The notes under the pieces are model-generated. The model was not told the origin of the DNA. It saw only the letters and a program-made list of their open reading frames with translations, and searched no databases. Shown here piece after piece: positions 1 through 32,454 of a DNA stretch of 32,454 nucleotides (its first letter is position 1; the number at the start of each line of letters is the position of its first letter). The position numbers and the translations under genes were made by a program. This DNA comes from Candidatus Aenigmatarchaeota archaeon. Its GTDB lineage: Archaea > Aenigmatarchaeota > Aenigmatarchaeia > QMZP01. Where the stretch lies: the NCBI GenBank assembly GCA_016783545.1, contig JADHWJ010000010.1, positions 1 to 32,454 on the forward strand, given 5' to 3'.

Positions 1-94
1 TATTTACATTTTTGCTTAATAAAGCTTACGAATATCGTAGAAAAACAACGAAAACTTTAAATACTTGATATCCAAAGAATGGTATGATGACTTT

Positions 95-149
95 CCCAAC
101 AGACATCAAAATGAATAGGAAGTAGTTTCTTAGTTTTTGATCTGCTGGG
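95..149 (+). ncRNA. Possible structured RNA or leader hairpin
   Basis: Bases 95-111 pair with 135-149 in an interrupted helix: CCCA with TGGG, CAGA with TCTG, and TCAAAA with TTTTGA, separated by one mismatch and a two-base bulge. A TATA-like stretch (TTTAAATA, about 57-64) lies upstream. A pyrimidine-rich T stretch (157-166) follows and could act as an archaeal terminator. A second TATA-like box (about 150-157) could then drive the next gene. It may be a small RNA or the leader of the 205-423 gene. I do not recognise a known RNA family. Confidence 0.3.
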
Positions 150-204
150 TTATAATTTCTTTTCCTGGCAGACCAGACTATAGAATTTAAAAGAGGTGAT
201 TAAT

Positions 205-423
205 ATGATGGATATGAGACAGATGAATGCATTGGTTTCCAGGGTAACAGGTAGTTCAAACGGAACAAACGGAAGTTTGTATAGATTGGTTGGCGTCGGC
301 AGAAGAGGTAAACAATACGTGCACGCAGTTGAAGATGTGCGCACTGAAAGGTATTTTGAGATAGAAGCTGATGAAGCACTTACAACAAGAGAAGCAATTG
401 AAAGAGCATATGCAATGGTCTAG
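205..423 (+). CDS. Small hypothetical protein (72 aa)
   Basis: I do not recognise this family. The ATG at 205 is chosen because GAGGTG lies six bases upstream; a GTG at 196 is in frame but lies inside that ribosome-binding site. The product is soluble. A Gly/Ser/Asn-rich stretch is followed by a basic segment (GVGRRGKQYVHAV) and a Thr-Arg-Glu-Ala helix near the C-terminus. The second half looks like a small alpha/beta domain, with alternating hydrophobic strands and then a helix. It converges on the next gene, the two stop codons overlapping by a few bases. No function is assigned. Confidence 0.6.
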   Translation: MMDMRQMNALVSRVTGSSNGTNGSLYRLVGVGRRGKQYVHAVEDVRTERYFEIEADEALTTREAIERAYAMV

Positions 424-761
424 TGAGAGGCTAAGAATTTTCTTATCCTCTCCAGATACAAAATAACTGATATTATTACCAATACAATTAAAAATAAAAT
501 ACCGAATCCGTATATTGACAGTAAAAATGATATTACAGCTCCTATTACAAAGAAGATTGTTGTTTCAATTGGGAATATCCTATCATTATGAGGAAATAAA
601 GCATCCAAAAAAACAACCACACCTATTACAACTAATATAGCCTGTAAAAGAAAACCATATGGGTTTACTAAACCACTAATTATAAAACTACCTGAAATGA
701 ACCCCTTTATTATGGCCATCCACCCAATCAATGATTCTCTGTCAAGATTTGTTTTCCCCAT
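420..761 (-). CDS. Small integral membrane protein (113 aa)
   Basis: After a short polar N-terminus (MGKTNLDRE) the protein is almost entirely hydrophobic, with about four predicted membrane segments: roughly residues 12-30, 35-53, 65-83 and 86-104. A short charged tail contains ERIRK. A polar stretch (PHNDR) separates the second and third segments. Its family is not recognised; it could be a small archaeal membrane protein of the DUF type. Its stop overlaps the stop of the convergent gene ending at 423. It lies downstream of the gene at 794-1048 in the same orientation, about 30 bases away, so the two may be co-transcribed. Confidence 0.6.
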   Translation of the reverse strand: MGKTNLDRESLIGWMAIIKGFISGSFIISGLVNPYGFLLQAILVVIGVVVFLDALFPHNDRIFPIETTIFFVIGAVISFLLSIYGFGILFLIVLVIISVILYLERIRKFLASH

Positions 762-793
762 TGATTAATATTTATTTAATATGCTAATATATT

Positions 794-1048
794 TTAAGCT
801 TCAACCTTAAACACTTCGTCGCCTTCTCTCACCCTGTCCTTTACTTTCATTCCAACCGATTCCCCTTTCTTTCCTTCTTCAACTGGTTTATGATCTACCT
901 GCATAGAGTCTGCTAGCTGTTCAATGTCTGTTGTTGCGCCTTTTATGTGTATCTTATCGCCAGCTTTCAATGTATCTGATAACTCTATTACAGCAACATC
1001 TAAGTGTGTGAAAAAATGCGTTACTTTTCCTATTGGCTTTTCTGCCAT
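794..1048 (-). CDS. EF-Tu domain 2-like small protein (84 aa)
   Basis: This resembles the small archaeal proteins annotated as translation elongation factor-like, which consist of one beta-barrel like domain 2 of EF-Tu. Typical features are the opening GKVTHFFTHLDVAVIEL, then KAGDKIHIKG, and a closing segment with KVKDRVREGDEVFKV. The ATG at 1048 is preferred over an in-frame TTG 15 bases upstream, because GGGGGT sits just upstream of the ATG and overlaps the TTG. Related barrels occur at the C-terminus of U32 peptidase-family proteins, and one is encoded at 4054-5226. The biochemical role of the stand-alone form is not established; RNA or tRNA binding is plausible. Confidence 0.75.
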   Translation of the reverse strand: MAEKPIGKVTHFFTHLDVAVIELSDTLKAGDKIHIKGATTDIEQLADSMQVDHKPVEEGKKGESVGMKVKDRVREGDEVFKVEA

Positions 1049-1098
1049 GATGATTACCCCCAATTAATCTTTTAATTAATGTTTTTTAAATATTAGTT

Positions 1099-2124
1099 AT
1101 GGGAGTAAATATAACCAAGTTGATAAAATCAAAGCAGATAGAAATGAAAGACCTTGCAAACAGAAAGATAGCAGTTGATGCTCTGAATACGATATATCAA
1201 TTCGTTAGCATTATACGCGATCGTTTTACAGGCGAACCTTTAAGGGATTCGAAAGGAAGAGTCACCTCTCATCTATCAGGCCTTTTCTATAGAAACTTTA
1301 ATCTTCTCAAAGCAGGTGTTCAGCCTATCTATGTATTTGACGGCAAGCCACCTGAATTCAAAAAGGCAACAACAGATGCAAGGAAGGTTGTGAGAGCAGC
1401 AGCAGAAAAGAAATGGAAAGATGCTGTTGAGAAAGGAGATGCAGAAAAAGTAAAACTCTATGCACAAGGCGCAACAAGAGTTACAACAGAAATGTTAGAT
1501 GAAGCAAAAACCCTCTTAAAATCCATGGGCATAGCTTGCGTCCAGGCACCATCTGAGGGCGAAGCTCAGTGTGCACATCTTTGTAGAGAGGGGCTTGTCT
1601 ATGCTTCAGCAAGCCAAGACATGGACAGCCTAATGTTTGGGGCACCTAAGCTAGTCAGAAACCTAAATGTTACTGGAAGAAGAAAAGTTCCAAGGAAAGA
1701 GAAGTATATAGAAGTGAAGCCAGAGTTTATAGAATTGAGTTCAGCTCTAAAGCAATTGGGGATAGATCATGATCAGTTAATTATTCTAGGAATACTTACA
1801 GGTACAGATTATAATCCAGGTGGAATAAAAGGCATTGGACCAAAAACAGCAATAAAGCTTGCCAGAGAACACAAAACACTAGATTCTGTTATGAAGAATG
1901 TGGAATGGCCTTTTAAGATCTCAGCTGAAAAGATTTTTGATTTCTTCAAGAACCCACCTGTTGAAAAGACAAAGATACCAAAAGAAAAGTTCCAGCCAGA
2001 AAAGATAATGGATATATTGGAAGATCATGACTTCTCAAGGGAGAGAGCTGAAAAAACAATAAACACATATCTGGAAGAGAATAAAACTGGCAAGCAAGCA
2101 GGCCTTGGATCTTTTTTAAAATAA
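1099..2124 (+). CDS. fen: Flap endonuclease 1
   Basis: Structure-specific 5' nuclease that removes flaps during Okazaki-fragment maturation and repair. Its 341 residues are typical of archaeal FEN1. The N-terminal Gly2 is kept (MGVNI). Metal ligands are visible: D27 (AVDALN), D81 (VFDGKPP), E153 and E155 (PSEGEAQ), D174 and D176 (SQDMDSLMFG) and D237 (GTDYN). The helix-hairpin-helix GGIKGIGPKTAIKLA follows. The C-terminus at about 333-340 (QAGLGSFL) matches a PIP box for docking on the PCNA clamp. A TATA-like TTTTTTAAATATTA lies immediately upstream of the ATG, suggesting a leaderless or nearly leaderless transcript. The gene is intact. Confidence 0.97.
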   Translation: MGVNITKLIKSKQIEMKDLANRKIAVDALNTIYQFVSIIRDRFTGEPLRDSKGRVTSHLSGLFYRNFNLLKAGVQPIYVFDGKPPEFKKATTDARKVVRAAAEKKWKDAVEKGDAEKVKLYAQGATRVTTEMLDEAKTLLKSMGIACVQAPSEGEAQCAHLCREGLVYASASQDMDSLMFGAPKLVRNLNVTGRRKVPRKEKYIEVKPEFIELSSALKQLGIDHDQLIILGILTGTDYNPGGIKGIGPKTAIKLAREHKTLDSVMKNVEWPFKISAEKIFDFFKNPPVEKTKIPKEKFQPEKIMDILEDHDFSRERAEKTINTYLEENKTGKQAGLGSFLK

Positions 2125-2200
2125 TTTTTTATTATATATATCCCTCTAATTAGACAATATAAAGACAAAGGGGCCCAGGGTATAGGGCGGGTCCCAATAT

Positions 2201-2222
2201 CCGAAGGAGCCAGGCCCTTCGG
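2201..2222 (-). terminator. Hairpin after the coiled-coil gene
   Basis: CCGAAGG (2201-2207) and CCTTCGG (2216-2222) form a perfect 7-bp stem with an 8-base loop, beginning 10 bases past the stop of the minus-strand gene. No T-run follows directly on the minus strand, so it is a probable but not classical intrinsic terminator. Confidence 0.5.
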
Positions 2223-2231
2223 TAGGCATGG

Positions 2232-2753
2232 CTAGAAGATGAAGTGGCATACGACGCTAGCGACGCCGGTGGCCACGGCGATCCAGAATATGGTCTGAAA
2301 CCGCTGGCACTTCACTCTGGCTTTGTTGAAGTCGATCCGGAGGGCTTCCTCACGCCTAGAAACCATCTGAAGATTGTTGGCTATCTGCTCGATCACAGGC
2401 TCGTAGTCCTTGATTTGAGCCAGGTAGGACTTAACCTGTCTCTGTGCTTCTTCGAGCTGCTTCTTGACAGTTTCGAAGTTCTTTCTCCACCCTTCGCCTT
2501 CGCTGTTCGCCTCGGAGAGCAAGGCGTTCGTCTGCTCAAGACAATCTGACACAGATCGATACCCCTCTTGCATCTCAGCCAGTTCCTGCTCGAGCTGGCC
2601 TTTTCTGGTCTCACCGCTTTCGATGTTTCTCCTGAGGATTTCTTCTTGTTCCTCAAACTCCGCGAGCTTCAAGTCTCGATCCGCGATAGTGGTTTTGAGA
2701 ATCACTATCTCCTCTCTGAGTTGTGCAACTACTCCGTCTTCCGGTGCACTCAT
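2232..2753 (-). CDS. Coiled-coil protein with C-terminal membrane anchor (173 aa)
   Basis: The start is set at the ATG at 2753 because GGGAGGT lies about six bases upstream; an upstream in-frame ATG has no such site. Residues about 5-150 are dominated by Glu, Gln, Lys and Leu in heptad-like spacing (for example LRRNIESGETRKGQLEQELA) and predict a long coiled coil. A single hydrophobic segment (FWIAVATGVASVVCHFIF) ends the protein, so it is probably tail-anchored with the coiled coil in the cytoplasm. No enzymatic motif is seen. GC-rich codon use and its ribosome-binding site set it apart from the flanking archaeal genes, so a bacterial or phage origin is likely. The family is not recognised. 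Confidence 0.75.
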   Translation of the reverse strand: MSAPEDGVVAQLREEIVILKTTIADRDLKLAEFEEQEEILRRNIESGETRKGQLEQELAEMQEGYRSVSDCLEQTNALLSEANSEGEGWRKNFETVKKQLEEAQRQVKSYLAQIKDYEPVIEQIANNLQMVSRREEALRIDFNKARVKCQRFQTIFWIAVATGVASVVCHFIF

Positions 2754-3090
2754 GGTACTACCTCCCATTGTGAAAGAAACGACACAAGTACCAAAGACTC
2801 TCACTGAACAGTTCAGGAGAGACTAATCTCTATGAGAAACAACCCACCAAAGTGGTGGTTATTACGGAATTTATTCTATTTGAACTACCAAAAAATCGGC
2901 AGTTTTAACGGATATGAAAAGCTAGGATTTCTTTTACAAAATCGATAGCAAGGTACTATTGCATAGTAATAAACGCGTTTAGTATATAAAAGCATATATA
3001 ACGATGTTATATTGTTATTTCTTTCTATATTTTATAATTTATATAGTAATCTTTATTAGTATAAATTACTATATATTTATAGGAGGAAAT
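2754..3090. other. Intergenic region, island A edge to vapB promoter
   Basis: This 337-base stretch holds the leader of the minus-strand coiled-coil gene, including the CCACCA-AAG-TGGTGG hairpin at 2844-2858. From about 2880 it becomes AT-rich archaeal DNA. TATA-like stretches near 2980-3000 (TATATAAAAGC, ATATATAAC) probably serve vapB. An open frame in 3004-3090 is too hydrophobic and AT-driven to be convincing. Confidence 0.5.
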
Positions 3091-3339
3091 ATGGGTATAA
3101 CAAAAGTGACAAGAAACTTTCAGGTAACTTTGCCGAAAGATGTTAGGGAGATGGAAAAAATAAACATAGGTGATAAGTTCATTGTAACAATAGAGGATGA
3201 TGAAATCATTATGAAAAAAATAAAAAGTGAAATATTAGATAGAAGTTTTGGTGTTTGGGGCAAAGGCAGCTCTGGTGTTGAATTCACAAGAAAAATAAGA
3301 GATGAAGCAGAGGAAAGAGAAAAGAGGCTGGGAATATGA
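3091..3339 (+). CDS. vapB: AbrB/MazE-type antitoxin (VapB)
   Basis: An 82-residue protein with an N-terminal swapped-hairpin DNA-binding domain of the AbrB/SpoVT type: ITKVTRNFQVTLPKDVREM, then KINIGDKFIVTIEDDEIIMKK. The C-terminal tail (about 50-82) is charged and helical and would wrap its toxin. The ATG at 3091 is chosen because AGGAGG lies directly upstream (3081-3086); the 29 codons upstream in frame are an AT-rich hydrophobic artefact. The stop overlaps the toxin start by four bases, so the pair is translationally coupled. Such antitoxins usually repress their own operon, although no operator is identified here. Confidence 0.88.
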   Translation: MGITKVTRNFQVTLPKDVREMEKINIGDKFIVTIEDDEIIMKKIKSEILDRSFGVWGKGSSGVEFTRKIRDEAEEREKRLGI

Positions 3340-3719
3340 CAGGAGTTCTAATAGATACTGATATACATATTGACTTTTTAAGGAATGTGGAAAGTGCAAA
3401 AAAAACATTCCAGGATATTGTAGATGAAAAAATAATAGGACTCTCTTCTGTTATAACAGAGGCTGAACTTTTTTCAGGTAAAGAATGTAATAATCCAGAA
3501 AAGAAAATTGCTGTTGAAAATCTACTCTCATTAACTTCAAAAATAGAAGTAGATTCAATAATAGCAAAAAAAGCAGGTAAAATAAGAAGGGTGTATAACA
3601 TCCCTATGATTGATGCTTTAATTGCTTCTTCAGCCATTGCAACAGATTCAATTCTTTATTCAAGAAATCTAAAACATTTCAAGAAAATAAAAGAGCTGAA
3701 ATTCAAGGTGCCATATTAA
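3336..3719 (+). CDS. vapC: PIN-domain toxin (VapC)
   Basis: A 127-residue PIN-domain ribonuclease, the usual partner of VapB antitoxins and typically a cleaver of tRNA or rRNA. The acidic active-site set is visible: D7 and D9 in VLIDTDIHIDFL, E42 and E44 in SSVITEAELF, then an Asp in IPMIDALIASSA and another in ATDSILYSRNLKHF. Length and motif order fit VapC. It overlaps vapB by four bases. The target cannot be inferred from sequence. Confidence 0.9.
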   Translation: MTGVLIDTDIHIDFLRNVESAKKTFQDIVDEKIIGLSSVITEAELFSGKECNNPEKKIAVENLLSLTSKIEVDSIIAKKAGKIRRVYNIPMIDALIASSAIATDSILYSRNLKHFKKIKELKFKVPY

Positions 3720-3740
3720 GAGCTAAACCTATATATAATT

Positions 3741-4031
3741 ATGCCAGAAGCGCCTTTAACAATAGTATTTGAGATGGTTGCAACAATTATATCCAATACA
3801 ATAGGCACCCTTGGAAAAATAGCAAGTCTTTTTGGAAAGCTTTTGGAAAGCCTTGGTGTTGTCTCAACATATGGCGGAACAATTGGACTTGTTGTTTCAG
3901 TTCTTGTTCTGGCAATAGTTGGATATTTTCTTGCAAAATTCTTCCTAGGCTCTGGAAAAACAATAATTATTCTGACAATTGTTGGATTAGTGCTGTTTTT
4001 CCTTGCTGTTATGGGAATAATGGTATATTAA
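3741..4031 (+). CDS. Small membrane protein (96 aa)
   Basis: An amphipathic N-terminal part (residues 1-35, with TIGTLGKIASLFGKLLESLG) is followed by two strong membrane helices (about 46-67 and 73-95). Gly and Ser are frequent in the helices. The family is not recognised. A TATA-like CTATATATAAT lies only a few bases before this ATG, so either the gene is read through from vapC or translation starts at a later Met (3774). It precedes the U32 gene by 22 bases in the same direction and may be in one operon with it. Confidence 0.55.
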   Translation: MPEAPLTIVFEMVATIISNTIGTLGKIASLFGKLLESLGVVSTYGGTIGLVVSVLVLAIVGYFLAKFFLGSGKTIIILTIVGLVLFFLAVMGIMVY

Positions 4032-4053
4032 AGCCAGTTCCCAATATTTTCTT

Positions 4054-5226
4054 ATGAAGAAACCAGAACTGCTCGCACCTGCCGGGAACTTTAGATGCCT
4101 CACTGCAGCAGTAAATGCTGGTGCTGATGCTGTTTATTTCGGTCTGGAGGATTTCAATATGAGGCAGTCAGCTGAAAATTTCTCAATCAAGGATCTAGAA
4201 AAAATAAACAAAATCTGTGGGAAAGTTAAGAAATATCTCACATTGAACACAATTGTCTTTGACTCTGAACTAGAAAAGATAGAGGAAACAATCAGGAAAT
4301 TAAAGGGTAGAGTGGATGCAATCATATGCTGGGACATGTCTGTTATACAACTCTGCAAAAAATACAAGATACCTTTTCATGTCTCAACGCAGGCAAGTAT
4401 TGCAAACAAAGAATCTGCTAAATTCTATAAAGATCTTGGAGCTGAAAGGATAATCCTTGCAAGAGAGCTAAATTTAGAGCAAATCAAAGAGATTTCGAAA
4501 ATCATTAATGTTGAGGTTTTTGTTCATGGTGCAATGTGCGTGTCCATAAGTGGTAGATGTTTTACTTCACAGTTTCTTTTCAAAAAAAGCGCAAACCGAG
4601 GTGAATGTCTGCATCCATGCAGGAGAGCATACAAAGTAACAGACCACGAAGGAAATGAACTGAAATTAAAAAATAATAGAGTGATGTCAGCCAAGGATCT
4701 TTGTACATTACCCTTTATTGAAGAACTGAAAAATGCTGGCATATCAGCTTTCAAAATCGAAGGCAGGAATAGGCAGCCTGAATACGTTGATACTGTTACC
4801 AGAGTCTACAGAAAAGCAATTGACAAAAAGCTGACAAAAAAAGACGAGCTGATATCTGAACTGGAAAGTGTCTATAATCGGGATTTTTCATCTGGGTTTT
4901 ATCTTGGAACACCCACATCAGACGATTTCACAGGTGATGAAAATGGTAGCCAGAAGAAAACCAAAGTTTCCACAGGCGTTGTTGATAACTATTTTAGAAA
5001 GCAGGGAGTGGCTGCTGTCAATGTACAGTCAGGGGAACTGAAGATCAATGATGAAATCATTGTCACAGGAGATACAACTTTTTTCAGGAAGAAAATAAAG
5101 AGCATGGAAATAGATCACAAAAAAATAGATATTGTTAAAAAAGGCCAGGCCGTAGGAATAAAATTGCCTTTATGTAGGGTTAATGATAAGGTCTATCTAG
5201 TTGTGGAAAGAACTAAACGTCAATAA
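4054..5226 (+). CDS. U32 peptidase-family protein
   Basis: A 390-residue member of the U32 family (bacterial relatives include YhbU/TrhP and RlhA, which act in tRNA or rRNA hydroxylation; some were described as collagenases). The family opening ELLAPAGNF is at the start, and the signature EVFVHGAMCVSISGRCF sits near residues 155-171, followed by NRGECLHPCR with two more conserved Cys that may hold a metal cluster. The C-terminal ~80 residues form a small beta-barrel like EF-Tu domain 2 (GVVDNYFRKQGVAAV, then KINDEIIVTG). That suggests an RNA-modification rather than a proteolytic role. The stop overlaps the convergent frameshifted methyltransferase by 14 bases. Confidence 0.88.
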   Translation: MKKPELLAPAGNFRCLTAAVNAGADAVYFGLEDFNMRQSAENFSIKDLEKINKICGKVKKYLTLNTIVFDSELEKIEETIRKLKGRVDAIICWDMSVIQLCKKYKIPFHVSTQASIANKESAKFYKDLGAERIILARELNLEQIKEISKIINVEVFVHGAMCVSISGRCFTSQFLFKKSANRGECLHPCRRAYKVTDHEGNELKLKNNRVMSAKDLCTLPFIEELKNAGISAFKIEGRNRQPEYVDTVTRVYRKAIDKKLTKKDELISELESVYNRDFSSGFYLGTPTSDDFTGDENGSQKKTKVSTGVVDNYFRKQGVAAVNVQSGELKINDEIIVTGDTTFFRKKIKSMEIDHKKIDIVKKGQAVGIKLPLCRVNDKVYLVVERTKRQ

Positions 5227-5768
5227 CAGCAAATTCTGAATCATATCCTCTGGAAAATTTTGCACCAAACCCACCTAATTCTGGAATATCAGATAAATCG
5301 CAATTATTTCTTACAGTGTCATTATGAGCCACATATATCAGCCTTCCATTTTCTCCTAGATTTTCCAAAAAATAACTAGTTAATTCAGAGATACATAATT
5401 TCCAATTATCTATGTAGAAGGGGCATGTAATCATAATATCAAACGGTCCATCACTAAATTCATATTCACTAAGATCAATCTCAATAAAGTTGGCTGCGTA
5501 TTCTGGCAACTTCAGTTTTTGCCTGTTCGATTGCCTCATCCCATGTGTCAATACCAAACGGAACAATATTATGGCCGCTGAATTCCATTAGGAATTTCAG
5601 GAGCATTCCATTTCCACAACCGGCATCTAAAACTTTTCCATCCCTATCAATAAGTGGTAAGATAGATGCATATTGAAGTTCTGGAGGATTCCTATACCCA
5701 TTCATCTCAATAGAAAAATACTTTCTTTGTTCTTCATACCATCTTTCAGATGTTTTTTCTACTAACAT
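5213..5768 (-). pseudogene. Class I SAM methyltransferase, frameshifted
   Basis: Two overlapping minus-strand frames make one methyltransferase. The N-terminal frame (5768 to about 5520) holds the SAM-binding motif VLDAGCGNGMLLKFL and motif II-like VPFGIDTWDEAIEQAK. The C-terminal frame resumes with LKLPEYAANFIEIDLSEY, then FDIMITCPFYIDNW and GRLIYVAHNDTVRNN. The junction lies at an A5 run on the minus strand (T5 at 5516-5520). Removing one A would give AKLKLPEY and restore a single frame of about 184 codons. This is a genuine indel or a homopolymer sequencing error. No substrate can be assigned. Confidence 0.8.
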
Positions 5769-5803
5769 AAAAGAAATAATGTTTGTTTACTTAAAAACAC
5801 AGT

Positions 5804-5857
5804 TTAGAGGTATTTCCCAATCTTCTCAATCATTCTTTCAGCGCTTACTTTATCATG
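5804..5857 (-). pseudogene. Possible C-terminal gene remnant
   Basis: After the MgtE stop, the minus strand continues with a short open stretch reading HDKVSAERMIEKIGKYL and then a stop. This looks like the end of a gene, for example the C-terminal helix of a glycosyltransferase, without its body. It has no start or ribosome-binding site and could be chance. Confidence 0.25.
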
Positions 5858-5863
5858 AATTGT

Positions 5864-7114
5864 TTAAAGTATTATTGTTGCTAATCCCAGGAATACAAAG
5901 AATCCAAAAACATCTGTTGTTGTTGTTATGAATATTGTTGCGGATGATGCTGGATCCTTGCCCAGACGTTTCATTATAAGTGGAATTAATGTTCCAAACA
6001 TTCCTGCAATTACCAAGTTGATAACCATTGCCAGCCCCACAATTAATCCAAATAATGGTGTTTTGTTCAATAGAACAGCGATAACCGCAACCAAAATTCC
6101 GTTTATTAATCCATTGACTCCTCCTGCAAGTGTCTCATTTAAAATAACCTTCTTTCCTGTCTTAAGGTCAATTTCTTTCAGTGCTATTCCCCTTACAACA
6201 ACAGCCAGTGTCTGCGTTCCTGCATTTCCCCCCATTCCAGCTATTATAGGCATATAGATTGCCAGAAGAATAAACGCTGAAATTGTCTCTTGGAATAGGC
6301 TGACAACACCTGCCGCGAGAAATGCTGTCCCAAGGTTTAATATCAGCCATTTGTATCTGTTTCTCACTTTTGTGAACATTGAATCAAACACATGTTCCTC
6401 TTCCCTTACTCCTGCAAATCCTCTAAGGCTTCTTCCTGAGCCCTTTTCAGATAGTCTTAAAACATCATCAGAATAGATAACTCCCATTATGCTGTCAGAT
6501 TCATCAAGAACAACTACTTTGTTATGTGGATGTTTTTTGAATGTGTTTATAACTTCATTTTCATCTTGGTCGTATCTTATGTGAAGGACTTTTTTTAGAT
6601 ATTTGCCGATTTTTTCATTTTTCCTTACGCTGAGCATTGTGTGCGCAGGCAGCTCGCCGACAAGAAAGCCATTTTCAACAGCAAACATTGCCGGAAACTT
6701 TCCTGTTACCTTTTCATGCTTCTGCGTTGCCTCCAAAACCTCTTCAAATGAGATATTTTTATTCACTTCAATGTAATTTAGGCTCATCATTCCAGCAGCT
6801 GTCTTTGGGTTGAATCTGAGGAGGAATTCGACCTTTTCTTTTATGCTTCTAGTTAGGGTTTTAATGATTTTTTTCCTTCTCGAAAAATCCATGTTCTGAA
6901 GAAGGTTTGCTGTTTCATCTGGGTCGAGATAGGTAATAAACTTTGAAATTTCATTATTCTTCAGTTTCCCTATAATTTCCCTCTGGAACTTTTTTGACAA
7001 TGTAAGAAGAATAAAACCCTGATTGTTTGCAGGTATTTTCCTGAATATTGAAAGCCTATTCTTTGAAGAAGAGATAAGTTTGTATATAATATCATTCTGC
7101 TTTTTTTTGAACAT
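5864..7114 (-). CDS. mgtE: Magnesium transporter MgtE
   Basis: A 416-residue MgtE-type Mg2+ channel/transporter. The N-terminal helical MgtE_N domain (about 1-120, with YLDPDETANLLQNM and FNPKTAAGMM) precedes a CBS pair (about 125-235, with VVVLDESDSIMGVIYSDDVLRL) that senses cytosolic Mg2+. About five membrane helices follow (roughly 255-416). The pore region contains PIIAGMGGNAGTQTLAV, and the last helices carry the conserved Asp in FITTTTDVFGFF. It lies 51 bases downstream of the Kef-type antiporter in the same direction, so an ion-transport operon is likely. Confidence 0.95.
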   Translation of the reverse strand: MFKKKQNDIIYKLISSSKNRLSIFRKIPANNQGFILLTLSKKFQREIIGKLKNNEISKFITYLDPDETANLLQNMDFSRRKKIIKTLTRSIKEKVEFLLRFNPKTAAGMMSLNYIEVNKNISFEEVLEATQKHEKVTGKFPAMFAVENGFLVGELPAHTMLSVRKNEKIGKYLKKVLHIRYDQDENEVINTFKKHPHNKVVVLDESDSIMGVIYSDDVLRLSEKGSGRSLRGFAGVREEEHVFDSMFTKVRNRYKWLILNLGTAFLAAGVVSLFQETISAFILLAIYMPIIAGMGGNAGTQTLAVVVRGIALKEIDLKTGKKVILNETLAGGVNGLINGILVAVIAVLLNKTPLFGLIVGLAMVINLVIAGMFGTLIPLIMKRLGKDPASSATIFITTTTDVFGFFVFLGLATIIL

Positions 7115-7165
7115 AAATATAATATTGATTCCCCTTAAATTTATAATAGGTCTTCAACCCAGATG

Positions 7166-8881
7166 CTACTTTTCAGCTCTTGGATGCTTATGTTTTAACA
7201 TTTCCCTTAATTTCAGGTGATTTATCTGTTTTGTCTTTTCCTTTGTGAAATTATTAAGATTTAATCCATGTTTCTCTATAAGTGCTGATGCATGCTGGCC
7301 TCCCAAAAAGTATGGCATTATTATGTATGTTGCCCCTCTTTCATAAAGCTTCATGGCTTCCCCAATCTGGTGCGAGACAACAATAATTATTGCGTTTCTG
7401 TTTACCTTTTTCACTTTTCTTATCAGAAGCATATTAGTTTCATTGTCAGGAATTGTTGATATCACCATTCTTGTTTTTGATAGTCCTAACTCATCAAGAA
7501 ATTCCATGTCATTTGCATCTCCATACTTACAATCATATCCCTTTTCCATCAGATCGTTTATAACTTCAGGGTCATGGTCTATTATCAGGAATTTCTTTTT
7601 GAGGTTTTTTATTGAGTCTGTGAGGCTAAGGCCTAATCTGTTGTATCCGAAGAGAATTATGTCACAATTTTCCACTTTATTTTTGCTGGAGTCTTTCAGT
7701 TTCTTTCCCTTCCTTTCAAATATAACAAGGTATTTTGAGATATGTGAATATATTTTGTTTGCATGCATTATCGTGTATGTTGATCCAAATATTGTCATAA
7801 GTCCTATTGCTGTAATCATTGAAAGTATCTCATTTGGAATATGCCCCATCTTGACCCCAAGTGCTATCAGTATAAGGGAAAATTCGCTTATCTGTGCAAC
7901 AGTAAGGCCTGCCATGAATCCGCTTCTTTTCGTGTATTTGAGAGTCCCCATCAGAATCATAACTATTAGTGGGTTTCCAACCAGAATGAATATTGAGAAT
8001 AGTATTACTGGAAGTATGAATGCTGATATGTTTGTGAAAACCATCTGCGAGCCAAGGATCACGAAAAAGAAGAGTATGAAGAAATCCCTAAGTACGTTCA
8101 TTTTAATCTTTATTTCGTGATGAAATGGGGAAACAGATAATGTTATACCTGCAATCAAAGCCCCTATTTCTATTGAAAAATTTAGATATCCAAAAACAAT
8201 TGCAAGTAGGAATAACCATCCAATCGAAAAGAGGAGTAGGAATTCCTGCGACTTTGCAACAATCTTTGTAATTCTTGGAAGACCAAAGATACTGAAAATT
8301 ACAATTGCTGCAAGTATTCCTATAGCAAACAATGCTGTTTCCAATGTAATATTTAGAGTGCTGAAGCCGTTGGCTGATGATGATATTACTATCAAAATCA
8401 GTATTGCAACTATGTCTTGAACAATAAGAAATCCCAATGATATCCTTCCATAAAGGCTTTGCATATCACCTTTATCTGAAAGTAATTTTACAATTATTAT
8501 TGTGCTGCTAAATGTCAGAGCTATTGCAATATATAGTGAAACTATGTCAGGAAAACCCAACATTTTTGCAATAAAGAAGCCTAAAATTGTTGTGAAAGCT
8601 ATCTGACCTATGCCGGTTATCAGGGAAACTTTTCCAACACTTTTCATCACTTTTGGATTCAGGCTGAGTCCTGCTATGAAGAGCAGGAAAACCACTCCAA
8701 GTTGTGAGAGTGTTGACACAAAATCAGATGTTTTTACCATGTTTAGAAAAAACGGACCTGCAAGAATACCTGTTATTATGTATCCTATTATCAGTGGTTG
8801 TTTGAGAAGTTTTAGAAGCCCGGAAATAACAACTGCAAGAATTATAATTATACTAAGTTCAATGAACATACTTTCAATCAT
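7166..8881 (-). CDS. Kef-type cation:proton antiporter (CPA2) with TrkA-N domain
   Basis: The 571 residues comprise an N-terminal Na+/H+-exchanger domain of about 12 membrane helices (to about 375) and a cytoplasmic RCK/TrkA-N nucleotide-binding domain. The latter begins at CDIILFGYNRLGLSL and includes FLIIDHDPEVINDL and KYGDANDMEFLDELGL. Such proteins exchange K+ or Na+ for protons and are gated by NAD(H) or related ligands. The ATG at 8881 has AGAGGT six bases upstream. It is the promoter-proximal gene before mgtE. Ion specificity cannot be read from the sequence. Confidence 0.92.
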   Translation of the reverse strand: MIESMFIELSIIIILAVVISGLLKLLKQPLIIGYIITGILAGPFFLNMVKTSDFVSTLSQLGVVFLLFIAGLSLNPKVMKSVGKVSLITGIGQIAFTTILGFFIAKMLGFPDIVSLYIAIALTFSSTIIIVKLLSDKGDMQSLYGRISLGFLIVQDIVAILILIVISSSANGFSTLNITLETALFAIGILAAIVIFSIFGLPRITKIVAKSQEFLLLFSIGWLFLLAIVFGYLNFSIEIGALIAGITLSVSPFHHEIKIKMNVLRDFFILFFFVILGSQMVFTNISAFILPVILFSIFILVGNPLIVMILMGTLKYTKRSGFMAGLTVAQISEFSLILIALGVKMGHIPNEILSMITAIGLMTIFGSTYTIMHANKIYSHISKYLVIFERKGKKLKDSSKNKVENCDIILFGYNRLGLSLTDSIKNLKKKFLIIDHDPEVINDLMEKGYDCKYGDANDMEFLDELGLSKTRMVISTIPDNETNMLLIRKVKKVNRNAIIIVVSHQIGEAMKLYERGATYIIMPYFLGGQHASALIEKHGLNLNNFTKEKTKQINHLKLREMLKHKHPRAEK

Positions 8882-9197
8882 TCGGAAACCTCTTTTGAGT
8901 ATTAATAGTGTTTAATTATATATAAAATAAAGCTTGATATAAAGAGTATTATATATATAAATTAATACATGCTTTTTATTACTAAAATTTTTCTTAGCTT
9001 TTTTAAATCGCTGAATAATCAAGCGATGATACATTACTCTTTTACTATTATGATCTATAAAATTGCGAATAGTATAGTCCACTACTTGATGGTAGATATA
9101 CTCTTTTGATAATATGTTGTATTCGCTATTAATTCATTTGTATAATATGATGGTTCATATCATTTGGTATATATATTTACTAATAAATGTCTAGAAT
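8882..9197. other. AT-rich intergenic region (316 bases)
   Basis: No convincing gene is seen. TATA-like stretches (ATATATAAATTAAT near 8955) could serve the minus-strand antiporter gene. Short imperfect inverted repeats occur (TCGCT with AGCGA around 9008-9026), but no known RNA family is recognisable. It is mostly low-complexity A/T sequence. Confidence 0.4.
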
Positions 9198-9620
9198 TTA
9201 ACCTACGTAATTAGTTTCTTCTCCCTTTGGCTTTACCATTGGGAACTGTATTGGTGGAGGAAGCTGCAAATCTTCGGACATGTAAGAAATCTTCAATAAG
9301 CACCTTCTGAACAAGTGGTTCAAAATTTCTATGGAAACATCTTCTGGGACAGCCTTCTTTTTTTTCCATTCATCCAAAATTAGCTTGTTATCCTTTGCAA
9401 GATAGACAAGATTTCCGCCAACTGTTATTTCACCTATTTTTGGTTCATATGTTGTTGAAAATTCAAATTCAATATCCAATGCTTTTTTTGTAATATCAGA
9501 AACACTAACTTCCTTTACATCAAGAATCTTTGGAGTGCTGTTTATTTTAATCTCTTCTTTACCAGGAACACCTGTTTTTTTCCCTTCAACTGCTTTAAAA
9601 CCAAATCCAATTACTGGCAT
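9198..9620 (-). CDS. Conserved archaeal hypothetical protein (140 aa)
   Basis: This opens with MPVIGFGFKAVEGKK and ends with a proline-rich segment (QLPPPIQFPMVKPK) after a helix (DVSIEILNHLFRRCLLKISYMSEDL). The middle is beta-rich (DIEFEFSTTYEPKIGEITVGG, read as two strands). The fold pattern, four long strands followed by a C-terminal helix, is reminiscent of SecB-like chaperones, and small archaea carry similar unnamed proteins. That link is inference, and no function is assigned. A hairpin (GCCTGA 9650-9655 with TCAGGC 9674-9679) lies in its upstream leader. It diverges from the DJ-1-like gene. Confidence 0.7.
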   Translation of the reverse strand: MPVIGFGFKAVEGKKTGVPGKEEIKINSTPKILDVKEVSVSDITKKALDIEFEFSTTYEPKIGEITVGGNLVYLAKDNKLILDEWKKKKAVPEDVSIEILNHLFRRCLLKISYMSEDLQLPPPIQFPMVKPKGEETNYVG

Positions 9621-9779
9621 ACTAACTCACGCCTTATGAACGTAACGAAGCCTGATATGTTAACTCGGTTTATTCAGGCATAAACCTCACGATTTATTAT
9701 ATATATTAATTATCTATGTTTATGCTTTAATTGTATGTTAAGTATTTAAATACCTTTGTTTAACCTTAAATAGATTTCT

Positions 9780-10286
9780 ATGGCAAGAATATTGCTTGTA
9801 ATTGCGCCTGAAAACTTCAGAGATGAAGAATATTTTCACACTAAAGAGGAATTGGAAGCAACTGGTATAGAGACAGAAACAGCCTCTAAACGAATGGGTG
9901 AATGTATGGGTATGCTCGGAAAAGCAGCAGTTGCAGACATAACCCTGGATGCGGCAGATATTGATGATTATGACGGTATAATATTTGTCGGAGGAACAGG
10001 TTCAAGTGTATATTTCGAAGATGAAAATGCATTGGAAATGGCAAAAAAGGCATTTGAAAAAGGAAAAATAGCTGCTGCCATCTGCATGGCACCTTCAATA
10101 CTTGCAAATGCAGGCATCCTTAATGGTAAAAGAGCAACAGCATACCAAAGCGAAGAGGAAAACCTGAAAAATAAAGGAGCTGAATACACAGGTGAGCCAG
10201 TTACAATAGATGGGAACATTGTAACAGGAAACGGACCAGAAGCTGCAAGGGATTTTGGAAAAGAGATTGCAAGAGCAATGGAATAA
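9780..10286 (+). CDS. DJ-1/PfpI family protein
   Basis: A 168-residue flavodoxin-like protein of the DJ-1/PfpI superfamily, whose members act as proteases, glyoxalase/deglycase enzymes or chaperones. The nucleophile elbow is AAAICMAPSILANAG with Cys102. The conserved acidic residue is likely E16 or E17 in PENFRDEEY. The usual His after the nucleophile in PfpI proteases (Cys-His-Gly) is replaced by Met-Ala, so protease activity is doubtful. A palindromic TATA-like box (GTATTTAAATAC, 9742-9753) lies about 30 bases before the ATG, suggesting a leaderless mRNA. The substrate is unknown. Confidence 0.88.
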   Translation: MARILLVIAPENFRDEEYFHTKEELEATGIETETASKRMGECMGMLGKAAVADITLDAADIDDYDGIIFVGGTGSSVYFEDENALEMAKKAFEKGKIAAAICMAPSILANAGILNGKRATAYQSEEENLKNKGAEYTGEPVTIDGNIVTGNGPEAARDFGKEIARAME

Positions 10287-10342
10287 ATTACAGCCTATTT
10301 TTTACAAAAGATATATAAATGGTTTATAAACTAATAATTACT

Positions 10343-10582
10343 ATGCTTACAAACGTTGAAAGGGAGATTTTAACTCTAATGTCAGGCCAATTACTAATTA
10401 CAAAAACAGAGCTGGCAGTAAAACTATCCAAAGAGTCGAATGGAATTGATACATCAATTGGCAGGCTAAGGGATTTGGGTTTAATAGACAAGGTTGAAAG
10501 CCTTGGAATTTGCTATGTTATAACACAAAAAGGAATAAGAGCAACAAAAGACGGACTTCTAAGTACTGAGAAGCAAATTTAA
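10343..10582 (+). CDS. Small winged-helix protein (79 aa)
   Basis: A helix-turn-helix pattern: LTNVEREILTLMSG, then TKTELAVKLS, then IDTSIGRLRDLGLIDKV as the recognition helix, and a wing (GICYVITQKGIRATKDG). Size and pattern fit small archaeal transcription factors of the MarR/ArsR-like type. The ATG at 10343 is preferred over one at 10319 because a TATA box (ATATATAAA, 10311-10319) lies about 25 bases upstream, which places transcription start close to 10343. It lies just before the tRNA gene. The regulated genes are unknown. Confidence 0.7.
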   Translation: MLTNVEREILTLMSGQLLITKTELAVKLSKESNGIDTSIGRLRDLGLIDKVESLGICYVITQKGIRATKDGLLSTEKQI

Positions 10583-10607
10583 ATAAGGTTGTTTAATTAA
10601 TTCTTAT

Positions 10608-10800
10608 AGCCCCGTAGTGTAGTGGTCAAACATCTCGGGCCTTGGTTCATAATAACTAAGGTTATGATGACCTTGTAAAGGTCATGTGAATGGAAACCCG
10701 GTGACTCCGGAACCATCAAGTTCCAATTTGATGGTGGAGAATTCGAAGATCTTGTTTCACAAGCCGTTTGAAGCAGGTTCCGAAATTCCGGACGGGGCTA
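10608..10800 (+). tRNA. trnQ: tRNA-Gln (UUG), interrupted by one clear and one probable intron
   Basis: The acceptor strands AGCCCCG (10608-10614) and CGGGGCT (10793-10799) pair, and A73 follows at 10800. U8, A9, the D arm (GTGT with ACAT) and G18G19 are present. The anticodon stem is TCGGG with CCCGG, and after intron removal the loop reads CCTTGGA, giving anticodon UUG at positions 34-36. Position 33 is C instead of the near-universal U. The T stem halves TCCGG (10706-10710) and CCGGA (10788-10792) are separated by 77 bases instead of 7, implying a second insertion of about 70 bases in the T loop whose exact junctions I cannot resolve. A TATA-like TTTAAATA lies about 30 bases upstream. The gene's 3' end overlaps the stop of the minus-strand gene. 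Confidence 0.8.
10646..10695 (+). other. tRNA intron at canonical position 37/38
   Basis: A 50-base insertion sits between G37 and A38. A bulge-helix-bulge-like fold can be drawn: exon CCTT faces intron ATGG (one T-T mismatch), with three-base bulges GGT and AAA, and TCA pairs with TGA inside. Within it, ATGACCTT and AAGGTCAT form a perfect 8-bp hairpin. The archaeal tRNA splicing endonuclease would remove it. Confidence 0.7.
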
Positions 10801-11511
10801 TAAATTTTTTCTTAAAAACTCGAAGTTCTTTTTCTGTGTTTCTATAACAGGATTTGTTTCAACTGTAACCAAAACATTTTTTGGTATTAGTCTTAATAGC
10901 TTTTTCCAGGGAAAGTCACCTTCCCCAAAGTTCAGATGTTTATCTATTTTAGAATCAATATAACCATCTGAAATATGAACCATCTTTGGTTTCAGCTTCA
11001 AGAACTGTTTAATGTAATCCATATAATCTATGCCCCTTATCTTTGCAGCGGCTATTGCATGCGGGATGTCAAGACAAAAACCAGAGCCAGTTTCCTTAAT
11101 AACTCTTTCAACGCCTTCAAAATCCCCGCCGAATTTATTGACGACATTCTCTATGAGAATTCTCTTATCATTTATCTTCTTCAGAATACTTATTGTGGTT
11201 TCAATGTCATTCTTTCCTGATGGGGAACTGGGATGGACTATTATAAATTTCGAAGAAAAATCATCTGCAAGCTTCTGAGTAAACCTCAATGCACCCATAC
11301 TTTGTTCCTCTCTGTCAGGATTTGCAATGAATGTACCAACAACATGATGAGATGAATGTATTACCCATGGTGTTTTATACTTTTTTAAGAAGCCATAATC
11401 AGTGCCTTTTATGCTCATTACTTCTACAAAATCAGTTATTTTGTTCTTTACAAAATATTCAACGTATTTTCCCTCTTTTAGCTTTGGATAGATTTTTATT
11501 CCAAGTTTCAT
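10798..11511 (-). CDS. AP-endonuclease-2/xylose-isomerase-like TIM-barrel protein
   Basis: A 237-residue protein with the (beta/alpha)8 pattern of the sugar phosphate isomerase/endonuclease IV superfamily. Likely metal ligands sit in TPWVIHSSHH, KFIIVHPSSPSG, KRILIENV, GFCLDIPHAIAA, KMVHISD and LVTVETNP. Whether it acts on DNA or on a sugar is unclear. It is shorter than Nfo endonuclease IV and lacks its full metal-ligand set as far as I can see. The stop codon overlaps the last three bases of the tRNA gene. Confidence 0.8.
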   Translation of the reverse strand: MKLGIKIYPKLKEGKYVEYFVKNKITDFVEVMSIKGTDYGFLKKYKTPWVIHSSHHVVGTFIANPDREEQSMGALRFTQKLADDFSSKFIIVHPSSPSGKNDIETTISILKKINDKRILIENVVNKFGGDFEGVERVIKETGSGFCLDIPHAIAAAKIRGIDYMDYIKQFLKLKPKMVHISDGYIDSKIDKHLNFGEGDFPWKKLLRLIPKNVLVTVETNPVIETQKKNFEFLRKNL

Positions 11512-11562
11512 AACAATATTTACTTTCCAATGTTTTTATCTATAAACCGATAATATTTAACC

Positions 11563-13266
11563 ATGCAACCATTTGATAAGTTCAGGAATGACGTATTGAC
11601 TATATTATCAAAGTCAGATATACCTAAAGACAGGATAGAAGCTATTTTAGAGGTTCCTCCCCAGCCAGAAATGGGAGACCTGAGCCTGCCTTGCTTTAAA
11701 TTAGCAGCAGAACTTCAGAAAGAGCCTAAAAAAATAGCTGACGAATTGGCCATAAACACAAATGCATCAGGTTTGGTGAAAGAGATAAGAATAGCAGGCC
11801 CGTATCTTAATTTTTATGCCGACTGGAATAAACTAGGACAGCTTCTCATTGAAGAAATCCTCAAGCAAAAAGACAGCTATGGTTCTGGAAAGAACACCTC
11901 CAAATTCATGGTTGAGTTTTCACATCCAAATACGCACAAAGCATTCCATATAGGTCATATGAGAAACATATCAATAGGAGAATCACTTTCAAGAATACTT
12001 GTTTTCTCAGGTTCCAAAGTTGTTAGGGCAAATTATCAGGGTGATATAGGACCCCATGTTGCAAAATGTATTTGGGGTTTCATAAATCTATACAAAAGCA
12101 AAGAGCCTAAAAAAGACAGGGGTAGATGGCTCGGAGATGTTTATGCAGAAGCCAGCAAAAAAATGACCACAGACGAAAAAATAGAGAAAGAAGTAACAGA
12201 AATAAACAAAAAGATATATGCAGGCGACAAAGAGCTTGCTGTCATTTGGAAGAAAACAAGGCAGTGGAGCCTTGATTATTTTGAGAGCATATATAATGAT
12301 TTCGGTGCAAAGTTTGACAGGTTTTATTTTGAGGCAGAGGTTGAAAAGAACGCACTAAAGATATCAGAACAGCTGCTAAACAAAAAGGTGGCAAAACTCA
12401 GCGACGGTGCGATAATAATGGACCTGGAGAAATACGGGCTAAGCGTATGGCCTCTTGTAACAGGCAACAAAACACCGCTTTATTCCGCAAAGGATCTTGC
12501 TCTTGCAGAACTTCAGATAAAGGAATACAATCCTGATAAGATAATACATGTTGTTGGCTCTGAACAGAATCTTCATTTTAGACAATTAATAAAAACATTG
12601 GAGATGACAAAGCCAAAGATAGCAGAAAAAGAATATCATCTATCATATGGTCTTGTGAATCTTCCTGAAGGTAAAATGAAATCAAGGGAAGGAAAGGTCA
12701 TATTATACGAAGACTTGAAATCAGAGATTTTCAAATTAACAAATAAGATAACAAAGAAAAATAATCCTAAACTAGGAAAAGCACAGCTCGAAAAGCTATC
12801 AATGGATATTGCACTGGGTGCACTGAAATATAGCATGATATCACAGTCACCTGATAAGGTTATAATCTTTGACTGGGAGAGGGCATTGGATTTCAGGGGA
12901 AACTCAGCACCATATATACAATATACATATGCAAGAGCTAATTCAATTTTTAGAAAAGCAAAAGCAAGTTCTGTTCCAAAATATGATGCCTCTCTACTCA
13001 AAGACCCAAAGGAAAGAGTCCTTTTGAAGACAATGATGGAGTTTCCAAGAATTGTTTCAGACTCTGCCAGAGATTATAGACCTCACTATGTTGCAAATTA
13101 TGCATACAAGCTTGCTACAATTTTCAATGAGTTCTATGAAGCGGTTCCTGTTCTGGTTGATGATAAGGATCAAAAGAATTCAAGACTTGCTCTAATTGGT
13201 ACATTTCAGGTTGTAATGAAGAATGCGTTGTTTCTTTTAGGAATAGAAGCTCCTGAGAAGATGTGA
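11563..13266 (+). CDS. argS: Arginyl-tRNA synthetase
   Basis: A class I synthetase of 567 residues. The N-terminal additional domain recognises the tRNA D loop (about 1-110). The HIGH motif is H129-IGH-132 in KAFHIGHMRNI, and the signature loop is KMKSR at 371-375. The C-terminal anticodon-binding domain starts around 455 with the DALR-like helices (YIQYTYARANSIF). The enzyme charges tRNA-Arg in the cytoplasm. The stop codon directly abuts the stop of the convergent ino1 gene, with no gap. Confidence 0.96.
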   Translation: MQPFDKFRNDVLTILSKSDIPKDRIEAILEVPPQPEMGDLSLPCFKLAAELQKEPKKIADELAINTNASGLVKEIRIAGPYLNFYADWNKLGQLLIEEILKQKDSYGSGKNTSKFMVEFSHPNTHKAFHIGHMRNISIGESLSRILVFSGSKVVRANYQGDIGPHVAKCIWGFINLYKSKEPKKDRGRWLGDVYAEASKKMTTDEKIEKEVTEINKKIYAGDKELAVIWKKTRQWSLDYFESIYNDFGAKFDRFYFEAEVEKNALKISEQLLNKKVAKLSDGAIIMDLEKYGLSVWPLVTGNKTPLYSAKDLALAELQIKEYNPDKIIHVVGSEQNLHFRQLIKTLEMTKPKIAEKEYHLSYGLVNLPEGKMKSREGKVILYEDLKSEIFKLTNKITKKNNPKLGKAQLEKLSMDIALGALKYSMISQSPDKVIIFDWERALDFRGNSAPYIQYTYARANSIFRKAKASSVPKYDASLLKDPKERVLLKTMMEFPRIVSDSARDYRPHYVANYAYKLATIFNEFYEAVPVLVDDKDQKNSRLALIGTFQVVMKNALFLLGIEAPEKM

Positions 13267-14370
13267 TTACCTTTCTCTTTCGCCTTTTATGAACTCTTCT
13301 AGCATCTCTCTTGCAACTGTATCAGGGAATTGTGTCATTGGATGTTTCATTGTGTAAGAAGATATTGATGTCAGCTCACCTGATAGACCTCTGTCCATAC
13401 CAAGTTTGCAGCATCTTATTCCATCTATTGAACAGCCTGCTGAGTTTGGAGAGTCTTCCACGTCAAGTCTTAGTTCGAGACTGATTGGAACATCACCGAA
13501 TTTTCTTCCTTCTAATCTTAGGAAGCATAATTTCTTATCATTCAACCATGGTACATGGTCAGATGGACCAATGTGTATGTTTTCAGGTGCCAGTGGAACA
13601 GGAAGCTGTGATTGAACAGATGAAGACTTGCTCTCTCTTTTTGATTTCAATCTTTCTTCTCCTTCTTTCATGTTAAGGAAGTCTGTGTTTCCACCAACAT
13701 TAAGCTGGTAGGTTCTCTCAACTTTAACACCTCTATCTGAGAATAATTTTGCAAGGGTTCTGTGTGTGATTGTTGCTCCGATCTGCGCCTTAATGTCATC
13801 ACCCACTATTGGAAGTCCCTTATCTTTGAACTTCTTTTCCCATTCAGGATTTGAAGCAATGAAAACAGGCATACAGTTAACCAGTCCAACACCAGCCTCT
13901 AAACACGCATTTGCATAGTATTCGGTTGCCTGCTGTGAACCTACAGGCATATAATTAATAAGAACCTCTGCTCCGGAGTTTTTCAGTTCCTTTGCAACAT
14001 TAATAGCTGCACCGTCAGAAACTCTGAAACTTCTATTTTCATCATAATCACCCATGTGAGAAGCAACACCATCAAGAACAGGACCCTTTTTAACTTCTAC
14101 ACCAAGATTTGGAATGTCTTTCTGAAAAATTATTGTATTGTTTGGTTTTGCAAGAATTGCCTCAGAAAGATCTTTTCCTACTTTTCTTCTATCAATATCA
14201 AAAGCAGCTACAGGTTTTAGGTCTGATATCTTGTATCCGCCTATCACATTATGCATAAGACCTGGAACAAGATCGTCGTTTGATGCTACATCTTTATAGT
14301 AGAATAATCCCTGTATAAGACTAGATGCACAATTTCCAACTCCTGCAATAGCGACTTTAATTTCTTTCAT
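13267..14370 (-). CDS. ino1: Inositol-3-phosphate synthase
   Basis: A 367-residue enzyme converting glucose 6-phosphate to L-myo-inositol 1-phosphate with NAD+. The Rossmann motif is AIAGVGNCASSLIQG at the N-terminus, and the catalytic region includes VGDDIKAQIGATITHRTLAK and QLNVGGNTDFLNM. Length and motifs match the archaeal/actinobacterial clade. The ATG at 14370 is used because an AGGT site lies seven bases upstream; an in-frame TTG at 14376 is less likely. It diverges from a CDP-alcohol transferase gene; together they would supply archaetidylinositol lipids. Two palindromic operators lie between them. Confidence 0.95.
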   Translation of the reverse strand: MKEIKVAIAGVGNCASSLIQGLFYYKDVASNDDLVPGLMHNVIGGYKISDLKPVAAFDIDRRKVGKDLSEAILAKPNNTIIFQKDIPNLGVEVKKGPVLDGVASHMGDYDENRSFRVSDGAAINVAKELKNSGAEVLINYMPVGSQQATEYYANACLEAGVGLVNCMPVFIASNPEWEKKFKDKGLPIVGDDIKAQIGATITHRTLAKLFSDRGVKVERTYQLNVGGNTDFLNMKEGEERLKSKRESKSSSVQSQLPVPLAPENIHIGPSDHVPWLNDKKLCFLRLEGRKFGDVPISLELRLDVEDSPNSAGCSIDGIRCCKLGMDRGLSGELTSISSYTMKHPMTQFPDTVAREMLEEFIKGERER

Positions 14371-14447
14371 AATCAAAACCTGTTGTTAATTTACAAGTTC
14401 TGTTAATTTGATCCGGTTTTAATGAATCCACGAACAAAACCTGGATA

Positions 14448-14463
14448 TTTTACAATTGTAAAA
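14448..14463. promoter_or_regulatory. Operator 1, TTTTAC-N4-GTAAAA palindrome
   Basis: TTTTACAATTGTAAAA is a perfect 16-bp palindrome in the divergent promoter between ino1 and the CDP-alcohol transferase. It lies about 78 bases before the ino1 ATG and about 59 before the other start. The same half-sites recur at 14500-14515 and, degenerate, before the PadR-like gene, so it is most likely a regulator binding site. Confidence 0.75.
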
Positions 14464-14495
14464 CACTTTACTTTATTTATGGACATAAAGCTTTA

Positions 14496-14519
14496 TATAT
14501 TTTACGGTCGTAAAATATA
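14496..14519. promoter_or_regulatory. Operator 2, overlapping the promoter of the CDP-alcohol transferase
   Basis: A 24-bp palindrome with 11-base arms around a central GT. Its core is TTTTACGGTCGTAAAA (14500-14515). It overlaps the TATA-like TTTATATATT (14492-14501) and ends two bases before the ATG at 14522. A bound regulator would cover both TATA box and transcription start. Confidence 0.8.
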
Positions 14520-14521
14520 AT

Positions 14522-15124
14522 ATGGCCTATAAAGAACAAGATAGAAAAAAAGTAAGAATGTTTTCTGTAAAGACTGGGATATATTTTAGTAAGATAATGA
14601 CTTCACCAAATAAATGGACACTTGTTAGTTTAATACCAGCAATATTGGCTTTTTATTTTCTGATAAATGAGCGTTTCCTTTTAACAGCAATCATGTTTGT
14701 TTTGTTTAGTTTCCTTGATTTAGTTGATGGTTCTGTTGCAAGAGTAACAGGAAAGGTAACAAAGCTAGGTGCATATCTAGATACAATAGTTGATAGGTAT
14801 GTTGAAGCCATAATAATCTTTGGATTATTGTTTGCCAGCCTGCCAAATTTCATTTTCCCTATATACATATGGGTATTTTTAGCTCTGTTCGGTGCAATGA
14901 TGACCACATATGCAAAATCAGCAACAGCTGAAAAAGAGCTAATGAAAGAACACCCAGGAAGCTTTTTTGACAGAGCAGAAAGATTGGTTCTGTTATTTGT
15001 TGGTATATTACTTGCAATAGTAGATCCATTATTCCTAAGCTATATCTTAGTATTGTTTGCTATATTGACAAATCTGTCAGCATTGCAAAGAATTAAAATA
15101 GCAGTAAGATCTACAAAAGAATAA
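14522..15124 (+). CDS. CDP-alcohol phosphatidyltransferase (probable archaetidylinositol-phosphate synthase)
   Basis: An integral membrane enzyme of 200 residues with about five to six helices. The complete family signature is present: D66-x2-D69-G70-x2-A73-R74-x8-G83-x3-D87-x3-D91, which binds metal and CDP. Members join CDP-activated lipid to an alcohol. The divergent ino1 gene makes inositol 1-phosphate the likely acceptor, giving archaetidylinositol phosphate. That substrate is inferred from context. The mRNA is probably nearly leaderless because the TATA box lies about 25 bases before the ATG. Operator 2 overlaps this promoter. Confidence 0.92.
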   Translation: MAYKEQDRKKVRMFSVKTGIYFSKIMTSPNKWTLVSLIPAILAFYFLINERFLLTAIMFVLFSFLDLVDGSVARVTGKVTKLGAYLDTIVDRYVEAIIIFGLLFASLPNFIFPIYIWVFLALFGAMMTTYAKSATAEKELMKEHPGSFFDRAERLVLLFVGILLAIVDPLFLSYILVLFAILTNLSALQRIKIAVRSTKE

Positions 15125-15140
15125 TTTTATAGTTGTAAAA
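15125..15140. promoter_or_regulatory. Operator 3, degenerate copy before the PadR-like gene
   Basis: TTTTATAGTTGTAAAA matches the TTTTAC-N4-GTAAAA pattern with one change in the left half. It starts at the stop codon of the preceding gene and ends 12 bases before the ATG at 15153, overlapping the place expected for the PadR-like promoter. Confidence 0.65.
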
Positions 15141-15152
15141 CAATAATTATAT

Positions 15153-15455
15153 ATGGACCCGCTGGAAAGACTGGTTGACAAGAATACAAAAGAAAATCTC
15201 TGGCTCTATGTTCTTAGAATACTAAGAGATAGCCCTTCACATGCATATACACTCAGAAAAAACATAGATGAAAGGTTTGGCTTTATGCCAGGCAATGTGA
15301 CTGCCTACAGGGTTCTCTACCAATTAAAGCTAAGAGACCTTGTCTCAAAAAACAAAGAAGGAAGAAAAAAGGTCTATTCCATTACGCCAAAAGGAATAGA
15401 AACACTGAAAAAAGCAGTTGAATTCTTCGATGAGAGAACAGAGATGCTTAAATAG
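15153..15455 (+). CDS. PadR-family transcriptional regulator
   Basis: A 100-residue winged-helix protein matching the PadR N-terminal domain: NLWLYVLRILRDSPSHAYTL, the helix NIDERFGFMPGNVTAYRVLY, LKLRDLVSK and the wing GRRKVYSITPKGIETL. It has the short form with a single C-terminal helix for dimerisation. Operator 3 lies directly upstream and near-identical sites lie at ino1 and the CDP-alcohol transferase. I infer that it controls itself and inositol-lipid synthesis. The effector is unknown. Confidence 0.88.
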   Translation: MDPLERLVDKNTKENLWLYVLRILRDSPSHAYTLRKNIDERFGFMPGNVTAYRVLYQLKLRDLVSKNKEGRKKVYSITPKGIETLKKAVEFFDERTEMLK

Positions 15456-15475
15456 TTTCTATCCAATTTTTTGTT

Positions 15476-15772
15476 ATGTATCATTCTTCAATATCAGATG
15501 AAAGAGAAAGAAAAGTTGTTGATTTAGTGCATACAAATGCTAATAAAAAGGTTGACAAAGACCAGATAACCGCTGAAACACCATTTTCTGATTTAGAGAT
15601 TTATGGTGAAGACAAAGTGGGGATTTTAGTAGATATTGATGAAGAATTTGATATAGTACTAGATGATCCAAGTTATATACATAGTGATGATTGGGTAACT
15701 GTTGGTGATGCATTTGAATATGCAGCAAAACATTCTGATAAAGAACAAACTGCTGTTACCAAAAGCGATTAA
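15476..15772 (+). CDS. Acyl-carrier-like protein lacking the carrier serine
   Basis: A 98-residue acidic protein with the four-helix ACP pattern: ISDERERKVVDLVHTNANKK, TPFSDLEIYGEDKVGILVDI, DEEFDIVLDD and DDWVTVGDAFEYAAKH. In ordinary carriers helix II begins with Asp-Ser-Leu, whose Ser bears phosphopantetheine. Here the aligned triplet is D46-K47-V48, so the prosthetic group cannot attach. It may be a structural or regulatory relative. It follows the PadR-like gene by 20 bases and may be co-transcribed with it, which hints at a lipid link. Confidence 0.7.
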   Translation: MYHSSISDERERKVVDLVHTNANKKVDKDQITAETPFSDLEIYGEDKVGILVDIDEEFDIVLDDPSYIHSDDWVTVGDAFEYAAKHSDKEQTAVTKSD

Positions 15773-15833
15773 TAAAGCTTTTAAACCCTTTTTATATAAT
15801 TACCATATACAGTTAAATTAAGGAGTAAAAATT

Positions 15834-16199
15834 ATGGCAATAGCAAAATTTGAGGTTCCCAAGGAACTTGCTGACAAGGTTTATGAAGCCGTAACTCTGG
15901 CAAAAACTAATGGGAAGGTAAGTAAGGGTGTCAATGAGACTACAAAAGCCATAGAAAGAGGTATTGCAAAACTCGTAATCATAGCAACAGATGTAAGCCC
16001 AGAAGAAGTGGTAATGCATCTTCCATTGCTTTGTGATGAAAAACAGATACCTTATGTTTTTGTACCTTCAAGAGAAGAGCTCGGAGTGTCAGCTGGCATA
16101 GGAGTTCAGACATCTTCAATTGCAATCACAGAAGAAGGTGAATCAAAGAAACACATAGAAGAGATTGCAGCAGAAGTTACAAAGCTCAAAGGGAAATAA
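15834..16199 (+). CDS. rpl7ae: Ribosomal protein L7Ae
   Basis: The 121-residue kink-turn RNA-binding protein of the 50S subunit, also a core component of archaeal C/D and H/ACA RNPs and of RNase P. Family features are [53 protein letters not shown] and a hydrophobic tail helix. AAGGAG lies about eight bases before the ATG, and a TATA box (TTTTTATATAAT) around 15789-15800 starts the operon. The next gene begins directly after its stop. Confidence 0.97.
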
Positions 16200-16400
16200 A
16201 TGAAAGAAAGATGTATTGTATGTGGTACTGAAACAGGAATTGATAAAAATACACCTGTTAATGAAAGGGAACTTTATATAAGCGGTATCGGACAATTATG
16301 TTATAAATGCCATGTTGAAACAACTGACCCGGAAATGGCTAAACGACAAAGAGTTAATGAGGAAATAAGGGAAAGAATATGCCAATATCAGCAGAGATAA
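16200..16400 (+). CDS. Small zinc-finger protein in the L7Ae-S28e operon (66 aa)
   Basis: Four cysteines in two pairs (CIVCGTE near residue 5 and CYKCH near residue 38) predict one zinc finger. The C-terminal third is a charged helix (PEMAKRQRVNEEIRERI). It begins at the base after the L7Ae stop and overlaps the S28e start by 22 bases, so it is translated within the ribosomal operon. The family is not recognised. A role in ribosome assembly or translation is inferred from position only. Confidence 0.75.
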   Translation: MKERCIVCGTETGIDKNTPVNERELYISGIGQLCYKCHVETTDPEMAKRQRVNEEIRERICQYQQR

Positions 16401-16576
16401 TACAAATAATGGGAACACTTGGAGTAAAAGGAGTGAGAAGGGTTAGAGCAAGGGTTCTTGATGGAAACGATAAAGGAAAAGTTATTACAAGGAATGTTTC
16501 TGGTCCTCTTAGAGATGGTGATGTTATACTTCTTAAAGACACAACAATGGATTCTGAGGGAGGATTCCAGAGGTGA
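16379..16576 (+). CDS. rps28e: Ribosomal protein S28e
   Basis: A 65-residue 30S protein with an OB-like fold. Diagnostic segments are GVRRVRARVLDGNDKGKVI, RNVSGPLRDGDVILL and the end motif DTTMDSEGGFQR. Length fits archaeal S28e. The start overlaps the preceding zinc-finger gene and the stop lies within the ribosome-binding site of L24e. Confidence 0.96.
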   Translation: MPISAEIIQIMGTLGVKGVRRVRARVLDGNDKGKVITRNVSGPLRDGDVILLKDTTMDSEGGFQR

Positions 16577-16581
16577 TAAAC

Positions 16582-16776
16582 ATGAAATGCTCAGTTTGCA
16601 ATGAAACAATTCCTGAAGGAAAAGGAAAGATGTTCGTCAAGAACAATGGAAGGATTTTCTATTTTGACAAATCCAAATGTGAGAATAATTTTAAGATGGG
16701 AAGGGAGATTAAAAAGCTGAAATGGGCCAGAGTAAAGGAAACTGTAGAAAAACCAGCACCTAAAACAAAAAAATAA
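16582..16776 (+). CDS. rpl24e: Ribosomal protein L24e
   Basis: A 64-residue 50S protein with the L24e zinc finger: KCSVCNETIPEGKGKMFV and then FDKSKCENNFKMGR. The last finger residue is in the CENN segment, so the set may be Cys3 plus a non-Cys ligand or a partial site. The ATG at 16582 follows AGAGGTG; an in-frame GTG at 16573 lies inside that site. The Lys- and Pro-rich tail is typical. This is the last backbone gene before island B. Confidence 0.95.
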   Translation: MKCSVCNETIPEGKGKMFVKNNGRIFYFDKSKCENNFKMGREIKKLKWARVKETVEKPAPKTKK

Positions 16777-17032
16777 CCTTTAAAAGTACTAATTCTACTA
16801 ATTATTTTATCTGAACGTAATATTCGCTCTCAAAGGCAATTTTACTATCTTTCGTATATTCAGAACTAACAACGTGTTGGTTCTCTAGAGAATAGTAGTT
16901 TTCTTACTTTTAGGACTATTTCTTAAATCATTTTAACTGTCTGGGAATAGTCTTGAGTAGAAAGGAGTGCTTATCGAAGCAAAAATTGTATTGGCATTTT
17001 ATAGACATGGCGCGCACTTTGAGGAGAATGTG

Positions 17033-18058
17033 ATGGCAAGACCGGTGACGTTGTTTACGGGTCAGTGGGCAGATCTCCCATTGGCAACACTGGCGGAGAA
17101 GGCGGCAGGTTGGGGATACGAGGGGTTGGAGCTTGGCTGCTGGGGCGATCACATGGACGTACGCAAAGGCGCCGAGAGCAAGGAGTACTGTGACGGACAG
17201 AAGGCCATTCTCGAAGCGAACGGGCTAGAAGTTTGGGCCATCAGCAACCATCTAGCCGGCCAGCTTGTGCTCGACAACATTGAGCCACGCCACATGCAGT
17301 TCTGCGGCGACGAAGCGATCACCACAGAATTCGAGGAGGCAGGCTACATCACGCCCGAAATCGAGAGAGCCGTTCACGAGTGGGCCATCGAAGAGATGAA
17401 GTGCACAGCCCGGGCGGCCAGGAATCTCGGAGTCGAGGTGGTCTGTGGTTTCACCGGCAGTTCGATCTGGCACATGATCTATTCGTTCCCGCCAGTCGAT
17501 GATGCGGACATTGATGCCGGCTTCGAGTTGCTACTCGAGCGGTGGGATCCAATTCTCGATGTCTTCGAGGAATGCGGTGTCATGTTCGGTCTCGAGGTGC
17601 ACCCTACTGAGATTGCGTATGATATCGTGACTGCTGCACGCGCGATCGATGCCCTGGGAGACCGCGAAGAGTTCGGATTCAACTTCGATCCGAGCCATCT
17701 TCAATGGCAGAGCGTGGATCCGGTTTGTTTCATTAAGGAGTTCAGCGACCGGATCTATCATGTCCATATGAAGGACTGCGCTGTCACACTCAACGGTCGC
17801 GCAGGAATCCTGAGCTCACATCTGAACTTCGGCGACCCGAACCGGGGCTGGGACTTTCGGTCACTCGGTCGCGGCGACGTTGAGTTCGAGGAGATCATCC
17901 GGACCCTCAACCAGATCGGATACAATGGCCCGCTCTCGGTAGAGTGGGAGGACAGCGGCATGGACCGAGAGCACGGCGCTGCCGAGGCCTGCAAGTTCGT
18001 GAAGGAGATAGACTTCCCGCCGAGCGAGCAGGCATTCGACGCCGCTTTCGATGAGTAG
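17033..18058 (+). CDS. Sugar phosphate isomerase/epimerase-like TIM-barrel protein
   Basis: A 341-residue protein of the AP_endonuc_2/xylose-isomerase-like TIM superfamily. Probable metal and catalytic residues are E188 and H190 (GLEVHPTE), D219 and H222 (NFDPSHL), H243 and H245 (YHVHMKD) and E304 (LSVEWEDSGMD). The ATG at 17033 has GAGGAG six bases upstream; the in-frame GTG at 16967 abuts its ribosome-binding-like sequence and is unlikely. The neighbouring oxidoreductase suggests joint catabolism of a sugar or polyol. Such pairs are common in bacterial sugar-use operons. The specific sugar is unknown. Confidence 0.88.
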   Translation: MARPVTLFTGQWADLPLATLAEKAAGWGYEGLELGCWGDHMDVRKGAESKEYCDGQKAILEANGLEVWAISNHLAGQLVLDNIEPRHMQFCGDEAITTEFEEAGYITPEIERAVHEWAIEEMKCTARAARNLGVEVVCGFTGSSIWHMIYSFPPVDDADIDAGFELLLERWDPILDVFEECGVMFGLEVHPTEIAYDIVTAARAIDALGDREEFGFNFDPSHLQWQSVDPVCFIKEFSDRIYHVHMKDCAVTLNGRAGILSSHLNFGDPNRGWDFRSLGRGDVEFEEIIRTLNQIGYNGPLSVEWEDSGMDREHGAAEACKFVKEIDFPPSEQAFDAAFDE

Positions 18059-18072
18059 TTTCTGAATCGTTG

Positions 18073-18103
18073 TAACAGGGCTCTCTGGACCGGGGCCCTG
18101 TTA
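18073..18103 (+). terminator. Hairpin between the two island B genes
   Basis: TAACAGGGC (18073-18081) pairs perfectly with GCCCTGTTA (18095-18103), 15 bases after the stop. It lacks a T-run, so it may attenuate or protect an mRNA end rather than terminate fully. Confidence 0.45.
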
Positions 18104-18148
18104 TCACCTCTCTTGAATCAATGTTGGACAATGGAGGGTTAGAAACCC

Positions 18149-19384
18149 ATGATAAGTTTTCCAGATAGAGTGCCTGACCAGATCAGAGTGGGGCTTGTTG
18201 GACCAGGTCCTGAGGCGTTTATTGTTCAGCACCACATAAACGCCATGAGGGAAACAGGTCTGTTCGACATCACCGGAGCGGTCTGCCAGAACGCGAAGTT
18301 TTGCGGATGGACGGCGAAGAACCTTCGTATACCCGAGTCGCGGGTGGATCTCAATCTCAATTGGCTACTCCACAAAGTCGCTCTGATGGAGGAGACACCT
18401 GATATCATCGATATTGCCACGCCGACACATCTGCATGCCGAGCAGGTCATGCTTGCGCTGGATCACGTCGACATGGTTGTCTGCGACAAACCCCTGGTTA
18501 CGACATGGAAGGAATTCTGCGCGATCAGGGACAAGATGGACACTAGTCAGAGTATCGTCATCACATACAATCATCGTTTCTTCGAGCCTGTTCAACGGCT
18601 CCGGGCGATGGTCAATGACGCAAAATCCATTGGCTGTGACATTGACAACGTGTCGAGTTGGTTCTTTCAACAATGGCTCCTGGAGGACCCAAAGAACCGA
18701 CAGAGTGCCTGGCGGAAGGTCCACCCACTCGGCGGGGCATGGGACATCTGGACCCATGCGTACGACCTCATGAGTACGGTTCTCGGTTGCGATGGCGTCG
18801 ATGTCAGTGAATCTTCGCTGGTGCAGAATGGTGCTCATGGCGGCGCTGCCCTTGATACAGGGGATTGTATCGTGACCTTTGGTGATGACCGTCAGGCGAA
18901 TATCGGGTTCTCCCAGGCGAAAGAGGGACATCAAGACGACATTGGTAGCATGCTCCGTATCGAAGGTGTTTGGTGGATGTGGCGCCTGGAGATGAGCGGC
19001 GGGGACGTGCTCTGGATGTCAACAGCGCCCGAGCCCAGCCCCTGGAACATGGGAGACTGGAAGCCGATCTTCCGTGGGTCAGAAGAGGCCTTCAAATATG
19101 AAGAGAGTGCGGCCTTCGAGAAGACACCGCCGGGGCATTCGATGGGCTGGCCGGATGCCTGGTACACCCTCTGGGCGTCGATCGCTGGTTACTATTATCA
19201 GGTGTTCACTCCTGAATTCGGGACGGACAATCTCCACCCAGCGATGCTGCTCGACATACCGCTTATGGATGAAGGCGGCGAGCAGATCACCAAGTTCGTG
19301 CTGGCTGCTGCCAAATCATTCGAACAGGAAGGTGCGGATGTGAGCTTCAAGTCGATCGAAGAGGAAGATGATGAAGCTGAGTAG
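18149..19384 (+). CDS. Gfo/Idh/MocA-family oxidoreductase
   Basis: A 411-residue NAD(P)-dependent dehydrogenase family member. The N-terminal Rossmann fold has GLVGPGPEAF (15-24), IDIATPTHLHAEQVMLAL and CDKPL (112-116), the equivalent of the EKP motif. The C-terminal domain has GGAWDIWTHAYDL (195-207), carrying the usual catalytic Asp and His. GGAGGG precedes the ATG by about 11 bases. It follows the TIM-barrel gene by 90 bases and ends before an intrinsic terminator, forming a two-gene unit. The substrate is probably a sugar, inositol or derivative. The acidic tail (EEEDDEAE) is unusual. Confidence 0.9.
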   Translation: MISFPDRVPDQIRVGLVGPGPEAFIVQHHINAMRETGLFDITGAVCQNAKFCGWTAKNLRIPESRVDLNLNWLLHKVALMEETPDIIDIATPTHLHAEQVMLALDHVDMVVCDKPLVTTWKEFCAIRDKMDTSQSIVITYNHRFFEPVQRLRAMVNDAKSIGCDIDNVSSWFFQQWLLEDPKNRQSAWRKVHPLGGAWDIWTHAYDLMSTVLGCDGVDVSESSLVQNGAHGGAALDTGDCIVTFGDDRQANIGFSQAKEGHQDDIGSMLRIEGVWWMWRLEMSGGDVLWMSTAPEPSPWNMGDWKPIFRGSEEAFKYEESAAFEKTPPGHSMGWPDAWYTLWASIAGYYYQVFTPEFGTDNLHPAMLLDIPLMDEGGEQITKFVLAAAKSFEQEGADVSFKSIEEEDDEAE

Positions 19385-19417
19385 CACCAACCTTCAGACG
19401 AATCCAGAAAGTTCGTC

Positions 19418-19449
19418 AGCACAGATACGACGTTGTGTCTGTGCTTTTT
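19418..19449 (+). terminator. Rho-independent-type terminator of island B
   Basis: AGCACAGA (19418-19425) and TCTGTGCT (19438-19445) form a perfect 8-bp stem that can extend by about three further pairs. A TTTTT run (19445-19449) follows at once. This is the classic bacterial arrangement, 33 bases after the oxidoreductase stop. Confidence 0.85.
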
Positions 19450-19522
19450 ATTGTCGTGTAAGAGGGATAAAACAACAATAAAACCTTTAAAAATATTATT
19501 CTAATATTCTTTATATTGTAGA

Positions 19523-19542
19523 AATTACTTTCAAAAGTAATT
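19523..19542. repeat. Inverted repeat in the AT-rich spacer between islands B and C
   Basis: AATTACTTT and AAAGTAATT are separated by two bases. It could be an operator or recombination site for the downstream small-protein operon, but it could also be chance in AT-rich DNA. Confidence 0.35.
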
Positions 19543-19657
19543 CTATTATCACTAGCTTTTTTCTATTCAGAGAGAACCAGAGACTTTTTCAGGGTCAGCA
19601 CTATTTCTCAGGAAATCTAAGTGTCCCTGGAAGGTCTTGTGTTTAGGGGAAGAAAAG

Positions 19658-19816
19658 ATGGATGTTGTTATCATGATGCTTTTCTTCGCGTTCGTTGTAC
19701 TAACATTCTTGTCAGTGAACATGGCATCGTTTGGTATTCTCATTTCCACAGCTATTCTTGGCGGGATCTTGATAGTATGGATTTCTTCAATAGCATTCGT
19801 GCGTCGGTTTTTGTGA
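19658..19816 (+). CDS. Small membrane protein 1 (52 aa)
   Basis: The frame starts at an ATG preceded by AGGGGA. It encodes two hydrophobic helices (about residues 3-20 and 24-46) and a short basic end (FVRRFL). There is almost no soluble part. The stop overlaps the ribosome-binding site GAGGAG of the next gene. It is the first of four consecutive tiny membrane proteins. The family is not recognised. Confidence 0.6.
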   Translation: MDVVIMMLFFAFVVLTFLSVNMASFGILISTAILGGILIVWISSIAFVRRFL

Positions 19817-19825
19817 GGAGATGAC

Positions 19826-19942
19826 ATGGAAGGCAACGGATACAAAAAGCATTACAGGCAGATAGTTGTCCGATGGGAGGTTACGGCTGTTGTGCTTCTG
19901 GCACTGTTCGCTGGGATTTTCATGATCTATTGGCTATGTTAG
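19826..19942 (+). CDS. Small membrane protein 2 (38 aa)
   Basis: The ATG at 19826 has GAGGAG upstream. The product has a basic N-terminus (GYKKHYRQIVVRW) and one membrane helix (VTAVVLLALFAGIFMIYWL). By the positive-inside rule the N-terminus faces the cytoplasm. The stop overlaps the GGGGGAG ribosome-binding site of the next gene, indicating coupled translation. Confidence 0.55.
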   Translation: MEGNGYKKHYRQIVVRWEVTAVVLLALFAGIFMIYWLC

Positions 19943-19950
19943 GGGGAGCC

Positions 19951-20109
19951 ATGAAGCGGATAACGAACATATTTCCGATCGGTGCAGGAACGATACTTGT
20001 TGGGGCTGTAGTTGCCGAGCGATGCTCTGTCGTTGGCACTGCTATCGCACTGGTAGGTGCTGCGATGATCGTGGTCGGCATTATTATGGTCATCCGAAAT
20101 TCGACATGA
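19951..20109 (+). CDS. Small membrane protein 3 (52 aa)
   Basis: The ATG at 19951 follows GGGGGAGCC. Two Gly/Ala/Val-rich helices (IFPIGAGTILVGAVVA and VVGTAIALVGAAMIVVGIIM) are joined by a short Arg-Cys turn. The high glycine and alanine content suggests tight helix packing. The family is not recognised. It is part of the same run of tiny membrane genes. Confidence 0.6.
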   Translation: MKRITNIFPIGAGTILVGAVVAERCSVVGTAIALVGAAMIVVGIIMVIRNST

Positions 20110-20124
20110 TTTGGAGACAATGAC

Positions 20125-20277
20125 ATGTTTCCATTCGACCGAAGAAAAAGGGTACGACTGCAGATGCGGTGTATCATTATAGCCGCCATAGCCATACTCT
20201 TTCTGATATTCTTTGTCTTTAATAACAGTGGGAGCTGTGAACTGCAGAGAGTTGACCCATCACAGTTTGGCGGGTGA
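20125..20277 (+). CDS. Small membrane protein 4 (50 aa)
   Basis: Starts at the ATG at 20125, with a GGAG about nine bases upstream. A strongly basic N-terminus (FDRRKRVRLQMR) precedes one membrane helix (CIIIAAIAILFLIFFVF), and a short C-terminal tail carries one Cys (SGSCELQRVDPSQ). The predicted topology puts the tail outside. A lipobox is not evident. The ACP gene follows 33 bases later. Confidence 0.55.
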   Translation: MFPFDRRKRVRLQMRCIIIAAIAILFLIFFVFNNSGSCELQRVDPSQFGG

Positions 20278-20310
20278 AGTGAAAATCAACTGTACCGAAA
20301 GGAGGGACCA

Positions 20311-20583
20311 ATGTCCGAGAGAGTAGAGGACCAACTGAAGGAGATGATTGTCGATCGGCTGTTCCTCCAGATCTCGCCTGATGAGATTGGCGATGAGACT
20401 GATCTGGTGGAGACACACGAAGTTGATTCAGTCCAGCTCCTGGAGATTGTCATGGGGCTGGAAGAGGTGTTTGGCGTTTCGTTCGATGATGAAGAGTTCA
20501 GCCTGGAGATATTCGCGACAGTCAGCAGCATCGCAGATGCTGTCCGGGCAAAGCTCAAAGGAGAAACCGATGGGGAAGACTAA
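20311..20583 (+). CDS. Acyl carrier protein
   Basis: A 90-residue carrier protein. The phosphopantetheine site is D39-S40-V41 in ETHEVDSVQLLEIV, followed by the typical GLEEVFGVSFDDEE and a last helix (VSSIADAVRAKLKG). AAAGGAGGGACC lies directly before the ATG. Unlike the archaeal-type relative at 15476, it keeps the serine. No fatty-acid or polyketide genes accompany it; it sits between small membrane proteins and a zinc-ribbon protein, so it may be a dedicated carrier for an unknown thioester product. Confidence 0.88.
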   Translation: MSERVEDQLKEMIVDRLFLQISPDEIGDETDLVETHEVDSVQLLEIVMGLEEVFGVSFDDEEFSLEIFATVSSIADAVRAKLKGETDGED

Positions 20584-20929
20584 GGCTGAGATGAAGCTGA
20601 TTCACCGTAAGAAACGAAGGAATAGACGTCCGACCAAGGGCCTCATGAGAAGGGAGCGTCGTGCAAGGGAGGCAGGATATTCTAGCCTGGCTGAGTATGT
20701 TCAGAAGGTGGGCAAGCCCAGGGAGAAGGTTTCGTATTTTTACGAACCGCCCAAACCAACTCCGAAAGCCCCAGAACCTCCGAAGCCCAAGTCAACTTCT
20801 AACACGAGACAGTTCAAGTGTACGTGGGGGGAATGCAAGGGGAACATATTCACGGCAAAATCCTCAGTGGGTGGTGGAATGCCGGAGTGTCCGAGATGTG
20901 GCTCATCTATAGATGTACACGCAGCCTGA
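20570..20929 (+). CDS. Basic zinc-ribbon protein (119 aa)
   Basis: The ATG at 20570 overlaps the ACP end by 14 bases and has AAAGGAG upstream inside that gene. The N-terminus (1-55) is very basic (HRKKRRNRRPTKG, MRRERRAREAGY). A proline-rich linker (PPKPTPKAPEPPKPK) follows, then a C-terminal zinc ribbon with C84, C89, C107 and C110. The layout suggests a nucleic-acid-binding protein. The family is not recognised. Overlap with the ACP gene implies coupled expression. Confidence 0.75.
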   Translation: MGKTKAEMKLIHRKKRRNRRPTKGLMRRERRAREAGYSSLAEYVQKVGKPREKVSYFYEPPKPTPKAPEPPKPKSTSNTRQFKCTWGECKGNIFTAKSSVGGGMPECPRCGSSIDVHAA

Positions 20930-20944
20930 TAAGGAGGAGAACCA

Positions 20945-21178
20945 ATGCCTGGATTTGAAGGTGACGGGCACTACGAATGCGTGGTAGTGCCAGATGTGGA
21001 AGGGGCATTCGAGGTCGGTGAACTCTACTACGCATTCGAGGAAGGTAGCGCCGTCATGGTTTATGACGATGCGCATGGCGATATCGAGTTCACTGAGGAA
21101 GAGTTCGAGCGCTGCTTCGAGGTTGACGAGCTCGACGACGACGCGCCGGAGGGCGACCCTGCGTTGGTTGACAAATAG
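20945..21178 (+). CDS. Small acidic protein (77 aa)
   Basis: AAGGAGGAG lies just before the ATG. The protein is highly acidic (FTEEEFERCFEVDELDDD) with a likely small beta-rich fold at the start (HYECVVVPDVEG, then FEVGELYYAFEEGSAVMVYD). Acid content contrasts with the preceding basic zinc-ribbon protein. The family is not recognised. Confidence 0.65.
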   Translation: MPGFEGDGHYECVVVPDVEGAFEVGELYYAFEEGSAVMVYDDAHGDIEFTEEEFERCFEVDELDDDAPEGDPALVDK

Positions 21179-21199
21179 GCAAATCCCTACGTACCGTAG

Positions 21200-21880
21200 G
21201 AAAAGAAGGAGGATGTTTCGACCTCTACGACGTTCGTGTTGGTCGCGTCTGACGGTGAACGGCGATTTCTACACACAATGGGCGCGAACGCTGTTTTCTG
21301 TGCCGAAGACGTGAACATGGAGATTGTCAAGCAGGCCAAGATTCTTCACGTGGCCGGTACGTACCTCATGCCCACATTCGACGGCGAACAGACCGCAGAG
21401 ATTCTGCGGCAAGCCAGGGAGGATGGTGTTCGCACTTGTCTGGATACCGCCTTCAACGACCGGCTCGATGAGCAAGCGTGGCGGGATGGGATCTTCCCAT
21501 GTCTGCCTTATCTGGATTTCTTTGTGCCCTCAATGGAGGAAGCGGAAGAGATTACGGGCAAAAGCGATCCCGCGAAGATGGCAGCAGTCTGTCATGACAA
21601 AGGCTGCGAGATCGTCTGCATCAAGATGGGAGGAGAAGGGTGCTATGTCTCAGACAGTGGTCACGGCATCCAAATCCCGAAGTTCGATGTCGAGGCCAAG
21701 GATACGTCCGGCGCCGGAGACTGCTGGTGCGCAGGATTCCTGAAAGGCGTGCTCGAAGGCTGGCCTCTCGAAGAGTGCGGACGATTCGGTAATGCTGTGG
21801 CGGCCTTTGGTGTCCAAGCCATTGGCTGTAGCACAGGCGTGACATCATTTGACGAGATCAAGGAGTTCATGAGTTCATAG
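21200..21880 (+). pseudogene. PfkB-family sugar kinase, 5'-truncated
   Basis: The C-terminal two thirds of a ribokinase/PfkB kinase. The open frame begins after a stop at 21197-21199 and enters mid-domain at DVSTSTTFVLVASDGERRF. It keeps the ATP-site and anion-hole motif DTSGAGDCWCAGFL with the catalytic Asp, but about the first 100 residues, including much of the substrate site, are missing. The only in-frame starts (GTG at 21236, later ATGs) lack a proper ribosome-binding site and give about 214 residues against roughly 310 expected. A short palindrome (CCTACG-TAC-CGTAGG, 21186-21200) sits exactly at the break. It is probably a dead gene or a junction artefact. Confidence 0.8.
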
Positions 21881-21973
21881 TTTCAGAAAGGAGGAAAGCA
21901 GCATCCTGGATGTTTTACATGTTACGTCCCTGAATGAGGTGGGGAGTACCTTGAGTAGAAGGAGAGACTGAAA

Positions 21974-23668
21974 ATGGGAGAACTCATTGAGTTGAACCCA
22001 GGTCCGACGAGCCCATTGCCTCTAAAAGTAGGGGCATTTGGGACGTTTGACAAGCGTCTGTCGAAAGAATCGGACAGGACTCGTGCACAGAATATCGTGA
22101 GAGACGGTGCACAGGTCTTGGCCGACGGCCTTCGGACGATCGACGGCAAGCCAGTAGAAGTTGTGTGGAGTCCTTTGATGGTACAGGACGAGATCACAGC
22201 AGATCAGCTTGCCAGGATGTTCATCGAGCAAGGCGTTCGGGCTCTTGTATGTCTGCCTGATACGTGGGCATGGCCACAGAAGACTCTGTTGAGCTTCTTG
22301 GCTCATTTCCCAAGAAAGACCCCGATCGGCTTAACCTGCGGTAATGCAGGCCCTAAGCCGGGAGTGGTCTTTGCGCACGCGAGTTGCGGTGCATTGGCTC
22401 AGTCGGGTATTCTCATGGGCCTGAACGTTGGTACGTGGCCTGACACAGGGATTCGTCCCAAGATGACCCCGGAAACGGCTGAAGCCATGCTGGATTGGGG
22501 ACAAGCAGCCATTACCTACACTGGACTGAGGGGAAGACGGGTGGTCGAGTGGGGTCACGACAGCATGGGCATGGAGACTGCGCTGGCTCATGTCATCCCG
22601 ACGCGAACCCAGTTCGGGCTCGAAATCACGCGTATGGACATGAAGCTCCTGGCTGACTTGCTTCAGAAGGACGATGGGTATGACAAGAGCGAGCTGAAGG
22701 GTCTGGAAGACTGGATGTATGAGAAGTTGGGAGACAGGATCCAGATCCGCGACGAGGCCGACAAGGAACGATTCAAGACCATGCTGAAAATGTACCTCAT
22801 CGTACGCAACATCATGGAGGAGGTCAATGCCATCGGTGGGGGGTTTATGTCTCAGCTCCCCTGGGGGTCTGATCCTCGGGGAACCCCACTCCCGGTCGCG
22901 GATGCCATGGAATCCCTGTTCAATTCCACTTTCGACCATCGCGGCCCAAAGCCCCCCACTCCTTACGCCACGGAGAAGGATACGCAGGGGTTGCTCACCA
23001 TGATCTTCTTCACCGGCCTCAGCGGCGGCGGACCACCTCTTTTCATGGACTTCCGGAAGGTCTGGGAGCCATGGGAGATCAAGAAGGTCGCTAGGGAGAT
23101 GGGGATTCCTTATGAAGGGGAGCCTTGGGCAGAAAGAGGATTCGTCGACGGCGACAATAGCGGTTCGGCGTCGTTCGACTGGGCTGAGAAGCCTGGTGCT
23201 TCGCCTGATGAGTGTATGGCGCGCATAAGCATGCCACAGGCGGATCCGGACTACTTCCCAGGCCGCGGTAACAGCGTGACATTCTTCACTCCCGGCGGCG
23301 TCGAAGGAGTGGCTGGAAGGCTCGCGTATTTCCAGCCGACAGACGAATTCACGCTCTTCTGGGATGATGCGGAGACCTTCGAATTACCAGAGCCTCTGGC
23401 AGAGAAGGTGGCTTCCACATCCACCAAGGAATGGCCTCATACGTTCGTTGGCTTCAAGAGGGCTAATATGGGCCAGGCTAAGCAGTTCGGATGCCCAGCC
23501 AATCATTTCAAGCTGATAGCGAACTTGATGCCGGCGCGTGTTGAGCACTTCTTGGATATCTCCGGAATCCGCAACATGAATGCCATTGCGTGGCCGGAGA
23601 TTAGAGAAGGGCATCGGCCGGTACCACTCATCAAGATGTTGAATGGTGCTGTGCCGCCTGCACCGTAA
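21974..23668 (+). CDS. L-fucose/L-arabinose isomerase-like protein
   Basis: The 564 residues have the layout of the FucI/AraA-type ketol-isomerase superfamily: an N-terminal domain (LKVGAFGTFDKRL, then EVVWSPLMVQDEITAD), a middle domain with VEWGHDSMGMETA (192-203) and FGLEITRMD (214-222), and GGPPLFMDFRKVWEPWE, similar to the conserved segment of FucI. The Mn2+ ligands (Glu, Asp, His in FucI) cannot be assigned with certainty. GGAG sits nine bases before the ATG. Together with the kinase remnant and the island B enzymes it points to deoxy-sugar or pentose metabolism. The substrate is inferred only from family. Confidence 0.8.
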   Translation: MGELIELNPGPTSPLPLKVGAFGTFDKRLSKESDRTRAQNIVRDGAQVLADGLRTIDGKPVEVVWSPLMVQDEITADQLARMFIEQGVRALVCLPDTWAWPQKTLLSFLAHFPRKTPIGLTCGNAGPKPGVVFAHASCGALAQSGILMGLNVGTWPDTGIRPKMTPETAEAMLDWGQAAITYTGLRGRRVVEWGHDSMGMETALAHVIPTRTQFGLEITRMDMKLLADLLQKDDGYDKSELKGLEDWMYEKLGDRIQIRDEADKERFKTMLKMYLIVRNIMEEVNAIGGGFMSQLPWGSDPRGTPLPVADAMESLFNSTFDHRGPKPPTPYATEKDTQGLLTMIFFTGLSGGGPPLFMDFRKVWEPWEIKKVAREMGIPYEGEPWAERGFVDGDNSGSASFDWAEKPGASPDECMARISMPQADPDYFPGRGNSVTFFTPGGVEGVAGRLAYFQPTDEFTLFWDDAETFELPEPLAEKVASTSTKEWPHTFVGFKRANMGQAKQFGCPANHFKLIANLMPARVEHFLDISGIRNMNAIAWPEIREGHRPVPLIKMLNGAVPPAP

Positions 23669-23688
23669 GTCGCAAACATTCAGATAGG

Positions 23689-23713
23689 ATAGGAAGCCCA
23701 AAAAGCTTCCTAT
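23689..23713 (+). terminator. Hairpin at the end of island C
   Basis: ATAGGAAGC (23689-23697) pairs perfectly with GCTTCCTAT (23705-23713) around a 7-base loop. It starts 20 bases after the isomerase stop and lies 12 bases before the dphB stop. It lacks a T-run but is placed as a terminator for the plus-strand genes. Confidence 0.6.
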
Positions 23714-23725
23714 TATAGTGTCATC

Positions 23726-24436
23726 TTAAAGGGCTTCTAAAAACTCTTCTTCTAGAAAATGCAGCTCTCCTGGAACAATCAGAACAGCAGGTGTTTTTCT
23801 TTTCAGGTTTTTCAACTTAGAAAGTTCCTCGATTTTTCCATAAACTATTATTTGTTTTTCAGTTCCAAGCTGACATGCAACAATAACCTTTCCTTTTGGT
23901 TTCAGAATTTCCAGTGCTTCCAAAGCATCCATGAAATAGTTTTTCTCCCTTTTGATGTCCAGAAGAACCAGTGTATGCAATCCTAACTTTTGGTTGTTTT
24001 TGATTGTTTCAATAGTGCTTTTCTGCACATGGTTTGTCAGAGTGGTTGTTTTTCCAAATTTGTATATCTGTAATCCAGTCTCTCCGATAGCAGTGAAAAT
24101 AGAACTCCCATGTATTATTCTATACGGAATTTTCTGTTTCTTGGAGTCTAATATAAGGGATATATGGGTTGTTGCAGAAAGCGCGTCACCAGCAACCAAA
24201 ACACCGATATCCTTTGTTTTTGCTTCCTTTAGAATTTCATCAGAATCTTCCTCAAGTGCAGATCTCTGAACCTCAATCACTTTCTTTCCAATAAGTTTTT
24301 CCAGTTTTTTCACACTAGTTTCCATTTTATTGGTATATGGTTCAAGATAGATTTTATTGCATTTTTTAGTTGCTTCCAGAGCCTTTAGGCTCATATCCTT
24401 CTCATCAGAGAGCCCAAGCGATATTAAGTATAGCAT
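23726..24436 (-). CDS. dphB: Diphthine synthase
   Basis: A 236-residue SAM-dependent methyltransferase that methylates the modified His of elongation factor 2 during diphthamide synthesis, found in archaea and eukaryotes. Family hallmarks are MLYLISLGLSDEKDMSLKAL at the N-terminus, YLEPYTN, VLVAGDALSATTH and IPYRIIHGSSIFTAIGETGL. The C-terminal segment AVLIVPGELHFLEEEFLE is also typical. Intact length and archaeal composition mark the return to host DNA after island C. Confidence 0.95.
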   Translation of the reverse strand: MLYLISLGLSDEKDMSLKALEATKKCNKIYLEPYTNKMETSVKKLEKLIGKKVIEVQRSALEEDSDEILKEAKTKDIGVLVAGDALSATTHISLILDSKKQKIPYRIIHGSSIFTAIGETGLQIYKFGKTTTLTNHVQKSTIETIKNNQKLGLHTLVLLDIKREKNYFMDALEALEILKPKGKVIVACQLGTEKQIIVYGKIEELSKLKNLKRKTPAVLIVPGELHFLEEEFLEAL

Positions 24437-24543
24437 AATAAGAGATTCATTTAGTGTATAAAAAGCTTATGTGTGGTATACCTTTGATATATTTATACAA
24501 AAGATCTTAGTTTAGAGAAGAATTTTTTTTACTTTTATAAAAA

Positions 24544-26142
24544 CTATTCATTATTGTAGAACTTTATGGAATTTAGTTTTGTATTTAATTCGGAAAAATT
24601 AACATTTTTTAGGTTTAAGAGTTCTATAAATTTTTTGATATTGATTATCTCAAGTATATGATCATCAACAAACACTCTTCTTTTACCATCTTTTAGAGTT
24701 ACTATTATAACATTTTCCTTATGATTAAAATACCGTTTCATTTGATCTTTTTGTCTTAAAGCATTTCCACCGATTTTTGTATCTACTATGAAGTCTTTGA
24801 AATAGAAATCAGGTTGACATGCTTTCTTATGAGAACAGTTATCTATTTTTTTGTTATAACAGAATGATGTCTCTTTAGATATATCAACATCTTTGTGATT
24901 TTTGAGTTCTTTAAAATTATTTTTTAGAAATATTTTTCTCACCTCTCTTTGAAATGCAAAACCACCTTTTGATGTCTTGCTTGCTGTTATTGTATTCCTG
25001 GAATTATCTGGACAAATTCCGCAATATTCTAGTGATTTATCCCAACTTTTAAAATGCCTTAGAGAAGCATTCATAAGTTGAGGATGATTGATTTCAATAT
25101 ATTTTCTTGATGTATAACATTTTCCAGCTTCAACAGATTTTGAAAATAAATCTACTATTTCCTTTACCACCTTTTCTTTTGGAAATGGATCATCAAGTCT
25201 TTTATAATATTTAGTTAACTTCTCTGGAAGGAGGCCAGAAAAAACTAAAGCTTCATTGTAGTCATTATTAAATAATCTTCTTGCAGAAGCACATAGTCTC
25301 CTTTCTTCTTTCTTTTCTGACTTTTCCAAGTCTGATCTTAAAATTCTTCTACTATTTGCGTATAATTTTCTGATTTCAGATACTACTTTTTCTTTGTCCC
25401 AATCTTCTTGTGCATAATGTTTTCTATAATCAATACCTGCTTTGGAACAAATATCTATAATACCTTCAAAATTATTGAATATAGCTTTGTAGAGTTTACT
25501 GTTTTCTTCTCTAAGATCTTTTATAAACCATACACTTCCGTGTTTTTTATTAAATTCTTTTAATTTATTGATTATCTCAGATTCAGAATATTTTGCTATT
25601 TTTTTAATGTGTTCTCCTAATTCACAATCCCTCAATACATCTGACCATTTCTTCTTAACAAACTTTCTTAAACATTGTGCGTAGAAAGAAGAAAATTTCC
25701 AATTAGGGATACAATTTTCACAATTAGAAAAATCATTTTTATTGAAAATTTCAAATAGAATTTCATTTTTAACTAAATCATAAAACGAAAAATCTTCAAA
25801 TTTTTGTGTCCATAAATTTTCCTTTTTTAAGGTATTATTGATGTTATTGTCTGACAGATCAAAACCTAAATGATGTAACTTTTTTAGTATAGATTCTAGA
25901 ATTTCCTTGGTGAAAAAACTTTTGTAGGAATTTGAATGACATAATGGATTTATCTCAGATTTTATCATAGCGGCAGTAAAGCCTGAAAACTTAATAATTT
26001 TATTCTTTTGAAAACATCTTTCGATGTTTGAAATTAATTTAGAATTCTCATTTTTTAGATTTGTATAGTTAAAATCTTTATTTTTCTCAATAAAACTTTT
26101 ATGTTGTTCCTTTAATTTTATTATTGTTTTATTCTTTTCCAT
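24544..26142 (-). CDS. PD-(D/E)XK nuclease with homing-endonuclease-associated repeats
   Basis: A 532-residue protein. At least four repeats are visible at about 6-56, 187-237, 249-304 and 321-376, each with a helix like IINKLKEFNKK, a segment like DLREENSKLYKAIFNNF and an ending like WDKSLEYCGI. This resembles the homing endonuclease associated repeat, a DNA-binding module. The C-terminus is a PD-(D/E)XK nuclease: P444-D445, then D454-T-K456 in FIVDTKIGG, preceded by a helix with E400. Four Cys (428, 436, 442 and nearby) may bind metal. It lies between dphB and gatC with no phage or restriction partner. It could be a free-standing homing nuclease or a defence enzyme; the repeats favour the former. 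Confidence 0.75.
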   Translation of the reverse strand: MEKNKTIIKLKEQHKSFIEKNKDFNYTNLKNENSKLISNIERCFQKNKIIKFSGFTAAMIKSEINPLCHSNSYKSFFTKEILESILKKLHHLGFDLSDNNINNTLKKENLWTQKFEDFSFYDLVKNEILFEIFNKNDFSNCENCIPNWKFSSFYAQCLRKFVKKKWSDVLRDCELGEHIKKIAKYSESEIINKLKEFNKKHGSVWFIKDLREENSKLYKAIFNNFEGIIDICSKAGIDYRKHYAQEDWDKEKVVSEIRKLYANSRRILRSDLEKSEKKEERRLCASARRLFNNDYNEALVFSGLLPEKLTKYYKRLDDPFPKEKVVKEIVDLFSKSVEAGKCYTSRKYIEINHPQLMNASLRHFKSWDKSLEYCGICPDNSRNTITASKTSKGGFAFQREVRKIFLKNNFKELKNHKDVDISKETSFCYNKKIDNCSHKKACQPDFYFKDFIVDTKIGGNALRQKDQMKRYFNHKENVIIVTLKDGKRRVFVDDHILEIINIKKFIELLNLKNVNFSELNTKLNSIKFYNNE

Positions 26143-26177
26143 ATTTATAGAATTGTTCTATGCAATAAAAATCCAGT

Positions 26178-26462
26178 TTAATCCACAACTCTTGGTCCCT
26201 TAAAATAGCCTTTCTCTTTATTTAATTTCACATTGGAAAGTGCTTCTTCTTGGCTTAAAGAATCTTCAATTTTATCATCCCTTGTAATGTTTTCCATTTC
26301 TATTGGTTGGATTGTCGGTTTTACAGAATCAGTCTTTACCTTGTCCAAACTCTTGAAGGCCTTTAATATTTCTTCCAGATCCTTGCTGAACTTTTTCATC
26401 TCGCTCTCTGTCAGATTCAGCCTTGCCAGCTTCGCTACCTTTTCCATCATCTCTTTGTCCAT
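26178..26462 (-). CDS. gatC: Asp/Glu-tRNA amidotransferase subunit C
   Basis: A 94-residue small subunit of GatCAB, which converts Asp-tRNA-Asn (or Glu-tRNA-Gln) to the amide. Family features are MDKEMMEKVAKLARLNLTES at the N-terminus, EEILKAFKSLDKVKTD and an end with GYFKGPRVVD. GatA and GatB are not in the window. The first 134 bases overlap the 3' end of the Mre11 gene in another frame. Confidence 0.93.
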   Translation of the reverse strand: MDKEMMEKVAKLARLNLTESEMKKFSKDLEEILKAFKSLDKVKTDSVKPTIQPIEMENITRDDKIEDSLSQEEALSNVKLNKEKGYFKGPRVVD

Positions 26463-27597
26463 TGTTTATATTTTCTCTCAATGTTTTAATAGCTTTCTCT
26501 GTTTCTTTTTCAAAAAATAGCTCAAAAACATCACTAAAAACCTTCTCATTTAATCCAGCCTTTTCAAGGTTTTCAGCAAGAAGCTTTTTCCCAAGTTCCT
26601 GCACACTCATTTTGTGCTCTTCCAGTGTTTTTGTAACCGGTTTAATATCTTCAGAATCTTTTTGGAAGTAAAGAATAGCCCTATCTCCGAACTTTATCCC
26701 CACCTCTTTTCTCAGATCCAATTTTGAAACAATCTTCACTATCGGCTTCTTAGAATGACTTTCTGAAACAATAGTCTCCATTTCCTTCATTGCATTTTCT
26801 TTGTTCTGGATTTCCAAGATGTATGCTTTTCTTTGATTTTCAAATTCAACAAACCTTGGATCCGGATCCTTTGTATCAACAATCCAATATCCAGCTGGTT
26901 TTATATATTCCTTTTTCATCTGGGTTGGAATGGCAGCTCCTGTTACAATGAACGGCTTTTCATCGTATTCTGTTTTCTGCGGAGCATGTATATGGCCAAG
27001 TATGTATAGATCAAAACCCTTTGGAAGACTTTCCAACGGAAGCAGACTCTGAGCCATTGTAAATCCTTTTACAGATTGGTGTAACATGAAAATGTTAAAA
27101 CACTTTTTTTCTGGCCTGGGATTCCACTCTTGAAGAATTGTCTGGGCATACTGGTCAGGCACACCCGAAAGCCCTTGTATACAGATCTTCTCATCTTTTT
27201 CCAGAACAATTCCATTTGCATGCAGATGTATAAGAATTCCTGCTTTTTCAAGTGCCTGTATTGGATTTAACAATCCTTTAACCCTTCTTTCATGTGTTCC
27301 ATGTATTGCAATCACTGGAATGCCTTTTTTTACCAAAGGAGAGAGATGGTCTAGATTTTTTACAACACCTTTGAAATTTTCTATTTTATCCAATCTCAGA
27401 TGCGGTTCCAGAAACATTCTAAGCGCCTTTACAAATATATCTGTTGATGGTGTTCTGGAATCAAATATATCACCAACAAGAAGAATGATATCAGCATCCT
27501 CTTTCAAAGCTTGTTTTGCATATTCAAATGAATCATTCTCTTTTTCAGTTCCTTGTCCAAATCCAAAATGCAGGTCTGGTAATATCAAGATCTTCAT
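26329..27597 (-). CDS. mre11: Mre11-like DNA repair exonuclease
   Basis: A 422-residue calcineurin-like phosphoesterase of the Mre11/SbcD type, which processes DNA double-strand breaks. Metal-site motifs are D8-L-H10 (LPDLHFGFG), D43 (VGDIFDSR), G100-T-H-E103 in place of the usual GNHD, an HQS motif in IFMLHQSVKGF and GHIHAPQ. The capping domain follows. The last ~44 residues (from NGQRDDGKG on) lie wholly inside gatC in another frame and look like non-native sequence, so the ancestral stop may have been lost. No rad50 neighbour is seen in the window. Confidence 0.88.
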   Translation of the reverse strand: MKILILPDLHFGFGQGTEKENDSFEYAKQALKEDADIILLVGDIFDSRTPSTDIFVKALRMFLEPHLRLDKIENFKGVVKNLDHLSPLVKKGIPVIAIHGTHERRVKGLLNPIQALEKAGILIHLHANGIVLEKDEKICIQGLSGVPDQYAQTILQEWNPRPEKKCFNIFMLHQSVKGFTMAQSLLPLESLPKGFDLYILGHIHAPQKTEYDEKPFIVTGAAIPTQMKKEYIKPAGYWIVDTKDPDPRFVEFENQRKAYILEIQNKENAMKEMETIVSESHSKKPIVKIVSKLDLRKEVGIKFGDRAILYFQKDSEDIKPVTKTLEEHKMSVQELGKKLLAENLEKAGLNEKVFSDVFELFFEKETEKAIKTLRENINNGQRDDGKGSEAGKAESDRERDEKVQQGSGRNIKGLQEFGQGKD

Positions 27598-27690
27598 GGA
27601 GTCTATTTGTAATTAAATTTTAAATGATTGAAACAAATAATGATATAGATGCAAAAGCAGAGAAATGAATATTTCTAATTTACAAGTTTG

Positions 27691-27700
27691 TTTCCGGAAA
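27691..27700. promoter_or_regulatory. TTTCCGGAAA palindrome, copy 1
   Basis: A perfect 10-bp palindrome in the intergenic region before rpa. A second identical copy lies 43 bp downstream, close to four helical turns, which suggests cooperative binding by a regulator. Confidence 0.6.
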
Positions 27701-27733
27701 TACCAAAATAATTGCAGCATGTCGATTTCTTCG

Positions 27734-27743
27734 TTTCCGGAAA
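27734..27743. promoter_or_regulatory. TTTCCGGAAA palindrome, copy 2
   Basis: The second identical palindrome, preceded by TTCG and followed by TCTACC; the first has TTTG before and TACC after. AATATAAAATTTA, a likely TATA region, lies about 20-30 bases further downstream, so a bound factor would sit just upstream of the promoter. Confidence 0.6.
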
Positions 27744-27816
27744 TCTACCCTCACCTTAACAATATAAAATTTACTTTCAATATTCTATAAGTTCAATCAG
27801 AAATGGGAGATGTTAT

Positions 27817-28821
27817 ATGCCATTAGAAGGGATAGAAGAAATAATAAAAGAAATTTCAAAGCAAGCAGGAAAGGGCGAAGATGAGATAAAGAAACTTGTT
27901 AAAGAAAAGCAAGAGGAACTATCGGGTTTGGTTTCTGCTGAAGGTGCTGCTTATATAGTTGGAAGAGAACTTGGCGCAAGTCTTATCAAAGAAGGAAGAA
28001 AAGAGCTTAAGATAAAAAATCTTGTTTCTGGTCTGAGAAGCGCTGACCTAACTGCAAAGATCGTAAGAATTTTTGAACCAAAAGAATGGCAGAAGAAAGA
28101 TAAGAAAGGAAAGGTTCAGAGTATTATTCTTGGAGATGAAACAGGTACCATAAGGCTTTCTTTATGGAACGATGAAGTAGGCAAATATAAAATAAATGAT
28201 GGTGATGTTGTTAAAATCAAAGGGGCGTATGTAAAAGAGGGATTTAATGATAATCTTGATATAAGTATAGGAAGAGGAACTCTTGAAAAAACAGATGATA
28301 AGATAGAGGTTTCTGAGAACTTTCAAATCCAGAACACAAACACTGCTAAAAGAACAACTTTAGATGAAGCAAAAGAGGGGATGTTTGGCGAGTTCAGGGC
28401 AAGTCTTGTCCAGATGTTTGCAAGAAAACCTTTTTTTGAGATATGTCCGACATGCGAAACAAAAGTAGAAGAAAACGACGGGAAACGGACATGTTCCGAC
28501 CATGGTGTTGTGGAACCGAAAATAAGGTTGATTGTTTCAGGTGTTATGGATGATGGTTATAATAATATAAGAGCTGTTTTCTTCGCAGAATCAGCAGAAA
28601 AAATTATAGGGAAATCAACAGAAGAGGTAAAAAATTCTTTTAATGAAACAGAAATAGAGAAATTCTACGAGAGCCTTCAGAGTTTGGGAAAAGATTTTAT
28701 AGTGAAAGGTAGGATTAAGATAAACACATTTTCAGAAAAACCAGAGCTTATGGTTAATTCTGTGGAAGATATTAATTTGAAAGCGGAATGTGAAAAGCTA
28801 ATAGGAGACTTAGGTGGTTAA
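27817..28821 (+). CDS. rpa: Replication protein A (single-stranded DNA-binding)
   Basis: A 334-residue archaeal RPA. An N-terminal helical region precedes at least one clear OB fold (about 70-160, with [31 protein letters not shown] and [15 protein letters not shown]). A zinc finger follows, C210-x2-C213 and C226-x2-H229, then another beta-rich region to the end. It coats ssDNA in replication and recombination. GGGAGATGTTAT precedes the ATG. The stop lies just before the radA start, so the two are co-transcribed. Two TTTCCGGAAA palindromes precede the operon. Confidence 0.93.
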
Positions 28822-28822
28822 T

Positions 28823-31800
28823 ATGACAGAAGATGATATTTCAAAACTTCCTGGAGTAGGGGATAAATTTCTGGAAAAACTAAAAGAAGCTGGCTATGAT
28901 AGCTATATGAGCATAGCAGCGGCTTCTGCTAGCGAGATAACCAGTGCAACAGGAATAGGCGCAGAAACAGCAAATAAGATAATATCCCAGGCAAGGAAAA
29001 AAATGAAAATGGGATTCGAGTCTGCTACTGATGTTCTAAAAAGAAGGGAAATAGTTGGAAAGATTACAACAGGTAGCAAAACTCTGGACGCAATGCTTGG
29101 TGGTGGAATAGAGACACAGGCCATTACAGAAGCCCATGGGGCGTTTGGTTGTCTAACAGGGGATACTAGAATAACACTTTCAAATGGTAAAATGTTATCT
29201 CTAGGTTCTATGGCTAAAGGATTGAATTCTGGTATATATCCTATAAAAATGCCTGTACTTAGTATGTCTGGAAATTCTATTATAAAAACACACGCAACGA
29301 GTCTTCATGTTTATGATTGTAAATCTGTACTTAAAGTAAATTTACATAATGGTATGGATATATGTGTAACTCCTAATCATCCACTAATGACAGAATTTGG
29401 TTGGAAAGAAGCTGATAAAATATCTATGAATGATAAAATAAAAATAGTTTCTGATAATAATTTTTCTAAAGAAGAATCTCCACTAAATACAGATTTTTTT
29501 GTTTACAAAAACGCAGCAAATACAGTAATACCAAAACTTCCTAAGACATTAACATCTGAACTTGCAGAACTTTTGGGTTTTATAGTTGGTGAAGGTTGGC
29601 GAGAGGTATCAAAACGTAAAAAAGAAGAAAGAATATCAAGAGTTTGTATAGTATCTACAAATAAGAAAATAAAGGAGAGATTTAGAGAACTTGTAAACAG
29701 TGTTTTTGGAATTGAAGCCAATTTGAGATATAAAAGAGAGGGTAAGATAGATGCATATGCAATTGATTCTGTTATTGCGTGTGAATTTATTAAACAATTT
29801 AATGGTGTCTATGAATTAGCAAAGAAAAAACATGTACCATCTCAAATTTTCACGTCTCCAAAAATAGTAGTCTCAAAATTCCTTGCAACATTATATGACG
29901 GTGAAGGTTCAGTTAAAAATGACATAAAAAAGAAAAGGGAAAGAAAAATCTATTGGAAAAGAAAAGATGGTACTAAGAATTATAATTCATATAATTTACC
30001 AAGTTTTGGTAGAGATATAGAATTAAGAAGTTCAAGCAGAAAATTAGTGAAAGATGTTCAAATTCTTCTTACAAAGTTTGGCATAAAAAGTTGGATTAGT
30101 AGTGATATAACGAAACGTGATGGTAGAGAGTTTGTTTGTTTTAAAGTTCATATAACCAATAGAGAAAGCATAGAGAAATTTTATGATGATATTGGTGTTT
30201 ATACTATACGTTTGAGAGACAGTATAGAAAACGCAATGGAAAGTTATAAAAGAAAAATGAAGATAAAAGCAAACGATTTTATAAATATAAAATTAATTGA
30301 AAAAGTGAATACTACCGATGGTAAAGTTTATGATTTAGAAGTTCCAAAGTTTCATAATTTTTTGGCTGATAATATACTTTCTCATAATTCGGGAAAAAGC
30401 CAGGTTGGATTCCAATTATCTGTAAATGTTCAATTACCAAAAGAAAAAGGCGGACTTGGTGGCAAGGCCCTTTTTGTTGATTCAGAGAATACATTCCGAC
30501 CTGAACGGATAATGGAGATAGCAAAGGCTGCTGGTTTAGATCCAAAGAAATCTCTAGATAATATATTCACCGGACGTGCGTACAATAGCTTGCCTGCTAA
30601 TGAAAATGTCTATGTGTTAAATGATGAAAATTTTCATAAGAGAGAAATAGGTGATTTAGTTGAAAATAATAAAGGTAAAAAGATTCTTACATTTTCATTT
30701 AATCCAGAAAATGGAAAAATGAATTGTTCTGAGGTAACAGCGTTTATAAAACATAGAACACCTGAAAACGAATATCTTTGTAAAATAAAAACACGTTTTG
30801 GAAGAGAAATAACTGTTACTGGTTCTCATTCTTTATTTAAGGGTGTTAGGATAGGAAAAAGAGGAAAGGAAACAGTGTTTGAGGTTAAAGGTAATATGAG
30901 ACCTACTGTAGTAGAGGCATCTGAATTAAATGTAGGTGATCATGTGACTATCCCAAAGAATTTACCAATGAAAGAAAAAGACATAAATGAAATTAATCTC
31001 TCTAAAAAACTGAGAAAAGTAAAGAAAATTTCAAAAGAGATAATCTTTGAGAAAAATATAATAAAATTAGCCCATACAGGAAGAATGAAATCACCAGAAA
31101 TACCCAAAAAAATAAAAATAGATAAAGATATTTTGTGGCTGCTTGGGTTTGCAATTGCAGAAGGTAATTCCCAATACAAAGACCGTCTTGTAAGGACAAG
31201 ATTGTTTTCTGAGACTAAATACCTTGAAAAGGCACACAAAATAATAAAAGAGAAATTCAATATAAATTCCCATCTTCATAAAAAGCTTCATACATTGTTG
31301 ATATCAAGTCGCTTATTTTCACTTATCATGGTAGAATGTTTTGGTATACGAATAGATAAAACATCTGTTAAGAGAAATGTACCAGAATGGATATTCCAAC
31401 TTCCTTGTGAAAAAATCAAACACTTCCTAAAGGGTTATTGGGATGGTGATGGATATCATGGAAAAAACAGAAGAAAAAATAGGTTAATTTTCTGTACATC
31501 AAGTAGACAGCTAGCAAATGATATATCAATGTTGCTTTTACGATTTGAAATTATAGGTTCCATCATTAAGATAAATGTCAAAAATAGAGAGTCATATAAA
31601 CCGCATTGGAATACTCCATATAAGATTGAGGCAGCTGGCTTATCGCACAACAATCCATTAGATCTGGAAGAAATGGAGCAGAATTTAAATGCCCCTTCAT
31701 GGAATGATCTTGTTTTCGCAAAAATAAAGTCAATAGAAAAAACACCTGCAAATGAAGAAAGTGTATATGATTTGGAAGTACATTCCTCAAAAGCTCCATT

Positions 31801-32266
31801 TGAAAACTTTTTGGGCGGGTTTGGTGGAGTATGCTGTCACAATTCGGATCATCAGATACTTTTGATAGATAATGCAGAGGAAATAATAAAGAAAGAAAAT
31901 ATTAAGATTATTATTGTAGATTCTCTTACATCTGCTTTCAGATCAGATTATACAGGAAGAGGAACTCTAGCAGACAGGCAACAAAAACTAAACAGACATT
32001 TGCATAAACTGCAAAGGCTTGCTGATGTCCATAATCTAGCTATATTTGTAACAAACCAGGTGATGTCAAGACCTGATATTCTTTTTGGTGACCCAACAGC
32101 GCCCATTGGAGGGCATATAGTAGGTCATCAGGCAATGTTCAGAATCTATCTCAGAAAATCCAAAGCAGAAAAGAGAATTGCTAAATTGATTGATTCGCCG
32201 TCTTTACCAGAATCTGAAACAGTTTTCGCTGTCACAAAAGAAGGCGTCAGGGATATTAAGGAATAA
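28823..32266 (+). CDS. radA: RadA recombinase with two inteins
   Basis: The 1147-residue precursor has exteins 1-109, 523-588 and 1008-1147 that would splice to a 315-residue RadA. The N-terminal helix-hairpin-helix domain has [18 protein letters not shown]. Walker A (GAFG|SGKSQ) is split by intein 1 and the AYN|SDHQ segment by intein 2. Walker B is [13 protein letters not shown]. RadA forms the strand-exchange filament of homologous recombination. The ATG at 28823 follows AGGTGG, one base after the rpa stop. Without splicing of both inteins the P-loop and ATPase core would be broken. Confidence 0.97.
29150..30388 (+). mobile_element. Intein 1 in RadA (Walker A site), LAGLIDADG type
   Basis: A 413-residue intein. 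It begins with Cys ([14 protein letters not shown]), has block B TPNHPLM and ends LADNILSHN before Ser+1. Two LAGLIDADG motifs, [11 protein letters not shown] and [12 protein letters not shown], indicate a homing endonuclease domain with both catalytic acidic residues. Insertion between Gly and Ser of the P-loop is a known RadA intein site in thermococci. Confidence 0.95.
30587..31843 (+). mobile_element. Intein 2 in RadA (AYN|S site), Ser1 type with LAGLIDADG motifs
   Basis: A 419-residue intein starting with Ser ([15 protein letters not shown]) instead of Cys. Block B is VTGSHSLFK, and the end is GGVCCHN before Ser+1. LAGLIDADG motifs are LLGFAIAEG and [11 protein letters not shown]. Block F/G ([19 protein letters not shown]) is intact. 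It splits the segment after motif RAYN, before SDHQILLID. Both nuclease motifs keep acidic residues. Confidence 0.93.
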
Positions 32267-32315
32267 CTTCCGATAATACGAAACTGAGCACGATTATAGG
32301 AACTTCCGATAATAC
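32265..32315 (+). repeat. Direct repeat pair after radA
   Basis: AACTTCCGATAATAC occurs at 32265-32279 (overlapping the radA stop) and again at 32301-32315, 36 bp apart start to start. It could be a processing or termination signal, a protein-binding site or part of a small insertion. No larger repeat is seen. Confidence 0.6.
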
Positions 32316-32341
32316 ATGTTAGTAGAAATCGGCTACGGACT

Positions 32342-32454
32342 CTAGTATTCTATTAGACTTTTTAACTTTGTTAATTCTTTTCCTAGAGCATCAATTTCAT
32401 CCTCAAATACTTCAGGATATTTTTCTAATTGTCTTTTATCACTACTTGCTTTTC
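32342..32454 (-). CDS. C-terminus of an unknown gene, cut by the window edge
   Basis: An open frame enters from the right edge and ends at the stop at 32342-32344. The visible 36-37 residues (SDKRQLEKYPEVFEDEIDAL, then GKELTKLKSLIEY) are charged and helical, probably a coiled-coil or helical tail. It converges on radA. Family unknown. Confidence 0.5.
   Translation of the reverse strand, partial: KASSDKRQLEKYPEVFEDEIDALGKELTKLKSLIEY

Follow-up and report, generated by a model that had tools for sequence, protein, structure and literature searches.

The window, a stretch of 32,454 nucleotides, comes from the draft MAG of an aenigmatarchaeal archaeon (G000; 70% complete, reported contamination 0.11%). 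It carries three GC-rich, bacterial-looking islands, A (2170–2766, GC 0.536), B (17009–19444, GC 0.558) and C (19798–23673, GC 0.541), whose main genes have a third-position GC of 0.64–0.71. The remainder of a 352,047-bp sample of the genome, chosen before the 3' site described below was recognised, has a GC of 0.347. The islands are set between complete, archaeal-type genes: XPG/FEN1 and PIN/VapC with its partner flank A, while L24e (named by sequence) and a DphB-type TP_methylase flank B and C. This contrast in composition, the intact neighbours and the AT-rich DNA dividing B from C had been described in a first-pass annotation and were confirmed here. The sugar-metabolism genes that it proposed were likewise recovered, as a xylose-isomerase-like TIM barrel, a GFO/IDH/MocA oxidoreductase, a PfkB kinase and a fucose-isomerase-like protein. 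The NCBIfam assignments of the last three lie far under curated cut-offs, so that these names are no guide to the exact substrates. The PfkB match spans only profile positions 97–298 of 302. The protein encoded in A gave weak coiled-coil matches alone against Pfam, below cut-off.

What had been overlooked is that A, B and C are copies of one construction, each island being the cargo of a standard repeated unit and not a chimera. The unit begins with an AT-rich, archaeal-looking promoter and a leader of about 200 nt, marked by an AAGAGAA box, the arrangement GTCTT-N8-GTCTTTGG and a Shine-Dalgarno sequence. One or more GC-rich, bacterial-type genes follow, then often a hairpin of variable sequence, and finally the core, a 3' site resembling TTTATATTGTCAATTAAACGGGATAT. 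The coordinates given previously were too narrow: the units occupy 2142–2951 (minus strand), 16766–19466 and 19462–23733 (Table 1), and the AT-rich stretch that divides B from C turns out to be leader C. Leader B contains the promoter-like CCTTTAAAA, a CTAGAGAA box and AGTCTT...GAAAGGAG. A CCTTTAAAA box had been reported before every island; one does stand in front of B (starting near 16776) and of C (starting near 19484), but not of A. The accompanying suggestion, that archaeal promoters of this kind drive the islands, agrees with what is seen at B and C, and also with the TATA-like word found near 25 of 32 leader starts across the genome portion surveyed (11.3 expected). Unit A has no hairpin, the 60 nt preceding its core folding no better than shuffles (z −0.1).

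Table 1. Features of the three units in the window.
Feature	Position	Strand	Evidence or remark
Archaeal-type promoter, unit A	about 2980–2990		just upstream of leader A
Leader, unit A	2758–2951	−	AT-rich; profile E 1.2e-7 with this leader in the training set, E 0.17 when trained without the window
Cargo A, 173-aa coiled-coil protein, C-terminal hydrophobic segment	2232–2753	−	ORF, Shine-Dalgarno GGGAGG
Core, unit A, TGTCTAATTAGAGGG	2142–2156	−	pattern match
Leader, unit B	16766–16967	+	profile trained without the window, E 1.7e-7; paired with core at 19452
Cargo B, xylose-isomerase-like TIM barrel (sugar epimerase/isomerase superfamily)	17030–18058	+	PF01261, E 1e-37
Cargo B, GFO/IDH/MocA oxidoreductase	18149–19384	+	PF01408, E 9e-10
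Terminator-like hairpin, unit B	19418–19445	+	60-nt window, z −5.4
Core, unit B, TGTCGTGTAAGAGGG	19452–19466	+	pattern match
Leader, unit C	19462–19661	+	directly 3' of core B; profile trained without the window, E 1.5e-10
Cargo C, acyl-carrier-like protein	20311–20583	+	PF00550, E 1.3e-9
Cargo C, basic protein, C-terminal CxxC pair	20570–20929	+	no family match
Cargo C, acidic 77-aa protein	20945–21178	+	no family match
Cargo C, PfkB kinase lacking N-terminal third (decayed or rearranged)	21236–21880	+	PF00294, E 4.3e-37
Cargo C, L-fucose-isomerase-like protein	21974–23668	+	PF07881, E 9e-27
Terminator-like hairpin, unit C	23688–23714	+	60-nt window, z −3.3
Core, unit C, TGTCATCTTAAAGGG	23719–23733	+	pattern match

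Leader, bacterial-type GC-rich genes and core stand in this fixed order and on one strand many times in the genome. In the 352-kb sample, 15 of 18 GC-rich segments have both leader and core, 11 of these 15 leaders having been part of the profile's training set. Across the 473 kb surveyed (18 contigs, 53% of the genome), 31 of 32 leaders are followed on their own strand by a core no more than 5 kb away, each by a different one; the corresponding controls gave 5 (same strand, upstream), 3 (opposite strand, downstream) and 5 (opposite strand, upstream). Nine of the 32 leaders were outside the training set, and a core is present for eight of them. The 31 pairs are spread over 12 contigs, with tandem pairs the exception. 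A further 12 of the 43 cores have no leader, and several of these adjoin toxin–antitoxin-like genes or operons. Hairpins at z<−2 occur in the 60-nt windows of 14 of the 31 units, against 5 of 31 control windows.

The leaders have diverged, with common motifs only, and the cores also differ considerably among themselves. A BLAST search of the genome with leader B returned itself and two weak, short matches, and the leaders are therefore detectable by profile and not by pairwise search. One leader precedes a unit of four tRNA genes and is thus not only a translation signal. At the units the right-hand (3') core alone is evident; pairwise alignments and a motif search of the 5' regions gave no clear inverted copy. 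A search for RNA families gave none in the window and only tRNAs at nine further loci.

The core is enriched in the archaeon's family. Its pattern has 23 matches in the genome against none for a reversed control, and 28 against 5 in 23 relatives of the family; it is not enriched in 37 genomes from outside the family (5 matches, control 13). Four bacterial genomes that carry the fucose isomerase gave 2 matches and 4 for the control, and a bacterial origin of the core was rejected. The leader profile matched nothing at E<0.01 in loci from 61 relatives, so that outside the archaeon's own genome only the core and, as judged by eye, the layout are held in common. Core-ended units do recur in other genera of the family, where they occupy common slots with differing cargo. 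The slot from L24e to DphB is filled in the window and, with different cargo, in the relative G015 (L24e synteny was established by reading translations). On the 3' side of the inositol-phosphate-synthase gene, G015 and G004 both have a unit where the window has none. Three species of one genus have the slot ahead of rpoE occupied, G007 and G020 appearing alike and G023 different by eye. Tandem units are seen as B then C in the window and as three successive cores in G010. No excision product and no pair of empty and filled alleles was seen.

The cargo is varied. The fucose-isomerase-like protein is 56–58% identical to four bacterial proteins (two from Omnitrophota, one from a Spirochaetes MAG and one from UASB270) and has no match among 40 relatives of the archaeon. 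Of 99 genomes in the neighbourhood of the Omnitrophota genome bearing the fucose isomerase, 63 gave distant matches to the oxidoreductase, the best at 26% identity. The homology searches proposed earlier as a way to the donor phylum thus yielded bacterial relatives for the fucose isomerase and did not fix a donor. Synteny was also tried: the four bacterial fucose-isomerase loci hold no relatives of nine other island proteins at 1e-3. Elsewhere in the genome the cargo includes bacterial-type pilins with an N_methyl motif, a response regulator and tRNAs, and some of it is broken, the PfkB gene being N-terminally incomplete and the response regulator interrupted. The gene for a PilZ domain protein lies in a GC-rich segment where the core pattern has no match. 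No cargo protein of at least 60 aa from this genome recurs in the loci of the 61 relatives (tblastn, 1e-5).

At loci of a small zinc-ribbon/HTH gene, core-type sites occur in 10 of 10 cases (reversed control 0, shuffled expectation 0.92). The archaeon's version, of about 100 aa, weakly matches an IS1 transposase (E 4.4e-5) and the IS1/IS1595 zinc domain (E 1.1e-4), both below cut-off; that of G015 matched nothing among solved structures. The reverse complement of the core resembles an archaeal promoter and serves as the promoter box before 4 of the 10 zinc-ribbon genes, which suits a regulatory role. Tyrosine recombinases were considered as the core enzyme, a candidacy weakened by the absence of PF00589 proteins from core-bearing G007 (87% complete) and G023 (66%); the analysis linked no enzyme with catalytic function to the core.

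The recurring unit suggests an undescribed archaeal route for collecting foreign genes. Site-specific capture of such genes at the core is the favoured explanation, with a probability of about 0.5. The core would be an attachment or exchange site for foreign pieces the size of a transcription unit, which could be added to intergenic slots or swapped between them, and the resident leader would then express the captured cargo. The zinc-ribbon/HTH protein, with its weak resemblance to the DNA-binding portion of IS1 InsA, may bind the core, with cutting presumably done by some separate recombinase. Such a system would resemble an integron with scattered platforms instead of a single array. The fuller claim, held tentatively and at somewhat worse than even odds, is of a gene-capture system of the archaeal family's own, without sequence relationship to integrons. 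Core and promoter-leader would form dozens of dispersed platforms, with an InsA-like partner binding the site; bacterial genes, operons and even tRNA arrays would enter these platforms, be expressed there, be exchanged and disappear again. In its boldest form, service to a bacterial partner would be the reason why the cargo has not lost its bacterial composition. No earlier description of such units was found in the literature searched, which was outside subscription journals and preprints. How bacterial genes enter small archaeal genomes and become expressed there is an open question, and the recurring leader–site unit makes it testable, as related genomes can each be scored for the number of sites, gain and loss of units can be traced between strains, and core and zinc-ribbon protein can be assayed in vitro. 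If the capture system is real, it would be a second, independent solution to the role that integrons play in bacteria.

The bacterial genes may instead have arrived singly by ordinary transfer and later come under common expression signals, forming a regulon that is not mobile. The leader would then be a 5' UTR controlling expression, and the core would either terminate transcription or act as an antisense promoter governed by the zinc-ribbon protein. The promoter-box use of the core's reverse complement, the twelve leaderless cores with toxin–antitoxin-like neighbours and the divergence of leaders down to common motifs all suit this account. It is, however, hard to imagine about 30 unrelated, unameliorated genes each independently gaining the same type of leader and 3' site; moreover, the tRNA array also has a leader, and slots are common to relatives yet differ in cargo. 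A regulon is accordingly judged unlikely, though worth keeping in view.

That the units derive from viral or plasmid DNA of the archaeal family (one element or several), integrated at many sites and now decaying in pieces, is improbable. Runs of small ORFs, tRNA genes, an acyl-carrier-like gene and the broken cargo are what such remnants might leave. Yet a PHROG scan of ten cargo-type proteins, a part of the cargo, matched only two (an acyl-carrier moron and an MFS-like family of unknown function), none of them structural and with no replication genes; the fucose isomerase and the strict core pattern are absent from viral contigs; and every unit is equipped with a leader and a core of its own.

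Still less probable is that the archaeon lives on a bacterium and that the genes of bacterial composition act, as products or RNAs, in this partner. The N_methyl pilins, response regulator, PilZ domain protein and tRNAs, the strong Shine-Dalgarno sequences and the composition unadapted to the archaeon could be read in this way, but several cargos are broken, the PilZ gene lies outside the core pattern, and there is neither a known partner nor a sign of export.

That the units are canonical integrons or integron cassettes is very improbable. In attC sites, RYYYAAC and GTTRRRY stand around a hairpin. Integron cassettes do share with the units a cargo of diverse origin, usually one gene or a small operon, that looks promoterless and is expressed from a resident promoter; they also share a conserved 3' site preceded by a variable hairpin, occasional tandems, and tRNA and possibly toxin–antitoxin cargo. 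However, the attC core-site pair occurs in none of the 31 3' regions (0.32 expected by shuffling), and the units, each with its own leader, are dispersed over the genome rather than arrayed beside intI/attI. The three PF00589 proteins detected in the 70% of the genome that is represented score 42.4, 83.8 and 204.6 bits against an integron-integrase cut-off of 265; the last is XerA-type (220.0 bits, cut-off 220). Gene cassettes with intI, attI and attC have, according to one report, been found in archaeal MAGs too (PMC9668308).

Of the two origins first proposed, acquisition fits, with the unit on 12 of 18 contigs and core-ended units in sister genera. Chimeric assembly or contamination, for all the sharp composition steps and the incompleteness of the MAG, is rejected. 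In a chimera, leaders and cores would not keep a shared order and orientation at 31 of 32 places, nor would unrelated assemblies of the family carry the core as well; the flanking genes are also complete at the junctions, and the MAG has little reported contamination.

Other known systems share single traits with the units. Ordinary interdomain transfer into DPANN-type archaea likewise brings metabolic genes of bacteria into small archaeal genomes, whereas the pieces acquired here have a common leader and a common 3' site. The Xer/dif system, in the pdif modules of plasmids, pairs small modules of genes with short sites that are partly palindromic, as the units do, but the core lacks the usual dif layout, and some genomes that carry the core lack recombinases, the XerA type included. 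Likeness to the IS1 family lies in the zinc-ribbon/HTH protein, which matches the InsA part only and lacks a catalytic domain; the units showed no clear pair of inverted ends. The ends of IS1 contain CCAACTTA, near the GTCAACTTA of relatives' cores, a resemblance that serves as a lead and not as a test.

The window is one complete contig, C1 (32,454 bp), from a draft genome whose 18 contigs total 885,693 bp; completeness is 70.33% and contamination 0.11%. The archaeal backbone genes of the window include FEN1, VapBC, RadA with inteins, a DphB type methylase and inositol-phosphate synthase. Judging by its gene content and the size of the genome, the archaeon probably belongs to a small-genome, DPANN-like group. 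The first-pass annotation set three GC-rich segments (islands A, B and C) apart from this backbone, and the distinction holds: their GC content is 0.54–0.56, against 0.347 elsewhere in 352,047 bp, and the third-position GC of the main cargo genes is 0.64–0.71. These 352,047 bp are the window plus 319,593 bp sampled blind, in 17 stretches outside this contig, before any motif was known. Segmentation delimited 18 GC-rich segments in them; the phenomenon is genome-wide.

The cargo is varied. Island A carries a coiled-coil protein and island B a TIM-barrel sugar isomerase-like gene with a GFO/IDH/MocA gene, while island C holds small ORFs, an acyl-carrier-like gene, two unknown small proteins, PfkB and a fucose-isomerase-like gene. 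Cargo elsewhere in the genome includes an M54 peptidase, an MFS protein, a VIT/VWA protein, a short-chain dehydrogenase and pilin-like proteins with N_methyl motifs, and one unit carries four tRNAs. Part of the cargo decays, since a response-regulator gene is interrupted and the PfkB of island C is truncated, lacking its N-terminal part. Leader and longest ORF share a strand in 22 of 31 units; the other nine have mostly short or broken cargo.

Reading of the island borders revealed a short site behind the genes, common to the 3' borders, with the consensus TTTATATTGTCAATTAAACGGGATAT (the core). Genome-wide, a loose pattern of this site matches 44 times and its reversed form 14 times; a strict pattern matches 23 times against none. 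The 60 nt before 31 cores fold more stably than shuffled sequence at a higher frequency than control windows (14 of 31 with z below -2, compared with 5 of 31 controls; mean z -1.96 against -0.37), and the stems differ in sequence between units. The hairpin is not found in every unit, and unit A has none. A PilZ gene sits in a stretch of contig C7 without a core recognised by the pattern.

The region before the cargo (the leader) is also conserved. A motif search of 31 upstream regions returned GTCTT-N8-GTCTTTGG, adjoining the Shine-Dalgarno sequence, with 14.98 bits of information at width 18 against 10.92 for shuffled input. By reading, leaders further show a TATA-like box, a box like TCAAAGAGAA and often a small hairpin. 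They also contain GTCTTTTGAAAG (e.g. window 19600-19661), which resembles bacterial boxA and could hint at antitermination. A nucleotide profile built from 23 leaders, themselves picked by means of a core, was run over 473,003 bp and gave 32 matches at E<0.01, nine of them outside the training set, and none in reversed sequence. Trained on 20 leaders of other contigs, the profile recovers the leaders of islands C (1.5e-10) and B (1.7e-7) in the window, that of A only at 0.17, with no match in the reversed window. When it is trained on 12 leaders of contigs C1-C8 and applied to 11 blind stretches of C8-C18, each of its best eight matches (E 6e-8 to 0.15) is a true unit, and reversed sequence yields nothing better than 0.7.

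Leader and core occur together. Within 5 kb downstream, 31 of the 32 leaders have a core on their own strand, one core each, against 5, 3 and 5 in controls; so do 8 of the 9 leaders left out of training. This 473,003 bp sample was partly chosen for holding cores or recombinases, and the blind stretches give the cleaner figure: with the window included, 15 of the 18 GC-rich segments have both marks, 11 of these 15 leaders having belonged to the training set. Of the remaining three, one is a native low-complexity gene and the other two are only 139 and 154 bp long. Three low-GC units were detected by leader rather than by composition.

Coordinates of selected features
Feature	Location	Remarks
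Two adjoining tyrosine recombinase genes	C7:39767-41456 (L142)	second with extra N-terminal part
XerC/D-type recombinase gene, then hairpin and core	G015 (a relative) C63 10935-12073 (L147)	recombinase as apparent cargo
Four-tRNA unit with leader and core	C7:28788-30514 (L061)	Asn GUU, Thr GGU, Thr CGU, Glu CUC
Low-GC units	C13:34084-34239, C13:34637-34706, C12:31718-31893	no core at C12:31718-31893
Leaderless cores by operons	C12:24026-25185, C4:18575-19150, C13:19101-19837
RadA/Rad51 gene	window 28814-32266	two intein regions: Intein_splicing in two stretches, LAGLIDADG domains
532-aa protein	window 24544-26142	no Pfam match; very AT-rich stretch, GC 0.25-0.30

The firmest claim is structural: leader, foreign cargo and core recur many times in a fixed order. 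From this recurrence we infer that foreign pieces may be captured or exchanged at the core, in a system that would work like an integron with dispersed platforms. The main rival is a regulon of separately acquired genes. Membership among integrons proper was rejected on the attC and IntI tests; archaeal integrons are described (PMC9668308) as arrays of attC sites with an IntI. In four bacterial genomes with fucose-isomerase relatives the core is not enriched (2 matches against 4 in the control), so the site looks archaeal and the cargo bacterial. No account of such a leader–cargo–core system was found in the literature searched, subscription journals and preprints lying outside that search.

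The strict core pattern matches 28 times against 5 for the control in the 23 other genomes of the family, 12 of which have a match; outside the family, 37 genomes give 5 matches against 13 for the control. A hairpin, T-run or tRNA directly precedes the core in 20 of 27 relatives' loci, judged by eye. The window's fucose isomerase was found in none of 40 relatives, and cargo of at least 60 aa had no match in 61 relatives' loci. The leader profile does not extend to these genera either, with no match at E<0.01 in 230,120 bp. The slots holding units do recur. That between L24e and DphB is occupied in the window and, by different cargo, in G015; that 3' of the inositol-phosphate-synthase gene (66% identical to the window's in G015, 72% in G004) is occupied in both relatives and empty in the window. 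The neighbour gene of the window's DJ-1 is 68% identical in G020, where a unit lies beside it, with none in the window. Units before rpoE in three species of one genus are, by eye, alike in G007 and G020 and different in G023.

A zinc-ribbon/HTH protein of about 100 aa, first spotted beside cores in the genome under study, G007 and G010, is strongly matched (E<1e-15) in 13 of 41 genomes; the family's 24 account for 11 of these. Core-type sites, 15 in all, lie within 850 bp of the gene centre in 10 of 10 loci, three of which are those through which the association was discovered (none in the reversed control; 0.92 loci expected from shuffling). At four of the ten loci, the site lies across the promoter of the gene itself, on the opposite strand. 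The protein's IS1-type NCBIfam matches fall below cut-off; it may bind the core. Tyrosine recombinases (PF00589) occur in 34 of 41 genomes, with three in the genome under study, two of them side by side; similar pairs, by coordinates, are present in G006, G009, G015 and G017. No PF00589 match was found in G007 and G023, although both have cores.

At three loci, leaderless cores adjoin toxin–antitoxin-like operons, just upstream of archaeal promoters; by eye, these operons are RelBE-like, RHH/RelE-like and AbrB/PIN-like. In L110, a locus on contig C62 of G023, ThiF/E1-like and ubiquitin-like genes, also judged by eye, precede a core. The C-terminal part of the window's 532-aa protein looks nuclease-like on inspection.

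Follow-up and report, generated by a model that had tools for sequence, protein, structure and literature searches.

In Streptomyces coelicolor, the gene of the regulator InoR lies beside inoA, which encodes myo-inositol-1-phosphate synthase (MIPS) (InoR/InoA, SCO3900/SCO3899; Zhang et al. 2012, as cited in PMC4255298 and PMC7581861). The archaeal locus described here resembles this arrangement of a regulator gene adjacent to its MIPS target; InoR is bacterial, and the likeness seen in these citing papers is that of gene position. In mycobacteria, a PadR-like gene is co-transcribed with ino1 (PMC3899939); this gene is NapM (Rv0047c; PMC6377630), as is MSMEG_6903, and deletion of napM in M. smegmatis is described as raising ino1 and inositol-phosphate metabolism (PMC13340245). 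NapM thus shares with the archaeal regulator a PadR-family gene tied to ino1, but it is of a longer PadR type (182 residues), has been investigated for its broad effects as a nucleoid-associated protein, and in the portions of the NapM literature consulted carries no reported link to a CDP-alcohol transferase or to a TTTTAY-type operator. The NapM structure (8jxk) matched the profile of the archaeal protein with an E value of 0.003, ranking behind ~45 other PDB chains, mainly of PadR proteins. Given the longer type and this weak match, we treat the archaeal protein as one that works like NapM rather than as a demonstrated ortholog. InoR, for its part, is reportedly relieved by glucose-6-phosphate.

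The Corynebacterium regulator IpsA, as described in PMC3899939, controls ino1 for inositol-derived lipids via palindromes, two of which lie in the ino1 promoter, with myo-inositol as effector; it is needed for the formation of these lipids, its loss is rescued by ino1 expression, and it has several other targets. Control of ino1 by palindromes is thus shared with the archaeal PadR-like protein, whereas the protein family (LacI type) is unrelated. LmrR and other short PadR proteins (PadR subfamily 2, ~100 to 115 residues) have the same fold, a winged helix with a C-terminal dimer helix; LmrR differs in sensing drugs and controlling an exporter, and structural matches show ~20 to 24% identity. 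MIPS genes of Pseudonocardia and Sphingomonas plasmids have no PadR neighbor in the incomplete gene table of PLSDB.

Transcriptional control of archaeal polar-lipid synthesis is poorly known. That control of inositol lipids in archaea is little described, as an earlier note on this DNA had remarked, agrees with our searches of the open-access literature, in which nothing relevant was found. A local PadR regulator with palindromic operators is of a kind already known; for such a regulon of archaeal inositol-lipid genes, and for its operator, there seems to be no earlier description.

The inositol-lipid locus and its palindromes

The window (the whole stretch of 32,454 nucleotides analyzed) comes from an archaeal genome of 886 kb that is ~70% complete. 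The features considered here are as follows.

13267–14376, minus strand: ino1, encoding MIPS (PF01658 and TIGR03450 profiles)
14448–14463, no strand: putative operator 1, TTTTACAATTGTAAAA, the ino1-side member of a pair (sequence pattern)
14491–14499, plus strand: TATA box of the transferase, CTTTATATA, abutting operator 2
14500–14515, no strand: putative operator 2, TTTTACGGTCGTAAAA, core of a 24-bp element, between the TATA box and the start codon
14522–15124, plus strand: CDP-alcohol phosphatidyltransferase, candidate archaetidylinositol-phosphate synthase (PF01066, NF040950, signature)
15125–15140, no strand: putative operator 3, TTTTATAGTTGTAAAA, within the 28-bp gap before the PadR-like gene
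15153–15455, plus strand: PadR-like winged-helix regulator, 100 residues, short PadR type (PF03551, AlphaFold, Foldseek)

The gene order is ino1, transferase, PadR, so that PadR lies two genes from MIPS. The ino1 product passes the Pfam cut-off for PF01658 (114.8 bits versus 27) and scores 444 bits against TIGR03450, under the cut-off of 638; its likelier start is the ATG at 14370, six bases within the TTG-started ORF. The transferase passes the PF01066 cut-off (65.1 bits versus 22), and its ORF holds the CDP-alcohol signature D-x2-DG-x2-AR-x8-G-x3-D-x3-D as DLVDGSVARVTGKVTKLGAYLDTIVD. Its top NCBIfam match is NF040950 (archaetidylinositol-phosphate synthase), at 128.5 bits against an equivalog cut-off of 180; judged from its sequence, the enzyme is probably an archaetidylinositol-phosphate synthase.

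The PadR-like protein passes the PF03551 cut-off (42.5 bits versus 27), and the named records that match it best are mostly Aenigmatarchaeota MAGs. Its AlphaFold model (mean pLDDT 93.8) has helices at residues 3 through 12, 16 through 26, 31 through 42 and 48 through 60, strands at 64 through 69 and 72 through 77, and a C-terminal helix at 79 through 99. This is the PadR fold, a winged helix plus one C-terminal helix, in the short form (PadR subfamily 2, ~110 residues) that has no large C-terminal domain. The best Foldseek matches are PadR structures, including the short-type LmrR, Rv3488 and TA0346. Ten residues (W17, R35, G47, T50, Y52, V54, L55, Y56, Y75 and G81) are invariant in 51 relatives.

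The perfect 16-bp palindrome TTTTAC-N4-GTAAAA reported in the earlier note is present at 14448–14463, where operator 1 extends to TATTTTAC..GTAAAACA. The 24-bp palindrome that the note placed over the TATA box and start of the transferase has to be qualified: the element (14496–14519, TATATTTTACGGTCGTAAAATATA, i.e., TATATTTTAC-GGTC-GTAAAATATA) has two perfect 10-bp arms around an asymmetric central GGTC, and it abuts the TATA box and leaves the start codon uncovered, stopping 2 bp short of the ATG at 14522. The one-mismatch copy described before the PadR-like gene was recovered at 15125 with a single C-to-T change, and ino1 and the transferase are indeed divergent, with both exact copies between them.

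Palindromes of this kind might arise by chance or be promoter or terminator elements of a generic AT-rich kind: AT content is ~65% in the archaeal part of the window, and the seven matches found in the window with up to two mismatches are no significant excess over the 4.1 expected. Since the relaxed pattern is not significant within the window, comparison with relatives was needed. The strict form TTTTAC-N4-GTAAAA was fixed beforehand from the window, and the genome-wide search suggested by the note found only three exact copies in 886 kb, two of them the window pair at 14448 and 14500. The third (L005 5083, equal to G000:C13:100082) is a 26-bp perfect, hairpin-like palindrome, GAAAATTTTACAGCTGTAAAATTTTC; it was dropped as a regulon target, being non-coding, at a contig end, without an Rfam family and without a downstream gene within the contig.

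With Y and R allowed at positions 6 and 11, letters taken from the same relatives that are analyzed below, the genome holds nine sites versus three for the reversed pattern. Six of the nine lie outside the regulon: three are within long ORFs (on contigs C2, C8 and C12), one (30277) falls within the RadA ORF of the window, and the remaining two are non-coding and lack the regulon flanks T-R...Y-A, the site at 24527 being among those without flanks. As the genome is ~70% complete, further targets could be missed.

Conservation of the palindromes in relatives

One hundred related genomes were searched with each protein, together with public genome contigs, giving ~150 loci, many of them overlapping; the relatives are Aenigmatarchaeota and other archaea, represented by MAGs of incomplete genomes. 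The PadR ortholog adjoins MIPS in most loci, with 46 to 61% identity in nearer relatives. Typically, PadR and ino1 are divergent and the transferase lies behind ino1; PadR was within 400 bp of MIPS and divergent from it in 21 of 30 loci. One genome (G016) has the gene order of the window with sites at the same promoters, and another (G003) has the divergent layout with the other MIPS type.

The intergenic regions of the relatives carry the same palindrome, usually twice and mostly 36 to 52 bp apart. The consensus of 36 sites is TRTTTTAY-A-NN-T-RTAAAAYA, in which positions 2 through 5 of the 16-bp core are invariant. Full-consensus sites number 32 in 30 PadR upstream regions (5.9 kb; shuffle mean 0.02) and are absent from a further 22 kb of these loci. 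Among 28 ino1 promoters, 27 have the palindrome (23 with a spacer of four, three with three, one with five) and the remaining one has a 10/12 match; shuffled promoters gave 0.4 (N4 form). In the PadR upstream regions and ino1 promoters, the reversed N4 pattern gave zero or one. In 27 kb of coding sequence there were no N4 sites and one match with spacers of three, five or six. Reversed promoters gave four matches when spacers of three, five and six were all allowed, so single sites with a spacer other than four are weaker evidence than N4 sites.

Of the 156 genomes of the class, 15 have the paired-site pattern, once each (reversed control, 0 of 156). On inspection of all 15 loci, PadR and MIPS directly flank the pair in 13; the window itself (pair between ino1 and the transferase) accounts for one, and in the last the pair lies beside PadR at a contig end. 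The pattern thus has a single target in the genomes scanned. It also survives rearrangement: in two genomes (G009 and G010), ino1 is unlinked from PadR yet keeps its site pair, their PadR genes having no clear site. In several others, ino1 is replaced by a distant MIPS type (~440 residues, 24 to 28% identity), and the divergent PadR gene and paired operators are kept. Against an origin by chance or as generic elements stand dozens of sites where reversed-pattern, shuffle and coding controls are near zero, and their persistence at MIPS promoters through rearrangement and enzyme replacement; the comparative data already contradict such an origin, to which we assign practically no weight.

The earlier note would have counted loss of the palindromes in relatives with the same gene order against its reading; this check did not refute it, as the palindromes have been kept along with the PadR-like gene and MIPS in the class and outside it. 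The triad of PadR, MIPS and operators is also found in Nitrososphaerota, Bathyarchaeota, Altiarchaeota, Diapherotrites and others. In a group of Nitrososphaerota whose PadR and ino1 genes share one direction, no site was found upstream of PadR. Five such loci (L132, L138, L141, L146 and L147) have AAATCGTTAAAACGRCT or a near variant upstream in place of the TTTTAY palindrome.

The sites could instead be read by an unlinked regulator, the PadR-like gene being only a conserved neighbor. Two genomes in which PadR was not found (G002, an 87% complete MAG, and G021, 74%) have ino1 with a site, and PadR genes away from MIPS often lack sites of their own (L050, L052, L057 and L063). Recurrence of the triad across the phyla just listed argues against this, as does the way in which spacer length is distributed among the regulators.

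Spacer length, promoter geometry and predicted control

A spacer of three was found in G008, G012 and G032, a spacer of six in a Diapherotrites record, Aenigmarchaeum, Jingweiarchaeum and one further archaeon, and a spacer of five in one case. The PadR tree groups the spacer-3 proteins with one another in a single clade (support 100/99) and not with the PadRs of their own families. The ino1 tree scatters the three spacer-3 genomes over three positions, and a tree that joins them as one clade is rejected (AU p 1.7e-53). It is thus the regulator, rather than the target or the host, that operator geometry follows. The sites may have adapted after a replacement of the regulator, or the intergenic region may have arrived with it; on both scenarios the PadR protein is the likely reader of the sites. 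Joint transfer of a cassette into the three N3 genomes could reduce the number of independent events, the site still being tied to the regulator. Because spacer 3 goes with a foreign PadR lineage and not with ino1 ancestry, we consider an unlinked reader of the sites very unlikely. An insertion in the PadR wing, seen in the N3 group, was rejected as the sole cause of spacer length: Altiarchaeota and Bathyarchaeota proteins with a wing insertion keep N4.

The PadR-like protein is thus favored as the reader, and the regulon of PadR-like regulator and inositol-lipid genes proposed in the earlier note is, at the level of sequence comparison, strongly supported by the relatives, with spacing that tracks PadR lineage. 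A TATA-like box (TTTATATA, TTTAAATA and similar) runs up to the PadR-side operator, or stops a few bases from it, in 13 of 14 paired regions, and the start codon lies ~1 to 40 bases beyond that operator. The window transferase shares this layout (CTTTATATA-TTTTACGGTCGTAAAA-TATAATATG). From TATA spacing, the other operator of the pair would overlie the start of the opposite promoter. A TATA box abutting one operator of the pair fits repression; a dimer on the sites would block a step after TBP binding, which makes repression the most likely action as judged from position.

The PadR-like protein might instead read the palindromes as an activator or dual regulator, with operator 1, upstream of the transferase TATA box, recruiting initiation factors. 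One operator of each pair does lie upstream of one divergent TATA box, where archaeal activators can act, and the effect of a PadR protein is unreadable from its sequence. Each promoter, however, also has an operator just downstream of its TATA box or, by prediction, over its start, the usual repressing position. Bacterial local PadR proteins are mostly repressors, and ino1 rises on loss of the mycobacterial NapM (PMC13340245). We regard activation or dual control as unlikely.

With good confidence, then, we propose that inositol-lipid synthesis has its own local regulator in the 100-residue PadR-like protein, most likely a repressor, acting through the palindromes. Its dimer would bind the TRTTTTAY-N4-RTAAAAYA palindromes at the promoters of ino1, the archaetidylinositol-phosphate synthase gene and the PadR gene itself, where they are predicted to lie between and over TATA box and transcription start, and would most likely repress by obstructing the machinery of initiation. 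The regulator and the first committed steps (from glucose-6-phosphate via inositol phosphate to archaetidylinositol phosphate) would then be under joint control. A small molecule may serve as inducer or corepressor, candidates being inositol phosphate, glucose-6-phosphate and a CDP-lipid. Autoregulation is probable in the window, where operator 3 occupies the gap ahead of the PadR gene, and is not general: since several moved PadR genes lack sites and unlinked ino1 promoters keep them, the case for it is weaker than that for the MIPS link.

More tentatively, and as a finely balanced proposition, the module may recur in DPANN lineages, Nitrososphaerota and Bathyarchaeota as a unit in which regulator and operators move and change together whichever MIPS is present, the PadR protein sensing an inositol or CDP-lipid intermediate. 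If this is true, archaea would have a transcriptional circuit that balances their membrane head groups. Regulator, operator and target are here jointly predicted in several archaeal phyla, some of whose lineages have no genetics. Spacer-3 and spacer-4 regulators provide a built-in natural test, and a question of membrane composition in uncultured archaea becomes approachable in vitro with a 100-residue protein and short DNA.

Other features of the window and of related loci

Just behind the PadR gene (15476–15772) is an acyl-carrier-like protein with EDKVG at the position of the DSL serine, a replacement that possibly leaves it unable to carry phosphopantetheine. Relatives showed no such gene between PadR and L7Ae, a gap that is usually too small to hold it. 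An island of 50 to 58% GC (16967–23668) interrupts the 33 to 36% GC archaeal contig; it encodes an IolE-like TIM barrel, a Gfo/Idh/MocA dehydrogenase, an acyl carrier protein, an IolC-like PfkB kinase (its ORF lacking the N-terminal part) and an L-fucose-isomerase-like protein. These sugar/inositol-catabolism-like genes were either acquired horizontally or joined in an assembly chimera. A second GC-richer patch (2232–2804, ~45%) encodes a coiled-coil-like protein with a C-terminal hydrophobic stretch and a sub-threshold Pfam match only.

The RadA-like ORF (28814–32266, 1150 residues) apparently contains two inteins (two blocks ending HNS). In three related loci (L108 of G033, G043:C7:118796-121276 and G050:C14:16012-18495), ino1 is split at around residue 229 within one frame of 835 to 845 residues, as expected for an intein in myo-inositol-1-phosphate synthase.
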